Shown here piece by piece: positions 1 to 64,000 of a DNA stretch of 64,000 bases; position 1 is the stretch's first letter; every line of letters begins with the position of its first letter. The position numbers and the translations under genes are program-made. The stretch is taken from assembly GCF_963682185.1 (NCBI RefSeq), contig NZ_OY821667.1, positions 788,109 through 852,108 on the forward strand. The letters run 5' to 3'. The stretch is from an uncultured Cohaesibacter sp. (GTDB lineage Bacteria; Pseudomonadota; Alphaproteobacteria; Rhizobiales; Cohaesibacteraceae). A model generated the notes under the pieces. That model ran no database searches, was not told the DNA's origin, and saw nothing but the letters and a program-made list of their open reading frames with translations.

Positions 1-959
1 GTTTCCGGCCCTAGCGTTTCAATCAAAGTGATCTTGCCGGGAAAGCTGGCTCCATCCGACTTGTCATCCTGTGCGAGCAACGTGAGATGTTCCGGTCGAA
101 TACCAAGAACAGCTTCGCTCCCCTCTGAACAACGAGAAGACAGCGCTTCAGGCAGCTTGATTGCGCAAGAGCCAAAGATGAAAGCACAACCGTTCGCATC
201 CTTTTTCAGCTGTCCATTCACGAAATTCATTTTCGGCGACCCAAGGAACCCGGCGACAAACAGATTGGCAGGCTTTGCGTAAACTTCTGTTGGAGTGGCC
301 AACTGCTGGATCTTGCCGTCTTTCATGACCGCTATTCTGTCAGCAAGTGTCATTGCCTCGACCTGATCGTGGGTCACATAGATCATTGTGTTTCCCAGCG
401 TCTTATGCAGATTCTTCAGCTCCGTGCGCAAATCGGCTCGCAGTTGAGCATCCAGGTTGGACAGCGGTTCATCGAGCAGAAAAACCTCGGCATCCCGCAC
501 CAGGGCGCGCCCAATGGCAACACGCTGGCGCTGGCCACCCGAAAGATCCGCAGGGCGCCGCTTCAACAAATGATCAATCTGCAAGAATTTTGCGGTCTTC
601 TCGATGCGCTGGGCAATTTCGCGCTTTTTCATGCCACGCACTTTGAGGCTAAACCCCATATTCTGGGCAACGGTCATCCTTGGATAGAGAGCATAGCTTT
701 GAAACACCATGCCGATCCCCCTGTCCTTGGGCTCAACTTTGGTGACATCGCGGCCAGAAATGTGAATGGCTCCCCCTGCCAGATCGTTCAACCCTGCAAT
801 GGCATTGAGCAAGGTGGATTTACCGCATCCGGATGAGCCAAGCAGAACGAGAAACTCACCGTTATGGATATCGATCGACAGACCATCCAATACGGTCTGT
901 GGACCATAGGTAACCTTGAGATTTTCAACAGAGACCGAGTGTGCGTTGCTGTTCATCAT
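1..959 (-). CDS. Sugar ABC transporter ATP-binding protein (MalK/UgpC type), 3' end outside the window
   Basis: This is the cytoplasmic ATPase of a carbohydrate ABC importer. The reverse-strand translation shows Walker A (GSSGCGKST), the Q-loop region (VFQSYALYP), the signature LSGGQRQR, Walker B (VFLLDEP) and the H-loop (YVTHDQVEAM). A MalK-type regulatory/TOBE tail follows (GIRPEHL). About 319 residues lie in the window; the family is usually 350-370 long, so only the last few dozen are missing. Two ATGs in tandem (959 and 956) can start it, directly behind the stop of the permease gene upstream, so the two are cotranscribed. The other permease and the binding protein are not in the window. 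The substrate cannot be told from sequence; the LacI gene next door suggests a sugar-responsive operon. Confidence 0.93.
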   Translation of the reverse strand, partial: MMNSNAHSVSVENLKVTYGPQTVLDGLSIDIHNGEFLVLLGSSGCGKSTLLNAIAGLNDLAGGAIHISGRDVTKVEPKDRGIGMVFQSYALYPRMTVAQNMGFSLKVRGMKKREIAQRIEKTAKFLQIDHLLKRRPADLSGGQRQRVAIGRALVRDAEVFLLDEPLSNLDAQLRADLRTELKNLHKTLGNTMIYVTHDQVEAMTLADRIAVMKDGKIQQLATPTEVYAKPANLFVAGFLGSPKMNFVNGQLKKDANGCAFIFGSCAIKLPEALSSRCSEGSEAVLGIRPEHLTLLAQDDKSDGASFPGKITLIETLGPE

Positions 960-961
960 AG

Positions 962-1816
962 TCATCCCTTGACGGCTCCGGCAGCAATACCGCGGACGAA
1001 CCAGCGTCCGGAAAGAAAATAGATGGCCAATGGCACAATCGCGGTAAGGATTGTAGCGGCCATATGCATGTTGTAAGGACGTTCACCCATGCGCGTATTC
1101 ACCAATGCTGTGAGCTGAACGGTCATCGGCTGATTGTCTTTGCCCGCAAAGATCAAACCGAACAAATAGTCGTTCCAGATCCCTGTCGCTTGCAGAATGA
1201 CGGCAACAACAACAATTGGTACGGACATCGGCAGGATGATGGAGGTGAAGATCCTCCAGAACCCGGCGCCATCGATCTTGGCAGCCTTGAGAAGTTCAGC
1301 AGGAATACCGGAATAATAGTTTCGAAAAATAAGGGTCGTGATGGGCAATCCGAAGATCACATGGACCAGAACAACACCGGTTAATGAATTACTCAGGTTG
1401 AGCTTGGCGAATACCATTGAAAGAGGGTAGATGAAGAGCTGATAGGGAATGAAGGCACCAATCAGCAGCACAGCAAACAAAAACTCAGCTCCGCGGGACT
1501 TCCAGAAGGATAGTGCGTATCCGTTGACCGCTCCAAACAATACAGAGATGATCACAGATGGCACCGTGATGCGAACCGAGTTCCAGAAACCCGTCTGGAT
1601 TCCCTCGCAAGTGAGCCCTGCGCAAGCATGCATCCAGGCATCCACCCATGGTTTCGTCGTCAGAGTTTGTGGAAGCTGAAAAATATTGCCATCGCGAATT
1701 TCCGGCATCGTCTTTAGCGACGTAACAATCATCACATAAACTGGCGCAATGAAAAACGCCAAAGAAACGATAATAAAGGCCCAAACGGCAAATTGAGTGA
1801 CCTTCCCTTCCGACAT
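962..1816 (-). CDS. Carbohydrate ABC transporter permease (MalG family)
   Basis: Inner-membrane subunit of the same sugar importer, 284 residues, the normal length for MalG-like permeases. A first membrane helix lies at about residues 9-31 and further hydrophobic segments follow. The EAA loop that contacts the ATPase is visible near residues 170-195 (PAELLKAAKIDGAGFWRIF). The C-terminus is the usual GRWFVRGIAAGAVKG. The ATPase gene starts two bases after its stop. It is the most upstream importer gene in the window, yet only about 140 bp separate it from the divergent LacI gene. The MalE- and MalF-like subunits must therefore lie beyond the left edge or elsewhere, which is an unusual order. 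Confidence 0.93.
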   Translation of the reverse strand: MSEGKVTQFAVWAFIIVSLAFFIAPVYVMIVTSLKTMPEIRDGNIFQLPQTLTTKPWVDAWMHACAGLTCEGIQTGFWNSVRITVPSVIISVLFGAVNGYALSFWKSRGAEFLFAVLLIGAFIPYQLFIYPLSMVFAKLNLSNSLTGVVLVHVIFGLPITTLIFRNYYSGIPAELLKAAKIDGAGFWRIFTSIILPMSVPIVVVAVILQATGIWNDYLFGLIFAGKDNQPMTVQLTALVNTRMGERPYNMHMAATILTAIVPLAIYFLSGRWFVRGIAAGAVKG

Positions 1817-1853
1817 TTCAATTCCCCGCTGCTAAAATGGCGCATTTACAATT

Positions 1854-1891
1854 ATTAAAACGTTTGCATTGTTGATTAAAACGTTTGCATT
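1854..1891. promoter_or_regulatory. Two identical 17-bp LacI-type operator candidates
   Basis: The sequence attaaaacgtttgcatt occurs exactly at 1854-1870 and again at 1875-1891, with starts 21 bp apart (two helical turns). Each copy holds the AAACGTTT palindrome with the central CG typical of LacI-family operators. They lie between the divergent permease (start 1816) and LacI (start 1979) genes. They probably bind the adjacent regulator and control both directions; this is inferred from position and symmetry. Confidence 0.7.
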
Positions 1892-1978
1892 CTCTATTTT
1901 AATTGTCAAGGCATAGATTTAAGAACTAGGGTCAGGCGCTATAGTCTGCTGACAAATTTGAAGAATTTGGTTCGAATA

Positions 1979-3013
1979 ATGGGAAAAAACATAACAATCA
2001 TCGATGTCGCCAAGCTAGCCGGCGTTTCAAATGGAACCGTTTCTCGTTTTTTTCATGAACCTCATCGCGTTCATCAAGCAACACGTGAACGCATCGAGAA
2101 AGCAATTGCATCTCTTGACTATAAGCCCAACGCCCTCGCCCGCAACTTTCGCATGGGCAACACCGGAGCTGTGATGGTGTTGACTTCCAGCATCGGCGAC
2201 CCTTTCTATGGCGAAATTCTCGCGGGTATTGGCAATGAAGCCAAAAAGACCGGGCATGCAGTCCGAATCGAAGAAATAAATGAAGACTCCCTGACGTCTG
2301 AAGATCTCTCTGCCTTTTTTCGCTCGCGACAGGTTGATGGCATCATAATCATCGGCATCATGTGGCCGTTTGTAAAGTCAAAGCAGAATGGAGTGACAGA
2401 CGAATTTGCAGTTGTGGTTTGTGGCGAAACATCGGATCCGGAATTGGAGCGCTATCCGCGATTTCAGATTGATGGAACATCTGCGGCGAAAGATCTGACA
2501 AGCTTTCTCATTCATCAGGGCCACTCAGAAATCGCCTTCATCGGCGGCGCTGCGGCAGCTTATTCAATGTATGAACGAGAAAACGGTTTCCGGGAATGCA
2601 TGCATAATAAGGGACTGCCAATCAACGAAAACTGGGTGATTACGACAGATCTTCAATATGACTCGACAAGAAGAGCTGTACAAACTCTTCTTGCTCATGG
2701 CCGTCTTCCTTCCGCCGTCATCTGTGCCACTGATGATATGGCACTCACCGCAATGTCGGAATTCAATCGACACGAAATTTATGCACCAAATGATATCTCG
2801 ATCACCGGCTTTGACGATATTCGCTACTCAGAGCTTTCCAATCCGCCCTTAACGACCGTAGCGCAGCCAGCCAGAGGAATCGGAGAAAACGCCATGCAAT
2901 GCCTGTGCAGTCAAATGAAGGGGGATAGGCTGATAAATGAGGATCAACAAACGTCTGGCGTGACCTATCTTCCCTATAAGCTAGTGATCCGGTCCTCGAC
3001 AGCTGCAATCTAG
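1979..3013 (+). CDS. LacI-family transcriptional regulator
   Basis: A DNA-binding regulator of 344 residues from the ATG at 1979. The N-terminal helix-turn-helix reads TIIDVAKLAGVSNGTVSRF, followed by the hinge region (KPNALARNFRMG), then a periplasmic-binding-protein-like sensor domain from about residue 55 to the end, including the usual ITGFDDIRYSEL segment. An in-frame TTG at 1958 would add seven residues, but the ATG places the helix-turn-helix at the usual distance from the N-terminus. It is divergent from the sugar ABC permease, and two identical operator-like repeats sit in the gap, so it most likely controls that importer and possibly itself. The inducer is unknown. Confidence 0.93.
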   Translation: MGKNITIIDVAKLAGVSNGTVSRFFHEPHRVHQATRERIEKAIASLDYKPNALARNFRMGNTGAVMVLTSSIGDPFYGEILAGIGNEAKKTGHAVRIEEINEDSLTSEDLSAFFRSRQVDGIIIIGIMWPFVKSKQNGVTDEFAVVVCGETSDPELERYPRFQIDGTSAAKDLTSFLIHQGHSEIAFIGGAAAAYSMYERENGFRECMHNKGLPINENWVITTDLQYDSTRRAVQTLLAHGRLPSAVICATDDMALTAMSEFNRHEIYAPNDISITGFDDIRYSELSNPPLTTVAQPARGIGENAMQCLCSQMKGDRLINEDQQTSGVTYLPYKLVIRSSTAAI

Positions 3014-3449
3014 ATTGGACCCTGCAGGCTGAACGAATTACGCTTTAGCTTTATATAGGCTTAGTGACATTCAACGCACTCGCGGCACCCATTTGTTGGC
3101 CATTTTGAAAATTGCCTTGCAATCATTCAGTCAATGCCAAATCCGTCGAATTCCATTTTAAGAACAAAATACATTTCAATATCAAATACATATAAAATAT
3201 TTTGCAAAATCGAGTTCCAAAATATCGGAAACGGCCCAGTGGCACTATTGACATGGCCAGTAATTGGAACGGGGCGCAGGTCGACTGCGGCTTGATCTTC
3301 TCCCGCCTATTCCTTTAGCCACACCTTCAGCACATCGACGATCTAGCCGAACACAACAACGGCATGCCAGAAGACCTGTTTTGTGAGCGAATTTGAGGAT
3401 ATTCTGCTTGGCAACTCAACCATCCATTCAAAAGAATGGACGGGAGTAT
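3014..3449. other. Intergenic stretch, mostly featureless
   Basis: No credible gene or RNA was seen between the LacI stop and the first tRNA. The middle (about 3160-3230) is AT-rich. The right end (from 3407) is a near copy of the sequence beside the second tRNA (from 8938). Confidence 0.6.
3423..3440 (-). other. Stem-loop just downstream of tRNA-fMet copy 1
   Basis: A 7-bp stem (TCCATTC/GAATGGA) with an AAAA loop lies about 10 bp past the tRNA 3' end. The same position at the second tRNA has the same stem with a changed loop. Conservation suggests a role in 3' processing or termination. No T-run follows, so a standard intrinsic terminator is not supported. Confidence 0.5.
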
Positions 3450-3526
<77 letters not shown>

Positions 3527-3930
3527 TCAATTTTGCTTCAATGCAAGCAACAGTAATCTATATGGTCTCTTGCGAGAACATTTCAAGACATTGAACTTGA
3601 AACAAGATTAAGTCTGATTGCGGGAACTTAGCTGGCTAACACCCGCAATTCGTCTCAGCGTCTGACGCTAAGCACCTTGTAGAAGCTAAAGCACCAAGAT
3701 GCAATGCTTTTTTCTTACAGTGGAAAACCAATTGTAGAGAAGGAAATCCGCGACCATTTTCAGTCCTCCATTGTCGTGGCACACATCAAGTGCGTCGCAA
3801 TGAATGACAGTGCCTGAACATCCCTATCTTGAGCCGAGATTGACCAACATCGAATTGCATGTCTGCTTCGCGCATTCGTTTCAGTGAATGGGCACGACCG
3901 GTATTATGCCTACCCGTCGTCGCCTGCGTG
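3527..3930. other. Intergenic, no gene recognised
   Basis: About 400 bp between the first tRNA and the LysR gene. Short open frames here have no family resemblance. The 5' flank of the tRNA (from about 3531) does not match the 5' flank of the second tRNA copy. Confidence 0.5.
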
Positions 3931-4824
3931 CTATGACCGATGCCTGACCGCTTCCAGAAATTTAACAAAAGCGGGCGATGCCAACCGCCGGTTCGGGTAA
4001 TAAAGATGGTAGCCCTGAATGCTCGGGCACCAGTCGCTCAAAACGACTTGCAATTGACCGGTCTCGATATAGGGCTGTGCGAGATCTTCAGGGACATAAG
4101 CCAAGCCTGTGCCATCGACAGCGGCATGCAGAATTGGAAAAATACTGTCGAAAATGGCTTGCCCTGCGACACGGACTTCGAATTCGCGCCCGTTCTTTTC
4201 AAATTCCCACGCATAAAGCCCCCCCGCAGATGCCAAACGCAGGTTTATGCATTGGTGATTGGTCAAATCACCAGGATGCTCTGGCGGCGACCGTCGCGCA
4301 AAATAGTCAGGCGTACCAACAACAACAAAACGCCAGTCCGGACCAATACGAACCGCAATCATATCCTTGCTGATCGATTCCCCCAGCCGAACTCCAGCAT
4401 CGAAATGCTCCCCCACGATGTCGATAAAGCCATCATTGATCGATACCTCAACATTGATGTCGGGAAAATCAGCCAGAAACTGAGCCAGTTTTGGCCGCAA
4501 AAGCGTTTCCATCGCGTGGATTGCGGAACTGATGCGGATTGTCCCGGATGGTTTATCGCGCAATTCGCTCAACGCATCGATCTCAGTGCGGATTTGTTCG
4601 AAATGCGTTGCAACGGATCGATAGAGCCGCTCCCCCGCTTCGGTCGTAGAAACGCTTCGTGTCGTGCGGGTGAGCAGCCGAATCCCAAGCCGCTCCTCGA
4701 GCCCGCGGATTGTGTGGCTCAATGCAGACGGAGAGACACCCAGCCTGGCGGCCGCTTTCGTGAAACTGCTGTTATTGGCAACAGCAACAAACGCTCTCAG
4801 TTCGCTGAACTCGTCACGTGCCAT
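3931..4824 (-). CDS. LysR-family transcriptional regulator
   Basis: A 297-residue regulator of normal LysR length. The N-terminal winged helix-turn-helix is clear: FVAVANNSSFTKAAARLGV, then SPSALSHTIRGLEERLGIRL and LLTRTTRSVSTTEAG. The rest is the effector-binding domain. It is divergent from the cupin and SDR genes and shares a roughly 105-bp promoter region with them. By the usual LysR arrangement it should regulate those two genes. It resembles the LysR subgroup often found beside small oxidoreductase clusters; the ligand is unknown. Confidence 0.92.
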   Translation of the reverse strand: MARDEFSELRAFVAVANNSSFTKAAARLGVSPSALSHTIRGLEERLGIRLLTRTTRSVSTTEAGERLYRSVATHFEQIRTEIDALSELRDKPSGTIRISSAIHAMETLLRPKLAQFLADFPDINVEVSINDGFIDIVGEHFDAGVRLGESISKDMIAVRIGPDWRFVVVGTPDYFARRSPPEHPGDLTNHQCINLRLASAGGLYAWEFEKNGREFEVRVAGQAIFDSIFPILHAAVDGTGLAYVPEDLAQPYIETGQLQVVLSDWCPSIQGYHLYYPNRRLASPAFVKFLEAVRHRS

Positions 4825-4825
4825 T

Positions 4826-4842
4826 ATTGAATCCTGATCAAT
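4826..4842. promoter_or_regulatory. Candidate LysR-binding inverted repeat
   Basis: ATTGA and TCAAT arms are separated by 7 bp, containing a T-N11-A core. The site touches the start of the LysR gene in the divergent intergenic region, where autoregulatory LysR sites normally lie. This is inferred from position and symmetry only. Confidence 0.45.
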
Positions 4843-4930
4843 AGTTCATGCTGTTTATAGCGACTAATCGAATAGCACATTCATCCCTATTTTGCCAGCA
4901 GACACAGAAACGAAGGAAAGGATGCATCCC

Positions 4931-5326
4931 ATGGAAATCATTCGTGCAGAATCCCGCCCAGTCAATACGGGCCCAACCGACTGGTTCACGGGCTCGGTTC
5001 AAGTCGAAATGCTCTTTAACCCGTTTGATAGAGAGCGGGTACAGGGCGCAAACGTGACGTTTCAACCGGGAGCGCGCACAACATGGCATACGCATCCCCT
5101 CGGCCAGACGCTCATCGTGACATCAGGTGTTGGCCGCGTTCAGCGCTGGGGTGAATCGATTGAGGAAATTCGGGTTGGCGACGTGGTCTTCTTTGCGCCG
5201 GGCGAGAAACATTGGCACGGCGCCGCACCAGATAGTGTCATGACGCATATAGCCATTCAGGAAGTCGAAAACGGTAAGGTCGTCGACTGGATGGAAAAGG
5301 TAACGGACGAGCAATACGGCTTGTAA
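4931..5326 (+). CDS. Small cupin protein, (R)-mandelonitrile-lyase/carboxymuconolactone-decarboxylase-tail type
   Basis: A single-domain cupin of 131 residues. Metal ligands are visible in the two cupin motifs: the HTHPLGQT segment (two His plus Gln) and the later KHWHGA His. The family includes manganese-dependent hydroxynitrile lyases and many uncharacterised stand-alone cupins, so the reaction is not fixed. The start at 4931 has a purine-rich ribosome site (AAGGAAAGG) about nine bases upstream and gives the usual MEIIR N-terminus; an ATG at 4922 is too close to that site. It is followed after 28 bp by an SDR gene and preceded by a divergent LysR gene, so it probably belongs to a LysR-controlled two-gene operon. 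Confidence 0.85.
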
Positions 5327-5354
5327 CCATCAAAAAACGCAAGGAGAACTGACT

Positions 5355-6098
5355 ATGATCAAGGATAAAGTTGTTATTATCACCGGCGCATCTTCAGGCA
5401 TTGGAGAAGCCACCGCAAAACTCATCGCCAGCCGAGGCGCAAAGGTCGTTCTTGGTGCGCGGCGCGAAGAAAAGCTGAGAGTTATCGCCGAAGACATCAC
5501 AAAGTCCGGCGGTAACGCCCTTTATCAGGTGTTAGATGTTACCAAACAGGAGGACAACGATGCGATTGTCAAACGAGCCAAAGACACATTTGGACGCGTC
5601 GATGCCATCTTCCTCAATGCTGGCTTGATGCCAAGCAGTCCTGTTTCAGCGCTCAAAACAGATGAATGGCGCCAGATGGTCGATGTTAACATCAACGGCG
5701 TGTTAAATGGCGTCGCTGCCATCATGCCCACATTCCTCGAACAGAAATCTGGCCACATTCTGGCAACCTCGTCCGTTGCAGGATTGAAGGCCTATCCGGG
5801 CGGTGCTGTTTACGGTGGCACCAAATGGTTTGTGCGTGACTTCATGGAGGTTTTGCGTATGGAATCGGCCATGGAAAATACGAACATTAGAACAGCCGCG
5901 ATCTATCCAGCAGCTATCAATACCGAATTGCTTGGTACCATCACCGACGAACAGACTGCCGAAGGAATGAAGGGGCTTTACGCAACCTTCGGAATTTCTC
6001 CAGACCGTATTGCCGAAGTCATCGCCTTTGCTCTGGATATGCCCGAAGACACGACCGTCAATGAATTCACCGTGGGGCCATCCAAACAGCCCTGGTAA
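5355..6098 (+). CDS. Short-chain dehydrogenase/reductase
   Basis: A classical NAD(P)-dependent SDR of 247 residues. The cofactor motif is TGASSGIGEAT (residues about 10-20), the structural NAG motif is LNAGLMP near residue 90, the catalytic Ser is in the ATSSVAG segment, and the catalytic YxxxK reads YGGTK. An AAGGAGA ribosome site precedes the ATG. It follows the cupin gene by 28 bp. The substrate cannot be assigned. This LysR/cupin/SDR set is the kind often gained by transfer, in line with its position between two tRNA-fMet copies. Confidence 0.92.
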   Translation: MIKDKVVIITGASSGIGEATAKLIASRGAKVVLGARREEKLRVIAEDITKSGGNALYQVLDVTKQEDNDAIVKRAKDTFGRVDAIFLNAGLMPSSPVSALKTDEWRQMVDVNINGVLNGVAAIMPTFLEQKSGHILATSSVAGLKAYPGGAVYGGTKWFVRDFMEVLRMESAMENTNIRTAAIYPAAINTELLGTITDEQTAEGMKGLYATFGISPDRIAEVIAFALDMPEDTTVNEFTVGPSKQPW

Positions 6099-6335
6099 AA
6101 ACCAAGCTCTGACCGGTCGTTCACCTTCCGGTCAGAACAAATGCGCATCAAAATCCAAGTCGGCTTGAAATGCCCCATGCCATCGTCAAACTCTGCGTCG
6201 GAAAAGCAGACACGCAAAACCCCGGCGCATGACGGACCAGACGCACGGTGAAACGGCCAATACAACCCGGTGCTGGCAATAGACCAACAGCCAGCATCGC
6301 TTGTATTAAACACAGTTTCAAATTACCCTCACCTC

Positions 6336-7334
6336 ATGGGTCAGGTCACATCATTATTTGCTAGAAAAGTTGTTGCTGCGGCAGGAGACAATGTCGACGC
6401 CAATGCGGTTTTGGGGGCCGTCGGCCTTGATGTTTCAGGCCCCTGGGACCCCAAGCTAATGCTGGACGAGGGCGACTATTACGACATGCTCGAACTCATG
6501 GCAAAGCAGTTTGACATCACGGCATTACCGCTAAACGTGGGCGCCGCCATGAGGCCCAATGAATATGGTGCGCTTGGGCTTGCCTGGAAAGCTGCCCCCA
6601 CCTTACTGGGGTCATTTTCTCGTGTTGAGCGATATGCGAGGCTTTGGACCAGCTTCGCACAATACGGCTTGAAGCAGACCAACGATGGTGTGTTGTTTGA
6701 GGAGTATCGCGAGGGCCCGAGGCGTTTGGGCATGCGTCTTTCCCTCGAAGCGGATCTTGCAAGCGGCGTGTCGCTCAGTCGGCAAGTCACGTCAGACGCC
6801 TTCGCCCCTCTTGCAGTCTATTTCAAGCACCCTGCCCCCAAGACGATCACATATCATGAAGCCTATTTTCGCTGTCCGGTGCATTTCGATGCGGAGATGG
6901 ACGCGTTGTTGATGTCATCGGAATCCTTGGCCGTACCAAACATTCTCGGCGATGAGGGCATCACGCGATTTCTGGTATCGCATCTGGACGAGGAGCTGTC
7001 CAAGATCGACGATACCCCCCCATTGGGCGCAAGAACCAAAAGCGAAATTGCGCTTGCGCTCAGTGACGGATTACCCAAGATGGCGGATATTGCACGCCGA
7101 CTTGGATTGAGTGCCCGGTCCTTTCATAGACGGCTCGCGGAGCAAGGTGTCAGCTTTCAGGCTCTTACGGAAGAAACGCGCCGGGATATTGCAATAGGTA
7201 TGCTGCAAGAAGAGCACTATGCACTCTCGGAAATTGCATTTCTGACTGGCTATTCAGAGCAGAGCGCATTCAACCGCGCCTTTAAAAGATGGACCGGGCA
7301 CACACCAACCAGCTACCGAAAGTCTCAATCATAG
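6336..7334 (+). CDS. AraC-family regulator with arabinose-binding-type N-terminal domain
   Basis: A 332-residue regulator from the ATG at 6336; a GTG at 6270 would add 22 unlikely residues. The N-terminal two thirds resembles the domain found in OruR/QBR-type AraC regulators (GALGLAWKAAPTLLGSF region). The C-terminus has two helix-turn-helix units: MADIARRLGLSARSFHRRL and YALSEIAFLTGYSEQSAFNR, ending RAFKRWTGHTPTSYRK. It is followed in the same direction after 112 bp by an NmrA-like gene and a DUF4345 gene, which it likely controls. No strong ribosome site is visible. Confidence 0.9.
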   Translation: MGQVTSLFARKVVAAAGDNVDANAVLGAVGLDVSGPWDPKLMLDEGDYYDMLELMAKQFDITALPLNVGAAMRPNEYGALGLAWKAAPTLLGSFSRVERYARLWTSFAQYGLKQTNDGVLFEEYREGPRRLGMRLSLEADLASGVSLSRQVTSDAFAPLAVYFKHPAPKTITYHEAYFRCPVHFDAEMDALLMSSESLAVPNILGDEGITRFLVSHLDEELSKIDDTPPLGARTKSEIALALSDGLPKMADIARRLGLSARSFHRRLAEQGVSFQALTEETRRDIAIGMLQEEHYALSEIAFLTGYSEQSAFNRAFKRWTGHTPTSYRKSQS

Positions 7335-7446
7335 AATTTGAATGGACTTGGCATCGTCTGTCAAAAACATGGCAGGTCCGGTCAATACCAATCCCAAACT
7401 CCCGTCCTAGTCTCCGGCCATCCACTGATTGCTACGGAGACTTTAC

Positions 7447-8274
7447 ATGTCTGATCTACCCATCCTCGTCATTGGCGCTTCCGGTAAAACCGGATCCCGC
7501 GTTGCCAATCGTCTTGAAAAACTTGGAAAAGCGGTTCGCCATGGCACTCGCCAAGCACCGATCCCCTTTGACTGGGAAGACCAGGGCACATGGAGCACCG
7601 CTCTGGAGGGGACGCAAGCCGCCTACATTACCTATTTCCCAGATCTGGCCTTTCCCGGCGCGGTTGAAAAAATCGACGCCCTGTGTGCCGCAGCCAAAGC
7701 ATCCGGCCTCCAACGTCTGGTGCTTTTGTCAGGACGCGGTGAACATCATGCACGCGAGGGCGAACAGGTTGTCGAAACTGCGGGCCTTGATTACACACTC
7801 GTTCGTTCTTCATGGTTCGCGCAGAATTTCAGCGAAGGCTATCTGAGGGATCCGGTTCTTGCTGGTATTCTGCCGATGCCCGGCGGAAATGTTCTAGAAC
7901 CCATCATTGATATCGACGATATCGCGGAGGTCGTGGTGGCCGCTCTTACAGAAGACCGTCACGCTTGTAAGCTCTACGAAGTAACTGGCCCAGACCTTCT
8001 CAGTTTTGCGGATATGGCACAGATTCTGTCGAGCGAAATGGGACGGCCAATTCAGCACATTCCTATAAGCTTTGAGGATTTCCATGCCAATGTGGCGGAA
8101 GCGGGAGGCCGCTTCGTGGCAGATGTCTTCACGGCAATCGCCCGTGAAACATTGGACGGGCGCAACGCCAATGTCTGCGATGGCGTCGAGCGCGCCTTGG
8201 GCCGCGCACCGACCAGCTTTATCGAATTCGCAAGAAAAACAGCTCTCAGTGGAGCATGGTCCACTGCTGCCTAA
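7447..8274 (+). CDS. NmrA-like NAD(P)-binding protein
   Basis: A 275-residue atypical short-chain reductase. The N-terminal Rossmann motif GASGKTGSRVANRL directly follows a hydrophobic strand (LPILVIGASG). It has the family's LVLLSGRGEHHAREGE and TLVRSSWFAQNF segments that line the cofactor and substrate pocket, and it lacks a classical YxxxK. Such proteins act as redox sensors or quinone/NAD(P)H oxidoreductases. The ATG at 7447 follows an ACGGAGA ribosome site by about seven bases. It is followed by the DUF4345 gene 29 bp on, a pairing familiar from other alphaproteobacteria. Confidence 0.88.
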   Translation: MSDLPILVIGASGKTGSRVANRLEKLGKAVRHGTRQAPIPFDWEDQGTWSTALEGTQAAYITYFPDLAFPGAVEKIDALCAAAKASGLQRLVLLSGRGEHHAREGEQVVETAGLDYTLVRSSWFAQNFSEGYLRDPVLAGILPMPGGNVLEPIIDIDDIAEVVVAALTEDRHACKLYEVTGPDLLSFADMAQILSSEMGRPIQHIPISFEDFHANVAEAGGRFVADVFTAIARETLDGRNANVCDGVERALGRAPTSFIEFARKTALSGAWSTAA

Positions 8275-8303
8275 GCAATTCAGTCATATGGAAGGAAGAA
8301 ATC

Positions 8304-8720
8304 ATGACGCTCACCCTTTTTCAAAAGCTTGCTCTTGGCGTTGCGGGATTGACCGCAGTTGGCATTGGGGCCGCCATCACATTCATGCCCCACATATTCT
8401 ATGCGAGCTACGACATCACACTTGGATCTGAAGCAAGTCTTTTGAGCGAGATTCGCGCTCCCGGCGCCGGTCTCCTCGCCACTGGAGCCATCATGCTGCT
8501 AGGCATCGCGCGAAAACAATTCGCGACTGTAGCAACCATTTTTGCCCTAACGGTCTTTCTTGCCTTTCCTGCGGGGCGTCTCGTCAGTTTGGCGTTTGAT
8601 GGTGTGCCATCGGAAGGCATTCGCGCCGCTCTCATCTTCGAAATGGGGATAGCCGCACTTTGTCTAGTTGCGTTTTTGCCTAAGCGTCGAGAGATACGCA
8701 ACCAGTCTCAATCTGTCTGA
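8304..8720 (+). CDS. DUF4345 family membrane protein
   Basis: A 138-residue protein with four hydrophobic segments (about residues 7-27, 48-67, 71-92 and 104-124). It carries the family's conserved SEIRAPGAGLLATGA stretch and FPAGRLVSL. The function of DUF4345 is unknown. The start follows an AAGGAAG ribosome site. It is the last gene of the AraC-NmrA-DUF4345 cluster, suggesting a membrane partner of the NmrA-like protein; that is inference. Confidence 0.87.
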   Translation: MTLTLFQKLALGVAGLTAVGIGAAITFMPHIFYASYDITLGSEASLLSEIRAPGAGLLATGAIMLLGIARKQFATVATIFALTVFLAFPAGRLVSLAFDGVPSEGIRAALIFEMGIAALCLVAFLPKRREIRNQSQSV

Positions 8721-8954
8721 AGCGTCTATGCGGCCAGGTTGCCGGATCCCGTTTCAAGGGATTGCCTGCGGGCCAGCCGATCAACCGGCAAAAACAAAAT
8801 CCATCAACAAGGCCAGAAGGCCAGTCTCTTGATCTGGTCTTCAGCAAAATCGGAATAGTAATCGACAGACAGAACAATTCCCGAAGGGGGAAAGAATCCC
8901 GATATCGATGAAAGTTATTGGATTTTTGGCTGTACTTCTTGGAAACTCAACCCT

Positions 8955-8970
8955 CCATTCTAAAGAATGG
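8955..8970 (-). other. Stem-loop just downstream of tRNA-fMet copy 2
   Basis: CCATTC/GAATGG pair around a TAAA loop, at the same distance from the tRNA 3' end as the stem-loop at copy 1 (3423-3440). Outer bases can extend the pairing imperfectly (CCC/GGG, ACTC/GAGT). Probably part of the tRNA transcript's 3' trailer. Confidence 0.5.
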
Positions 8971-8980
8971 TGGGGAGTGT

Positions 8981-9057
<77 letters not shown>

Positions 9058-9323
9058 TCATTGAAGTGTCATCTTTATAGAAGCCTTGCCAGATTTTTAA
9101 ACCCCAAATTCGGGTTTTCCCCTCCTTTAAAAAGCAATCCAGCCAGAAACGCTTGCATGACATTTAAAAAGGTTAGAAAATTTTGTCCCCTTTTTTGAGC
9201 GAAAGCTCAGAAGTCTGCGCTTCGTGCGACGAAATCGCCCCAAGAGCCTACGGACCCTTGGCCAGTAAAAAGGAGTCCACTTTTGGGAACTGGCATCAAT
9301 AATCAGAAAATCGTAAGGGTACT

Positions 9324-9809
9324 TTACCCTCGCTCACGCATCAAACGAGCCTTGTCACGCTGCCAATCACGCTTTTTGGCATCCTGTCGCTTGTCGTAAT
9401 TTTTCTTACCGCGCGCAACGGCAACCGCCAGTTTGGCGATTCCCTTGTTGTTGAAATAGAGCTTGAGGGGCACAATGGTCATGCCATCGCGCTGCACGGC
9501 CTGAGACATTTTGGCGATCTCGCGCTTATGCAGAAGCAATTTGCGCGGCCGGCGCGGCTCATGATTGAACCGGTTGCCCTGATCATACTCGGGAATATGA
9601 GCATTGATCAGAACAATCTCGCCATTCTCATAAGACGCATAGGATTCGGCAATATTGGCCTTGCCGGTACGAAGAGACTTAACCTCCGTACCAGTGAGCT
9701 GCAAGCCAGCTTCGGTCACTTCACCAAATTCGTAGTCATGTCGCGCCTTCCGATTCTCCGCCACAACGCGGTTATTCGGATCGCTTTTCTTTTTCTTCTT
9801 CTGAGCCAT
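9324..9809 (-). CDS. smpB: SsrA-binding protein SmpB
   Basis: Binds tmRNA and delivers it to stalled ribosomes for trans-translation. The 161-residue protein has the lysine-rich start ([20 protein letters not shown]), the conserved [19 protein letters not shown] segment of the oligonucleotide-binding fold, and the basic [21 protein letters not shown] tail that enters the decoding site. Length and motifs are complete. It lies 18 bp downstream of dapA on the same strand, an arrangement seen in many Hyphomicrobiales, so the two are likely one operon. The tmRNA gene itself is not in the window. Confidence 0.97.
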
Positions 9810-9827
9810 GCAACACAGATAAGCCCT

Positions 9828-10703
9828 TTAGATCAGACCTGCAACCTTCATTGCAGCATCAATCTCGGCTTTTACAGCATCAGTTGCAGCCATCAGAGGC
9901 AAGCGAACCTCATCTTCGATCCGCCCAAGCGCAGACAAGCCATATTTGGCACCAGCCGGATTGGGCTGCAGGAACATGGCGCGATGCAGCGGAGACAGCA
10001 GATCATGCAGTTCCAGCGCCTTGTCCCACTCTCCGTTCAAACAAGCGGTCTGGAACTGGCTGCACAGCTTGGGTGCTACGTTGGCAGTAACGGAAATACA
10101 GCCATGGCCCCCTTGTGCATTGAAGCCAAGCGCGGTTGCATCTTCGCCAGAGAGTTGGATGAAGTCCTTGCCCATGGCCAGACGCTGACGAGTCACGCGG
10201 ACCAGATCTCCGGTCGCATCCTTGACCCCGACAATGTTGGGGCAATCTTCATAAAGACGCGCCATGGTCTCCACGCTCATGTCAATGACAGATCTGGGTG
10301 GAATATTGTAGATGACAACCGGAATGGAAACCGCAGACGCCACGGCTTTGAAATGTTCATAAAGGCCGGTCTGACATGGCTTATTATAGTAAGGAGTAAC
10401 GACCAATACGCCATCCGCGCCAGCACCCTCAGCAAACTGGGCCAGATCGATGGCTTCCAATGTTGAGTTGGACCCGGCGCCCGCCAGAACAGGAACACGT
10501 TTGTCAGCAACCTTGACACAGGCTTCTACCACTTTCTTGTGTTCATCATGGCTCAGGGTTGGAGACTCTCCAGTCGTTCCAACCGGCACAAGCCCGTGGG
10601 TGCCTTCGGTAATCTGCCAGTCTACAAAAGACTCAAAGGCCTTATAATCCACACCACCCTCTTTGAAAGGAGTGATGAGTGCTGTGCAAGATCCTTTGAA
10701 CAT
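9828..10703 (-). CDS. dapA: 4-hydroxy-tetrahydrodipicolinate synthase
   Basis: Condenses pyruvate with aspartate semialdehyde in the cytoplasm, the first committed step to lysine and diaminopimelate. The 291-residue TIM barrel keeps the key residues: the GTTGES motif with Thr43-Thr44, Tyr132 (IYNIPPRS), Arg137, and the Schiff-base Lys161 (GVKDATGD). Family length is about 290-300. The gene is upstream of smpB and divergent from slt, across about 350 bp that must hold both promoters. Confidence 0.97.
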
Positions 10704-11056
10704 GTTCGTTTCCTCGTCTTAGCCACGCTTCGTGCATGGAATTTCCGTTATTTTTAAATATAAACCCGTCATTTTAACGGATTTCATGTCTTTTCCAGCA
10801 TTTTGCCGGAAGTTGAGACCCATAACACCATGTTTTGCCACAAGATGCAATATTTCAGTCATTTCATCCCCATCGACCTGTCTCATCGCCAGATGTCCGC
10901 AAGCCAACATGGAAAGCAGGGCCTCCCCATCACATTGCTGTGAGACACCTGAAAAATTGAAAATCTATCCGGGTCTAAGGAATTTCTTCACCATAATTTT
11001 GCAACAATAATGTCTTGATCTCAAAAAGCCCGTAGTTACGCACATTTTCAGACGAT
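10704..11056. other. Divergent promoter region between dapA and slt
   Basis: About 350 bp holding the promoters of dapA (leftward) and slt (rightward). No additional gene, riboswitch or repeat was recognised; short open frames here have no family features. Confidence 0.5.
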
Positions 11057-13339
11057 ATGATTAGACCCATCATCAAAGCAGCGACCACAGGCTTTTGCCT
11101 TGTAGCCATGACGCCCCTTGCCAGTGCGCAATCACTGCCTGAAAGCGTGCCTGTGCCCAGAGCCCGCCCGGCGATTGCACTTACTGCACCCATGGCAACT
11201 CCGGAGGCAACGCCCGAGCCGGCCCCAGGCCTTGAGCAAACCGCACCATCCGCTCCGCAAAGCACGGCCGACCTGCCTGCCAATCTTGTCATTTTGCCCA
11301 AAAACCGTACTGACCCGATGGTTTCACCCGCGCCCCCCTCACCGACAGTGGGTAGCGGTGCCGCACTACAATTGCCCGTGGCTGCAGCAGAAGCCGCCCA
11401 GCCCGAAACATCTCTGCCAACCGTACGCAGCCATGACAATGGCATTTCGGCGGAACGTGGCTCGCTCAAGGATGCGCTCACCGCCCTTGAAAAGAACGAT
11501 CAGAAAAAAGCGCTTGCCATCCAGAAAGGCATGAAACCCTCTCTGGACCGGACATTGCTCACTTATATTCTCATCATTGGTGGCTATCACAATTTCCCGG
11601 CCAGCGAGATCAAGGCCTTCTATGACCACAATCCGCAATGGCCCAGCCGCAGCCTGACCCAGCGCCGCATAGAAGAAGCCGTCGCGCGCGAAACAGAGAC
11701 CGGAGCCGAGATGGTTCGCGCCTTTGGCAACGCCATTCCCGAATCGACAACTGCGGCTATTGAGCTCGCCATCTCCCAGGCCAAAGTTGGCAACAAGGCA
11801 CAGGCAGCCAAGATCATCCGCCCGATCTGGCGCGAAAGTGCTCTGGATTCCAAAACGGAAAGCCGCATTCTTTCCAATATGCGCTCGGTGTTGACCAATG
11901 AGGATCATTTCCACCGCGCCAGCTATTTGCTCTATCGGGATCGAGCCAACGGGGCCTTGCGCCTCAAGCGCTATCTGACGGATGCCCAGATGAAACTGGT
12001 CAATGCGCGCGTAGCGGTCATCCGCCGTGCTCGCAATGCCGGGTCTCTGCTCAGAAGCGTTCCCAGCTCCTTGCGAAAGGATCCCGGCTACATCTTTTCC
12101 GAAATTCAGTATACACGCCGACAGGGTAAGGAAACTGAGGCGGCGGATCTCATTCTCAAGGCCCCTCTGGATGAGGATCACCTGATCAACCATGATGCAT
12201 GGTGGGATGAGCGGCGCCTTCTGGCCCGCATGATGCTGAACAAGGGAGATGCTCGCCGCGCCTACAAGATCGCGGCAAGACATTCAGCAGAATCCGGCAA
12301 GGACTTCTCTGAAGCGGAGTTCCATGCAGGTTTCTTCGCCCTGCGCTATCTGCATGACCAGAAGACCGCCGCGGTGCATTTCGAAAATAGCTGGAAAAAG
12401 GCCACCCGCACGCAGGACAAATCCCGCGGCCTCTATTGGCAGGGGCGTGCGTGGGAAGCGGCAGGCGACAGAGCCGTTGCGGTCAAGTTCTATCATGCAG
12501 CCGCCAATGCCACCAATTATTACGGTCAACTGTCTCTGGAAGAACTGGGCACGAAGCATCTCAACCTGAGAACCCCTCCCCCGGCCAACGCCACGCAAAA
12601 AGCACGCTTTGAGCGTCGCGACCTGGTGCGAGCCATCAAGCGTCTCAAGGCCGTTGGGCAAGAAGACCGCGCCGGTCCACTCTTCCGCCATTTGGCGCGC
12701 ACGCTGGCTGATCCATCCGAAATCGAACTGGCCCATAAGCTCGCCCAAAGCTATGGCCTACACCAGAACGCGGTCCAGATTGGACAGTTGGCGCTCAACC
12801 GAGACATGCCGGTCGACAAGCTGGCCTTCCCGCTGCATGCTCTGCCCATGGGCGTCAAAACCAATGGTGTCGACATTGCTCTGGTCTATGCCCTGACCAA
12901 GCAGGAGAGCGTATTTGATCTCAAGGCCCGCAGCCATGCCAATGCACGCGGACTGATGCAAATGCTCCCGGCAACGGCCAAGAGAACCGCCCGCAAACTC
13001 GGCGTCTCCTATTCCCTGTCCCGGATCACGAGCGACCCCAATTATGCCGTACTTCTGGGCAGTGCCTTCCTGAAGGAGAATCTGGAGCGCTTTGGCGGTT
13101 CCTATATCCTGACCTTTGCCGCCTATAATGCAGGCCCCGGACGCCCGCCGGAATGGATCGAGCGCTTCGGCGACCCTCGGACCAACGAGGTAAGCGCGAT
13201 TGACTGGATTGAACGCATTCCCTTTTCGGAAACGCGCAACTATGTCATGAAGCTGATCGAGAATTTGCAGGTTTACGAAGCCCGCATTCACAACGAAACG
13301 CTGGACATCAGCCAAGATCTCAAGCGCGGCCACCCTTAG
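11057..13339 (+). CDS. slt: Soluble lytic murein transglycosylase
   Basis: Cleaves peptidoglycan glycan strands in the periplasm to form 1,6-anhydromuramoyl products. The 760-residue protein starts with a signal peptide (hydrophobic core to about residue 22, ending ASA-Q), then a Pro/Ala-rich linker to about residue 130, a long helical superhelix (about 140-580), and a C-terminal SLT domain. The catalytic Glu is Glu617 (LTKQESVF), followed by ARGLMQMLPATAKRTARKLG and YNAGPGRPPEW. It is longer than E. coli Slt70 mainly because of the linker. The stop codon lies inside the 26-bp repeat that bounds the proposed island, so the coding end has been kept intact at the junction. Confidence 0.95.
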   Translation: MIRPIIKAATTGFCLVAMTPLASAQSLPESVPVPRARPAIALTAPMATPEATPEPAPGLEQTAPSAPQSTADLPANLVILPKNRTDPMVSPAPPSPTVGSGAALQLPVAAAEAAQPETSLPTVRSHDNGISAERGSLKDALTALEKNDQKKALAIQKGMKPSLDRTLLTYILIIGGYHNFPASEIKAFYDHNPQWPSRSLTQRRIEEAVARETETGAEMVRAFGNAIPESTTAAIELAISQAKVGNKAQAAKIIRPIWRESALDSKTESRILSNMRSVLTNEDHFHRASYLLYRDRANGALRLKRYLTDAQMKLVNARVAVIRRARNAGSLLRSVPSSLRKDPGYIFSEIQYTRRQGKETEAADLILKAPLDEDHLINHDAWWDERRLLARMMLNKGDARRAYKIAARHSAESGKDFSEAEFHAGFFALRYLHDQKTAAVHFENSWKKATRTQDKSRGLYWQGRAWEAAGDRAVAVKFYHAAANATNYYGQLSLEELGTKHLNLRTPPPANATQKARFERRDLVRAIKRLKAVGQEDRAGPLFRHLARTLADPSEIELAHKLAQSYGLHQNAVQIGQLALNRDMPVDKLAFPLHALPMGVKTNGVDIALVYALTKQESVFDLKARSHANARGLMQMLPATAKRTARKLGVSYSLSRITSDPNYAVLLGSAFLKENLERFGGSYILTFAAYNAGPGRPPEWIERFGDPRTNEVSAIDWIERIPFSETRNYVMKLIENLQVYEARIHNETLDISQDLKRGHP

Positions 13340-13350
13340 GCCGCGCCCAC
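13325..13350. repeat. 26-bp direct repeat, left copy; candidate attL core
   Basis: This 26-bp sequence recurs exactly at 45780-45805. Its core is CGCGGCC, a 7-bp spacer ACCCTTA, then GGCCGCG: inverted 7-bp arms around a 7-bp spacer, as in tyrosine-recombinase crossover sites. It contains the slt stop codon, and the arms could also form the slt transcript's terminal hairpin. Identity stops abruptly on both sides. Confidence 0.75.
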
Positions 13351-13376
13351 AGGCTCGAATCCTATCGGGCACACCA
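13349..13376 (+). other. tRNA 3'-end-like fragment, T-arm to CCA
   Basis: The order is a T-stem strand ACAGG, a 7-nt loop CTCGAAT, a T-stem strand CCTAT (four of five pairs), a 7-nt acceptor strand CGGGCAC, a discriminator A, and CCA. Spacing is exactly that of a tRNA 3' end and the bases resemble bacterial tRNA-Arg. The upstream half of a tRNA is absent, because slt coding sequence lies there. It overlaps the left repeat by two bases, a typical position for an attachment-site remnant. Confidence 0.45.
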
Positions 13377-13622
13377 ATATAACATTGATATAATTGGTCT
13401 TTTCAGAAACACCACAGTTCTACTGGATTGAGCTGATCGCTAGATTCCACTCAAATATCCCCGAAATCCGTACAAACCGCGTACACTACACTAAACTGAT
13501 TTGCCCCCCGCTTTATCCTGTCAAATACGGTCGGAACCACATGCACAAAAAACTAGCTGCAATTTGACCCTGGGCGGAAGGAAATACAAAGCCATGTCTA
13601 TCAGCATTTCAAAAAGAGTTGG

Positions 13623-13907
13623 TTGCAGACTGGAATAGTCAAATCTCAAGAAAAATCTATACATAAACTTGCGTTCGAAACAGTTTCCGACACATATCTC
13701 TCGGAAAACAAGTTTTTTGAAGAACCGGATGAAGATGGCGATGCGTTTCCAAACATTGATTGCATATCCATGATCAATAAAACCAACAGCATGTTGGTCG
13801 TGGAGTACTATTTCCATTACAAGAGAGACACCAGATCTCTAAACATTCGGGACAAAATCTCAGCCTCTCACAACGATATGATGTTTTACTTATTTGAAAG
13901 ACAATAA
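13623..13907 (+). CDS. Hypothetical protein, possibly 5'-truncated
   Basis: An open frame of 94 residues from a TTG at 13623; the frame is open back to 13557 without an ATG or a ribosome site, so it may be the 3' part of a broken gene. The product is acidic in the middle (FFEEPDEDGDAFPNID), has no signal or membrane segment, and matches no family I recognise. It lies between the left repeat and the TIR gene, in AT-richer DNA than slt. It could equally be a chance frame. Confidence 0.35.
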   Translation: MQTGIVKSQEKSIHKLAFETVSDTYLSENKFFEEPDEDGDAFPNIDCISMINKTNSMLVVEYYFHYKRDTRSLNIRDKISASHNDMMFYLFERQ

Positions 13908-14082
13908 GACCTGATACACATACTGGCGCAATTTCAGCAAAGCCAGCCCTCTCCTACTATTCGCCAACGCCATATGCTGCAGCAACTTCCGCATTTCAGC
14001 CATCCGGGCGAAGTGCAACATTTTCTAAGGCCAAATGACGGGTGAGCGGACGAAGCTGCCTTTCAACTTGCCTCATGAAATG

Positions 14083-14097
14083 ACTGCTGTCAGCAGT
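14083..14097. other. Perfect palindrome downstream of the TIR gene
   Basis: ACTGCTG-T-CAGCAGT lies about 60 bp past the TIR gene stop. It could form a small transcript-end hairpin, but no T-run follows on either strand, so the role is open. Confidence 0.3.
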
Positions 14098-14155
14098 TTG
14101 CAGACGTTGCTACAAAACCCTTCCAGTACGGTTGCCTTTCGGTCGTAAGTTGCCG

Positions 14156-16099
14156 CTAGATTTCTTTGCTTGCCAGTGAGAAAACTGACAAATCATTACC
14201 TACCATGCCACGAACTTCTTTATCACCTTCAGGCATCACAATAATGAATTTTTGTGTAGTTTCAGAAATGCCGAGCAATGTAGAAACCGTCGGTCCGCTA
14301 CCTTCCTTTTTCTTTGTCCGCTCACCAATTACGACCTTTCCAATAAATCGACCACGGTACTCGACGGTATAAGTCTCATCCTTTTCCCGAATGATAGTTC
14401 CGCTCAGCGAGTTCCCCAAGGGAGGCGCTTTCCTCTGGAATGAGCCGGACGCAAAAAATAAGTCACCTTCTATTCGTATGATTAGCTCACAATCCGAATC
14501 CGACATCGTGTCTGAAGTAATGTTTGGTGCTTGGAGCCAAAGGTGCTCGCCAACATGGCTTAGGAATTGACTCTTGGAAGTCACTCCTTTCAACTTGTCT
14601 TCATGGGCTGCCCTTTCTTTTCCCGGAATTTCCTTCAGCCGGACAAGTGCAGATGCCACGTTGTCATGGTAGATCGAATTGCTCTGAGCTTTTCTCAGAA
14701 TCTCCTCAGCTTCAGGCAAAAAACCTGAACCCATAAGCTCATAGGCGAGATTACTCATTGCAAGCGTCTCGCCCTTCTCTTCAGCCTTCCGAAAAGCATT
14801 GATTGATTTCCCTTTGATAGAGAAGTGACGATAGGCAACCCCTAAGTTATTCCAAGTCATTCCATTCCTCTGATTGGCAGGAATTTTCTCATAGTGGAAC
14901 ATGGAAAGAGCTTCTTTTCCTGTCTGCGAGTAGAGGTAGGCCAAATCAAAACGCTTTGATGTGTCAGTTGGGTCGATAGCTAGCTCTCTTTCCAACATCG
15001 CAGCCTTTAAGACATCGTCTTTGTACCAATCAGAAAGGTTCGTCAACTTGGCTAGCAGCAGCTCTTCATCTTCTGGACCTTTTACGAGATCGCGCATTTC
15101 TTGCAAAATCTCAGACACCTCTTCAGTGCTAACTAGCTCCTGTGAAATTTCGGCCAGATCCCCAAGGAGACCAAGCTTTTTGCTGCGATCTTCGGTGTAC
15201 TTAATTGCTATGCGAAAATGGGATTTGGCTTTTTCAAAGTCATCAAAATGCAAATAGCCTCTGGCCACATGTTCATGCACAGATGAATTTTCTCCGTACT
15301 CATCACCCAACGTGGAAAGTCTGGACAAATCCCCGTGCTCGGTCCATTTCAATTTGTTTAGCTCACAAAATGAGTCCCACTCACCGATTGCATCGAGATC
15401 CTCGGGAGCGAGCGTTGCAAGGTAGGTCTCTGAAACCTTTGTTGAGTGTTCCTCATCCCTGCACAGCAACCCAAAGATGAACTGATGTTCGAACTCAGAT
15501 ACGCTTGACGAAGGATCTGGCACTTGGAGCCCTTCTAGTGCCGCTTTGCCGCTTTGCTCCTGCTTGTGTGGAGATACGACCTCCGCCCCTCGCGCCTCGC
15601 CCGCGACGCTATCTTTGGGACTAATTGAGCCAATACTATCGAGAAATTCTCGACGCTTACGACTTATCACAGCTTGCTTGTCTGTGATTGTGAAATTCGA
15701 CCTTAGGGAGTCAATGAATTCTGTAACTCGATCTTCATCATTGATATAAAATCCGATCTCGCGAGGATCCAAGGCTCCATTTCTGAATCTAGCATCGTCC
15801 AATTGGAAGATCGGCGTAAATATCGCAGTATGCTGATTTTCTACAATCCAAGCCGCCCCCATCTCATTAAGGCACGCAATGCTTGAATAATAATCTGATG
15901 ACAGTAGAAATATAACGAATGGTCGATCAGCTATTTGCTCCTTCAACCAATCAAAAATGTTCTTGCCAACTGGGATGCCATATGCTGCGTCGCTCGTAAA
16001 CACGATGCTTTCATGATCGACGCCAACTCCGGTAAGTAGATTCACCAAAGCTCGCCCATAAGCTGCGTCATTGGATGAGTGAGAAATGAAAATCTTCAT
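14156..16099 (-). CDS. TIR-domain protein with TPR-like repeats, probable NADase-type defence protein
   Basis: A 647-residue cytoplasmic protein. Residues 1-135 form a bacterial TIR domain: the MKIFISHSSNDAAYGRAL start, the DWLKEQIADRPFVIFLLSSDY strand-helix, and the SIACLNEMGAAW motif whose Glu79 matches the catalytic glutamate of NAD-cleaving TIR proteins. A charged linker follows, then helical TPR-like units from about 205 to 500 (for example TWNNLGVAYRHFSIKGKSINAF and LAYELMGSGFLPEAEEILRKA). A beta-rich C-terminal region with no family I recognise runs from about 540 (GRFIGKVVIGERTKKKEG). Stand-alone TIR-TPR proteins are known or suspected in phage defence, with the repeats sensing and TIR killing. 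It sits near the left end of the proposed island in AT-richer DNA. No SAVED, STING, Argonaute or cyclase gene is beside it. Confidence 0.88.
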   Translation of the reverse strand: MKIFISHSSNDAAYGRALVNLLTGVGVDHESIVFTSDAAYGIPVGKNIFDWLKEQIADRPFVIFLLSSDYYSSIACLNEMGAAWIVENQHTAIFTPIFQLDDARFRNGALDPREIGFYINDEDRVTEFIDSLRSNFTITDKQAVISRKRREFLDSIGSISPKDSVAGEARGAEVVSPHKQEQSGKAALEGLQVPDPSSSVSEFEHQFIFGLLCRDEEHSTKVSETYLATLAPEDLDAIGEWDSFCELNKLKWTEHGDLSRLSTLGDEYGENSSVHEHVARGYLHFDDFEKAKSHFRIAIKYTEDRSKKLGLLGDLAEISQELVSTEEVSEILQEMRDLVKGPEDEELLLAKLTNLSDWYKDDVLKAAMLERELAIDPTDTSKRFDLAYLYSQTGKEALSMFHYEKIPANQRNGMTWNNLGVAYRHFSIKGKSINAFRKAEEKGETLAMSNLAYELMGSGFLPEAEEILRKAQSNSIYHDNVASALVRLKEIPGKERAAHEDKLKGVTSKSQFLSHVGEHLWLQAPNITSDTMSDSDCELIIRIEGDLFFASGSFQRKAPPLGNSLSGTIIREKDETYTVEYRGRFIGKVVIGERTKKKEGSGPTVSTLLGISETTQKFIIVMPEGDKEVRGMVGNDLSVFSLASKEI

Positions 16100-16552
16100 T
16101 TTACAGAGCCTTAGATGGCGACATTGAGCCCGGAAATGTTTTTCTTGGGCTTTTCTGTGAACGTTGCTTTATCTTGGCCCGAAGTTCAACCCATACGACT
16201 TTGATTTTACGCTTATTAGATAGCCATTTAGTCCGATTTTTCGTCGATGGCCGGGCCAATTCCGCAGAGTCGCGTACACTAAACTTCGCGCACTTCCTCT
16301 TCCTGCATATTGCTGCCATCAGTCCATCGTGCATCATTGGTCAATTTGGGCTCCAAGCGGGCTAGCGCACTGCAAAATCATCTGGCTTTTGGTATTCAAT
16401 CGTACTGGTAGTCGCGGCTCATAGGCGACGTTCGTAAACAGAAAATTCGCTGCGCCGCGGCCCAACATTGCAGTCGTTCGTCCATTGTGCAGTATTCTGA
16501 ATGTGCTAGAGTTCCTCTGCGGCATGTTCACCTCGAATCAAAGAGCATCAGA

Positions 16553-16774
16553 ATGGCCACCTATAAGGAAATCCAAGAAGAGACGAGAGCTCGCTTTGGC
16601 TTCATTCCCAAGACGTGCTGGATTGCCGACATAAAGGCAGAGTTCGGCCTGACGCGCGGCCCCGCCCCCAATAGACTTGACCAGGGTTCCCGTAAGCATC
16701 CATGTCCTCCGCATCGCAGAGACGAGTTAATCACGATCATGGTAGAACTCGGTGTACTCCCCGGTCGCATCTAG
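16553..16774 (+). CDS. Small conserved protein of unknown function (MATYKEIQ...PKTCWIA type)
   Basis: A complete 73-residue frame starting MATYKEIQEETRARFGFIPK, followed by KTCWIADIKAEFGLTRG, APNR, and a CPPHRRDELITIMVELGVL end. I recall this pattern (KEIQ, GF.PKTCWIA, APNR, CPP) as a widespread short hypothetical family, often near restriction or other accessory genes; no function is known to me. An in-frame ATG-less extension upstream is possible but the ATG at 16553 fits the family start. It is divergent from the TIR gene by about 450 bp, in AT-rich accessory DNA, so a defence link is plausible but unproven. Confidence 0.7.
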   Translation: MATYKEIQEETRARFGFIPKTCWIADIKAEFGLTRGPAPNRLDQGSRKHPCPPHRRDELITIMVELGVLPGRI

Positions 16775-16778
16775 TCCC

Positions 16779-16949
16779 TTAGAGACGGCCCTCACCGGCT
16801 ATCCGGAGAACGCTTTCAGCATTCCGCGAGCTGCCATTTGTTGATGCTGCAACAATAAAGTCAGATGGTTGGATCATTTCAAACAGGCTCTTGATGCTCT
16901 GCACCTCTAAATCTTTCTGGGTGAGAACAGCACCAAGAGCCGGATTCAT
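16779..16949 (-). CDS. Short ORF coupled to the NadX-like gene, possible gene remnant
   Basis: A 56-residue frame whose ATG overlaps the stop of the dehydrogenase gene (TAATG), the arrangement used for translational coupling. The product (MNPALGAVLTQKDLEVQSIK and onward, containing QPSDFIVAASTNG) fits no family I know. It may be the start of a truncated downstream gene of the catabolic operon, cut where the foreign small gene now ends five bases away on the other strand. Confidence 0.4.
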   Translation of the reverse strand: MNPALGAVLTQKDLEVQSIKSLFEMIQPSDFIVAASTNGSSRNAESVLRIAGEGRL

Positions 16950-17764
16950 TACGAACCAACCGTGAGTGTGGCCACGAAGCGTTCCAGGGTCGCAATAACT
17001 GACAAAGGCGTGAGCTTGCCTGTTATCGGATTGTTTTCACTCGGCACATTGGCGATGGACATCTCGAAATGCGTCGAATCCGCATCCACCACAACCGTAT
17101 GTGTGTTGCGATCAATCGTCGGATCGGCCCAAACTTCGTAATTCGTGCGGTCTGGCCCCACGCCGGCCAGAGACAGGGCCACGGCGACATTGACGTTGGA
17201 TGGAAATTTCTGGGCTGCTTCTCGAACGGAACCGCGATAGAGGCAAAGAGGTTCCGTCAAGGAGAGCAGATCAATCCCCTGCTCCTTGACGAACGGCGCA
17301 TTGGCGAGCCCCTTGGGAGGCTTGCGCGTTTTCATGACGATTTCATGTATCGTGCCTTTGGCTGCTGCCCGAACAGAATCGAAACCGACAAGAGCACCGG
17401 TTGCACCGATGATATGGGCCCCTGTCTTGCTTGCGCGATCTACCAGTTCATAGTTTGCCAGCAACTGGGTCAGCGTGACGATCACGAGCGTACGTCCCTG
17501 CTCTATCGCAGGCTTTGCCACTTCGAGGAAGTGGGTTGGAGGCAGGGCCTCGACCACGATGTCTGCCACAGAAGCAAGCTCACTGTTAAGCATCGGTTCG
17601 GGCGGATTGCGAAAATCGGCGGTCAGTTCACGCACTTTTTCGAGGCTGGAGGAAGAGGCTGCGACCAGTTTCAATCCCGGAACGCCCTCGTCAAGCCACC
17701 GTGCAGCAGGAAGACCGATTGTGCCGAGGCCAGCGATCGCGACTGTTTTGGGTTCGGTTATCAT
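16949..17764 (-). CDS. NadX-like aspartate dehydrogenase family protein
   Basis: An NAD(P)-dependent L-aspartate dehydrogenase family member of 271 residues. The N-terminal dinucleotide motif GLGTIG is at about residues 12-17, the substrate domain has the IIGATGALVGFDSV loop and NVNVAVALSLAG, and the C-terminus has the DRNTHTVVV and ANVPSENNPITGKLTPLS segments typical of the family. Starting at 17764 puts the Rossmann strand near the N-terminus; the longer reading from 17869 adds an unlikely leader. In other bacteria NadX oxidises aspartate to iminoaspartate or feeds it to catabolism. Here it is the last recognisable gene of the pxp/TRAP cluster, suggesting a catabolic role with amino acids rather than NAD synthesis. 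Confidence 0.82.
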   Translation of the reverse strand: MITEPKTVAIAGLGTIGLPAARWLDEGVPGLKLVAASSSSLEKVRELTADFRNPPEPMLNSELASVADIVVEALPPTHFLEVAKPAIEQGRTLVIVTLTQLLANYELVDRASKTGAHIIGATGALVGFDSVRAAAKGTIHEIVMKTRKPPKGLANAPFVKEQGIDLLSLTEPLCLYRGSVREAAQKFPSNVNVAVALSLAGVGPDRTNYEVWADPTIDRNTHTVVVDADSTHFEMSIANVPSENNPITGKLTPLSVIATLERFVATLTVGS

Positions 17765-18204
17765 TTTTATATCTTTCAATGGGCGTTGCCATATACTGGA
17801 CTGAGGCAACAAAGGCTGCGAAATCCTGTGAGATTTTAAGCCGGACGCTGTTTGCCATGGGGGACACAACTCTGTTCCTGGCGTTAAAATGACCCCGGTT
17901 TAACTATGCAGATTTTTACGAAATCTCCATGGGAAAGGTCAAGCTTTGGAAGGCGGGAAACAGACAGCGGCCCGGATTCGAGATGCGAATACTCACCCCA
18001 TCAACAGCATAGAACAGTTTGGACAGATCATCCCGGATGGCCCGATGCTGATGGATGCGATTATCCATCCAGCCTTCGGGTTCAAGGAACCAGCTACACA
18101 GGAACAGTTGAAGCATTTCCATGCGTTTAATGGTCTTAGGAGAACCGTATGCTATGCCAAGGTTGTGCCTCCTCAGAGGCAACCTATCCAATCTGTTCCA
18201 AACT
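17765..18204. other. Gap between pxpC and the NadX-like gene
   Basis: About 440 bp with overlapping open frames on both strands (87 residues rightward from 17946, about 109 leftward from 18245), neither resembling a known family. pxpA, the expected third oxoprolinase gene, is not here. The stretch may hold gene remnants. Confidence 0.4.
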
Positions 18205-19209
18205 TCAAATGAATGCGTCGACAAAGCAGTCGCCGTCAGTAACACCGCTGACCAGCTGGCAAGACATCAGATGAGATCTGGCAGGTGTGCGCTTATCTTT
18301 GATAGCGTCGATGAGTGTAACTTCATCTCGATATAGCGCCTCCGCCTCGTCCAGATCCATGCGTTGAAACCGCAACTCTGTCCCCGGTACGGCTTGTGCC
18401 AAAATCGGAAGATCATTCGGGAAGATCGTACCGATGCGCGGATACCCGCCCATAGTCTGGCACTCTGCCATCAGAATATAGGGCAGGCCGTCCCCGGTCA
18501 TTTGTATGTCTCCGGGCCCGATGACATCCGAAGCAAGGCCAGAGGCATGACTTGAGGTAAACCGATGGGGAGAATCCAACTGCACGCCCTGTCTATTGCC
18601 ACGAACAGCGCGCGTGAAGGTCGTCGCGTAAAAAGTATCCAGAGTTTCCCGAGTGAACAATGCTGTTTGCGGGCCATCAAGAACACGCACAAGCCCCCCG
18701 CCAAAGCGGTCTGTTTTTTCAAGACGCTGCTGGAGCGAGGCGTAGTTTGGATCGCGTCCGCAGAGAAGACATGAGCCTCCCTTGAACAATGAGCCGACCC
18801 CAATCGTCAGGTGAGTGGAATAGCTCTCCAGCCATTGCGGCGACATCAGCCCCCCCGCGGGGGTGAGATAGCTATAGAGCCCCTCTGTGGCACCGCCGAT
18901 ATGGAGGATCTGCTTCGGTTCAATCTGGAGGGAGCAATTCCAGTCGACAGCAATCCCATCAAGTGTGGCTTTCATCGGCGCACCGGTAAGTGCGATCCTT
19001 GTCGTCTCGGATACGGAGAAGGTCCCGCCAGCACAGGCCATTTCAATCGCAGGGAGGATCCGGCTGGCTCCGAGTAGAGCCGCAGCTTCAACAAGTGCCA
19101 GCCGGTCCATTGCGCCACCACGCGAAAGGCCCTGCGCCAAGTATCCCGGGCGCCCCATATCCTGAATGGTCATCAAGCCATTGGCCTTGAGAATGTTCAA
19201 TATTGTCAT
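18205..19209 (-). CDS. pxpC: 5-oxoprolinase subunit C (KipA family)
   Basis: KipA/PxpC-type subunit, 334 residues. The family signature at the start is clear: GLMTIQDMGRPGYLAQGLSRGGAMD, then NYASLQQRL and later FTSSHASGLASDVIGPGDIQMTGDGLPYILMAECQTMGGY with the conserved glycine-rich turns. With PxpB and PxpA it forms the ATP-dependent oxoprolinase that opens 5-oxoproline to glutamate; related proteins are carboxyltransferase-like domains. Its ATG overlaps the pxpB stop by four bases. PxpA is missing from the neighbourhood, so either it is encoded elsewhere or this pair works on another amide or lactam. Confidence 0.9.
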   Translation of the reverse strand: MTILNILKANGLMTIQDMGRPGYLAQGLSRGGAMDRLALVEAAALLGASRILPAIEMACAGGTFSVSETTRIALTGAPMKATLDGIAVDWNCSLQIEPKQILHIGGATEGLYSYLTPAGGLMSPQWLESYSTHLTIGVGSLFKGGSCLLCGRDPNYASLQQRLEKTDRFGGGLVRVLDGPQTALFTRETLDTFYATTFTRAVRGNRQGVQLDSPHRFTSSHASGLASDVIGPGDIQMTGDGLPYILMAECQTMGGYPRIGTIFPNDLPILAQAVPGTELRFQRMDLDEAEALYRDEVTLIDAIKDKRTPARSHLMSCQLVSGVTDGDCFVDAFI

Positions 19210-19952
19210 GACAGAATCTCCAGCCTAGCTCCTCCCAGTCCGTCGCCCACTTCAGCAAGGCTTTCAATCTCGGCAGCGGAAGCGATCGAATATCGAATGG
19301 CATCGCCCGCCTTGAGCGGCATGGGCGGTGTCCTGTCAGGCAGAAAGGTGCGGATTGCGCTGCGACCGATCTGCCGCCAGCCGGTGGCCCCTTCTGCCGA
19401 ATACATGACAATCTGACGGACAGCAGTAACCACGGCCCCCACCGGCACCTTGGGGTTCAGGGCGCTCATGCGAGGGAAATCCCAATGATCCGGTAGCAAC
19501 CCCACATAGGGCTGGCCGGGTGCAAAACCAATGGCGATCACATTCAGATCCCGCTCGCATATTTCTGCCACCACCGCTTCCTGGCCCATATCCATCAGAG
19601 CACTGACTTCGGCCAGTTGCGGACCGTTTTCGTCACCAAAAGCGACGGGAATGGTCCAGCGGCGAGAAGGCGACGGCATCCAGATTTTCTTTGCTGTCAG
19701 TTCGATTGCCAGTGTAAGCAAGTCATGGGCGAGCAAATCACGCTTAACTTTTGCCCGATCAAAACGGATCAGCACTGACACCATTGCCGGGCTGACCTCG
19801 ATCACGCCGTCTGGGATCTGGTCATTCAAAGCGGCATTAAAGGCCTGGGCCGCTGCAATTGCATTCGGGTGTGGCTGAAGCGCAAAGCGGATAAGGATGC
19901 CATCCAGTCCGAGAGGATGGGCTTCCGGGGTGAGTTTAATTTCGGGTTTCAT
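19206..19952 (-). CDS. pxpB: 5-oxoprolinase subunit B (KipI family)
   Basis: KipI/PxpB-type subunit, 248 residues. Recognisable segments are IRFALQPHPNAIAAAQAFNA near the start (a degenerate version of the usual LV.FG motif), SVLIRFDR, IPVAFGDENGPQLAEVSA, and FAPGQPYVGLLPDHWDFPRM with the conserved G-P-Y-G turn. It is the upstream partner of pxpC with a four-base overlap. In Bacillus, kipI and kipA lie beside ycsI (DUF1445); the DUF1445 gene here is a few genes upstream across the TRAP importer, reinforcing the assignment. Confidence 0.9.
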   Translation of the reverse strand: MKPEIKLTPEAHPLGLDGILIRFALQPHPNAIAAAQAFNAALNDQIPDGVIEVSPAMVSVLIRFDRAKVKRDLLAHDLLTLAIELTAKKIWMPSPSRRWTIPVAFGDENGPQLAEVSALMDMGQEAVVAEICERDLNVIAIGFAPGQPYVGLLPDHWDFPRMSALNPKVPVGAVVTAVRQIVMYSAEGATGWRQIGRSAIRTFLPDRTPPMPLKAGDAIRYSIASAAEIESLAEVGDGLGGARLEILS

Positions 19953-20015
19953 TGTCCTTTTCCACTTCAGTTAGGGCGAGGCTATCAAGCCCCCGCCCCG
20001 CTGATTTTTTTAAGC

Positions 20016-21296
20016 TCACAGAATTGATGGTAACCAAAGCGCGATATCCGGCAAAAAAATCAGGCAGATGATCATCAGAACCATGACGCAGACATAAGGG
20101 ATTACGCCCATCATCACATCATTCATGGAGCCGGACTTCCTGGACCCCTGAACAACAAACAGATTGAGCCCTACCGGAGGCGTGATCAGAGCCATTTCAA
20201 TCAGAATGATGAGCAGCACGCCAAACCAGACCTTGTCAAACCCCATACCCGACATGATCGGAACCACAATGGGAATCGTGGCAACCATCAAAGAGAGGGT
20301 TTCAATGAAAAAGCCAAGAACGATGTAGAGCAGAATAACCAGAAGCAGGGTTCCGAAAGCAGACAGTCCTGCCCCCTCGATCATCTGGCCCAATTGGCGA
20401 CCAAGACCAGCGGCACTCATCGCAAAGTTCAGAAAATAGGCCCCAGTAATCACCAGCGTGATCATCGCAGTGATGCGTATGGTGCCTTGAAGCGCTTCGT
20501 TGAGAGCAGATAGACGCAATCCATCACCGAATGCAGCAATCAAGACAGCCATCAGAACACCGATTGCGGCAGATTCTGTGGGCGTCGCCCACCCCGCATA
20601 AATGGAACCGATAACCACGCCGAACAGCAGCAGAATGGGTACAAGCTGAGTGAGACTGCGAAAGCGCTCCGACCAACTGAAACTTCTGGATGGCCCACCC
20701 AGCGAAGGGCGAATCTTGCACAAGATCATCGTGATGATGATGAAGGCGAGAGCCATCAGCAATCCCGGCAAAAGACCAGCCACGAACAGGGAGGGAATAG
20801 AGGTCTCGGTCAGAAATCCATAGACAATGAGATTGATGGAGGGTGGAATGAGAATACCCAACGTGCCGCCAGCAGCGATAGCACCACTGAACAGACGTGG
20901 ATCATACCCCATCTTCTCACCCTGAGGCAAAGCAACCGTAGCAACCGTCGCCGCCGTGGCAACCGAAGAGCCTGATGTGGCCGAAAACATGGTGGCCGTA
21001 GCAATGTTGGCGTGAATAAGCCCGCCGGGAAGCCAACTGAACCATTTATCCAGCGCCGCATAAGTGCGCGTGGCGACCCCGCCCCGCACCAGAATTTCAC
21101 CAAGCAGGACAAACAGGGGAATGGCAATCAAGGTCGCCGAGTCCGATGACGACCAGACAACCTGACCAAGGCCCCGCAAAAGGGGAAATGCTGAAAAGAA
21201 CTGGCCAACGCCGATACCGAGAAGAAAAAGAACGATGCCGACCGGAATGGAAAGGGCCATAAGCCCCAATAGAGAAACTGCAACTGTCCAGATCAT
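20016..21296 (-). CDS. dctM: TRAP transporter large permease (DctM)
   Basis: The 12-helix channel subunit of a tripartite sodium-coupled importer, 426 residues, the standard DctM length. Almost the whole protein is hydrophobic, with the family segments GGVATRTYAALDKWFSWLPG, HANIATATMFSATSGSSVATA and AGGTLGILIPPSINLIVYG. Near the end ALITPPVGLNLFVVQG is diagnostic. Its ATG overlaps the dctQ stop by four bases, and pxpB follows 63 bp downstream, so import and catabolism are probably coexpressed. Confidence 0.95.
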   Translation of the reverse strand: MIWTVAVSLLGLMALSIPVGIVLFLLGIGVGQFFSAFPLLRGLGQVVWSSSDSATLIAIPLFVLLGEILVRGGVATRTYAALDKWFSWLPGGLIHANIATATMFSATSGSSVATAATVATVALPQGEKMGYDPRLFSGAIAAGGTLGILIPPSINLIVYGFLTETSIPSLFVAGLLPGLLMALAFIIITMILCKIRPSLGGPSRSFSWSERFRSLTQLVPILLLFGVVIGSIYAGWATPTESAAIGVLMAVLIAAFGDGLRLSALNEALQGTIRITAMITLVITGAYFLNFAMSAAGLGRQLGQMIEGAGLSAFGTLLLVILLYIVLGFFIETLSLMVATIPIVVPIMSGMGFDKVWFGVLLIILIEMALITPPVGLNLFVVQGSRKSGSMNDVMMGVIPYVCVMVLMIICLIFLPDIALWLPSIL

Positions 21297-21838
21297 TGAT
21301 CCAACTCCGATGACATGCCAATGGCGCTATCAAATGCAGCTCTTTGGACTTGTAGCAAATAGGCCAGGCCGATGAGAGTCAGTGCCGTTGCACTGAGCGC
21401 AAACCAGCTCCAACCGGCAAACCAGATACCCTGTGGTATCCACATCGGTGTTTCGAGGGGGGTATTGGCTGTCGAGCCCCTCTTGAGGGTCTTTTCGAGA
21501 ACAGGCCAGCATTTTACAACGATCAACAGGATGACCCCGTTGGTCACGATCATTGCAAACATGTCCATAAACATGCGGCCCCTGACATGAAATTTCTGGC
21601 GGAGAACATCGATACGAACATGAGCACGTTCTGTTAGGGCACATGCCGGGCCCCAGCTTGCGATTGCAGCCATGACATATCCCGAGATTTCGTCGGAACC
21701 ACCAAGCGTCCCAAGACCAAGCTTTCTCAGTGTGATGTCAATAAGAATGAAAATCGCGGCGGCCACCAGCGTCAGGCCTAACACCAGCGCAACGAGGCGG
21801 TTGGCGCGCCGTAGCGCGCCATGAAATGTGTTCCACAT
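21293..21838 (-). CDS. dctQ: TRAP transporter small permease (DctQ)
   Basis: The four-helix membrane subunit of the same importer, 181 residues. Hydrophobic segments run at about 15-37, 54-70, 93-113 and 137-160, with the conserved SCALTERAHVRIDVL-like stretch written here as ACALTERAHVRIDVL. It lies between dctP (22 bp upstream) and dctM (4-bp overlap). Confidence 0.92.
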   Translation of the reverse strand: MWNTFHGALRRANRLVALVLGLTLVAAAIFILIDITLRKLGLGTLGGSDEISGYVMAAIASWGPACALTERAHVRIDVLRQKFHVRGRMFMDMFAMIVTNGVILLIVVKCWPVLEKTLKRGSTANTPLETPMWIPQGIWFAGWSWFALSATALTLIGLAYLLQVQRAAFDSAIGMSSELDQ

Positions 21839-21860
21839 AACAATTTCGCCCGATATGTGG

Positions 21861-22907
21861 CTACTGAGCGATAGAAACGCCAGTTACCTTGCCAACACTG
21901 TCGTTCCAGCGCTTGACCCAGTCAGGCGTGGTCCGGGATGCCCAGTCAGGCAGCACGACATTGATCAGCACGTCCCGAGCCTTCTTCATATCAGCATCAG
22001 ACAGCTCAACGAGGGTCATCTTGGCTTTGGTGTCAACTTTGCAGGTGTCAGCTCCGGTGAGACAGGCAAGATCCTGCTCAAGACCACCGTCTGCACCATC
22101 CCAGGCCACATTTTCAAGATCCGATACGACGGCATCTTTAAGCGTCTTCTGCTGTTCGGCAGAAAGGCCATCGAAACGATCCTTGTTCATGGCAATCACA
22201 GCAGTGTCCCAACCACCGAGAGGAACATTGACGACGTAGTTGGAAACTTCCCACCAACCAGCAGAGAATCCAGAACCGGACCCAGTGATCGCACAATCAA
22301 TCACACCGCGTTCCAGGGAGCCTGGCACTTCAGAGAAAGAAATGTTGACGCCTTCAGCACCCAACGCATCGAGAAATTTGGTGGTCATGCGGCCTGAGCC
22401 ACGGATTTTCTTGCCCTTGAGATCTTCAAGTGAAGCAATCTCGTCACGGCAGAACATGATTTGAGGCGGATGCAGAATGACACCAAGATATTCGGAGTTA
22501 AAGCGATCCCGGAAGATGTCCTTCAACATCGGTTTCGCCGCATCGACCATTTTGTGTGCTTCGGACGGGGTCATTGCCAGCAGCGGAACATCAAGGCCTT
22601 CCAATTCAGGAGCATCCCCCACGGCATAGTCGGCAATGGTGGTGCCAACATCGAAGACGCCGTCGCCCAACATGCGATAAACGTCAGCACCAGAAATACC
22701 CATCTGATCAAGGCTCGTGATCTGGGCTGAGAATTCACCATCAGTCATTGCAGGCAGCTTTTCTTCCCAGAACGGCTTTTCCAGTTTCTGGTAAACGAAA
22801 ACGCTGCTCCAAGTACCAACAGCTGTAAATTCTTCTGCCGCGATGGCTGGTGCAGTAAGCATAGCGGTGCAGAGCAGCGCTGCAGCACAAAGAGAAAGAT
22901 TCTTCAT
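21861..22907 (-). CDS. dctP: TRAP transporter substrate-binding protein (DctP)
   Basis: Periplasmic receptor, 348 residues, with a signal peptide (MKNLSLCAAALLCTAMLTAP, cut near AIAAE). The central LEDLKGKKIRGSGRM segment holds the Arg that normally clamps a substrate carboxylate, followed by the LGAEGVNISFSEVPGSLERGVID stretch typical of DctP. An organic acid or amino-acid derivative is therefore the likely ligand; with pxpBC and DUF1445 beside it, 5-oxoproline or a related lactam is a reasonable inference. It is the first transporter gene after the DUF1445 gene. Confidence 0.93.
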   Translation of the reverse strand: MKNLSLCAAALLCTAMLTAPAIAAEEFTAVGTWSSVFVYQKLEKPFWEEKLPAMTDGEFSAQITSLDQMGISGADVYRMLGDGVFDVGTTIADYAVGDAPELEGLDVPLLAMTPSEAHKMVDAAKPMLKDIFRDRFNSEYLGVILHPPQIMFCRDEIASLEDLKGKKIRGSGRMTTKFLDALGAEGVNISFSEVPGSLERGVIDCAITGSGSGFSAGWWEVSNYVVNVPLGGWDTAVIAMNKDRFDGLSAEQQKTLKDAVVSDLENVAWDGADGGLEQDLACLTGADTCKVDTKAKMTLVELSDADMKKARDVLINVVLPDWASRTTPDWVKRWNDSVGKVTGVSIAQ

Positions 22908-22987
22908 TTTTTATCCTCTGGAGGTAAGGAGTGCTTTTATAGGTTGATTGCTTTTTTTAATTTGATTTTGATTTTGGCTGTTTAGGA

Positions 22988-23800
22988 TCAAGACGGCCAG
23001 ACGCCAGTCAGGCAGCGGTCGGCTTGAGCGGACGAAATGTCAGTCACCAGCATATGGCCTGGTGCATGACTGATGGCAAAGGCAGGTTTGGCCTTCGCGA
23101 TTGCAGCTTGCGGCGTAACACCACAAGCCCAGAATACGGGGACTTCATTCGGGCCGATTTCGACACTGTCGCCCCAATCAGGCTTTGCAATGTCGGCAAT
23201 TCCGATTTGGGAAGGATCGCCAAAATGGATGGGAGCGCCATGAGCCAACTTGAAACGGTTGCAAATGATCGCCGCTTCAATGGCGTGGGCCGTGGTCATC
23301 GGCCGCATGCTGACAACGACCGGCCCCGAGAATTTACCTGCTGGGCGGGTTTGTAGGCTCGTGCGATACATCGGCACGGTCACACAGTCCAACTGGTGCC
23401 GCAGCGGGATCCCGGCTGCGGATAGGGCATCCTCAAAACTGAAGGAACATCCGATGGAGAAGGACACCAGATCATCACGCCAATAGGCGCTCAGTTCTTC
23501 AGGTTCATCGACCAGCTCACCATTTTTATAAACGCAATATCGAGGCACGTCATAACGCAGATCAATGTCCTCCCCCAATGTGGGCAAAGACGGGTCTCCG
23601 GGAGCCCCAACTGCGAGCAGAGGACAGGGGCGCGGGTTCATCTGACAAAACCGAAGAAAATCAGAAGCATCTTCAGCTGGAAGAATAGCCAGATTGGCCT
23701 GTAGCGCATCACCACCGACTCCGGTGGTTGATTTTTTAAAACGCCCTGCTCTGATCTCTGAGCGGACGAAACGGGGATTGGACAAATCGAAACTGGACAC
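22988..23800 (-). CDS. DUF1445 / putative hydro-lyase (YcsI family)
   Basis: A 270-residue member of the YcsI/UPF0317 family: RSEIRAGRFKKSTTGVGGDALQANLAILP at the start, DLVSFSIGCSFSFEDAL in the middle, and GPVVVSMRPMTTAHAIEAA and FWACGVTPQAAI near the end. The eukaryotic relative is part of D-glutamate cyclase, which makes 5-oxo-D-proline, and in Bacillus ycsI sits with kipI/kipA. Together with pxpB, pxpC and a TRAP importer this places it in oxoproline or D-glutamate metabolism. The reaction of the bacterial form is not established. Confidence 0.9.
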   Translation of the reverse strand: MSSFDLSNPRFVRSEIRAGRFKKSTTGVGGDALQANLAILPAEDASDFLRFCQMNPRPCPLLAVGAPGDPSLPTLGEDIDLRYDVPRYCVYKNGELVDEPEELSAYWRDDLVSFSIGCSFSFEDALSAAGIPLRHQLDCVTVPMYRTSLQTRPAGKFSGPVVVSMRPMTTAHAIEAAIICNRFKLAHGAPIHFGDPSQIGIADIAKPDWGDSVEIGPNEVPVFWACGVTPQAAIAKAKPAFAISHAPGHMLVTDISSAQADRCLTGVWPS

Positions 23801-23879
23801 GAATTTAAACCCTTGGAATGTTCTTTTTGTCCAAGTTTTTACTCGCCAACTGATTTTGTCAATAGTTCGTTTATTTGCA

Positions 23880-24782
23880 TTATTGATCTATTTTCAAGAT
23901 CATTTGATCCGCAGTCTCCAGCGCAGCCTGCGTAAGCTCCCTTCCAATTTTATCATTTCTTTCTGCCACATAGCAAATTACATACTCAAGATCCGGCAGC
24001 TTTGCATCCTCCGCGACATTGAGCTCAAGCAACCCAAAATGAGGGGATGATTGTGCAATGATATGAGGCACGGTTCCCACGCCGAATCCCAGTGCGATCA
24101 GCTGTATGACTGTCGCAAGAGACGTTGAGCCGTGCACGCTGCCGGCTTGCTTGCGTGCAGGAGCCAGCATGTCGATCAACCGTTTATGAGGCAATGTGGT
24201 TTTTGAAAAGGTAACGATCGGCAGTTCGGCTAGATCATTGATATCGGCTGGATCGGGGAGTTCAAAATGCTCCGGATTGGCAAACCAGCCCTGACTGACA
24301 GGGGGAAGCGGAGTCATATGACAGCCGGAAGGCGCCTGATCACGCAACAAAATGGCTGCGTCCAGATCATCGTTCAAAATGTCACTGGCCATCTGAAATG
24401 AGGTTTCGATGGAGATTTCAAACCGCAAATGAGGATGATCCTCGCGCAGGCGATTGAGCATCAGTGGAAGGAAGGTATGTCCCATGGTTTCCGCCACACC
24501 AAAGCGGACCACACCGGTCATGTCATCCACGGTGAGTTCCGAAACAATTCTATCGCGTTGAGCGAGCAGGATTTCTGCTTCTTCCAGCAGTCTGCGCCCG
24601 ATAGTCGTCAGGCGAACACCCCGTCCTTCCCTCTCGAAAATGGAGATTTTCAGGCGGCTCTCAAGATGGCGAATCCGGTTGGATATCGCCGATTGCGCCA
24701 CACCGGTCATTTCCGCAGCGGCTCGAAATCCCCCCTGCTGCACGACTGCCCTCAAAATTTCTATATCGCGAAACTCAATCAT
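23880..24782 (-). CDS. LysR-family transcriptional regulator
   Basis: A 300-residue LysR protein with the usual helix-turn-helix (VVQQGGFRAAAEMTGVAQSA, then ISNRIRHLESRLKISIFERE) and effector domain (RFGVAETMGHTFLPLMLNRL). It is upstream of and in the same direction as the DUF1445 gene, with a 79-bp AT-rich gap, so it probably controls the DUF1445-TRAP-pxp cluster. Because it is codirectional, not divergent as is more usual, it may be part of the same transcript. Confidence 0.92.
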   Translation of the reverse strand: MIEFRDIEILRAVVQQGGFRAAAEMTGVAQSAISNRIRHLESRLKISIFEREGRGVRLTTIGRRLLEEAEILLAQRDRIVSELTVDDMTGVVRFGVAETMGHTFLPLMLNRLREDHPHLRFEISIETSFQMASDILNDDLDAAILLRDQAPSGCHMTPLPPVSQGWFANPEHFELPDPADINDLAELPIVTFSKTTLPHKRLIDMLAPARKQAGSVHGSTSLATVIQLIALGFGVGTVPHIIAQSSPHFGLLELNVAEDAKLPDLEYVICYVAERNDKIGRELTQAALETADQMILKIDQ

Positions 24783-25389
24783 GTCGCCATCTCCGTGATT
24801 GATGATCGGCTCTAATTAAAACAAATCTAGGTATTTTCAAGCGCGGTTTCTTTATGACCTTGCTACTCAATGGATCAATGGAAGAGTTTTTCATTAAACG
24901 AGCTAATTGTAGAGGTGCAAGGCTTTCGATTGGCTTTAGAATACGAAATCTAATTAAGAATCTCAGTCTTCCGCTTACCTGAACTCCTCGGCCCCCGCAA
25001 AAAAGGTTAGTATCGGCCCAATCGCATGATCACGATAATCCGTCAGCCGTCACAGTAAAGTCAGATTTTGGTAAAGAAGTTGGAGATCATACACTTAGGG
25101 AAAAACTATGCTTTTCCCTCATCCCAGCTGAAGCGCCTTGCAGGACAGACCTGCATATTGAAATGTCAGCTTTGACCAGTGTTGTCAAAGATTTCGCACC
25201 GGCCACAAAATATCTGCAGTTCTGCCAATGTCTTCTTCGTCCGCAGAGCAACCTTATAAATGGTTTGCGTGCTGTTTTGACGTTAAACGGCTACTCTAGA
25301 CTTTTTGATAGCCGATATTCTTCGCATGCGTTAGCAAGATTGGAACGCGCCCGCGGTGTTTAGTTCGCGCGCGCCGATCCATCAATTGA
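24783..25389. other. AT-rich intergenic stretch
   Basis: About 600 bp with no recognised gene or RNA. A 66-residue frame (25163-25363) has no family features. The region separates the oxoproline-type cluster from the sugar/polyol cluster and may be a junction between pieces of cargo. Confidence 0.5.
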
Positions 25390-26022
25390 TCAAGAATCAA
25401 ATCTTGCCTGAAAGGCCTCTTCCGCTTTCAAACGCAGGTAGGGAACAAGGATCGAGGTCAAAATATAACGACCAATTGTCTGGCGTCCTTCAGCGAGACA
25501 GCCAGGGCATGTCTCAATCCAGTCGATCGGCTTGACTTGGCCAGCCTGTATCAAGGCGGTAAGGGCCTGATGACCTGTCGGATTGACGAGGCTTTCGCTT
25601 AGCTGCGCCCATAGGTTCATTTCGGTCTCAACCGAGTTGCTTACAGGATGGGCAAGGTCAGACAACAAAGATTGGTATCGGCCATAAAAACGTTGAACCT
25701 GATAACGTTGGACGAGATTCTGTTTTCCCGCGTTAGGCACGGGGTTGTTCAACTGATTTTGTTGATCCACCAGCGCCCTGGCTTCGTCTTGTTGCGTTGG
25801 AGAAAGTGGAGGAAAGCTCTCCCCGACACCGGTGAATTTTTCGAGCAACAGGCGAGCGAGGCGGTGTCTCGCATTTGCTTCCGTCAAGGCTTGGCCAGAA
25901 TAAAATCTTGCCATCACTGCAACATTTGCTTGCGCCTGATCGGAGGGCAATGCCCGACCGGCCAATGCGTTTGATGCTGCCAACATTGCAACAACCAAAA
26001 GTAAAACGGAACACACTTTCAT
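25390..26022 (-). CDS. Hypothetical secreted protein
   Basis: About 210 residues. From the ATG at 26022 it starts with a signal peptide (MKVCSVLLLVVAMLAASNAL, cut near AG). Start sites at 26040 or 26070 would only lengthen the leader. The mature part is helical and rich in Gln, Leu and Ala, with one CxxC (IETCPGCLAEGRQTIGRY) near the C-terminus, perhaps a disulfide or metal site. I recognise no family. It lies downstream of the LsrF-type gene with a 167-bp gap containing a strong stem-loop, so it is probably a separate unit. Confidence 0.6.
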   Translation of the reverse strand: MKVCSVLLLVVAMLAASNALAGRALPSDQAQANVAVMARFYSGQALTEANARHRLARLLLEKFTGVGESFPPLSPTQQDEARALVDQQNQLNNPVPNAGKQNLVQRYQVQRFYGRYQSLLSDLAHPVSNSVETEMNLWAQLSESLVNPTGHQALTALIQAGQVKPIDWIETCPGCLAEGRQTIGRYILTSILVPYLRLKAEEAFQARFDS

Positions 26023-26134
26023 CTCGGACACTTTCTGCATACATGTTAGCCGCGCGAAGTCACGTTGCATTTAGCGAGTTGGCCCACCCGGCCATGCCGG
26101 ATGAGCCTGCTTCTAGGGAGTAAAATTTTCGCTC

Positions 26135-26170
26135 GACCATGCTCACCCCCTATTGGGGGCAGGCCTGGTC
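26135..26170. other. Strong two-step stem-loop after the LsrF-type gene
   Basis: An inner stem CCCCC/GGGGG with a TATT loop is enclosed by an outer GACCA/TGGTC stem. It lies just past the end of the leftward catabolic operon. A T-rich run follows only on the rightward strand, so it is a poor leftward intrinsic terminator; it may instead protect the operon's 3' end. Confidence 0.5.
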
Positions 26171-26189
26171 ATATTTTTGCGATTCGTGA

Positions 26190-27086
26190 TCAAAGCTTGG
26201 CCTGTTTTGCCAAGTCTGCTTTGAGGTCTTCGTAGAATTGAAGGGCTTTTTCCGGCGCCTCAAGTTCGTGCACGACTTTGCCAACAGCTTGAATCATGGC
26301 GGCAGGTGCATCGGATTGGAAGACATTGCGCCCCATGTCCACTCCCGCTGCACCCTGATCAATTGCCTTGTAGGCCAGCGTCAGAGCTTCCAGTTCAGGC
26401 AGTTTTTTGCCGCCGGCAATTACGATAGGAACGGGACAGGAGGCCGTGACCTGTTCGAAGCCGTCGCAGAAATAGGTCTTGACCACGTTGGCACCGTTTT
26501 CTGCGCAAACGCGTGCAGCAAGAGCAAAATATTTTGCATCGCGTGTCATGTTTTTGCCGACGGCTGTGACGCCAAGTACCGGAATGCCATGGCTGGACCC
26601 TTTATCTACCGCTTCATAGAGATTGGCGACTGTGCTGGCTTCTGTTGAGGTATCTCCGATGGCAACCATGACCGCGATGGCCGATGCGTTAAGGCGCACC
26701 GCCGCATCAATGTCGATAACGCGGTTATGGTTCAACTCCGTTAGAATAGTGGATCCCGCATCGGAGCGCAGACAGATTGGTTTGTTGATCTGAGGTGGCA
26801 GCATGGAGCTCACCACGCCTCGGCATGCCATCAGGCAGTCAGCATGATGGGCGATGGGAACGATATTGAGGTCGATCCTTTCGAGCCCAGATGTCGGCCC
26901 CATGATGAAGCCGTGGTCAAATGCCAACATCACGGTACGACCGGTGTCGGGCCTGAAGATCCGGCTTAGGCGGGACTTTGTACCCCAATCGAGATGGTCG
27001 GATCCTTTTAAATAGAAACTTTGGCGTTCGACAGGTTTATCAAGTCCGAAATCTTTGCCGTCACGAAGATCGTCAAGGTCAGCCAT
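26190..27086 (-). CDS. lsrF: LsrF-type class I aldolase/thiolase
   Basis: 298 residues, close along its length to E. coli LsrF, the enzyme that transfers an acetyl group from the phospho-AI-2 product to CoA. Shared segments include the start (MADLDDLRDGKDF), SRLSRIFRPDTGRTVMLAFDHG, GPTSGLERIDLNI and VPIVIAGGKKLPELEAL, with GVDMGRNVFQSDAP near the end. The Schiff-base lysine is at Lys203 (VVKTYF), the same number as in LsrF. No LsrG-type isomerase gene lies nearby and the kinase beside it is more like xylulose/erythritol kinases, so the substrate may be another ketose phosphate. It follows the kinase gene by 16 bp. Confidence 0.88.
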   Translation of the reverse strand: MADLDDLRDGKDFGLDKPVERQSFYLKGSDHLDWGTKSRLSRIFRPDTGRTVMLAFDHGFIMGPTSGLERIDLNIVPIAHHADCLMACRGVVSSMLPPQINKPICLRSDAGSTILTELNHNRVIDIDAAVRLNASAIAVMVAIGDTSTEASTVANLYEAVDKGSSHGIPVLGVTAVGKNMTRDAKYFALAARVCAENGANVVKTYFCDGFEQVTASCPVPIVIAGGKKLPELEALTLAYKAIDQGAAGVDMGRNVFQSDAPAAMIQAVGKVVHELEAPEKALQFYEDLKADLAKQAKL

Positions 27087-27102
27087 GGTGCAATCCTTTC
27101 CT

Positions 27103-28611
27103 TTATACCGACAAGGTTTTGAGGGTCTCCCAAGGTCTGGCCATCAATCCGGACAGGTCCTCGAAGAGCATATAGCGTTTGTTGTAAATGGTTTGATTTG
27201 CCTGATTTGGTTGATAGTGCCGTTCAGTCCGGGTCATGGTCGCTGCGCCTTCGCCATAATTCTTGAAGCGCCCCGTGCCGATGCCAGCCACAATCGCGGC
27301 TCCCAGGGCACCCGTTTCCTGACAGGGCGCAATGGTGATGGGGACATCCAGAATGTCAGCAAACATTTGAGGCCAGATTTCACTGTGTGAAGCGCCTCCC
27401 GAGAGGATCGCCTTATCGAAGCAACCACCTGCTGCGCGCAGGGACTCGATGTGATGACGATGACCGAATACAACCCCCTCATAGAGTGCGAACAACATGT
27501 CGGCACGTCCATGCCAACCGCCAATACCGTAGAAGCCGGCCCTCGCGGCGCCGTTGGCGCTGTTGCCAAACAGGAACGGATGGTAGAGCGGCAGATTGGC
27601 GGAAAGCTCGACCGAGGCAACTAACTGGTTGCAAAGATCATAGGGGCTCTGACTTTCAGGCACGCAATTCTCGATGAAATCCTTTACGAACCATTCTAGA
27701 TTGCCCGCTGAAGTGGCGCTCGCTTCGAGTTTCATGTAAAGGCCGTTGCCGAAGCTGGAGGTCATGAAGATCTCCCCGTCAAGCACCGGCTTGTCGATGA
27801 TGACTTGATTGATGCTCCACGTACCAGCCACAATCGAAGCGTCACCCACGTTGACCGCTCCAGAGCCGATGGCGCTTGCCACAACATCAAAGACGCCAGC
27901 GACGACCGGAGTTCCAACGGCGAGATCCGTTTTCTCGGCTGTCTGGGCTGAGATGGTGCCGACAATGTCGAAGGGCTCGGATAGTGGAGGCAACATATCC
28001 ATCGCATCATCGAGGCCATAAAGCGCCATGAGTTCGGCGTCGTATCCGCGTTTCTCCATAGAGAGCAGTGCACAGCCACTCATGTCGGAATAATCAGAGC
28101 CTATATGACCCGTAAGGCGGTAGGTGACATAATCCTTACACAAAAAGGCCGTGCCGGTCCGGGCATACAGGTCCGGGCGGTTTGCCTTGATCCAAGCAAG
28201 TATAGATGGGGTTTGCGATGGCCATGGCCGCTGCAGACAAATCGGATACAGTTTGTCAGCTGTTCCATCCGAATTGGCTTTTTCAACCAGTTCAGTAGCG
28301 CGGCTGTCCATGGACTGAATGCCTACGAGCGGCTCTCCTTCCTTGTCCAGCAGATAGAGGCCATTGCCGTGCCCACTGCATCCAACCGCTAGAATTTCCG
28401 ACGGATCCACGTTTGCCTTCGCCAAACAATCTCGTATGACGCAGGCCGTGACTTCCCAAAGATTGTTCAGATCCCGCTCAACATGTCCGCATTGCGGGTA
28501 AATGGTGCCGCCTTCCTTGGCTCCGATGGCAACTTGCTGCCCTTCCAAATCGAACAAGACCGCTTTGACGACAGTATTTCCGGCATCAAGACCGAGTAGA
28601 TACTCTCCCAT
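27103..28611 (-). CDS. FGGY-family carbohydrate kinase (xylulose/erythritol kinase-like)
   Basis: A 502-residue sugar or polyol kinase, normal FGGY length. Phosphate-1 motif at the start (LLGLDAGNTVVKAVLFDLEG), the AVGCSGHGNGLYLLDKEGEP segment, TPVVAGVFDVVASAIGSGAV, and the C-terminal FGGY signature region (FDKAILSGGASHSEIWPQMF, ETGALGAAIVAGIGTG). Line by line it looks nearer to L-xylulose kinase (LyxK) and erythritol kinase (EryA) than to AI-2 kinase LsrK. A good ribosome site (GAGGGAGGGAGAG) precedes the ATG. The gap to the GlpD-like gene upstream holds a 10-bp-stem hairpin, which may tune the kinase level. Confidence 0.93.
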   Translation of the reverse strand: MGEYLLGLDAGNTVVKAVLFDLEGQQVAIGAKEGGTIYPQCGHVERDLNNLWEVTACVIRDCLAKANVDPSEILAVGCSGHGNGLYLLDKEGEPLVGIQSMDSRATELVEKANSDGTADKLYPICLQRPWPSQTPSILAWIKANRPDLYARTGTAFLCKDYVTYRLTGHIGSDYSDMSGCALLSMEKRGYDAELMALYGLDDAMDMLPPLSEPFDIVGTISAQTAEKTDLAVGTPVVAGVFDVVASAIGSGAVNVGDASIVAGTWSINQVIIDKPVLDGEIFMTSSFGNGLYMKLEASATSAGNLEWFVKDFIENCVPESQSPYDLCNQLVASVELSANLPLYHPFLFGNSANGAARAGFYGIGGWHGRADMLFALYEGVVFGHRHHIESLRAAGGCFDKAILSGGASHSEIWPQMFADILDVPITIAPCQETGALGAAIVAGIGTGRFKNYGEGAATMTRTERHYQPNQANQTIYNKRYMLFEDLSGLMARPWETLKTLSV

Positions 28612-28649
28612 CTCTCTCCCTCCCTCTGCGGCAATTCTCGGTTCCTCCA

Positions 28650-28692
28650 GCCGCCCGTGTTACAGTGTACATATGCACCGAGCACGGGCGGC
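28650..28692 (-). other. Intercistronic hairpin between the dehydrogenase and kinase genes
   Basis: A perfect 10-bp inverted repeat (GCCGCCCGTG / CACGGGCGGC) with a 23-nt loop that itself contains a partial palindrome. No T-run follows, so it is more likely a mRNA-stabilising or processing element than a terminator. Confidence 0.6.
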
Positions 28693-28752
28693 ATACCTTT
28701 GCCGCATTCAATTTGCCCGCTTTGCATATCGGGCCTCTTGATCGCTCACCAC

Positions 28753-30492
28753 TCAAGCGACTTGCTTATGATCCAATCGCACAGCATTCAGTCCGTGGAA
28801 CCGCGCCAATCGATCCAACGTGTAATCCAGCTCCGCTGCTTTCATGTCAGGGGTGAAGTCTAGTTTTTTGCTCATGATTTCGAGCATTTCGTCGACCAAC
28901 TTGAGAGTCAGTCTGCCGCCAATCCCCAAGACCGTCCGCCGCAACAAAAGATCTTCCAGACGCACGACCGACTCACTTTCGAGAACGAACTCGATTTCTC
29001 TTCGTGAATAGTCTGAGGCATTCACCAATGGCGCGTCGTCGCCTTCTTGAATAAAGCGAGCAACATCCGCTGCCTTGGTGCCATATCGATCAAGAAGGGT
29101 GCGCAGACGATCTGCCTGCAACCCGGTTACCTTTTGGGTTCGAGCAATCCACGCCTGCTTGGCCACTTCGTCGTGGGGATAGTCTTTGCCACCGCCGATC
29201 GGCTCTGCAATGGTTGATGCAATGCGCGGCAATCCCAGCCTTGCCAGTATCTTGTCTGTGACCTGTTCGCCGAATGCGCGGAATGTGGTCCACTTGCCAC
29301 CAATCATGCATATGGTGTCGAAATCGCCGGGTTTTTCTCCCGGGAAAACGCGGGACTGATGATCGCGTGAAATACGCCCCGTCACATTGGCATCACTGAA
29401 TGGTAGTGGACGCACACCGCTGAAGACATAGACGATTTCATCATCACGGATTTTGAGGTTCGGGAAGACGAATGCAAGTGATTCCAGAATATAGTCTTTC
29501 TCGAAAGTCTCGCAGTACACTTCATCAGGGTCGTCGACTTTCAGATCCGTGGAGCCAATGAGCACATTGCCGAAATAACGGAACATGATGCAGACACGGC
29601 CTTCCTGATTTTCATAATACACCATCTGATCGCCGAGCAGGTCATACAGCTTTTTGTTGTTCACGATCAGGTGGGAGCCTTTAGTACCGCCCACGAGCCG
29701 AGGCTTGCCGTCACTATCGGGGGAGTTGAGAGCTTTGTTCGTGACATCCAGCCATGCACCGGTGGCGTTGATTACCGTTTCTGGTTGCAAGATGAATTCT
29801 TCGCCCGTGTTCCGATCGGTCACGGTGACGGACTTGCCGTCAGATGCCGTCACTTCCATGTAGTTAAGGGCCAATGCCTTGTCGTTGAGATCTTCCGCAT
29901 CCTGAATGAGTTCCAGACCCAATCGCTCTGGATACGTAATCCAGGCGTCATAGTAAGTGGCGCTGCATTTCACATTTTTATGGAAATCGGGCCATTTGCG
30001 GAAGGTTTTCGCCTTGCCGTCAAAGGTGTGGGTGGGCATTACCCGATCCTTGCGGGTAAATATGTCGTACAGGGTGAGACCGGTTTTGATGATCACCGCA
30101 CCACGCCGAGTAGGAGCGGTGGAAATGCGCAGGAAGCGTAGGGAAGCGTTCAGGATCCCGGACAGATATTCATAAATCGGGATGGTTGTTTTCAGCGGAG
30201 CGACATAGTGTGGCGCATTTTTCAGCAAGCGGTTCCTCTCGGCCAGTGCCTCGCGCACCAACTGGAACTCGCCATTTTCCATATAACGCAAACCGCCATG
30301 GATCATGCGTGACAAGGCGGCACTCGCCCCGCAGCAGAAGTCACCACGCTCCAGCAGGACGACATTCACGCCCTGGGCTGCAAGATCCCGAAAGACCCCG
30401 ATACCATTTATTCCACCTCCGATAATAAGCACGGGGGGCTGAGAATTTTCGCGCAATGCAATCAATCGCTCACGGCGAGAAAGACTTTTCAT
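28753..30492 (-). CDS. GlpD-type FAD-dependent dehydrogenase (glycerol-3-phosphate or tetritol-phosphate)
   Basis: 579 residues, the GlpD/EryB fold. The FAD motif is IIGGGINGIGVFRDLAAQGV (about residues 23-42), followed by LLERGDFCCGASAALSRMIHGGLRYME, the substrate-domain GTKGSHLIV and GSTDLKVDDPDEV segments, and a C-terminal DAO_C-like helical domain (residues about 420-545). It oxidises a polyol phosphate to a ketose phosphate and passes electrons to quinone at the membrane. Beside an EryA-like kinase and a SorC regulator, an erythritol-phosphate-type substrate is as likely as glycerol 3-phosphate. Its ATG overlaps the aldo/keto reductase stop by four bases. Confidence 0.9.
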   Translation of the reverse strand: MKSLSRRERLIALRENSQPPVLIIGGGINGIGVFRDLAAQGVNVVLLERGDFCCGASAALSRMIHGGLRYMENGEFQLVREALAERNRLLKNAPHYVAPLKTTIPIYEYLSGILNASLRFLRISTAPTRRGAVIIKTGLTLYDIFTRKDRVMPTHTFDGKAKTFRKWPDFHKNVKCSATYYDAWITYPERLGLELIQDAEDLNDKALALNYMEVTASDGKSVTVTDRNTGEEFILQPETVINATGAWLDVTNKALNSPDSDGKPRLVGGTKGSHLIVNNKKLYDLLGDQMVYYENQEGRVCIMFRYFGNVLIGSTDLKVDDPDEVYCETFEKDYILESLAFVFPNLKIRDDEIVYVFSGVRPLPFSDANVTGRISRDHQSRVFPGEKPGDFDTICMIGGKWTTFRAFGEQVTDKILARLGLPRIASTIAEPIGGGKDYPHDEVAKQAWIARTQKVTGLQADRLRTLLDRYGTKAADVARFIQEGDDAPLVNASDYSRREIEFVLESESVVRLEDLLLRRTVLGIGGRLTLKLVDEMLEIMSKKLDFTPDMKAAELDYTLDRLARFHGLNAVRLDHKQVA

Positions 30493-31490
30493 TGTGGGCC
30501 GTCCAGTTCGTTCTGATAGTAATCAATGGCACCGTTCATGGTGTCGATTTCCTCGCGGGTCAGCATTATCTGGCTCGCTTGTCCATTTTCTATTGCCTGT
30601 TCCGGGGTCCGTGCGCCGCATAGAGCAAACGTTATGCCGGGTTGACGGATGGTCCAGGCGATGACCACTTGTGCAAGAGTTGCCTGATGGCGGTCGGCAA
30701 TGGGCCTGAAGGCTTCAAGCAATTGTTTGATTTGGCGAAGGTGGTCGGGCTGGAAGCGCGGGTTTTTCGCACGCAAGTCATCATCATTAAAGACGCGATC
30801 CGTGCCAATTTTTCCCGAGAGCAGCCCAAGTGCCATAGGTGAGTAGCTGAGACAGGACATGCCCTGTGCTGCGCATATCGGCAGCAGGGTTGCCTCTATC
30901 TCCCGATCCAGCATGGAGTATTTCTCCTGCACAGCATCAATGCCGCCAGCTGAAATATAATCTTGTAGCTCACTTTGGCTAAGGTTGCTGGCACCTATGG
31001 AGCGGATCTTGCCTTCCTGCTTAAGCTGCAGGAGCATTTGCAATGTCTCTTCGATTGGCGTTGTTTTGTCCGGCCAATGAGTCAGATAATGGTCGATATA
31101 GTCTGTATTGAGCCTCTTTAGGCTTTGCTCCACCTCATACCGGATGGATGCAGCACCCAGATGGCAGTAGATTGGTTTTCCTGCCTGGTCTAGTTTGTAG
31201 ACACCCTTGTCTGTGTGCCAAACCAGACCGCATTTGGTTGAAAGCACAACCTTGTCGCGTTTGCCCTTGATTGCTTTTCCAACAAGCTCTTCAGACTTTC
31301 CAAGACCGTAGGCAGGGGCGGTGTCGATCAGCGTGATGCCGGAATCAATACCCGCTTGAATGGCCTTGATGGAGTTGGCCTCATCCGTGCCGCCCCACAG
31401 CCAGCCACCGATTGCCCAGGTCCCGAGCCCGATTGCGGAGGCTGTCACATCTGAAGAGCCTATCCGCCGTTTCAACACAGATTGTGCCAT
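30489..31490 (-). CDS. Aldo/keto reductase
   Basis: A 333-residue NADPH-dependent TIM-barrel reductase. The start at 31490 has a GAGGAA ribosome site and gives MAQSVLKRRIG; a longer frame from 31586 would overlap the regulator. Catalytic residues are visible: Asp56 (LIDTAPAYG), Tyr61, Lys86 (STKCGL), and the His of HYLTHWPD. The C-terminal cofactor loop (ALCGARTPEQAIENG) is present. It begins three bases before the end of the SorC gene and overlaps the dehydrogenase gene, so it is firmly in the operon, probably reducing an aldose or ketose substrate or product. Confidence 0.92.
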   Translation of the reverse strand: MAQSVLKRRIGSSDVTASAIGLGTWAIGGWLWGGTDEANSIKAIQAGIDSGITLIDTAPAYGLGKSEELVGKAIKGKRDKVVLSTKCGLVWHTDKGVYKLDQAGKPIYCHLGAASIRYEVEQSLKRLNTDYIDHYLTHWPDKTTPIEETLQMLLQLKQEGKIRSIGASNLSQSELQDYISAGGIDAVQEKYSMLDREIEATLLPICAAQGMSCLSYSPMALGLLSGKIGTDRVFNDDDLRAKNPRFQPDHLRQIKQLLEAFRPIADRHQATLAQVVIAWTIRQPGITFALCGARTPEQAIENGQASQIMLTREEIDTMNGAIDYYQNELDGPQ

Positions 31491-31492
31491 GG

Positions 31493-32488
31493 CTATTTCC
31501 TCTTCTTGAGCATGGAGATCACACCCCTTGCCGTTTGTTCGTCCGTCACGAGGGTCTTGATGAGCTGGCCCCTGAGGGCGCTGCAAATGGGGGCCTGTTT
31601 GGCTTCTCCAAAGGCAACGCCGATGGCAACCGGAATGCGCCGCAACTCCTCGAAGGTCAGGGCAACGAGGCGCGCGTTCAGCGCATAGTCGACGGAGTTA
31701 CCGTTCACATCCAGCAACTGCCCCAGCAGTTCGGCGACAGCACGCGAATGACGTAGGGCTTCTTGATCGCCCTTGGGACGAGGATGTAGATCGTAATAGC
31801 TTGAGTCCGCCGAAAGGACAGAGCCTATGCCGTAGATCGAGACATCTGCCTTTCTTGCCCGTTCGAATGATTGAGTAACGGTGTTCATGCTCAGGAGCAT
31901 GTCACGCTGGGCGGCATCATCTGCGAAAAGGGGAGCATGAATGGGGAAGGATATTCCGCCTAGCTTTTCTGCCATTCTGCCTGCAGCATGATTTACATCG
32001 GTATAGTGGAGCCCCTGTACCAGCCCGATTAGAGGCACGATCTCGACATCATAGCTACGCTCGGGGGAGAGGCCGTCGATCACCGAACGCACCCCTTTGC
32101 CACCCGTGATGGCGATGGTGTCGCCATCCTTGATCGTTTCTAGCAAGTGGTTTGCCGCAGCGGCTCCCACAGCCTGTCCGACCAGATCGGGATTGTCGGA
32201 CATAGTCGGAATTAACACCGCTTGCGAGATACCGCCAATCTCGACGAGTTCGGCTTCCAGATCGAGCAGCGGCTGGAGAGGCGAGTTGATGCTGATCTCC
32301 AGCATGCCGTCGTCTTTACCCTGTTTGATCAGTCGGTTGACCTTGGCCGTCGAAAGGCCGGTCTTGGTAGCGATCTCAGACTGTTTGAGACCCTCAAGAT
32401 AATGCATGACGAGTACACGATAGATAAGCCGCGTCGTGGTATAGTTCTTCATGTCATTTATGGGGTATAGTGCAGTCGGGCGTTTCAC
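31493..32488 (-). CDS. SorC-family sugar-responsive regulator
   Basis: 331 residues: an N-terminal helix-turn-helix (YLEGLKQSEIATKTGLSTAK, then VNRLIKQG) and a sugar-phosphate-binding sensor domain (DTIAITGGKGVRSVIDGL, SIYGIGSVLS, GVAFGEAKQAPI). The family includes LsrR, EryD, DeoR of Bacillus and CggR. I chose the GTG at 32488 because GGAAGG lies eight bases upstream inside the permease gene's end; the ATG at 32452 is the alternative. It is encoded within the operon it likely controls, and palindromes at the operon's promoter fit SorC-type sites. Confidence 0.92.
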   Translation of the reverse strand: MKRPTALYPINDMKNYTTTRLIYRVLVMHYLEGLKQSEIATKTGLSTAKVNRLIKQGKDDGMLEISINSPLQPLLDLEAELVEIGGISQAVLIPTMSDNPDLVGQAVGAAAANHLLETIKDGDTIAITGGKGVRSVIDGLSPERSYDVEIVPLIGLVQGLHYTDVNHAAGRMAEKLGGISFPIHAPLFADDAAQRDMLLSMNTVTQSFERARKADVSIYGIGSVLSADSSYYDLHPRPKGDQEALRHSRAVAELLGQLLDVNGNSVDYALNARLVALTFEELRRIPVAIGVAFGEAKQAPICSALRGQLIKTLVTDEQTARGVISMLKKRK

Positions 32489-32491
32489 GGC

Positions 32492-33529
32492 TCAGGCCTT
32501 CCGCTTATGAAGAATGTGATCGATAGCCACGGCGCTTAGCAGAATGAAACCCTTGATCATGTCCTGCCAGTAAACCGACACATCCAGCAAAATGAGTGAA
32601 CTGGTTACCAGTGAAAGCAGGGCAACCCCAAGGATGGCTCCGAAGACCGAACCGGATCCGCCATTCAGGCTTGCGCCACCAATAACGGCTGCTGCGATAA
32701 CGTTGAGCTCCATGCCCACGCCGAAGGTTGGCGTTGCTGCCCCAAAGCGCGACATGTAGATGACACCTGCAACACCTGCCAAAGCGGAGCATAGGATGGT
32801 GACAAGGAACTTCACCCGATCTGTGCGGATCCCCGAATAGGCAGCCGCTTTCTCGTTGCTGCCGGTATAGAAGACCTTACGGAACATGGTTGCGTTGCGC
32901 AGCAGGTAGTCAAAGACCAGAACAATGGCAAAGAAAATAACGATGACATAAGGAATGCCATAGATAGTTCCCTGGCCGACAGCCTTGAATTCTGGTGGCA
33001 AGGTGAAGAGTGACAGGGGGGTGCCTTTGGTAATGACGAGGCAGGCTCCACGTACGATCACCATGGCAGCAAGCGAGGCGATGAAGTGGTTCAGCCCGAT
33101 GCGGGTGACACAAAGGCCCATACCGACCCCGACCAAACCACAAGCGGCGATGCCTGCGAGACTGGCAAGCCACGGATCCATTCCGAGCAGGAACAACTTG
33201 CCGGAAACGACCATGGCAAAACACACCACGGCCCCAACCGACAAGTCGATTCCGCCAACGATCAGAAGGATCGTCATGCCCACCACCACAATGCCTTCAA
33301 TAGAGAAGGACATTAACATCGCTTTGAAGTTGGCCCAGGTCAGGAAATAGGGCGAGGAAAAACTCATGGCGATGCATATCGCCAGAATAATCAGCACCAG
33401 CGTGAATTCACGCATGCTTTTGAAACGGCCCAGAAAGGAACGACTTGTCAGCTCCGTAGGGGCAGGTACTTGTTGATTGTGTGCGTTTACACTTGTCATG
33501 CTAACTGTCTTGCTCATGGCATCGCTCAT
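32492..33529 (-). CDS. Sugar ABC transporter permease (RbsC family)
   Basis: Inner-membrane channel of a ribose-type importer, 345 residues. After a hydrophilic N-terminal 40 residues there are about nine to ten hydrophobic segments, with the family's [15 protein letters not shown] motif, [19 protein letters not shown], and [22 protein letters not shown]. Only one permease gene is present, so the channel is probably a homodimer, unlike the LsrC/LsrD pair of AI-2 importers. Its start overlaps the ATPase stop by four bases. Confidence 0.94.
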
Positions 33530-35046
33530 TGTTTGATCGTTTCAGGGCTAACGCCCGAAGCCAGTTGAATAATTCTCTCCTCAGTCATGTCTGCGCCGGT
33601 AACTTCCCCGCCGATACGACCTTCACAGATCGCAATGACGCGGTCACACAGACCGATCAACTCCGGGAGCTCAGAGGAAATAACCAGAATACCGACGCCA
33701 GACCGGCTCAGATCTCTGAGAAGCCGGTGGATCTCGGACTTTGCTCCGACATCGATGCCTCGCGTCGGCTCGTCCATGAAGATCACATGCGGGTTGACCG
33801 ACAGCATCTTTGCAATAGCCACCTTTTGCTGGTTGCCACCGCTTAAGGACGACACCGGATCATCGATATGTCCGCGCTTGAGATTGAGCTGGTTCGCAAA
33901 CTTTCCGGCCTGTACGCGCTCTTTGCGGCGATTGATCAGGCCGACGCCGTTGGAGACTTGTTCGGTGCGGAGCGCAGAAATATTGGCGGCGATGGACATG
34001 TCGAGGAAGACGCCCTCCCCTTTCCGATCTTCGGACAGGTAGACAACGCCGCGATCAATGCTGTGGGAATAGCTGCGAACATCATAGGCCTTGCCATTGA
34101 CTTCGATAGCGCCGCTCTTGAGCGGATGAAGGCCACAAATCGCCTTGACGATCTCGCTGCGTCCGGCTCCAATAAGGCCGGCAAACCCGAGGATCTCTCC
34201 TTTGCGAAGAGCAAAAGAGATGTCTGTAAAGCGATCGCCGTCATTCAGACCATTGACCTTCAGGATACAGTCTTCCGACTTCTCCTCGTCCTTCTGTTTA
34301 TCCGGAAAAAGATTGCTGACATCACGACCAACGAGCTTGTTGACCACTTGCTCGGGTGTCACATCGGCTACGTTGTCCGTGCTGACATAATGGCCATCGC
34401 GCAGAACGGTAATCCGGTCACACAGAGCAAATATCTCTGCCATACGGTGGCTGATATAAATGATGCTGATGCCCTGATCGCGTAGCTCACGTACGATACG
34501 AAACAGCGTTTGAGCCTCGTTCTCGGTAAGAGCTGCGGTTGGCTCGTCAAGAATGAGAACCTTGCAGTCAAGCGTTAAAGCCTTGGCTATCTCCACCAGC
34601 TGCTGGTTCGAAATGGATAGACTTCCCACCATCGTATCTGGTTGTATGTTACACAGGCGCTTTAGGACATCTTGCGCTCGGCGGTTCAGCGCACTGTAGT
34701 TCATGAGCAACCGCTTGCTTGCATTGGTTGCTGCCATGAAGATGTTTTCCGCAACTGTGGCGTCGGGACAAAGCGCTATTTCCTGATGCACGAACCCGAT
34801 GCCAAGCTTTTGTCCGATGGCCGGACTGGGAATGGTAACCACCTCTCCATCAATGCGGATTTCTCCTTCGGTAGGGCTCAAAATCCCGTCAACAATATTC
34901 ATCAAAGTGGATTTGCCGGCGCCATTTTCGCCCGCTAACGCGTGAACTTCACCCTTTCGAAGATTGAAATCCACCTTGTTCAGAGCCTTCACCACGCCAA
35001 AGGACTTGCTGATCCCTGTAAGCTCCAAAACCAGATTTTCGGTCAT
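33526..35046 (-). CDS. Sugar ABC transporter ATP-binding protein, two-domain (RbsA/XylG family)
   Basis: 506 residues with two nucleotide-binding domains. First: Walker [10 protein letters not shown], signature LSISNQQL, Walker [13 protein letters not shown]. Second: a degenerate Walker A (GLIGAGRSE), the [20 protein letters not shown] stretch typical of this family, signature LSGGNQQK, and Walker [13 protein letters not shown]. This is the normal architecture for ribose, xylose, AI-2 and erythritol importers. The binding-protein gene lies 102 bp upstream. Confidence 0.95.
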
Positions 35047-35148
35047 GACACATTCTTTCTCGACCCAAATGAAGGCCGGAGGAAGCAGATCTGAAAAGAT
35101 TGAAAATTGCGGGAGACAAGGCTGCCTCCCGCCTTGGGAGTGAGGGAG

Positions 35149-36180
35149 TTATTCCTCGATGCCCTTGGTGCCACGACGCTTGAGATACTTGTCCCAATAG
35201 AAGTCTTCGGCATTGTCTTTGTTGACAACAGCAAAGCCGTTGTCGATGACCGGCAAGGTGAAGGGATTGTATCCTGCCCGTTTATAGTCATTCATCGGGT
35301 CAATTAGATCGGAATGCCTGGCCATATAAAGCATCATCATGCCCAGATAACCTTGAATACCCTGATTGGGGTTGATCGACGCAAAGACCTTTCCGTCCTT
35401 TAGCATATCAAGGATCTTTGCGTTGACATCTGCGTTGAGAATACGGATCTTGCCACCGAGCTCTTGAGCAGCCTGTGCCGCGCCGAGAGCAGAGCTGGCT
35501 TCGGGCATCCAGATGCCATCAATGTTGGGGTGAGCCTGAGCAATGGAAAGGACAGCCTGATAAGCCCTGTTAGGATCTTGGTTGGTTGCTGCGCGTGCAA
35601 CAAGTTTCATGTCAGGCCAATTTTCCTTCATCCGGTCGATGAAAGAGGAAACGCGCTTGTCATGATTGTCCTGACCGGGATTCTCCAGAATGGCATATTC
35701 GCCCTTGCCATCAACGGCTTTGGCCAATGTGTCAGCGGCGACACTGCCTTCGCGGAAGTTGTCCGACGTGACATAAGCGACACGTTTGGAGTTGGGAGAA
35801 TCTGCCGCGAATGTGACAACTGGGATACCCATGGCGGTTGCGCGGTTGATAGGCTCAATGAACGGATCAGGGTTCATTGGATGGACGAAGATGCCTGCCG
35901 GATTGAGCGCGAGAGCTTGCTCGAAAGTAGCCAACTGCTTGTTGACATCATACTCGGGCGTGCCAGTATATTTGGTTTTGACGCCAAGCTGCTGACCGGC
36001 CTGCTTGAACATCTCGTAAACTGGGAACCAGTATTCGACCCCTGACACCATGACGTTCATGATGTAGAGTTCGCTAGGATCTCCTTTGAAAGGTTCTTTG
36101 GATTGTGCTGAGTTGCTAATGCCGACTGCTGCGATGACTGCCATCGAGGCCGCAGCCAGTAGTTTCCTCATGTGAAACAT
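35149..36180 (-). CDS. Periplasmic sugar-binding protein (RbsB/LsrB type)
   Basis: A type-1 periplasmic binding protein of 343 residues. The ATG at 36180 has an AAGGAGGAG ribosome site ten bases upstream; a longer frame to 36255 is unlikely. The signal peptide follows (MFHMRKLLAAASMAVIAAVG, cut near SNSAQSKE). Conserved features include the EQALALNPAGIFVHPMNPDP strand, AMGIPVVTFAADSPNSKR and IDGIWMPEASSALGAAQAAQ. First gene of the catabolic operon; two palindromic operator candidates lie just upstream. The ligand is not known; a small polyol or sugar is likely. Confidence 0.93.
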   Translation of the reverse strand: MFHMRKLLAAASMAVIAAVGISNSAQSKEPFKGDPSELYIMNVMVSGVEYWFPVYEMFKQAGQQLGVKTKYTGTPEYDVNKQLATFEQALALNPAGIFVHPMNPDPFIEPINRATAMGIPVVTFAADSPNSKRVAYVTSDNFREGSVAADTLAKAVDGKGEYAILENPGQDNHDKRVSSFIDRMKENWPDMKLVARAATNQDPNRAYQAVLSIAQAHPNIDGIWMPEASSALGAAQAAQELGGKIRILNADVNAKILDMLKDGKVFASINPNQGIQGYLGMMMLYMARHSDLIDPMNDYKRAGYNPFTLPVIDNGFAVVNKDNAEDFYWDKYLKRRGTKGIEE

Positions 36181-36265
36181 GACCTTAAATCTCCTCCTTG
36201 AATCGATTTGTGGTGTCACACGAGCCATTTCCTCCCGGCTCAAAAATGTCCACAAATCACCCCCT

Positions 36266-36300
36266 ATGAAATAAAATTACACCTCTGTATTTTATTTCAT
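36266..36300. promoter_or_regulatory. Long palindrome upstream of the polyol operon, SorC-type operator candidate
   Basis: Perfect 12-bp arms (ATGAAATAAAAT and ATTTTATTTCAT) separated by 11 bp, about 85 bp upstream of the binding-protein start. SorC-family regulators bind AT-rich palindromes with ATGAAAT-like half-sites, and a SorC gene lies in the operon. Confidence 0.7.
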
Positions 36301-36360
36301 TTTGAGAGCGTAGGAGTGCCCCGAATATGAGTCAACGAAATCTGAAACAAAATATTGGCA

Positions 36361-36376
36361 ATGAAATTTATTTCAT
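36361..36376. promoter_or_regulatory. Second ATGAAAT palindrome
   Basis: ATGAAAT-TT-ATTTCAT, sharing the half-site of the palindrome at 36266-36300. With two copies it could allow cooperative binding by tetramers, as is common for SorC proteins. Confidence 0.65.
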
Positions 36377-37146
36377 CACCTGCCAATTTCGGGGCGAATT
36401 TAGAGTTTTAAGCAAGTATTTTTATAAATTAGACAAATTGGTGTTTAAGGGCGGAGTGAATACTGAATTTCACTATTCTGAATAACTTTATTGATCAGTC
36501 TTTTCCGTTTTTGATACTGTTGCGAGGTGATGCTATATATATACCTATAGTCTTACGACGAAATATTGAGCTGATTTGAGTTATGGTGGCGATAGTAGTT
36601 TCTACCCTATTGAATGTCACTGAGAACTGACGCGCTATTGAGTATGATTGTCACCGAGAATTGGCTCTGACGCATATTTGCTGGTATAGGACTTGAGGTC
36701 GCCCGATCATCCGGGCTTGCGTCGCTCCAGATCGCAAGTGATGGTTCCATAGGTCTGTCCGCGTCTGAAGGCAAAATCATCAAACCGCTCACAGAATATC
36801 CATCGCCCGCACATAACGGTGTCCCATCAGAAGCGACGCGCCTTGATTACCAGCTCTACGCACCGTCCGCTGAGGGGAAGGTCTGCAACTCGTCTTATAT
36901 ATCGGCTTTGAATGCGGCGGCTTGCCAGATGTCATGCAACAAGCTTATCCACTCAATGAGTATGGGAAGCTTCCAGATTCATCGACAAATTGGAAACGTT
37001 CCATCACCTGATACAGCCCCGCCCCCAAATGACGCTTAAGTGAGAAGCGGACTCTTTGCACGAACATTCCTGAAAAGCAGAAGCTTCAAGACATCAACGC
37101 ACACCTGTAAGCGCTGTCACAAAGATTCTCAAAAACCGTAATATTC
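36377..37146. other. Long intergenic region between two divergent operons
   Basis: About 770 bp. The left half is AT-rich. From about 36670 to 37040 a rightward frame stays open for about 120 codons without a start codon; its translation resembles nothing I know. Probably a decayed gene or featureless spacer. Confidence 0.4.
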
Positions 37147-37190
37147 GTGTCACGTGGCACCACTAAATTCCCTTAATGCACACGCGTGCA
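37147..37190. promoter_or_regulatory. Two palindromes with central CG, LacI-type operator candidates
   Basis: GTGTCACGTGGCAC (37147-37160) and TGCACACGCGTGCA (37177-37190) are each symmetrical about a central CG except for one pair. Centres are 30 bp apart and lie upstream of the importer operon that carries its own LacI gene (43517-44533). Confidence 0.45.
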
Positions 37191-37268
37191 ATCACATTCA
37201 TTCAACCGTTACGCATCCGCGTAGAGCCATCTTTTCCAGTCAACTGTTCTTTCATTGGAGATATTGGG

Positions 37269-38618
37269 ATGACCATTTCCAAAGCCCTCAAACTTGCAAC
37301 TATGACCGCGGCACTTGCCCTGTCCAGCACGGCGGTTTTCGCTCAGGACTACACCATCAGTGTTTGGTCTGGCGGAACCGGAGAAAGCGAGAATTATCGC
37401 GTCGATAACATCGAAATCGCGGCCGAAGAATTGATGCGGGAGGCTGCCATCAGTGGGGACGACCTCTCCATCTCCGTGGAGAAAAAGACCTTCACAAGCT
37501 GGGATGATTTCAAACAGGCCGTCACGTTGGCCGCAGAATCCAATACGGCGCCCAATATCATCGTCACGGGTCATGAAGACATCGCGCCTTGGTCGCAGTC
37601 CGGCCTGATCCGCCCGATCGAAGACTATATTGATCTGGACGCATGGCCGATGAACCAGATCTATCCGAACCTGATCGACATCGCCTCTTTCAACGGCCAG
37701 GTCTGGGGGCTGCCGCAGGATGCAGAATCCCGCCCCTTCTTCTTCTACAAACCGCACATGAAAGCCATCGGCTACACCGATGATCAGATCGAAGCCCTGC
37801 CGGCCAAGATCGAAGCGGGCGACTACACCCTCTATGATGTGCTTGAAGACGCCAAGAAAATGCAGGATGCCGGTCTTGTTGAAGCCGGACATGGCTTCTA
37901 TCCGCGCGTCTCCAATGGCCCGGACTACTGGCAGTTCTATGTCAGCTTCGGCGGCGAAATTCAGGATAAGGAAAGCGGCAAACTGGTCTTCAACAAACAG
38001 GCCATGACCGACATGTATCAGTTCTTCGCCGATGCGGTCGAAATGGGCGTCACCTCCCCCACCCATCTGGGGACCGACTGGGGCCAGTGGTATAACGAAG
38101 TCGCCAACGGCAAGGCCGGCATGTGGCATGGCGGCACATGGCACTACGCGCGTTATCAGAAGGAAGGCCAAGAAGACTTCTTTGGCAACATCCAGTTCTC
38201 CCTGATCCCCGAAGGCAATGCCAATGGCAAGCCCAACACGGTCACCCACCCGCTGGTCTACCTGATCAGCAACACCGGCAACGATGATGTGGCAGAAGTG
38301 GCCTCCCAGCTTGTCGCCATTGCGTCGGAACCGCGCCTGAACACGCTGCATGCCATCAAGTCCGGCCATCTGGCCATTGGCTCCGAGCAGACAGCCGTTC
38401 CGCTTTATGCCAATGATCGCTGGGCGTCCGAAGCAACCGAGCGCCTGCTGCCGCATGCGGTTTCCATGCCAAACAACACCGATTTCGGCGCCTTCTGGAC
38501 CACCATGTTCAAAGGTCTTGAAGCATCCTGGACCGGTCAGAAGAGCGTGGCTGATGCAGTCGCTGATGTGGAAGCCGAATACAAGGCAACCATGGCCGAC
38601 GCCATCATCATGAAATAA
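37269..38618 (+). CDS. Periplasmic solute-binding protein (family 1, sugar/glycerophosphodiester type)
   Basis: 449 residues with a signal peptide (MTISKALKLATMTAALALSS, cut near AVFAQD). The mature protein has the family-1 layout: SVWSGGTGES near the start, FNGQVWGLPQDAESRPFFFY for the first hinge, and GKAGMWHGGTWHY later. The ATG at 37269 follows GGAG by nine bases; the frame upstream to 37176 is not needed. It heads a six- or seven-gene operon with two permeases, an ATPase, a tandem glycerophosphodiesterase, a LacI regulator and an inositol-phosphatase-like enzyme, which suggests a phosphodiester ligand of glycerol. Confidence 0.92.
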   Translation: MTISKALKLATMTAALALSSTAVFAQDYTISVWSGGTGESENYRVDNIEIAAEELMREAAISGDDLSISVEKKTFTSWDDFKQAVTLAAESNTAPNIIVTGHEDIAPWSQSGLIRPIEDYIDLDAWPMNQIYPNLIDIASFNGQVWGLPQDAESRPFFFYKPHMKAIGYTDDQIEALPAKIEAGDYTLYDVLEDAKKMQDAGLVEAGHGFYPRVSNGPDYWQFYVSFGGEIQDKESGKLVFNKQAMTDMYQFFADAVEMGVTSPTHLGTDWGQWYNEVANGKAGMWHGGTWHYARYQKEGQEDFFGNIQFSLIPEGNANGKPNTVTHPLVYLISNTGNDDVAEVASQLVAIASEPRLNTLHAIKSGHLAIGSEQTAVPLYANDRWASEATERLLPHAVSMPNNTDFGAFWTTMFKGLEASWTGQKSVADAVADVEAEYKATMADAIIMK

Positions 38619-38762
38619 CGATCTCCGACAGGGCCTCGAAGCAGGCCTTGAGGATCAAAAACCGGTCGGGCGTCTCCTCTCCAGCGTCCGACCACCTTCT
38701 GACGACAGGAATGATCGAAGGCAACTTCAAATGAATAGTCAAATGCGAGGAGGTGTTTAGAC

Positions 38763-40079
38763 ATGCGCCAGAAAACCAGTTTGCTGGGGCTTGGCTTCAT
38801 GACGCCTGCTCTGGTCATGGTCCTTTTATTTTTCCTCATTCCGGTGGTTCTCACCGGCGTGTTTGCATTCACCAACATGAGCACGGCAACGGGGATCAGC
38901 GGCGGCGACTACATGATCACACCACAGACGGTCAAACGCCTTGCGGACAATCCGGTCTTCGACAAGGGCCAGATAGAGCGGCTTGGCTCGGAAAGCTACC
39001 GTGTTGACGAGACTTCTCTGGAAAAGGCAGCCAATGAGGGAGTAGGCCCGGCCTTCCTGAAGGAAATTTCAAAAGACCTGAAGGGCTCAAACTTCGCCTC
39101 CAACCGCGACTTTGTCCGGGCCCTCAAGAAGCTGCGTAACCGTCCGCGCAGCATGCGCGACCTCAAGCGCGCAGCCGATCCCTTCTCCCGCTCCGTGCTT
39201 AATGAGCGCTTTGCCACGCAAGACATATTTCTAGCGGCTCTGGGCGAGCTCAATCTGGATCTTGATGAGAAAGAGCGAGACGCCATCCTCAGCGAAGCCT
39301 ACACAGGCTGGACATGGACGACCGAGAATTTCAAGACGATGATCTCCAAGCCCGGCACCAGCTTCATTGTGCTCAACACAATTTTCTATGTCGCGACAAC
39401 CCTTGTGTTGTTCAACATCGGCTTTGCACTGTTCCTCGCCATTACCACCTTCTATCTGCCAGAAGGGCAGGCAACCTTCTTCCGTGCGGTCTGGCTGTTG
39501 CCTCGCATCTCACCACCCGTGCTCTATGTTCTTTTGTGGAAGTGGATGCTCTGGGACAATGGCTTCTTGTCCACCATCACCGGCTGGTTCGGCGTTCCAC
39601 CGTTCAACTATATGTTGGGGTCCGTTTCATCAGCATGGACGGCCGTCATTCTGATCAACGGCTTTATCGGAGCCTCCATGGGGATGCTGATCTTCTCATC
39701 GGCGCTAAACGGCATTCCCGCCTCGATGCTGCATGCCAGTGAAGTGGACGGGGCCTCGCGCTGGCAGCAGATCCGCCATATCATTCTACCACAACTCAGG
39801 TGGCCAATCCTGTTCGTCACGTCCTATCAGACTCTGTCGCTGCTGACCTCCTTTCAGGAAATCCTTCTCTCGACAGATGGTGGCCCCGGTGGCTCCACCA
39901 CGGTCTGGTCCCTTGAGGCCTATTTCACGGCCCTCAACAACTATGCGGGCAATCTGCAATATGGCTATGGCGCATCCATGGCGCTGGTTCTCGTGGTTGT
40001 CGGCATCCTTCTTTCCCTCCTCTATCTGCGCGTCTTCAAGTTCAACGAGCTTGTCACCAAACCGCGCATCGAAAACTAG
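38763..40079 (+). CDS. ABC transporter permease (MalF/UgpA type) with large periplasmic insert
   Basis: 438 residues, well above the usual 290-320. After the first membrane helix (about 9-35) there is a hydrophilic stretch of about 160 residues (to about 198), rich in Lys, Arg, Glu and Asp, before the second helix (FIVLNTIFYVATTLVLFNIG). MalF also has a big second periplasmic loop, but the sequence here is not similar to it. The EAA loop is seen near 330 (SEVDGASRWQQIRHIILPQL). GGAGGTG lies eight bases before the ATG. The insert may contact the binding protein. Confidence 0.92.
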   Translation: MRQKTSLLGLGFMTPALVMVLLFFLIPVVLTGVFAFTNMSTATGISGGDYMITPQTVKRLADNPVFDKGQIERLGSESYRVDETSLEKAANEGVGPAFLKEISKDLKGSNFASNRDFVRALKKLRNRPRSMRDLKRAADPFSRSVLNERFATQDIFLAALGELNLDLDEKERDAILSEAYTGWTWTTENFKTMISKPGTSFIVLNTIFYVATTLVLFNIGFALFLAITTFYLPEGQATFFRAVWLLPRISPPVLYVLLWKWMLWDNGFLSTITGWFGVPPFNYMLGSVSSAWTAVILINGFIGASMGMLIFSSALNGIPASMLHASEVDGASRWQQIRHIILPQLRWPILFVTSYQTLSLLTSFQEILLSTDGGPGGSTTVWSLEAYFTALNNYAGNLQYGYGASMALVLVVVGILLSLLYLRVFKFNELVTKPRIEN

Positions 40080-40090
40080 GAGGCCAGATC

Positions 40091-40927
40091 ATGAAAAATG
40101 AACAATCCCGCAATTACAACAAATGGCCGATCCTGCTGTTCCTGAGCGTCACCTCGCTGCCAACGCTCATCATGTATGCCTATCTGGTCATCGATACGCT
40201 CAGCAACACCGCGCCGGGCTCTCTCATTCCGAACGAATTCACGCTCAGCCATTGGCGCTTCTTGTGGAGCGCGGCCGATGGAGCGCATGACGTCTGGCTG
40301 GCGACATGGAACACCTTCCTGTTCTCCACGATCATGACGGCCATCGTGCTCCTCGTTTCGCTGACGGCAGGCTACGCCCTGTCGCGCCTCAACATGCCGT
40401 TCCGGTCTTTCTTTCTGGCCGGTATCATGACCCTGCATGCCTTTCCCACGATCACGCTGGTCATTGCTCTCTTCATCACCCTTCAGATGGTCGGGCTCTA
40501 TGACACGCTGACCGGTGTCATCCTCATCCGTGCGGCCCTGACGCTGCCGCTGGGCATATGGATCATGAAAGGCTTCTACGACACGGTGCCATGGGAAATC
40601 GAAATGGCCGGCATTCAGGATGGTGCAAGCCGCTTCACTGTCTGGCGGCGTCTGATCTTGCCGCAGGTGCAGCCAGCACTGATCGCGCTCGGGGTCTTCA
40701 CCTTTCTCGAAGGCTGGAAGGAATACATCCTGCCCCAGATCTTTGCCCCCAGCGCCAATGTGCGGGTGCTATCGGTGCTGCTCGCAGAGCTGATTCAGGA
40801 CAACGAGCATTTCGACTTCAATCTCTTCAAATCCATCGGGCTCTTCTATGTGATCCCGGTCATCATTCTCTATCTCATCTTCAACAAGAAGCTGATGAAT
40901 ATCTACGGCGGAGGCACAAAAGGCTGA
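40091..40927 (+). CDS. ABC transporter permease (MalG/UgpE type)
   Basis: 278 residues with six predicted membrane helices. The first is at about 13-32, the AFPTITLVIALFITLQMVGL helix is in the middle, and the EAA loop reads PWEIEMAGIQDGASRFTVWR near residue 180. Partner of the MalF-like permease, which ends 11 bp upstream. The ATPase gene starts at its stop codon (TGATG overlap). Confidence 0.94.
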   Translation: MKNEQSRNYNKWPILLFLSVTSLPTLIMYAYLVIDTLSNTAPGSLIPNEFTLSHWRFLWSAADGAHDVWLATWNTFLFSTIMTAIVLLVSLTAGYALSRLNMPFRSFFLAGIMTLHAFPTITLVIALFITLQMVGLYDTLTGVILIRAALTLPLGIWIMKGFYDTVPWEIEMAGIQDGASRFTVWRRLILPQVQPALIALGVFTFLEGWKEYILPQIFAPSANVRVLSVLLAELIQDNEHFDFNLFKSIGLFYVIPVIILYLIFNKKLMNIYGGGTKG

Positions 40928-41985
40928 TGCGTATCACGCTTGACACATTCTCCAAAAGCTTCGGTGACACCAAGGTCATCGACAAACTGGATCTCCAGAT
41001 CGCCGATGGCGAGATGATCGCTCTGCTGGGCCCTTCCGGCTGCGGCAAATCCACCACCCTGTTTGCGATCTGTGGCATTCATCAAGTTACCGGCGGACGC
41101 ATCCTGTTCGGGGATCGCGATGTCACGCACACCAGCGCGCAATCCCGCAATGTGGGGGTCGTCTTCCAGAATTATGCGCTCTATCCGCACATGTCGGTGT
41201 TCGAAAATATCGCCTTCCCCCTGACCATCCGCAAGATGGACAAGAGGGAGGTGGAGCGTCAGGTGCAAGCCATTGCCGAACTGGTCCATATCCCCGAATT
41301 GCTCAAGCGCAAGCCTGCCCAGCTCTCCGGCGGGCAGCAGCAGCGCGTCGCACTGGCCCGCGCCCTCATCCGCAAGCCTGACGTCCTTTTGCTCGATGAG
41401 CCTTTGGCAAACCTAGACGCCAAATTGCGCCTTGAAATGCGCTCAGAAATCCGCCGCATTCAGCAGGAGACAGGCATCACGGCCATTCTCGTTACCCATG
41501 ACCAGGTTGAGGCCATGTCCATGTGCGACCGCATCGCCATCATGAAGGATGGAAAGATCCTGCAGATCGACACCCCGACAGACATGTATAGCAACCCCAA
41601 GAATGACTTTGTCGCAGGCTTTCTGGGCAATCCACCGATTGCATTTCTGGATGGCCAAGCAACTGGCGGCTCCTTCTCGCTTGCCAATTCCAATATCACC
41701 CTGCCGCTGCCTGCCCATCTCTCATCGCTCAATGGATCAGCCCCCATCCGATTGGGAATACGGCCCGAGCTGGTTGGCACCAAGGGCGAGACGACCATTT
41801 CAGGGCGCATTTCCTTTATCGAAACACAAGGGCGGGAGAATCTCTACGACATCACCATGCCCGATGGATCGGTCCTGCGCTCCATTCAGCATGTGCGCGA
41901 TGACGTAAAACTGGGAGACAATGTCACCTGGCCAATTGATTGCTCCAGACTGCTGGTCTTCAACAGCGAAGGGGAGCGCCTCTGA
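40927..41985 (+). CDS. ABC transporter ATP-binding protein (UgpC/MalK type)
   Basis: 352 residues. Walker A GPSGCGKST, Q-loop VFQNYALYPHMSVFENI, signature LSGGQQQR, Walker B VLLLDEPLANLD, and H-loop LVTHDQVEAM; a TOBE-like regulatory domain from about 240 (GIRPELVGTKGETT). It starts within the stop of the permease gene and its own stop overlaps the next start (TGATG), so the genes are tightly coupled. UgpC in E. coli imports glycerol 3-phosphate and its diesters; the following glycerophosphodiesterase supports a similar load. Confidence 0.94.
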   Translation: MRITLDTFSKSFGDTKVIDKLDLQIADGEMIALLGPSGCGKSTTLFAICGIHQVTGGRILFGDRDVTHTSAQSRNVGVVFQNYALYPHMSVFENIAFPLTIRKMDKREVERQVQAIAELVHIPELLKRKPAQLSGGQQQRVALARALIRKPDVLLLDEPLANLDAKLRLEMRSEIRRIQQETGITAILVTHDQVEAMSMCDRIAIMKDGKILQIDTPTDMYSNPKNDFVAGFLGNPPIAFLDGQATGGSFSLANSNITLPLPAHLSSLNGSAPIRLGIRPELVGTKGETTISGRISFIETQGRENLYDITMPDGSVLRSIQHVRDDVKLGDNVTWPIDCSRLLVFNSEGERL

Positions 41986-43520
41986 TGCCATTTCTCGACA
42001 AGATCAAGGCGCTGGGATGGGCAGTGGACGCTGACGGCAAGCCGCAGAGCCGCTTTGGTGGCCCGATGATCATTGCCCACCGCGGGGCCAGCGACCATGC
42101 ACCGGAGAACACCCTGGCAGCTTTTGAACTCGCCTCCCGCTTCGGCGCCGACATGTGGGAGCTGGATGTCCATAACACGGCCGATGGCATCCCGGTGATC
42201 AGCCACGATGCGCATCTGGGGCGCGTCTTTGGCGTTGATGCCTCCATCGCAGACCTGACGCTTGCACAATTGCGAGCGCTGGACACTGTCGATGTGCCAA
42301 CGCTGGAAGAAGCCGTCGATCTGGCCACGCGCTTGGGAGCCGGGCTCTATATCGAGATCAAGGGTCAGGGAGCCAATCTGTCCACGCTCGCGCTGCTGCA
42401 AGAAAAGCAGTTCTCCTTCGCCTCTCTCGGCTCTTTCCTGCCTCAACATGTAGCCGAGCTGGCAGCCCTTGAGTGCCCCTACCCGCTCGCGATCCTCGTC
42501 GGCCTTGATCACGACCCATTTGCCCTTGCAGACATGGCTCGTGCCGATGTCATGCATCTGTGCTGGGAGCGCGCCAGTGACCACCCCGACCGACTGCTGG
42601 ACCATGCCTTGATGGACAGGGCCAGAATGGCGGACCTGCCCATCGTGCTGTGGCATGAAGAACGCCCTGAGGTCATTCGGGAGGTCATGACAGCGGACGT
42701 GATTGGCGTCTGCTCCAACCGGCCCGAACTGCTTGTTCCCTATCCTGCATCGCCCGCGCGTCCCTCGAACCAGCCCAAGGGACCGGAGGTCGTTTGCCAT
42801 CGCGGCATCAACAAGCTCGCGCCGGAAAACACGATGAAGGCTGCTCGGCTTGTCTTCGAACAGGGATTCGACTGGCTGGAGCTGGACGTACAGCAAACGG
42901 CGGACAATCAACTGGTCGTCATTCATGACGATACCCTCGAGCGCACCACCAATGGCAAAGGGCTGGTTTCGGCAAAGACGCTGGCCGACCTGAGGCAGCT
43001 GGATGCTGGCGGATGGATGTCGAGGCGACATGTCGGCGAACAGATCCCCACACTGACTGACATGATCGATCTGGCGAAGTCCTTCAACAAGCGGATTTAT
43101 ATCGAACTCAAGAAGTCGGACCCGAGGCTCGTACTTGATCTCGTGCGGGCAAAGGATTTCCTCGACCAGTGCTTCTTCTGGAGCTTCGACTGGCCCAAGA
43201 TCGAAGCCCTGCGTGCGATGGAACCCGACGCCAATATTATGGTGCGAACGCAGGATCATTCATCGATTGAGGCGCTTTTCGATGTGACCACGCCAGACAT
43301 TGTCGAGATCACCATCAACGAAGCCAATCAAGACAAGATCGATCAGATCAGGGCGCGAGGCGCGAAAGCGATGATCTGCTATATGGGTGAAGAGATGGCC
43401 GTGATGGAGCGCATACAATCCCTTGCGCCCGATATGGTGAATCTGGACAATCCTCATGTGTGGAAAGAGATTCTGCACTGCAAGCATTTGACCGGCAGCG
43501 GAAAGACCCTGAGCGCATGA
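41985..43520 (+). CDS. Tandem glycerophosphodiester phosphodiesterase
   Basis: 511 residues with two GDPD barrels in one chain. Domain 1 (about 27-250) has AHRGASDHAPENT with His32-Arg33, Glu59 and Asp61 (WELDVHNT) and His74. Domain 2 (about 267-500) has CHRGINKLAPENT with His272-Arg273, Glu299 and Asp301 (LELDVQQT) and His314 (VVIHDDTLERTTNG). Both keep the catalytic set, so both could be active; domain 1 has a shortened loop after His74. No signal peptide, so it acts in the cytoplasm on imported glycerophosphodiesters, giving glycerol 3-phosphate plus an alcohol. Single-domain forms are about 240-300 long. It is translationally coupled to the ATPase and to the LacI gene (4-bp overlap). Confidence 0.92.
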   Translation: MPFLDKIKALGWAVDADGKPQSRFGGPMIIAHRGASDHAPENTLAAFELASRFGADMWELDVHNTADGIPVISHDAHLGRVFGVDASIADLTLAQLRALDTVDVPTLEEAVDLATRLGAGLYIEIKGQGANLSTLALLQEKQFSFASLGSFLPQHVAELAALECPYPLAILVGLDHDPFALADMARADVMHLCWERASDHPDRLLDHALMDRARMADLPIVLWHEERPEVIREVMTADVIGVCSNRPELLVPYPASPARPSNQPKGPEVVCHRGINKLAPENTMKAARLVFEQGFDWLELDVQQTADNQLVVIHDDTLERTTNGKGLVSAKTLADLRQLDAGGWMSRRHVGEQIPTLTDMIDLAKSFNKRIYIELKKSDPRLVLDLVRAKDFLDQCFFWSFDWPKIEALRAMEPDANIMVRTQDHSSIEALFDVTTPDIVEITINEANQDKIDQIRARGAKAMICYMGEEMAVMERIQSLAPDMVNLDNPHVWKEILHCKHLTGSGKTLSA

Positions 43521-44533
43521 AGACCGATGAAGACAAGTCTGGACCGGTGACCTCAATTGATGTTGCCAAACGAGCCGGGGTGTCCCGTTCCGCGGTCTCT
43601 CGCACCTTTACGCCCGGAGCGAGCGTAGCGCCGGAAACCCGTGAAAGGGTTCTAAAGGCAGCGTCAGAGCTGGGCTATCGCGTAAACCAGCTGGCGCGCA
43701 GTCTGACCAACAAGCGATCGGCTCTGGTGGGGATCGTCGCGGCCAACCTCGACAATCCGTTTCGTGTCGAGCAGATCGAGCAGATTTCCCGGCAGTTGAT
43801 CGCGCGCAATTTCCGCCCCATCCTCATGCCAGCCGAAGCTGCAGAAGATCCTTCCCATGTGATCGGCCTGCTACTGGAATATAGCGTCTCTGGGGTGATC
43901 GTTACGTCAGACACGCCCCCCGAGGCGATCTGTCAGGAATGCGTCTCCCTTGGCGTGCCCATGGTTCTGGTCAACAAGCGCGGCATCGATGCGCCGGTCG
44001 ACCGCGTGCTGATGGACAATGAGAACTGCGGCAGGATTGCCGCGCAAACCCTGCTGCAAAAAGGGTGTCAGCGCCTGGCGCTGATCACGTCCGAAAGTCC
44101 CTCCTTCTCGCTCGAAGTCAGGCAGGACACATTTTTGCAGACGGTCCGCGAGGCATGCGAAACCCCGGCACAGGTCTTTGCGGGACAGTTTCAGAATTAC
44201 GAAGGCGGGGCAGAAGCCGCCGGGCGCTTGCTGGCGTCGGATGCCGACTTCGACGGAGCCTTCTGCGTGACCGATTACATGGCGCTTGGCGTTCTGGACA
44301 AGTTGCGGATGGAGGGAGACCGATCCGTGCCCGTCGAGATTCAGATCATCGGCTGCGACGATATCCGGCAGGCATCATGGCAGGGTTATTCGCTCACCAC
44401 AATCCGTCAGGATACCCAGAAACTCGCCGATGGCGTTGTCGAGGCGCTGCTCACACGGTTTAACAATCCGAACACCCCGGCAACCACCCGGATTTTACCG
44501 GTGACACTGATCGAGCGTGGCACAACGATGTAA
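43517..44533 (+). CDS. LacI-family transcriptional regulator
   Basis: 338 residues. The helix-turn-helix is TSIDVAKRAGVSRSAVSRTF, the hinge NQLARSLTNKRSALVGIV, and the sensor domain is a periplasmic-binding-protein fold (VLVNKRGIDAP, IQIIGCDDIRQASW). The ATG overlaps the phosphodiesterase stop (ATGA), so it is made with the operon, and probably represses it from the palindromes at 37147-37190. The inducer may be an imported product such as glycerol 3-phosphate or inositol; this is inference. Confidence 0.92.
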   Translation: MKTDEDKSGPVTSIDVAKRAGVSRSAVSRTFTPGASVAPETRERVLKAASELGYRVNQLARSLTNKRSALVGIVAANLDNPFRVEQIEQISRQLIARNFRPILMPAEAAEDPSHVIGLLLEYSVSGVIVTSDTPPEAICQECVSLGVPMVLVNKRGIDAPVDRVLMDNENCGRIAAQTLLQKGCQRLALITSESPSFSLEVRQDTFLQTVREACETPAQVFAGQFQNYEGGAEAAGRLLASDADFDGAFCVTDYMALGVLDKLRMEGDRSVPVEIQIIGCDDIRQASWQGYSLTTIRQDTQKLADGVVEALLTRFNNPNTPATTRILPVTLIERGTTM

Positions 44534-44642
44534 CAGTCCCCGCAAACCTGTTCCGCAGACAACAAAGCTGTTGGGCCATTGCCGTTGCACGTCACCACCA
44601 TGGCGGGCCGAAGTGACAGACCCAAGCATCCAGGAAGAATTG

Positions 44643-45440
44643 ATGCAAGAACGATATACCCTTGCCATGTCGATGGCACGCGACGCCGGCGCCATGGCGC
44701 TTGAAAGACTGCAAGACCTTAAAAATGGTTCAATTTCGGTTGAAACCAAGGGACCTCTCGACTTTGTCACAAGGGCCGACAGGGAGGTGGAAGCCTTCAT
44801 TCGCGAGCAGATCCTTGCCCATTTCCCCGATGACGGCATCGTTGGAGAGGAACTTGCCTCCGCCCACCCGACCAGCGAGATCAAGTGGGTCATCGACCCC
44901 ATAGACGGAACCGCCAACTATATCCGGGATCTCGATAGCTGGGGGGTCTCCATCGCCTGTGTCGTTGATGGGGTTTGCGAAATCGGCGTGATCTACGGGC
45001 CAGCAAAAGACAAATTGTTCCACGCCCGAAAAGGCGCAGGAGCTTTCCTCAATGGGGTTCCATTGCCCGAGGCTAGAGGTTTGGCACAAGCTCCGGCCAA
45101 CCCCATCATGTCCCTTGGCCATTCGCGCCGCATTCCGCTGTCGATCTACCTTGACGCCATTCGCTGTCTGGACGACCGAAAGATCGACCACAGGCGCGCT
45201 GGCTCCGCCGCCATTGCACTCACACAGGTTGCAGAAGGAAAGGTGGATGGGTATTTCGAGGGGGATCTAAACCCTTGGGACTGTCTCGCGGGTCTCCTGA
45301 TAAACGCCGAACTGGGCATCATCATTCGGCAAGGTGGCACGATGAGTGCGGACCTTCAGAACAGTCCGGTGTTGGTCGGTCATCCGTTTCTGCAGGACAC
45401 ACTTGATGCGCTTGCGTCTCTTGAGAACGAGGCGGTGTGA
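44643..45440 (+). CDS. Inositol-monophosphatase-family phosphatase
   Basis: 265 residues with the magnesium-binding motifs of the family: VGEELAS (Glu69-Glu70), WVIDPIDGTANYIRD (Asp85 and Asp88), and the second motif GDLNPWDCLAG with its metal-binding Asp. An AGGAAGAA ribosome site precedes the ATG. It follows the LacI gene by 109 bp. Family members dephosphorylate inositol phosphates, histidinol phosphate or bisphosphates. Downstream of a glycerophosphodiesterase and importer, an inositol-phosphate or sugar-phosphate alcohol product is a reasonable guess. Confidence 0.9.
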   Translation: MQERYTLAMSMARDAGAMALERLQDLKNGSISVETKGPLDFVTRADREVEAFIREQILAHFPDDGIVGEELASAHPTSEIKWVIDPIDGTANYIRDLDSWGVSIACVVDGVCEIGVIYGPAKDKLFHARKGAGAFLNGVPLPEARGLAQAPANPIMSLGHSRRIPLSIYLDAIRCLDDRKIDHRRAGSAAIALTQVAEGKVDGYFEGDLNPWDCLAGLLINAELGIIIRQGGTMSADLQNSPVLVGHPFLQDTLDALASLENEAV

Positions 45441-45496
45441 GCAAGCTCGTCCTCCTTCCTGAACACATCGAATATATTTTTTATGGAGAATGCAAC

Positions 45497-45735
45497 ATGC
45501 CGCTCCAAGCATACAAGCGCGGAAAAAAAGTCGTCCAAGGCTAATGCCTCATGAAACCGGTCGACACGGGATCGGCACCCAAATGTTTGTCCGCCAGCGC
45601 GTTGATCAGAAATCCTGTGCTGAATATACTCGCTGGAAGGACGCCAGCTTGTTCCTGCAAACCTACGCACATGCTGAGGAAAGTACGGAAAAAGGGACTC
45701 AGCGCAATCCCTACACCGTTCCTGCAAAATTATAA
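45497..45735 (+). pseudogene. Tyrosine integrase remnant (N-terminal start plus C-terminal catalytic end)
   Basis: A GGAGAA ribosome site precedes an ATG whose translation starts MPLQAYKRGKKVVQG and then stops; MPL..YKRG is the typical N-terminus of many alphaproteobacterial phage-type integrases. In another frame the next codons read MPHETGRHGIGTQMFVRQ and then RWKDASLFLQTYAHAEES, matching the integrase C-terminal His-Arg-His region and the catalytic Tyr in TYAH. About 250 middle residues are gone and the frame is shifted, so it is an internal-deletion pseudogene. It sits 45 bp inside the right 26-bp repeat, where an island's integrase belongs. Confidence 0.75.
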
Positions 45736-45779
45736 GAATAGATAACATCTTGGAATACAAAGGAATTACTCCAATTGAT

Positions 45780-45805
45780 CGCGGCCACCCTTAGGCCGCG
45801 CCCAC
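45780..45805. repeat. 26-bp direct repeat, right copy; candidate attR core
   Basis: Exact copy of 13325-13350, with the same 7-bp inverted arms and ACCCTTA spacer. Here it is intergenic, between the integrase remnant and the alpha/beta hydrolase. The two copies are 32,455 bp apart in direct orientation. Confidence 0.75.
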
Positions 45806-45909
45806 CGCGCCATCTTGCGCAGCAGAAAATATCCTGCAATGAATATCAGGGTGCCACTTGTCTTGAAGTGACACCTGCTATTCAAGCGCCTTGCTCCGGA
45901 GTGGCCACC

Positions 45910-46947
45910 ATGCAGCCGACTGTCAAACATTTTGAAATCACAGCAAGAGATGGTCTGGTGCTGCGCGGAGAAGCCTTTGGTGACAGCGCCAACAAGGCAA
46001 CACCCCTGCTCTGCCTGCCGGGTCTTACTCGAACCAGCCGCGATTTTCATCCGCTGGCCGAGCGCCTCGCCACCGATCCGGACCATCCACGCTTCGTCCT
46101 TACTCTCAACAGCCGCGGCCGTGGCTCATCGGACTATGACAAAAATCCCGAGAACTACAATGTCATCACCGAGGCAAGAGACGCCATTGATGCCATCACG
46201 GCGGCTGGTCTGAATGAGGTGATCATTCTGGGCACCTCGCGCGGCGGCTTGCTGATGTTGGCCATCGCGGCCATTCAGCCCAATCTGATAGCCGGAGCCA
46301 TCTTCAACGACATCGGCCCCATATTGGATGCAACCGGCATTGCTCGCATCAAGACCTACCTGACGCGCTCCGAACCGGTCAAGACATGGGAAGACGCCGT
46401 CGCCTATGTCAAAACCGCCAACCACAAGCATTTCTTCGGGCTTGCGGAAGAAGACTGGGAGCGCATGGCCCGCATGACCTTCCGCGATGAAGGGGGCGTT
46501 CCGAAAAGCGACTTCGACCCCTATATCGCCAAGGCACTTGAAGGCATCGATCTCAGCGAAACCAAAATCGATCTCTGGCCACAATTCATGGCGCTTTCCC
46601 ACTGCCCGACATTGGTTCTGCGCGGGGAAACATCCGATATTCTTGCGGCCACCACAGCCAAGGAGATGGTAAACCGCCACCCCGATTGCCAGCTTTTCGA
46701 AGCCAAAGGGCATGGTCATGCCCCCCTGCTTTTCGTTGATTCTGTCAATGACAGGATTGATGCTTTTCTTCAGGAAGTAGATAGCAAGCGACAGGCACGA
46801 TTGCCACGAACCGATCCGGCGTGGCTATCAGAAGACGAAATCACTTATATCGCCGATCCAGACCGTCCATCGGAGCCCTCATCAGCCCCCTCCCCGGAAA
46901 GCGAACAGGATCTGATGGAGGACCCAATGGCGGGGTTGCCGATCTAG
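45910..46947 (+). CDS. Alpha/beta hydrolase
   Basis: 345 residues from the ATG at 45910; the longer frame from 45775 would read through the repeat and is rejected. The nucleophile Ser is in the LGTSRGGLL elbow, the oxyanion region is LCLPGLTRTSRDFHPLAERL, and the catalytic His is in the AKGHGHAPLLF segment near residue 270. A Pro/Ser-rich acidic tail of about 50 residues follows the fold. Substrate unknown. If the island were removed this gene would lie directly behind slt. Confidence 0.88.
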   Translation: MQPTVKHFEITARDGLVLRGEAFGDSANKATPLLCLPGLTRTSRDFHPLAERLATDPDHPRFVLTLNSRGRGSSDYDKNPENYNVITEARDAIDAITAAGLNEVIILGTSRGGLLMLAIAAIQPNLIAGAIFNDIGPILDATGIARIKTYLTRSEPVKTWEDAVAYVKTANHKHFFGLAEEDWERMARMTFRDEGGVPKSDFDPYIAKALEGIDLSETKIDLWPQFMALSHCPTLVLRGETSDILAATTAKEMVNRHPDCQLFEAKGHGHAPLLFVDSVNDRIDAFLQEVDSKRQARLPRTDPAWLSEDEITYIADPDRPSEPSSAPSPESEQDLMEDPMAGLPI

Positions 46948-47040
46948 CTTTGGTGCGCCAGCCAATCGTGATTGATTTGTTGTCCGTATAAAGCCGCAAG
47001 CCGATTGAATTCCAGAAACAATATCTCTAGTATGTCGACC

Positions 47041-47128
47041 GTCCCGGGGTGCCTGTAACCAGGCTGAGATGCACAAGGTGCGAACCCGTCGAACCTGATC
47101 CGGATCACACCGGCGGAGGAAGAGACGA
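47041..47128 (+). ncRNA. TPP riboswitch (THI element)
   Basis: The conserved core is complete: GGGGTGCC near the 5' end, CTGAGAT, ACCCGTCGAACCTGATCCGG, and CACCGGCGGAGGAAGA at the 3' side. It lies about 160 bp upstream of thiB and reads in the same direction. Bound thiamine pyrophosphate should switch off the thiBPQ importer. Confidence 0.95.
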
Positions 47129-47195
47129 AGCTTGGAACAAACCCAACCTTCTTCCACTCTACCCAATCCGGTCAATAGCTAGAGCATCTGATGCG

Positions 47196-47279
47196 AGAGG
47201 CCCGTTTAGCCCCGCGAGTAAGATGCGTACGACATACCAGCGTCACGCGCGGCCTGAGCCTCTGCGTGGCCTCTTTTTT
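47196..47279 (+). terminator. Possible expression platform/terminator of the TPP riboswitch
   Basis: AGAGGCC (47196-47202) can pair with GGCCTCT (47268-47274), which runs straight into TTTTT. A shorter GGCC/GGCC stem in between is an alternative. The T-run ends about ten bases before the thiB start, so it could stop transcription or hide the ribosome site. Confidence 0.45.
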
Positions 47280-47289
47280 GAGGAATGAT

Positions 47290-48312
47290 ATGAAAGCTTT
47301 GACCCTTTCTCTTCTCGCAGCCAGCCTCGGCCTGACAACGGCTCTGGTTGCAGCCCCGTCTGCCAATGCTGCCGACCAACCAACCCTTACCGTCTATACC
47401 TACGATTCTTTCAATACCGAATGGGGCCCCGGGCCAGCAATCAAGGAAGGGTTTGAGAAAAACTGTGGCTGCTCGGTTGAATATGTCTCTCCGGGCGATG
47501 CGACAGAAACCTTCAACCGCTTGCGCCTTGAAGGCGGTTCGTCAAAAGCGGATGTGCTCGTCGGCCTTGATTCAAACCTTGTAGCGGATGCGCAGAAAAG
47601 CGGCCTGTTCGAGCCCAACAGCGTGGCAGTTGAGGGCTTGCACTTGCCCATTGAGTGGGATGCCAGCACATTCGTTCCCTTCGACTGGGGCTATTTCGCC
47701 TTTGTCTATGATAGCGACAAACTCTCCTCCGTCCCCTCCAGCTTTGAAGAGCTGATCAATGCGCCTGACGATCTAAAGATCGTTATCGAAGATCCGCGCT
47801 CTTCCACGCCCGGGCTGGGTCTTCTGCTCTGGGTCAAGGATGTCTATGGCGAAAAGGCTGCCGATGCGTGGAAGCAACTGAGCCCCCATATCCTCACGGT
47901 CACGAAGGGCTGGTCCGAGGCCTATGGCATGTTTCTGGAAGGACAGGCCGACATGGTGCTGAGCTACACCACGTCGCCCGCCTATCATATCGCAGCCGAG
48001 AACAAGACCAACTACAAGGCAGCAGCCTTCAAGGATGGCCACTATATGCAGGTCGAGCTGGCTGCCGTCACCAAATCCAGCCAGAACAAGGACTTGGCCA
48101 ACGCCTTCCTGAGCTACCTTATTGGTCCTGAAGCGCAGACCATCATTCCGACAACCAACTGGATGTATCCTGTTGCCATGCCGGAGAGTGAATGGCCCGC
48201 CTCCTTCAAGGATCTGGCAAAGCCGGACAAGGCCCTGCTGTTTGACACAGAAGAGGTTCCCGCCATCCGCAAGGAAGCCTTGGACGAGTGGCTCGGCGCT
48301 CTTAGCCAATAA
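47290..48312 (+). CDS. thiB: Thiamine ABC transporter substrate-binding protein
   Basis: Periplasmic thiamine/TPP receptor, 340 residues with a signal peptide (MKALTLSLLAASLGLTTALV, cut near SANAADQ). Family segments include LTVYTYDSFNTEWGPGPAIK, GCSVEYVSPGD, VLVGLDSNLV, WGYFAFVYDSDKL and TPGLGLLLWVKDVYG. A GAGGAA ribosome site precedes the ATG at 47290. Controlled by the TPP riboswitch upstream and followed by thiP and thiQ. Confidence 0.95.
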   Translation: MKALTLSLLAASLGLTTALVAAPSANAADQPTLTVYTYDSFNTEWGPGPAIKEGFEKNCGCSVEYVSPGDATETFNRLRLEGGSSKADVLVGLDSNLVADAQKSGLFEPNSVAVEGLHLPIEWDASTFVPFDWGYFAFVYDSDKLSSVPSSFEELINAPDDLKIVIEDPRSSTPGLGLLLWVKDVYGEKAADAWKQLSPHILTVTKGWSEAYGMFLEGQADMVLSYTTSPAYHIAAENKTNYKAAAFKDGHYMQVELAAVTKSSQNKDLANAFLSYLIGPEAQTIIPTTNWMYPVAMPESEWPASFKDLAKPDKALLFDTEEVPAIRKEALDEWLGALSQ

Positions 48313-48344
48313 GAAGCCCAACATGTGAAAACGAGGGATAATGC

Positions 48345-49967
48345 GTGATCAGACAGGCAAATCATAAAGCCTTTGCCAATGGCATTCCGGCGCTTTTCGC
48401 CTTTTTGGCACCGCTTTCCCTCGTTGTCGCCAGCATCGGCGCTCTTTGGTCCATGGCGGCCCCCACGCTAGGCGAGACCAGCTCGGTTGGCAGCGCCTTG
48501 AGCAGCCTGTTTTCTGACGTTTATGTCATGCGCGCTGTTCGCTTTACCCTGATGCAGGCGGCGCTCTCTGCCATTCTGTCCGCGTTGTTGGCCATTCCTC
48601 TGGCCAGAGCGCTGGCAACGCGCAGCTTCCCCGGCAAGGCGGCCATCTTGTCGCTCTTTGGCGCGCCCTTCATCCTGCCGGTCATCGTTGCCATTCTCGG
48701 TTTGCTCGCCATCTGGGGCAAGAATGGTCCCATCCATACGCTCGTCTCAGGCATCGGCATCTCCGACTTTTCCATCTATGGCCTGTCCGGCATTCTGCTG
48801 GCCCATGTCTTTTTCAATCTGCCCCTTGCAACGCGTATTCTGCTGCAGGGTTGGCTGGCGATCCCCGCCGAGCAATGGCGCCTCGCCGCTCAGCTTGGCA
48901 TGAGTTCGAAAGCCATTGCCCGCCATATCGAATGGCCGATGCTCAAGGAGCGTCTGCCCGGCGTGCTCGCCATCATATTTTTGCTCTGCGCAACCAGCTT
49001 TACCGTGGTTCTCGCTCTGGGAGGAGGCCCAAAGGCAACCACCATCGAGCTCGCGATCTATCAGGCCATCCGCTACGATTTTGACCTTGAGCGCGCCGCC
49101 CTGCTGGCCTGTCTCCAGATCATCCTGTGTGCAGGCCTCGCTGTCATTTCCCGCCTCATCACGCAAGACCATGATACCGGCGAAAGCCTTGGAGGCGCGA
49201 TCCATCGCAGCGATCGCACATCAAGTGCGTCCCGTTGGGTGGATTGGAGCGTCATAATTCTAGCCCTTGCATTCCTTGCCATGCCCTTGGTGGCCGCGTT
49301 CCTGAGGGGTGTCAATGGATTGATCATGAACCCGTTTGATGCGGCGACCCTCTTGCCTGCGGCCTTGCGGTCAATCGCAGTGGCCATGGGGGCGTGCCTC
49401 GTCATGGGGCTCATCAGTCTGCCACTGGCCCAGCTATCCATTCATCTCAAAGGCAAGACCAGACGCCTTGTGGAGCTGCCCGGTTTTGCCATCATGGTCG
49501 CACCGCCCATCGCTCTGGGGGCGGGATTGTTCATTTTGCTGCATCAACATATCCCGATTGACCGACTGGCCCTGCCGCTCACGTCCCTGCTCAACGGGCT
49601 TCAGGCCGTCCCCTTTGCGCTCATTCTGCTCACCCCCGCAATGGGGCAGATCAAGCGCGACTATGGCAAGCAGATTCAGCAATTGGGCATGAGCCGCAAA
49701 ACGGCAATCCGCCTTGTCCATTGGCCATTGATGCGCAAGCCCATCGGCCTCAGCCTCGGCATTACGGCTGCGCTCTCCATCGGAGACCTCGGGGTCATTG
49801 CCCTGTTCGGCTCGCCAACCGCGCCGACATTACCGCTCTATCTCTATCAGCAAATGGGCGCCTACCACATGGATCAGGCCTATGGCTCCGGCCTCATTCT
49901 GACATTGGTGGCCTTTGCATTCTTCTTGATTTTCGACAAAGGACTGGCTGGCCGTGATAAGACTTGA
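48345..49967 (+). CDS. thiP: Thiamine ABC transporter permease
   Basis: 540 residues, two fused permease halves, the normal ThiP length. It begins with GTG behind GAGGGA. Each half has an EAA-type loop: AEQWRLAAQLGMSSKAIARH near 175 and KQIQQLGMSRKTAIRLVHWP near 450. About twelve hydrophobic segments are visible. Its last 14 bp overlap thiQ. Confidence 0.95.
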   Translation: MIRQANHKAFANGIPALFAFLAPLSLVVASIGALWSMAAPTLGETSSVGSALSSLFSDVYVMRAVRFTLMQAALSAILSALLAIPLARALATRSFPGKAAILSLFGAPFILPVIVAILGLLAIWGKNGPIHTLVSGIGISDFSIYGLSGILLAHVFFNLPLATRILLQGWLAIPAEQWRLAAQLGMSSKAIARHIEWPMLKERLPGVLAIIFLLCATSFTVVLALGGGPKATTIELAIYQAIRYDFDLERAALLACLQIILCAGLAVISRLITQDHDTGESLGGAIHRSDRTSSASRWVDWSVIILALAFLAMPLVAAFLRGVNGLIMNPFDAATLLPAALRSIAVAMGACLVMGLISLPLAQLSIHLKGKTRRLVELPGFAIMVAPPIALGAGLFILLHQHIPIDRLALPLTSLLNGLQAVPFALILLTPAMGQIKRDYGKQIQQLGMSRKTAIRLVHWPLMRKPIGLSLGITAALSIGDLGVIALFGSPTAPTLPLYLYQQMGAYHMDQAYGSGLILTLVAFAFFLIFDKGLAGRDKT

Positions 49968-50646
49968 TCACCTCTTCATCGCTCTTGATGATTGGCAAAT
50001 GACCGTGAGCCTCACGGTCAAGGCCGGCAGTTTCTGCGCACTCATCGGACCATCCGGTGCGGGCAAGAGCACCATCCTTAACGCCATTGCCGGCTTTCTG
50101 CCACACGGGTCAGGCCAAGTCTTTATCGATGGGCAGGACATGGCCTCTCTCGCACCGGCAGACAGGCCCGTTTCGATGCTGTTTCAGGACCATAATCTGT
50201 TCAACCACATGACGGTCGCCCAGAATGTCGCGCTTGGCATCAACCCGACACTCAAGCTGAATAAACAGCAATGGCAAAAGGTCCATGATGCATTGGATCA
50301 GGTGGAACTGAGCGGAATGGCAGAGCGCCTGCCCCGAGCGCTTTCGGGTGGTCAGCGTCAACGCGCCAGCCTTGCGCGGGCCATTCTCAGAGAACGCCCC
50401 GTTCTGCTATTGGATGAACCCTTTGCTGCCCTTGGTCCGGCCTTGCGCAAGGATATGCTCAAGCTGGTCAGCACATTGGCCGAAAAGAATGGACAGACCA
50501 TCATCATGGTGACCCACCACCCCGAAGACGCTCGTCTCGCTGCAGACCAGACAGCGCTGGTTCAGGATGGCGCCATCGCTCAGGTTGGCCCGAGCGAAAC
50601 TTTTTTCGCAAGCCCCACCGAGGCCCTCAAGGCCTATATGGGCTGA
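49954..50646 (+). CDS. thiQ: Thiamine ABC transporter ATP-binding protein
   Basis: 230 residues, a compact ATPase. Walker A GPSGAGKST, Q-loop MLFQDHNLFNHMTV, signature ALSGGQRQRASLARAI, Walker B VLLLDEPFAALGPALR, and H-loop MVTHHPEDA. The GTG start lies inside the end of thiP, indicating coupling. Last gene of the riboswitch-controlled operon. Confidence 0.95.
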   Translation: MIRLDHLFIALDDWQMTVSLTVKAGSFCALIGPSGAGKSTILNAIAGFLPHGSGQVFIDGQDMASLAPADRPVSMLFQDHNLFNHMTVAQNVALGINPTLKLNKQQWQKVHDALDQVELSGMAERLPRALSGGQRQRASLARAILRERPVLLLDEPFAALGPALRKDMLKLVSTLAEKNGQTIIMVTHHPEDARLAADQTALVQDGAIAQVGPSETFFASPTEALKAYMG

Positions 50647-50705
50647 TCAACCGGCTGATCCGCAGGTAAAGCCTCAAGCAAGAGCCTAGGCGACACTATG
50701 GCTGA

Positions 50706-51035
50706 CTATTCTGCCGCCACGATCGTCAGGTCATCAAGCACTTCGAAGCATTCCAGCACCGGCGGACCGGCATATTCGACCGGGTTTTCATTTTTCGGTT
50801 TGCCGTGAGAAGAGCGGAACTGAGCCGATTTCGTCCAGCCGATGAAGTCCTCCTTGTCCTGCCACAGGGCGTGGGAAGCAAACAGCACATAGCCATCGCT
50901 TTCCTCGCCCTTGAGCAAATCAAAGCGCACAAAGCCCTCCCGCTCCAGCAACTTGCTCTCGCGTGACCGCCAAACCTCTTCAAAAGCCTCTTCAAAGCCG
51001 ACTTTCACCCGAAACCGGTTCATCACCAGATACAT
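50706..51035 (-). CDS. Antibiotic-biosynthesis-monooxygenase-type protein (heme-degrading HmoB-like)
   Basis: 109 residues with an ABM ferredoxin-like fold: MYLVMNRFRVKVGFEEAFEE at the start, SKLLEREGFVRFDLLKGEES, and HALWQDKEDFIGWTKSAQFRSSH. This pattern matches small heme-degrading monooxygenases (HmoB/IsdG-like), but the single His after the FRS segment does not settle activity. A GAGAGGCG ribosome site precedes the ATG. It is convergent with thiQ. Confidence 0.8.
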   Translation of the reverse strand: MYLVMNRFRVKVGFEEAFEEVWRSRESKLLEREGFVRFDLLKGEESDGYVLFASHALWQDKEDFIGWTKSAQFRSSHGKPKNENPVEYAGPPVLECFEVLDDLTIVAAE

Positions 51036-51141
51036 ATCGCCTCTCCTCGTTCAAAATCATACGGAGAAAACCATATGGACAGAGAGAGCCATCGGCAAGT
51101 TAAACTGCGTTCATCTAGGCCCGCCCGTCAAAGCCTTAAGC

Positions 51142-51178
51142 AAAAAGAAAAAGCCCGCCGGGAATGTTCCCGACGGGC
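51142..51178 (-). terminator. Intrinsic terminator of the dpp operon
   Basis: On the reverse strand GCCCGTCGGGAA / TTCCCGGCGGGC forms a 12-bp stem (one G-T pair) with a two-base turn, followed by TTTTTCTTTTTG. It lies 28 bp past the dppF stop. Confidence 0.9.
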
Positions 51179-51205
51179 CAAACATCACAAATCGCACAGG
51201 AGCAA

Positions 51206-52051
51206 TTAGGCTGTTTCTTTATGCGCATTCACACGCGCACGAATGGATTCGATGCTCGTCTTTGGCGTCGCGGCCAGCAGTGTCTTGGTATAGTCATGCT
51301 GCGGATTGGCAAAGATCTCATCCCGCGTAGCGCTCTCAACGATCTCGCCAAAATACATCACCATCACACGGTCAGCGAAATATTTCACCACGCTGAGGTC
51401 ATGAGAGATGAACAGGTAGGAGAGATTGAACTCTTCCTGCAAATCTTTGAGAAGGTTGAGAATCTGCGCCTGAATGGATAGGTCGAGCGCCGATACCGGC
51501 TCATCCAGAACCAGCATGCGCGGATTGAGCATCAAGGCGCGCCCGATGGCAATACGCTGACGCTGACCACCAGAGAACATATGCGGATAACGCCCGAAAT
51601 GCTCTTTTTGTAGGCCCACCTTGAGCAACATATCCATCGCCTTCTGGCGCCGTTCTTCGGCAGGCATCTCGGGATTGTTGATCTTGAGCGGCTCTTCAAG
51701 CACGGCTCCGACCTTCTGGCGTGGATTGAGAGACCCATAGGGGTTCTGGAACACGATCTGAATCCGGCGGCGCATCTCAGCAGACACCTTCTTCTTGGCG
51801 ATGTTCACCGGATTGCCCCTGATGAGCAATTCCCCATCGGTCTGCGCATCAATAAGGGTCAGAATGCGGGCCAGAGTGGATTTACCACAGCCGGATTCAC
51901 CAACCAGAGCCAGCGTTTCCCCGCGATAGAGATCGAAGTCGATGCCCTTGAGCGCATGCACGGTTTCGGTTTTGCCAAAGAGGCCACCGGCAGACACATA
52001 GTCCCGTGTGATCCCGCGGGCGCTGAGAATTATTTCCTGATTGTCACTCAT
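51206..52051 (-). CDS. dppF: Dipeptide ABC transporter ATP-binding protein
   Basis: 281 residues, second ATPase of the importer. Walker [11 protein letters not shown]-loop [16 protein letters not shown], signature [15 protein letters not shown], Walker [13 protein letters not shown], and H-loop [11 protein letters not shown]-terminus lacks the usual four-Cys cluster seen in some relatives. Its start overlaps the dppD stop by four bases. Couples ATP to uptake of dipeptides with DppB and DppC. Confidence 0.93.
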
Positions 52052-52902
52052 ACCGCTGGACTATCCTCTTTGCTGTAGGATGAGGCAAAATCGCTCACTG
52101 TGGGCAAGCGATCCCCTTCGGCCCGTTCAGGCAGGGCAGAAAGCAGAGCCTTGGTGTAGGGATGCTTAGGAGCTTCGAAAAGCTCCAGCACACCGGATTC
52201 TTCCATCTGCTCACCGTTATACTGAACCACAACCCGATCCGCCGTTTCGGCCACCACTCCCATGTCATGGGTAATCATGATGAGGCCCATATGACGCTCG
52301 GCCTGAATGCGCATCAGCAGATCAAGGATCTGCTTCTGAATGGTCACATCCAGCGCTGTCGTCGGCTCATCCGCAATCAGAAGCTTCGGCTGACAGGCAA
52401 TCGCCATGGCAATCATGACACGCTGGCACTGACCACCAGACATCTGGTGCGGAAAACTCGACAGGCGTTTTTCTGGCGTGGGAATACCCACAGCTTCGAG
52501 CAGTTCGATCGTGCGGGTGCGAATGGCCTTGCCGCGCAGATTGAGATGCGTTTTCAGCACCTCCCCAATCTGGAAGCCAACCGTAAAGCACGGATTGAGG
52601 CTTGCGATAGGCTCCTGAAAGATCATCGAAATGTCTTTGCCGATGATGGAGCGCCGTTCCTTGGGGCTGACTGTCTTGAGGTCACGACCATCAAACGACA
52701 TGACGTCGGCTTTCACCGTCGCACTATCAGGCAGCAACCCCATCGTTGCCAGCATGGCCACGGATTTGCCCGAACCGGACTCCCCGACAATAGCCAGCAC
52801 TTCGCCCTTGTCGACCGTGTAATCCACCCCCTTGAGCGCACGAAACGGGCCCATGGCAGTGTCAAATTCAACGGTCAGATTTCTGATTTCCAACAAACTC
52901 AT
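52048..52902 (-). CDS. dppD: Dipeptide ABC transporter ATP-binding protein
   Basis: 284 residues. Walker [11 protein letters not shown]-loop [16 protein letters not shown], signature [15 protein letters not shown], Walker [17 protein letters not shown]-loop [15 protein letters not shown] Cys replaces the usual Gln/Arg in the signature end (GGQCQR), a small deviation. Overlaps dppF by four bases; 13 bp after dppC. Confidence 0.93.
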
Positions 52903-52915
52903 CGTGTCAATCTCC

Positions 52916-53824
52916 CTATGACCGTTTCAATTTCGGATCGAGCGCATCGCGCAATCCGTCGCCAATCAGGTTGATTGCAAGCACGGTGACCAGAATGGAG
53001 ACACCCGGGAAAGTAACAACCCACCAGGCACGCAGAATGAATTCGCGCGCCTCGGCCAGCATGGTGCCCCATTCAGGGGTTGGTGGCTGAGCCCCCATAC
53101 CAAGGAAGCCAAGAGCCGCGATATCAAGGATGGCGCTGGAGAAAGACAGCGTCGCCTGAACGATGAGCGGCGCAGTACAGTTTGGCAGAATGGTCAGGAA
53201 CATTAGCCGGAGCGAACTGGCACCGGACACCCGGGCCGCCACGACATATTCCCGATCCCGCTCGGCCATCACCGCTGCACGCGTCAAGCGTACGAAATGA
53301 GGTTGATAGACAATCGCAATCGCGATCATCGCGTTGAGCAATCCCGGACCAAGCAGGGCCACCATCACCAACGCGAGCAGCAAGCTTGGGAAGGCCAGAA
53401 TGATGTCCATGATGCGCATCACGATGGTATCGACAACACCACCATAATAGCCGGCGACCAGACCAAGGATAATCCCGCCGACCAGCGCGATGACAACAAC
53501 AACAATGCCGACAAACAGCGAGAAGCGCGATCCGATAACGAGGCGGGACAGAATATCGCGGCCGACAGCATCCGTACCCAGCAAAAAGGAACTGTTGCCC
53601 CCTTCGGCCCAGGCTGGCGGCACCAGCAAAGCATCGCGATACTGCATTGTTGCATCATGCGGTGTGATGTAGGGAGCGAACAAAGCCAGCAGCACCAGCG
53701 CCAGAAAGACGAACAATCCAAGCACCGCGCCACGGTTTTCGCTGAAATAGAACCAGAATTCCTTAAGCACAGCTTTGGTAGACTGGCGAGAAACAGTCTC
53801 AATGAGTTGAGTGGTATCAGTCAT
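52916..53824 (-). CDS. dppC: Dipeptide ABC transporter permease
   Basis: 302 residues from the ATG at 53824; the frame to 53884 would overlap dppB. N-terminal segment [20 protein letters not shown], then periplasmic [40 protein letters not shown], and EAA-type [20 protein letters not shown]. Classic DppC layout with about six helices. 10 bp after dppB. Confidence 0.94.
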
Positions 53825-53834
53825 GGCTTCTCTC

Positions 53835-54842
53835 CTAGCGGTGCCGAATGCGTGGGTTGATAAGGCCATAGAGCAGATCAACAATGAGGTTGACCAGCAT
53901 GACCATCATCGCAATCATCAGAAGGCCACCCTGGACCACCTGATAATCTCGCCGGGAGATACTGTCGACCATCCACTTGCCGATGCCGGGCCAGGAGAAA
54001 ATCGTCTCGGTCAGGATCGCACCTGCCATCAGCACACCGACCTGTAGGCCGATGGTCGTCACCACCGGAATCAGCGCGTTGCGCAGAGCATGCATGCCAA
54101 CCACCCGAACGCGTCTCAATCCCTTCGCGCGCGCTGTGCGCACATAATCTTCGCCCAGAACTTCAAGCATCGCCGAGCGCGTCTGACGCGCAATCACGGC
54201 CATTGGAATGGTCGCAAGAACGATGGAAGGCAGAACCAGGTGCGAAAAGGCCGATTCAAAAGCCCCCACCTGATCGGACAAAAGCGAGTCGATCAACATG
54301 AATCCGGTCACCGGTTCAAAGAAATACATAACGGAAATGCGCCCCGAAACCGGCGTCCATTCCAGCCAGCCGGAGAACACGATGATAGCCAGCAGCGCCC
54401 ACCAGAAAATCGGCATGGAATAACCGACAAGGGCACTCGTCATGACCGAATAGTCAAAGACAGAACCGCGCTTCACCGCAGCAATCACGCCAGCGGGAAT
54501 GCCAATGACAACCGCAATGACAATCGCCACAAAGGACAATTCAAGGGTCGCAGGGAACAGCGCAAAAAACTCGTCCCATACTGGACGACGCGTCACCATG
54601 GACATTCCAAAATCACCATGAAACAGGCCTGTCAGATAATGGAAATACTGGATGAGCACCGGTTGATCGAAACCAAAAGCATGCTGTAATTCGGCATAGC
54701 GCTCAGCGGAAATACCGCGCTCGCCTGCCAGCAGCAGGATTGGGTCACCCGGCAAAAGCCGGATAAAGAAGAACGCAACAAGCGTCACGCCGACAAAGGT
54801 TGGAATTAGCATTCCAACCCGGCGCAGGATAAAACCAAACAT
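53835..54842 (-). CDS. dppB: Dipeptide ABC transporter permease
   Basis: 335 residues. N-terminus MFGFILRRVGMLIPTFVGVT, a normal DppB start, then RLLPGDPILLLAGERG and YFHYLTGLFHGDFGMSMVTR. EAA loop YVRTARAKGLRRVRVVGMHA, and C-terminal FSWPGIGKWMVDSISRRDYQ. Lies about 220 bp downstream of dppA with a terminator-like hairpin between. Confidence 0.94.
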   Translation of the reverse strand: MFGFILRRVGMLIPTFVGVTLVAFFFIRLLPGDPILLLAGERGISAERYAELQHAFGFDQPVLIQYFHYLTGLFHGDFGMSMVTRRPVWDEFFALFPATLELSFVAIVIAVVIGIPAGVIAAVKRGSVFDYSVMTSALVGYSMPIFWWALLAIIVFSGWLEWTPVSGRISVMYFFEPVTGFMLIDSLLSDQVGAFESAFSHLVLPSIVLATIPMAVIARQTRSAMLEVLGEDYVRTARAKGLRRVRVVGMHALRNALIPVVTTIGLQVGVLMAGAILTETIFSWPGIGKWMVDSISRRDYQVVQGGLLMIAMMVMLVNLIVDLLYGLINPRIRHR

Positions 54843-55020
54843 ATATATTATCAGTCCGGTTGAGAGAAGGTCTTTACGCCTTCCCTGTCAGTTTAGCAGC
54901 CATATTGCACATCTCTTATTTGTATTCCTCAGGATAAACCCTGATTTTTTTTGTCGAGAGGCAAGTTTTTTCCAAGCCGTTATTTAGCGGAGCATATCGC
55001 GATGATCCATAGACTTGATA

Positions 55021-55052
55021 CAAAAAGGGTGGAGGCAGGAAATCCCGCCACC
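55021..55052 (-). terminator. Hairpin with T-run between dppA and dppB, probable attenuator
   Basis: On the reverse strand GGTGG ... CCACC closes a 25-nt hairpin (one internal mismatch) followed by CTTTTTG, 14 bp past the dppA stop. Partial readthrough would give more binding protein than membrane subunits. Confidence 0.85.
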
Positions 55053-55065
55053 ACCAATTTCCGAT

Positions 55066-56658
55066 TTATTTGTCGATATCCACACCGTAGAAGATGTGAC
55101 CGCCAAACGGATCGATCTTGTAGTTCTTCACTTTGGTGCTTACCGGCATGAAGACAACAGAGTGAGCAATGGTTGCCCAAGGAGCTTCACGTTTGAAGAC
55201 AACCTGTGCTTCTTCATACAGTTTCGTGCGTTCTGCAATATCGGTGGTCTGTTTTGCTTTGACCAGCAGATCGTTGAACTCTTCGTTACACCATTTCGCA
55301 CGGTTTGCACCGGACTCAACAGCATCGCAACCAAGCAGAACATACATGAAGTTGTCCGGGTCGCCGTTGTCACCGGTCCAACCGAGCAGAACAGTGTCAT
55401 GTTCACCAGCGGAAGACCGCTTTAGATACTCGCCCCATTCATAGGAAACGATTTCAGCGTCAACACCGATTGCTTTCCAGTCAGCCTGAATCAACTCAGC
55501 CATACGGCGCGCATTCGGGTTGTATGGACGCTGAACAGGCATAGCCCAGATGTTGGTTTTCATGCCCGATACGCCGGCTTCCTCAAGCAGCTTTTTGGCA
55601 GCTTCCGGATCATATGGATCATCTTTGACCTTGTCGTTGTAAGACCACATGGTTGGCGGAATCGGGTTTTTCGCAGCTTTACCAGCGCCCTGGAAAACAG
55701 CGTCCAGAATGGCCTGTTTGTTGATGGCCATGTTCAGCGCCTTGCGAACGCGGACATCCTTGAACTTGTCTTTCTGGTTGTTGTAAGCCAGATAGCCAAC
55801 GTTCAGGCCTTCCTGCTGCATCAGAGTGATGTTTGGATCTTCATCCATGGCCTTGATGTCAGCCGGGTTAGGATAAGGCATCACGTCGCATTCACCAGCT
55901 TTCATCTTCTGATAGCGAACAGAAGCGTCTGGCGTAATGGCAAAGATCAGATCATCGATAGCGGCCTTGCCACCCCAGTAGTCAGCAAAAGCCTTGTAGC
56001 GGATGACGGCGTCTTTCTGATAGGCCACCAGTTGGAAAGGACCTGTACCGACCGGTTTCTGGTCGAACATTTCCAAGTTACCGGTTTTTTCGATCTGGGC
56101 TGCATATTCAGCTGACGCGATGGAAGCAAAGTCCATGGCCATGTTTGCAATGAATGGCGCTTCAACCTGATTCAGCACAAACTTGACGGTATAGTCGTCA
56201 ACCTTGACGATATCCTTGATCAGGCTATCCATAGACATGCCACCGAAATATTCGTAGGTGCCACCGGAAACCTTGTTGAACGGATGGTTCGGATCTTTCT
56301 GACGCATGAAGGAGAAGATCACGTCATCCGCATTGAAATCGCGACTTGGGGTAAAATCTTTGGTTGTGTGAAATTTCACGCCTTTGCGCAGATGGAAAGT
56401 ATATTCCAAGCCATCTTCTGAAACATCCCAGCTCTCGGCCAGGCCAGGGACAACGTTGGTGCTACCGCGTTCAAACTCGACGAGTTTGTTGTAGATGGTA
56501 TGTGAAGACGCATCGAAAGTCGTGCCAGCAGTGTAAAGTGCCGGAGTAAAGCCCTCTGGGCTACCCTCGGAGCAATATACCAATGTCTTCGCCTGAGCTG
56601 TCGTCGACAAGACGGCAGCCAGAGCGGTAGCAGCCAAAGCTTTGGTAAGCAGCTTCAT
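55066..56658 (-). CDS. dppA: Periplasmic dipeptide-binding protein
   Basis: 530 residues, very close to E. coli DppA through its length: KTLVYCSEGSPEGFTPALY after the signal peptide (MKLLTKALAATALAAVLSTT, cut near AQAK), then FHLRKGVKFH, QKPVGTGPFQLVAYQKDAVI, CDVMPYPNPADIKAMDEDPN, and WAMPVQRPYNPNARRMAELI. The ATG at 56658 follows GAGAGGGA. Heads the dppABCDF operon. Some DppA also bind heme or 5-aminolevulinate; the HmoB-like gene at the other end of the operon makes a heme link worth noting. Confidence 0.95.
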   Translation of the reverse strand: MKLLTKALAATALAAVLSTTAQAKTLVYCSEGSPEGFTPALYTAGTTFDASSHTIYNKLVEFERGSTNVVPGLAESWDVSEDGLEYTFHLRKGVKFHTTKDFTPSRDFNADDVIFSFMRQKDPNHPFNKVSGGTYEYFGGMSMDSLIKDIVKVDDYTVKFVLNQVEAPFIANMAMDFASIASAEYAAQIEKTGNLEMFDQKPVGTGPFQLVAYQKDAVIRYKAFADYWGGKAAIDDLIFAITPDASVRYQKMKAGECDVMPYPNPADIKAMDEDPNITLMQQEGLNVGYLAYNNQKDKFKDVRVRKALNMAINKQAILDAVFQGAGKAAKNPIPPTMWSYNDKVKDDPYDPEAAKKLLEEAGVSGMKTNIWAMPVQRPYNPNARRMAELIQADWKAIGVDAEIVSYEWGEYLKRSSAGEHDTVLLGWTGDNGDPDNFMYVLLGCDAVESGANRAKWCNEEFNDLLVKAKQTTDIAERTKLYEEAQVVFKREAPWATIAHSVVFMPVSTKVKNYKIDPFGGHIFYGVDIDK

Positions 56659-56994
56659 TGTTTGAATCCCTCTCAAAATTTTATCGTTTGGATATGCGGG
56701 CGGAAAGCAATGTGTCTCGCGTTCAAAGCGGTCACATCCCAACCAGCATAAGTTTAAGCGACCAGACAGGTCCCCCCTGAGGTTGCCTAAACAGCACGAA
56801 AAGTCGAATACAATCTGATGAGAAAAGCAATCTCTTATTGAGGAATATTCACCTTATTTAGAACAAAATAGTCAAATTCATCAGAAACACAGAAATTAAT
56901 TTTCCCTCGAACAGCTTCCAAAAGGGAAACTGGTAGTCAGAGACAATGCAGAGTAAATAGTTTTACAAAGGCCCGAATTAAAAAAACACCGGTC
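56659..56994. other. Promoter region of the dpp operon
   Basis: About 336 bp upstream of dppA, AT-rich at 56810-56900, with no recognised gene. It should hold the dpp promoter and the end of the NUDIX gene's transcript. Confidence 0.5.
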
Positions 56995-57585
56995 TCAAAA
57001 CACGCCTTCGTGCCTAGACAGCAACGCCTGGATTAGAATAAGCAGACGCGGGCAACGAATAGTTCCTTCATCGAGCCAATTCTTGGCAGTTTTCGTTGAA
57101 ACCTCAACGACTTCAATATCCTCATCCTCATCCTGATGGCGCTCTTCGGGATGTTGCTGACCGGATTTGTATGGCGCAAGAAACAGATTGGCCTTTTCAA
57201 CCATGCGGGCCGGATTGATAAAGACTTGCGCCACCTTCTCCAGATCACCAAGAGAAACTCCGAGTTCTTCCTCTGCTTCTCTTCTGCACGCTTCCTCAAC
57301 GGATGTATCAGTCGCCTCAATGCCACCGGCGCAGGCTTCCAGTATCAGTCCCTGATCCCTGAGATAAACAGCGGTCCGCATCTGGCGTACGAGGAGTATG
57401 GTTTTCTTTTCGGCATCATAGGGCAACACTGCAATGGAATCCCGATCCGCCCAAACAGGCTCGGAAATCACATGCTCGCGACCGTCTTCGTGAATGGTCT
57501 GCACCGTGGTCAGATCAATTGTGCCTTTATCGAGGGTGCAAAGCGTCTCGCGCGACAGCAGCCTGTGCTTGTCAGACATGGGCAT
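56995..57585 (-). CDS. NUDIX hydrolase (ADP-ribose pyrophosphatase-like)
   Basis: 196 residues. The Nudix box is complete: GGIEATDTSVEEACRREAEE followed by ELGV. Upstream ILLVRQMRTAVYL and downstream VFINPARMVEKANLFLAPY fit the NudF/NudK group that splits ADP-ribose or GDP-sugars. A DEDEDIEVVEVS acidic stretch follows. Starts at 57585 or 57579. Divergent neighbours suggest a monocistronic gene. Confidence 0.9.
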   Translation of the reverse strand: MPMSDKHRLLSRETLCTLDKGTIDLTTVQTIHEDGREHVISEPVWADRDSIAVLPYDAEKKTILLVRQMRTAVYLRDQGLILEACAGGIEATDTSVEEACRREAEEELGVSLGDLEKVAQVFINPARMVEKANLFLAPYKSGQQHPEERHQDEDEDIEVVEVSTKTAKNWLDEGTIRCPRLLILIQALLSRHEGVF

Positions 57586-57688
57586 TCTCCAATCAATTGA
57601 TTATCCATAAATTACGAGGTCACCTAATGCGCCTATGGAAAGCATGTTGCAAGCTCTGAGATGGGAAACCCTTTCAAGGGCCCATCCA

Positions 57689-58024
57689 TCAGGAAATGGT
57701 TTCGTGACGCACCCAATCCATAAAGCCCGGCAAGCCATCACAGGCAGGCAAGGCCACGAGGGCAGGCTCATCATAAGGATGCTGAGACTGGAAGGTCTTT
57801 GCGGCCTTCTCCCAAGCCCCTCTTGTGCTTTTTGCGATAAAGGCGACCTCGTTTGCCTCCTCCATTTGCCCTTGCCATTGATAAAGCGAAACCATACCTG
57901 ATAGAATATTGACGCATGCAACCGAGCTTTCTTCGAGCATCGACCGGGCAATCCTGCGTGCCGTTTCAACGTCCGGACAGGTGCCGTACAACAGCAACAC
58001 CTCATCGCTTTTTGCCTGTGACAT
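57689..58024 (-). CDS. cutA: Divalent-cation tolerance protein CutA
   Basis: 111 residues, a small trimeric cytoplasmic protein. Family segments: [40 protein letters not shown], and [12 protein letters not shown]. The start at 58024 has GGAGAAGG upstream; an in-frame hydrophobic extension to 58180 is not part of the usual protein. The exact role, often tied to copper tolerance, is uncertain. Confidence 0.92.
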
Positions 58025-58229
58025 CCCCTTCTCCTCATTGGAAATCATTGATATCCATGCTACTCCACTAAAGCATAGTGCAGCCAATATTACGATAAGT
58101 GGGCATAAAACCACAGCAATCGACACATCTGTTTCTTTGGTTTGTCCAAAAAACTCAAGGAAACAGGGAAGCAATTCCATCCCGGTTTGCGGGAATCCGA
58201 GATTTCGGACAACAAGACGGACAGAGCAG

Positions 58230-59003
58230 ATGTCACGGCCGTTTCAGAAAATCGCCTTCATTGCCAGCGGAACAGAAGAGTCGCTGGAGGCAAAAGAGAG
58301 GCTGACGCATCTTTACGGATCTGCCGATCCGTCAGAAGCCGATGTCATCGTCGCACTGGGCGGCGACGGACTGATGCTACAGACCCTGCACAACAACATG
58401 AATAGCGATATACCGATTTATGGCATGAATTGCGGCTCAATCGGATTCCTAATGAATGAATATTCCGAAGACAGTCTGATGGACCGTTTGGAGAATGCTG
58501 AAATTTCCAACATTCGCCCTCTCGAGATGCGCGCCCTCACCACGGACGGTGCGCTGCACGAGGCCACCGCCATAAACGAAATCTCCGTCTTCAGACAGAC
58601 CGCTCAAGCCGCAAAAATGGAAATCCGCATTGATGGCAAGGTCCGCATGGAAGAGCTGATCTGTGACGGCGCTCTGGTAGCGACCCCCGTAGGCAGCACA
58701 GCCTATAACCTGTCCGTGCATGGCCCCATTTTGCCGATTGATTCGCCCCTGCTCGCCTTGACCCCGATCAGTCCCTTCCGCCCACGCCACTGGCGCGGCG
58801 CGCTTCTACCCAATAGTGCTCACGTCAAGCTCATCGTCAAAGAGCCCAGAAAGCGTCCCTTGAGCGCCGTCGCTGACCATGCGGAAATCCGGTCTGTGCT
58901 TGAAGTTGAGATTTCAGAGAGCTGCGAAAAATCCTGCAAGATCATGTTTGACCCGGAGCACGGATGGGCGGAGCGGATCTTGAGTGAACAGTTCCGTTAC
59001 TGA
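58230..59003 (+). CDS. nadK: NAD kinase
   Basis: 257 residues, phosphorylates NAD to NADP in the cytoplasm. The GGDG motif is at residues 44-47 (ALGGDGLML), then [28 protein letters not shown], and the second conserved region [20 protein letters not shown]. Length and motifs are typical of alphaproteobacterial NadK. The frame extends upstream to 57909 but the ATG at 58230 gives the usual start. Divergent from cutA. Confidence 0.95.
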
Positions 59004-59190
59004 GCAAGCCTTTCAAAGAATAACGGCAATATACTTACACCCCGTGTCTTGCACAAAACCGGTCCAGTTCCTTTGTAACAAGAATAGTTCAAAGAAATGC
59101 TTCCTTAACGGTCTCTGGATATAGTTAATCTGATTTTCCTGTTTTAGAAACAAAGCGGACAGCAGAAAAACCGAACAGGGGCAAGAAGGT

Positions 59191-59709
59191 ATGATCAAGG
59201 TTGACCTCTCACAATTGCGGTTTCTGGTTGTGGAAGACAACGCCCATATGCGTCGTGTGCTACGCACGCTCATTCACAGCTTTGGAGCACGTGATGTCAC
59301 CGAAGCCGAGGATGGCGCCGCGGGCTTGGAGCTTTTCCAGACGACCTCACCCGATATCGTGATTACCGACTGGTATATGCCCATATTCGGCGGTATCGAG
59401 TTGATACGCATGATGAGGCAACCAGAGTCGTCTGCCAATCCGACTGTGCCCATCATTATGTTGACAGGACACTCTGAAAAACGGAAAGTCATGGAAGCCA
59501 GAGATGTTGGCGTGACAGAATTTCTTTGCAAGCCAATTTCGGCAAATGCCTTGTATGCCCGTGTTGCAAACTGCGTTGTCAATCCGCGCAACTTCATCAA
59601 GGCCAACGGTTTTTATGGGCCGGATCGACGTCGCTTCGCCAATCCCCTTTACAAAGGGTCTGAGCGGCGCGCAAACGATGCAGAGCCTGCCCAAAAAAAG
59701 GCTAGTTGA
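59191..59709 (+). CDS. Single-domain response regulator
   Basis: 172 residues: a CheY-like receiver (1-125) with acidic pair Glu15-Asp16 (VVEDNAHM), phosphoacceptor Asp60 (VITDWYMP), Thr in IMLTGHS and Lys in FLCKPIS. A basic, Arg-rich tail of about 45 residues (YGPDRRRF, KGSERRAND) follows, with no output domain. AAGAAGG precedes the ATG. An Hpt protein gene follows 60 bp on, suggesting a phosphorelay; no histidine kinase is in the window. Confidence 0.92.
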   Translation: MIKVDLSQLRFLVVEDNAHMRRVLRTLIHSFGARDVTEAEDGAAGLELFQTTSPDIVITDWYMPIFGGIELIRMMRQPESSANPTVPIIMLTGHSEKRKVMEARDVGVTEFLCKPISANALYARVANCVVNPRNFIKANGFYGPDRRRFANPLYKGSERRANDAEPAQKKAS

Positions 59710-59769
59710 TGATATTTACTGATGCGTATGGCAAATCGCAGAGACACGAACCTTTAGAGGACAGTTCCA

Positions 59770-60279
59770 ATGGCCGACTATGAGATCATCAAGCCCAAAG
59801 TCGACTTGAGAAAAAAGATCAAGATACTGCCCAATAGCAGCGGATTTGATCCGGTAGCCAAGGCTGAAGAAGCCATGGAACGCCTGTCTTTGAATTTCGG
59901 CAACTGGATGCGCGACGAAGTCATGAAGTTGCAATTTTCTTGGGAGCAGGCAGAAAAGACCGGCCTGACCGAGGAAAATGTCGATAATCTTTTCCGCTCC
60001 TGTCATGATATCAAGGGGCAAGCCCACACCATGGGCTTTCCGCTTGCTGGCCTGATAGCAGGGTCCATGTGCGAACTGATTGAAAAGATTCCTGACCCGG
60101 ACACATTGCCGGTCAGCCTGCTGAGAAAACACGTGCAGGCGATCGCAGCCGTGGTCAATGAAAATGCACGCGAAGAAGACAATGTGGTCGGCAAGCAGCT
60201 TGCTGAACAACTGAGCACTATTACCGAAGATTATATCGAAAAACATGCACCGCCAGAGCTTTTGGAACGCGACAGCTGA
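59770..60279 (+). CDS. Histidine phosphotransfer (Hpt) protein
   Basis: 169 residues, helical. The phosphorylation site is His79 in SCHDIKGQAHTMGFPLAG, the Hpt consensus H-x-x-K-G. A basic N-terminus (KPKVDLRKKIKILPNSSGFD) precedes the domain. Directly downstream of the response regulator, with a GAGGACA ribosome site, so the two likely exchange phosphate. Confidence 0.88.
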   Translation: MADYEIIKPKVDLRKKIKILPNSSGFDPVAKAEEAMERLSLNFGNWMRDEVMKLQFSWEQAEKTGLTEENVDNLFRSCHDIKGQAHTMGFPLAGLIAGSMCELIEKIPDPDTLPVSLLRKHVQAIAAVVNENAREEDNVVGKQLAEQLSTITEDYIEKHAPPELLERDS

Positions 60280-60340
60280 GGCGCAAAACGTCCTCTTTCC
60301 GCAAGATTCCCATAACCTCCCGGCCATGATAGCAGGTATC

Positions 60341-61495
60341 TCAGGCAGCGGTTATCTGCTTCATCCGCATGCTCAGAGAACGTGCCTCATCACGCGCGAT
60401 CTGGGTGGCAAAGCGGCGTAACAGCGCCAATAGATCATCCAGCTCATCTTCAGCGAAATCATTGTAATCACTCAGAATGCGTTCCACCATGATGCGCCCG
60501 AAGCGTGTGCGTGGCATATCCCCGTCAATCGTGGTGACCAGATCGCGATAAACCTCCAGTGCCGACAATATCACGGGAGCCACACGCTTGGAGATTCCTG
60601 CTTTCTTGCACAAGGTCTGCACGAGCGCTTCGGAAGGATCAGCCACACAAGCCTGCACCCTTTTCTCACTGAGATCCGTCAGGCTCACCAGAGCCTTGAC
60701 GAACATTGAAACATTGCCCATGCACAGGCTTCGAATGAGAAGGTCAGCAGTCAGTTGGCCAGACAATCTCAGATGCTCAACCAGAGCCTCCAACTCGTCG
60801 CCATGAGCACAACAGGAAGCCAGATCAACGGTTGCCTTATCGCAGGCATCCTTCACCAGAGACGTACGCCGCTCTGAGCTGACAAACGACTGAACGAGAG
60901 ACAATTGCTGCAACGCATCCCCGAGCTGGACGATCAGCATCTGTCGGATATCAATCGGCAGGCCATCCAGAGAGAGCAGCATATTGCGCACAGATGGCAT
61001 CTGTCCGAACCGCTCCGCCAAGCGACGCAGACTGAAAACAGCAATTTGCGCACCGGGATTTTCCAGCATTATGCAGCAGGCTTGAGAGTCAGCAACTTCG
61101 GCCATAGCAGCGCAAAGCGCGGGGCTAACCGATGGACGCGACGCCACAGCACACTGAATAAGAGCCCCCCTGTCTGCCACCATGTCGACCAGCTCAGAAT
61201 CCAGCAAAACGGGAGAGCTGACGATAACCGGCACAGCCACAGCATCGATATCTTGCGTCAAGGATAGAATGACCGGACGCGGCGCATAGGGGGATTGCTT
61301 AAGCGCCTGAGCCAGAGCTTCACGAACAATAGGGGCTGGATCATCCAGAAGAATGGTTAGAGCTGTTTCCGCCGCGGCTTTTTCTGCATCATCAAGTGAC
61401 GAATAGAGGAACGCCCGCGCCAAGGCACTCGTCGCTTCTGCACGACGATCAACAGGCGCGGTCTCTATCCATGAGAGAAACTTCTCGACAATCAT
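60341..61495 (-). CDS. DUF2336 domain protein
   Basis: 384 residues, all-helical HEAT-like repeats with the DUF2336 pattern: FLSWIETAPVDRRAEATSAL, ILLDDPAPIVREALAQAL, and PRPVILSLTQDIDAVAVPVI near the N-terminus. The family is almost confined to alphaproteobacteria and its function is unknown; some members sit beside signalling genes, as here. Convergent with the Hpt gene. Confidence 0.88.
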   Translation of the reverse strand: MIVEKFLSWIETAPVDRRAEATSALARAFLYSSLDDAEKAAAETALTILLDDPAPIVREALAQALKQSPYAPRPVILSLTQDIDAVAVPVIVSSPVLLDSELVDMVADRGALIQCAVASRPSVSPALCAAMAEVADSQACCIMLENPGAQIAVFSLRRLAERFGQMPSVRNMLLSLDGLPIDIRQMLIVQLGDALQQLSLVQSFVSSERRTSLVKDACDKATVDLASCCAHGDELEALVEHLRLSGQLTADLLIRSLCMGNVSMFVKALVSLTDLSEKRVQACVADPSEALVQTLCKKAGISKRVAPVILSALEVYRDLVTTIDGDMPRTRFGRIMVERILSDYNDFAEDELDDLLALLRRFATQIARDEARSLSMRMKQITAA

Positions 61496-61688
61496 TCTGA
61501 CTACTAGTCCCTGCCCTGAAGACCACTCCCAAAAAGAGCAATCTTTTCAGTGCCCAAACGCTACTTACATCAAAGGGGCAAACACCCCTATGTTCGTAGA
61601 CATTCTGAACCAGTAACTCTTAACGATCAGTTCACCATAATTGGAAAAGTGAAAAGGCCAATGCACTTGCGCTGGGCGACCCCGCCTC

Positions 61689-63089
61689 TCAGCCTTTATC
61701 GCTGGAGGTAAAAACATCCCCGCGCAGGAATGCGCTCAGGTCAAGCGCACCGAGCCGGGCCTGCTCACGCGCAGGCCGAGACTGTTGTCGTGTCAGATCC
61801 AAAGGCGTGTCGTGATCGACCGAAGACGCAGTGGTCGGAGCGTTGGGAGAATGCGTAGAAACAGATGCTGCAGTCGGCATGCTTCCTGGCTTGGCCTTTG
61901 GCAAAGCACCTGCCAGGCTATCTTCAAAAGCATCAACAACAACATCCGTTGTTGCAGGTTTACTCCGCGGCAAAGCCATACCATCTACTTCAGTCGCAGT
62001 TTCAGGTGCCACTGTAGTGTCTGATGCCTGAGTATAAATGCGGCTGGCAATCACACCATTGCTGGCGGATGCGGCCTCGATCGCCTGTTGACCGTCATCA
62101 CCCGTCACAAACCGCGAAGCGCGCACCTGCGAGGATACCGAGTTATCAGGCAGATAGCTCAACCCATAGCGAGACGGCAGCGCGCGTTGCAAAGGCTGGG
62201 AGAAAAAGGCCTCAAGCGAATCCTGACTATCACTGATAATGGCCTTGTCATTGCTCGCCTGTTGCAGATCCACTACATGCTGGGTCTGAATGGTCGGCGT
62301 TTCAGGGCTGCGGGTCAATTGTGCCTGTTTGGTGGATTCCTTGGCAGTGAACAGATTGCCCAGGCCCAGCATATCCAGAAGGCCTTTCTTCTCCTGAGGC
62401 GCAGAAGCTGGCTCATCAGACACAGTTGAAACAAGATCACTATAAACCTCAGACACGCTTTTGGCATTGCCCTGACGATCATAGAAGACATTCTTGTTAG
62501 CCTCTGCCTGAGCAGGAAAGTAAGCAGCCGCTGGCTTGTCAGGCGTTTCTTCAGCCATAGTGATCAGCTTGCTGCTTCCCTGCGCTCCCAGAAAGTGCGC
62601 CGCATACAGCTCGCCCTGCGAAGGCGTTCTGTTCAACTGCTCGGCCAACTGCTCCCTGTTGCTTTGCGCATAAGCACCCGCCATCATCGCCGACACATTC
62701 GGATCATTCCGCATATCGAGAATCTGCTGCCGCATGTCGGGATCACGCACATAATACTTGTCGCCGACTTGGGAGATCTGCGAAGCCACATCGCCGAGCC
62801 CCAGCTCCGGCCCTGCTTCCTTCATCGTTTCCAGCCAGGTCTGCTCGACGAACTGGAAAAGACCAGAGGCTGATGATGTTGGCGCTTCGGCAGACGTGTT
62901 GAAATTGCTCTCACGCTTTGCCGTATTCAGCAGGAATTCAAAGTCCGTGCCTGTGGTCCGGCTCGCCTCCTCAAAGGCAGCCTGAAATCTGATCGAATTG
63001 TTGAACGAAACAGAATTGGCCAAAGCGCTCTCCAAAGCGATGAACTTAAAATGGGGTCTGCGACAAAACGCACCCGGATTAATGCCCAC
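61689..63089 (-). CDS. SLT-domain lytic transglycosylase-like protein
   Basis: 466 residues. An SLT domain lies at about 35-150: FLLNTAKRESNFNTSAEAPT with catalytic Glu59, SASGLFQFVEQTWLETMKEA, and AHFLGAQGSSKLITMAEE. The rest is a Ser/Thr/Ala-rich, poorly structured region to the end. No clear signal peptide is seen, and the first 30 residues may be wrong; a start inside at about residue 20 is possible. Similar proteins in Hyphomicrobiales lie near motility genes. Different from the classical slt at 11 kb. Confidence 0.8.
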   Translation of the reverse strand: MGINPGAFCRRPHFKFIALESALANSVSFNNSIRFQAAFEEASRTTGTDFEFLLNTAKRESNFNTSAEAPTSSASGLFQFVEQTWLETMKEAGPELGLGDVASQISQVGDKYYVRDPDMRQQILDMRNDPNVSAMMAGAYAQSNREQLAEQLNRTPSQGELYAAHFLGAQGSSKLITMAEETPDKPAAAYFPAQAEANKNVFYDRQGNAKSVSEVYSDLVSTVSDEPASAPQEKKGLLDMLGLGNLFTAKESTKQAQLTRSPETPTIQTQHVVDLQQASNDKAIISDSQDSLEAFFSQPLQRALPSRYGLSYLPDNSVSSQVRASRFVTGDDGQQAIEAASASNGVIASRIYTQASDTTVAPETATEVDGMALPRSKPATTDVVVDAFEDSLAGALPKAKPGSMPTAASVSTHSPNAPTTASSVDHDTPLDLTRQQSRPAREQARLGALDLSAFLRGDVFTSSDKG

Positions 63090-63738
63090 TCACCCCCCGA
63101 AAAGATTCGGGCCGGTTAGTCTTAGTTAACCATTCTTTTACCAAATAGTTAACAGAATCTTAATTTATAAATCGAGACGTAAATGCACGCACCGAGAAAT
63201 AAGGAGGCCAATCGGCCATAAAGAGCAAATCAGCTTATGTCTAAAAGCGACACCCACTCGCCCTCACATGGCTCAGCCTCCCTCGATCTGACACGGGAAC
63301 GCTACATTAAGAATCACTATTATACGATATACTTCAATAAAGTAACGGAATTCCCTGAATCATTTCGACAACAAGTTGAATCAATATACCAACAGGATGA
63401 ATCAAAATCTCAACCAGCCATTTTTTCGTCCGGACAGGCTTGATTGGAAGCAACCCACTCCCAAAACCCCTAGCGATTTAACGGCCAGGATCGTCACCAC
63501 CCAAAGCTTGAAAAACAAAAATTTATTGCAAAATGCAAGAATGCCCATACGCACAAAACACCCCTCAACCGGAAAGACATGCTTCAGGACGGACAACTTT
63601 ATCCAGTACCGCCCTCAAAATACCACGGTTTTTGAATTCCCTAAGCCGCAGGCAAATGCTAAACATCGGCGTTAACAGAGCTTGAGACTCACCCCTTTTT
63701 TGGGCGTTTCCGATTAAGAGCAAAGCAAGGAAAGATCA
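63090..63738. other. Intergenic with doubtful small frames
   Basis: About 650 bp. A 68-residue frame (63237-63443) starts MSKSDTHSPSHGSASL but has no ribosome site or family; an overlapping 99-residue frame is no better. Otherwise the AT-rich stretch 63120-63200 may hold promoters. Confidence 0.45.
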
Positions 63739-64000
63739 GTGATAAGCATAAAAGCAACCGGTCAACGGCTTCTCGGTTTATTTTTGAGCCTTTGCACAGC
63801 ACTCTTCATTGCCACCATTGCCCTACCCAGCCTTGAGGCCCACGCCCAATCAGCACAGGCCCCGCTTGATCTGGGAACAGTTATCCAGAAGGGCACGCCC
63901 CGACAAGCTCCGGTTTATCTCAAGCTCCCGGAAACCGTCCCCATCCCTCAAGCCAATCCGCTCAAGAATGGCAATCAGGACGCCACACCGAAGGCTGCTG
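63739..64000 (+). CDS. N-terminus of a secreted protein, cut by the window end
   Basis: A GTG at 63739 with AAGGAAAG seven bases upstream begins MISIKATGQRLLGLFLSLCT and continues with a signal peptide cut near AHAQSAQ. The next 45 residues are Pro-rich (LKLPETVPIPQANPLKNG). The frame is open to the edge (about 87 residues). The product cannot be named; a periplasmic or surface protein is likely. Confidence 0.7.
   Translation, partial: MISIKATGQRLLGLFLSLCTALFIATIALPSLEAHAQSAQAPLDLGTVIQKGTPRQAPVYLKLPETVPIPQANPLKNGNQDATPKAA

Follow-up and report, generated by a model that had tools for sequence, protein, structure and literature searches.

ICEBs1 normally occupies a 17-bp stem-loop of a tRNA gene, in which 5-bp arms flank a 7-bp spacer, and this element also enters imperfect sites; its excision was reduced or eliminated at all secondary sites analysed (PMC3715440). 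New sites evolve in the late-gene integrase clade of PICIs, in which the integrase of the tRNA-Phe group is extremely similar to that of a protein-gene type, and tyrosine integrases tend to enforce spacer identity (PMC10111431). In this work, we analysed a 64,000-bp stretch (the window) from the genome of an uncultured Cohaesibacter sp. and found an island that is very probably an integrative element of a tyrosine-integrase family, normally targeted to the anticodon arm of tRNA-Arg(CCG) and resettled at the 3′ end of slt (Table 1).

The two ends of the island are identical 26-bp copies, with their starts 32,455 bp apart. Each copy consists of CGCGGCC, ACCCTTA, and GGCCGCG followed by CCCAC, i.e., perfect 7-bp arms around a 7-bp spacer (7-7-7). 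The largest number of 26-bp repeats was zero in 100 shuffles of the window. The repeat search and these shuffles bear out the pair and the geometry described in an earlier note on this DNA, which had also stated correctly that the left copy spans the slt stop codon (TAG, 13337-13339) and leaves slt intact. A dispersed repeat, named there as a refutation, was looked for and rejected: the 19-bp centre occurs, at up to two mismatches, only at the two island ends in the 5,391,032-bp genome, such that the 26-mer is not a dispersed repeat, and no further copies of it were found in this genome. Among the 18 genus genomes, the 26-mer is present in only three at up to three mismatches.

Table 1. Features of the island and its borders; positions are those of the window.
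Feature	Position	Strand	Evidence
slt, lytic transglycosylase (760 aa), target gene	11057..13339	+	ORF; PF01464; match in 17/17 genus relatives
Left att copy (attL core), 7-7-7 geometry + CCCAC	13325..13350	.	Single copy in G002 and G009
3′ end of tRNA-Arg(CCG) gene (T loop to CCA)	13351..13376	+	22/26 identical to own tRNA-Arg(CCG)
Element left-end region	13377..13508	.	Similarity to six element ends in five relatives, 73-79% (72-79% in another comparison)
Left arm repeats CCGTACAAACCGCGTACA	13468-13485		119 bp behind core, as in relatives
Decayed ORF, related to gene carried by G014 tRNA-Arg element	13623..13907	+	23/54 identities
TIR-domain protein, weak TPR match, resembling SpbK	14156..16099	-	TIR_2 E 1.9e-8; PADLOC spbK 1.1e-52
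Amino-acid module: aspartate dehydrogenase, 5-oxoprolinase-like carboxyltransferases, TRAP transporter, D-glutamate cyclase family, LysR	16949..24782	-	
Sugar or polyol module: LsrF-type aldolase, FGGY kinase, GlpD-like oxidase, aldo/keto reductase, SorC/LsrR-type regulator, ABC transporter	25390..36255	-	
Short stretches dispersed in other genus genomes	36607..36924	.	e.g. 88% G015, 86% G005, among matches listed
Sugar or glycerol-3-phosphate-like ABC transporter, GDPD, LacI regulator, inositol monophosphatase family	37176..45440	+	
Integrase remnant: residues 1-10, then 289 to stop; ~278 codons missing	45497..45735	+	
Integrase-side arm repeats, mutated	45711..45726	.	CTACA, CTGCA vs GTACA, GTACA
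Right att copy (attR core)	45780..45805	.	Identical to left copy
Alpha/beta hydrolase, slt neighbour in relatives	45910..46947	+	Pfam, neighbourhood comparison

The empty site proposed in the earlier note exists: in G002 and G009, slt is joined to the alpha/beta hydrolase gene across one exact 26-bp copy. These two genes are neighbours in all 17 genus relatives, the neighbour in G004 being only an incomplete gene at the end of a contig. (The ATG of the hydrolase gene near 45910 was a visual choice; in the ORF list, the frame begins at 45775.) Neither an island at slt that lacks the repeats nor a partly filled slt site was found among these 17 relatives. Direct repeats that flank an insert, together with a single copy at the empty site, agree with the tyrosine-recombinase type of ends that had been suggested.

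The left copy is directly followed by the 3′ end of a tRNA-Arg(CCG) gene and then by a region, including the arm repeats, common to the elements at tRNA-Arg(CCG) in Cohaesibacter. The arm lies 119 bp behind the core in the island and 119-121 bp behind 9 of the 29 core copies in the genus. Arms are also present in G001 and G003, where a pattern search detected them and the left-end comparison had overlooked them. ARAGORN called no whole tRNA at 13351-13376, and this tRNA 3′ end is absent from the earlier sequence-only note. A first pattern search matched two tRNA-Lys and one tRNA-Arg with three mismatches; the relic was assigned to tRNA-Arg(CCG), not to tRNA-Lys, because the element ends of the relatives fix the former. 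The match between the decayed ORF further inside and its G014 counterpart has an E-value of 2e-9, which applies to that single pair.

At the right end, the integrase gene is broken. Residues 289-339 are recognizable at 45541-45693 (61% identity over 51 aa, E 1.8e-16), and residues 1-10 at 45497-45526 (90% over 10 aa, weak alone with E 0.49). The DNA at 45452-45525, which covers the upstream region and the integrase start, is 81% identical to G007 and G006 over 74 bp. The remnant reported near the right copy is thus real, and a Pfam search with the 51-aa C-terminal piece returned no family. The mutated integrase-side arm repeats lie at -73 and -62 from the core, in positions that match the relatives, and the tRNA core of G007 aligns to the position of the 26-mer. 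Judging from these comparisons, the remnant belongs to the integrase family of the tRNA-Arg(CCG) elements. A tRNA-Arg core follows each of the two intact integrases (L067 and L066). Three relatives were found in IMG/VR, of which the two whole ones (L127 and L128, 47-49% identical) also have a tRNA-Arg core behind them, while the contig of the third (L129) ends inside the integrase gene. The family keeps its tRNA-Arg target even in these viral relatives. It speaks against the reading as a resettled tRNA-Arg element that only 2 of the 121 genomes contain a close intact integrase and only three have any match. Named genomes gave a single match, and the relatives in plasmids (two records) and phages (seven records) are all below 30% identity.

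The identity of the native target with both copies would also fit a target duplication of 26 bp by a transposase-like process in which no integrase was involved. This is very improbable, as the 26-mer occupies the position of the att core in the relatives, with matching distances to the arm repeats on both sides, and resembles their core in register.

The slt 26-mer and the tRNA-Arg core of the same genome agree at 18 of 26 positions in register, with the spacer on the anticodon loop; for the cores on the integrase side in G006 and G007, the agreement is 17/26. Agreement at 18 positions was reached by 9 of 200,000 shuffled cores. Within the 7-bp spacer, only three bases agree between slt and the tRNA-Arg core, which counts against the proposed insertion, given the tendency of tyrosine integrases to enforce identity there (PMC10111431). 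Of 642,220 fetched positions, two that match by chance outscore slt, with 19 and 20 agreements, so slt could not be recognized from its resemblance alone. At the primary tRNA-Arg(CCG) site of this genome, the core occurs once and no arm of the family lies within 260 bp; this site is vacant, and overflow from an occupied site is therefore not the reason for the use of slt. The att core of the island equals slt and not the tRNA-Arg anticodon arm (17-18/26 only). With ends of the family type and a core of slt, the element is derived from the family rather than a standard member of it.

The last bases of slt form a 7-7-7 site that resembles the tRNA-Arg(CCG) anticodon arm in register. In the mechanism that we propose, recombination between a circular form and this site would produce two direct repeats, keep slt intact, and strand the tRNA 3′ end of the element on the left. 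The insertion was presumably carried out by an integrase, in cis or in trans, and the element is probably unable to excise by itself now.

Both att copies have the slt form over all 26 bp, whereas a fresh secondary insertion would predict hybrids. The core was therefore either already of the slt type in a close relative or made uniform after the insertion, and both variants are compatible with resettlement at slt. The first, in which attP was adapted to slt before arrival in a sub-lineage that has slt as its regular target, we regard as plausible, if somewhat short of an even chance. It would account for the 26/26 identity among both copies and the native site, the vacant tRNA-Arg site, and the four changes in the 26 bp of the stranded tRNA 3′ end. 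Yet the restriction of the 26-mer to three genus genomes means that the adapted attP must stem from that small clade, in which a second slt-type element was not found, and a 20-bp part of the slt-type att has no exact match among IMG/VR viral contigs. The second variant, a secondary insertion with a tRNA-type attP followed by heteroduplex repair or gene conversion of the cores to the slt form, is possible and less likely. The tRNA-Arg core of this genome differs from slt at eight of 26 positions, and since four of these are in the spacer, few arm positions remain to be converted (four, or five for the G006 and G007 cores); the 26 bp also stop about where the resemblance stops. Such conversion would have to run the same way at the left and the right copy, intermediates were not seen, and SGI1 retains differing left and right repeats at its secondary site (PMC2297512). 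It is a speculative and rather unlikely generalization that an element inserting at a secondary site can take up the host target in place of its whole attP core, with both arms and the spacer included. If true, such a swap would found in one step a sub-lineage faithful to its new protein-gene target, with the old tRNA 3′ end as a fossil, and would provide a direct route for integrase target change.

The integrase remnant and the left end diverge far more from their nearest known relatives than the flanks do from G002 (roughly 2-4%). The earlier note held that the integrase had decayed since arrival; the gene is broken now, but it may have decayed before or after arrival, no close donor being known. 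The decayed integrase would also suit an import of slt and the island as a whole from a close relative by homologous recombination, without integrase action in this genome. Five 2-kb bins adjacent to the island, selected once the profile was known, show 96.3-97.8% identity to G002, compared with 92.6% over 92,483 aligned bases of a 200-kb stretch, which is only suggestive of import of the flanks. However, identities of at least 96% also occur in nine of the other 40 bins, the next bin leftward is at 92.6%, and G002 and G009 themselves lack the island. We consider this import improbable, and it would merely shift the original insertion into the donor.

The cargo is a mosaic of mostly metabolic genes. 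Based on sequence similarity, the TIR-domain protein may have an anti-phage role. Part of the amino-acid module (19901-24785) is 83% identical to G006:C13, and, among the matches listed, the region 37114-45346 shares 79% identity with a block at another place in G013. A 226-aa ORF at 25390-26070 in the sugar or polyol module has no family match. An ARAGORN tRNA-Glu call at 29971-30066 was taken as false, being absent from the Rfam result and located inside the GlpD-like gene. The stretch at 36607..36924 is probably a mobile-element remnant, and further dispersed stretches are at 13671-14067 and 16345-16859 (among the matches listed). No relaxase was found among the island ORFs chosen for Pfam, which do not include every short ORF; the relative element in G006 has a borderline Relaxase match (24.8 bits, cut-off 24.6). 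The island as a whole is unmarked in GC content (53.1%, compared with 53.6% in the right and 52.1% in the left flank). The 4-mers give the same picture, with the distance raised in bins 12001-16000 and 40001-44000 and also in 1-4000, outside the island. Arrival as one element, as first proposed, is still the simplest reading; the nearest relatives of the modules differ and are at other places among the matches listed, so the island may also have been built up stepwise. Growth in place by later insertions between the att copies of a smaller element, which is compatible with an integrative element at slt, is tentatively suggested by these relatives, by the dispersed stretches, and by module GC contents that run from 44.4 to 57.0%, but no partly filled site among the 17 relatives speaks for it, and we consider it possible but less likely than not. 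The locus illustrates how metabolic cargo may become fixed after decay of the integrase and the arm sites.

Shifts of integrase target are hard to catch, and the slt locus holds old and new evidence side by side: the tRNA-Arg relic, the in-register resemblance, precise empty sites in two close relatives, and intact relatives of the integrase that could be tested. Among the papers listed in literature searches on Cohaesibacter integrases and on lytic transglycosylase together with attB, integrases and genomic islands, slt did not appear as a target of the tRNA-Arg(CCG) element family. As in the anticodon-type tRNA islands of Islander site class A (PMC4383910), the exchange site corresponds to an anticodon loop and a tRNA fragment marks the element end; the terminal integrase and the arm repeats on both sides that resemble this class are present in the Cohaesibacter relatives of this family. 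Unlike class A, the island has the slt 3′ end as its core, the tRNA 3′ end as a relic, and a broken integrase. ICEBs1 is similar in having a tRNA-gene stem-loop as normal site and imperfect secondary sites, which were found mainly in cells without the primary site, one of them being tested also in its presence (PMC3715440); here, in contrast, the genome has its primary site, which is vacant, and each repeat is of the slt type throughout. At sodB-purR, SGI1 likewise occupies a second site with an imperfect core, but its left and right repeats differ (PMC2297512), whereas those of the island are identical. Finally, the PICIs are similar in that new sites evolve within an integrase clade, in which a tRNA-Phe group and a protein-gene type have extremely similar integrases (PMC10111431); the island differs from these in integrase family and hosts, and the change here is from a tRNA gene to a protein gene.

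The island lies between two identical 26-bp copies in the same orientation, spaced 32,455 bp apart in the window, and each copy consists of 7-bp perfect inverted repeat arms with 7 bp between them, followed by CCCAC. The slt stop codon is located inside the left copy. The exact direct repeats with inverted-repeat geometry and the overlap with the slt stop codon, both claimed in the earlier note, are thus borne out. When up to two mismatches were allowed, the 19-bp centre of this 26-mer was found at only two places in the 5.39-Mb genome, namely, the two island ends, which argues against a dispersed repeat. Among the relatives, all of the genus Cohaesibacter, slt and the alpha/beta hydrolase gene are adjacent in 17/17 genomes (including G004, in which the match to the hydrolase is partial and lies at the end of a contig), with the protein matches no more than about 590 bp apart. 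The slt identity to the window is highest in the relatives G002 (98%) and G009 (97%). In both genomes, a single exact 26-bp copy joins slt to the hydrolase gene, as expected of the empty site proposed earlier, and the sequence past this copy runs into the hydrolase, matching the DNA behind the right copy of the window. The 26-mer is absent from the other 15 relatives (≤3 mismatches). The simplest reading is that the island was inserted once this lineage had diverged from G002 and G009, because the alternative needs losses in all relatives.

The cargo combines a sugar or polyol operon and a glycerophosphodiester module with genes for amino-acid catabolism, accompanied by a TRAP transporter, and a gene for a TIR/SpbK-like protein; among the matches listed, these modules have relatives at other loci in other species. 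The TIR protein, with its SpbK-like match near the left end, is possible defence cargo. No relaxase was found among the scanned island ORFs, and the composition profile, suggested previously as a check, does not set the entire island apart.

The expected integrase remnant was found at one island end. It keeps only residues 1-10 and those from 289 onwards, and therefore about 278 codons are gone; the intact relatives, in the fetched sequences L066 and L067, are 354 aa long in one case and 356 aa in the other (PF00589, E 5e-12 for L067). The intact integrase of G006 matches one from Cohaesibacter haloalkalitolerans at 100%. Behind both intact integrases, a GTACA pair is located at -76/-65 and -74/-63 relative to the core, and the window equivalents are CTACA and CTGCA at -73/-62. 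Three viral contigs carry related integrases; in two of them (47 and 49% identical), the usual core of this family, the tRNA-Arg(CCG) anticodon arm, lies behind the integrase gene, and the third contig stops within the gene. Because related integrases, including viral ones, adjoin the tRNA-Arg core, tRNA-Arg seems to be the old target and slt a derived one.

Consistent with this family, a tRNA 3' end with correct T loop-to-CCA spacing lies directly behind the left copy (by eye). A left-end search over 121 genomes gave matches in eight, including the window's own genome, with G002 and G009 matching at the 26-mer only. Six left ends from five relatives, two of them in G013 and one each in G005, G006, G012, and G014, match that of the window at 73-79% identity. 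A complete tRNA-Arg(CCG) forms the flank in G014 and at one G013 end; by eye, the flank resembles a decayed tRNA-Arg(CCG) at the second G013 end and is the end of another element in G005, G012, and G006. At ≤2 mismatches, the tRNA-Arg core has 29 occurrences in 17/18 genus genomes, with none found in G015. The tRNA-Arg 5' half precedes 18 of these copies, and the arm repeat of the element ends lies 119-121 bp behind nine (≤8 of 31 substitutions); that of the window lies 119 bp behind the 26-bp core. The sole tRNA-Arg core copy in the window's genome is its own tRNA-Arg(CCG) gene, behind which the arm repeat of the family was not found.

Aligned in register, the slt 26-mer shares 18/26 positions with its own genome's tRNA-Arg core (15/19 outside and 3/7 inside the spacer); for the integrase-side cores of G006 and G007, the agreement is 17/26. 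Against the composite tRNA-Arg core used for the shuffle test and sequence scan, slt also scores 18. Scores of at least 18 occurred at 16 places among 642,220 positions (16 fetched sequences, both strands): nine family cores, one again on the opposite strand, four slt copies (two in the window and one each in G002 and G009), and two chance places scoring 19 and 20. Among shuffled cores, 9/200,000 reached 18. The resemblance supports register and kinship without making slt a unique choice.

Other insertions and variable segments were observed nearby and elsewhere in the genus (table below). In G002, G009, and G013, the counterparts of the two tRNA-Met genes start ~165 bp from each other, and no integrase was found among the scanned ORFs of the ~5.4-kb insertion between the window's pair. 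The segment left of this pair, without counterpart in the compared regions of these three genomes, appears to be a variable region adjoining the slt region. The displaced left end in G016 (L118 and L168) may be another ectopic insertion; searches there did not find the arm pattern, and a CGTACA pair is visible by eye only. The 3.7-kb element of G014, which lacks an integrase of the tRNA-Arg(CCG) family and has an IS-type transposase, may be mobilized in trans. Genes of the multiubiquitin, ThiF, and UvrD types are found on the G006 element.

Coordinates of the island ends and of other features in the window and in related sequences
Feature	Sequence	Position	Remark
Left 26-bp copy	window	13325-13350	slt 3' end
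Right 26-bp copy	window	45780-45805	
TIR protein	window	14156-16099	
Variable segment	window	1-3447	left of tRNA-Met pair
Repeat of tRNA end	window	3616-3624	short, imperfect; by eye
Second insertion	window	3625-8979	between two tRNA-Met genes; LysR, cupin, SDR, AraC-like, NmrA, DUF4345
TPP riboswitch	window	47035-47139	ahead of transporter operon, just right of island
Displaced tRNA-Arg-type left end	G016:C29	162553-162572	non-tRNA setting, ~27 kb from slt
Tandem elements at tRNA-Arg(CCG)	L070	2314-6060	
Tandem elements at tRNA-Arg(CCG)	L067		

Tyrosine integrases carry out the exchange inside a short overlap; each of attL and attR receives one arm per partner. A tRNA-type attP recombining with slt should yield hybrid repeats; both island att copies have the slt form throughout. 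An attP that carried the slt core before arrival is a plausible source of this uniformity, at somewhat less than even chance, and repair or conversion after insertion is a weaker candidate. Import of a filled slt allele by recombination is unlikely: identity to G002 beside the island is high (97.1% on the left; 97.8, 97.0, 97.7, and 96.3% on the right, in 2-kb bins), but 9/40 other 2-kb bins likewise reach 96%. The earlier finding of an integrated island stands with a sharper identity, very likely an element of the tRNA-Arg(CCG) type that has relocated to slt, where it is probably now grounded. For SGI1 at its secondary site, left and right repeats that differ are reported (PMC2297512), whereas both island copies are wholly slt-like. 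ICEBs1 enters imperfect sites and its excision is impaired afterwards (PMC3715440), which is consistent with fixation of the island at slt.
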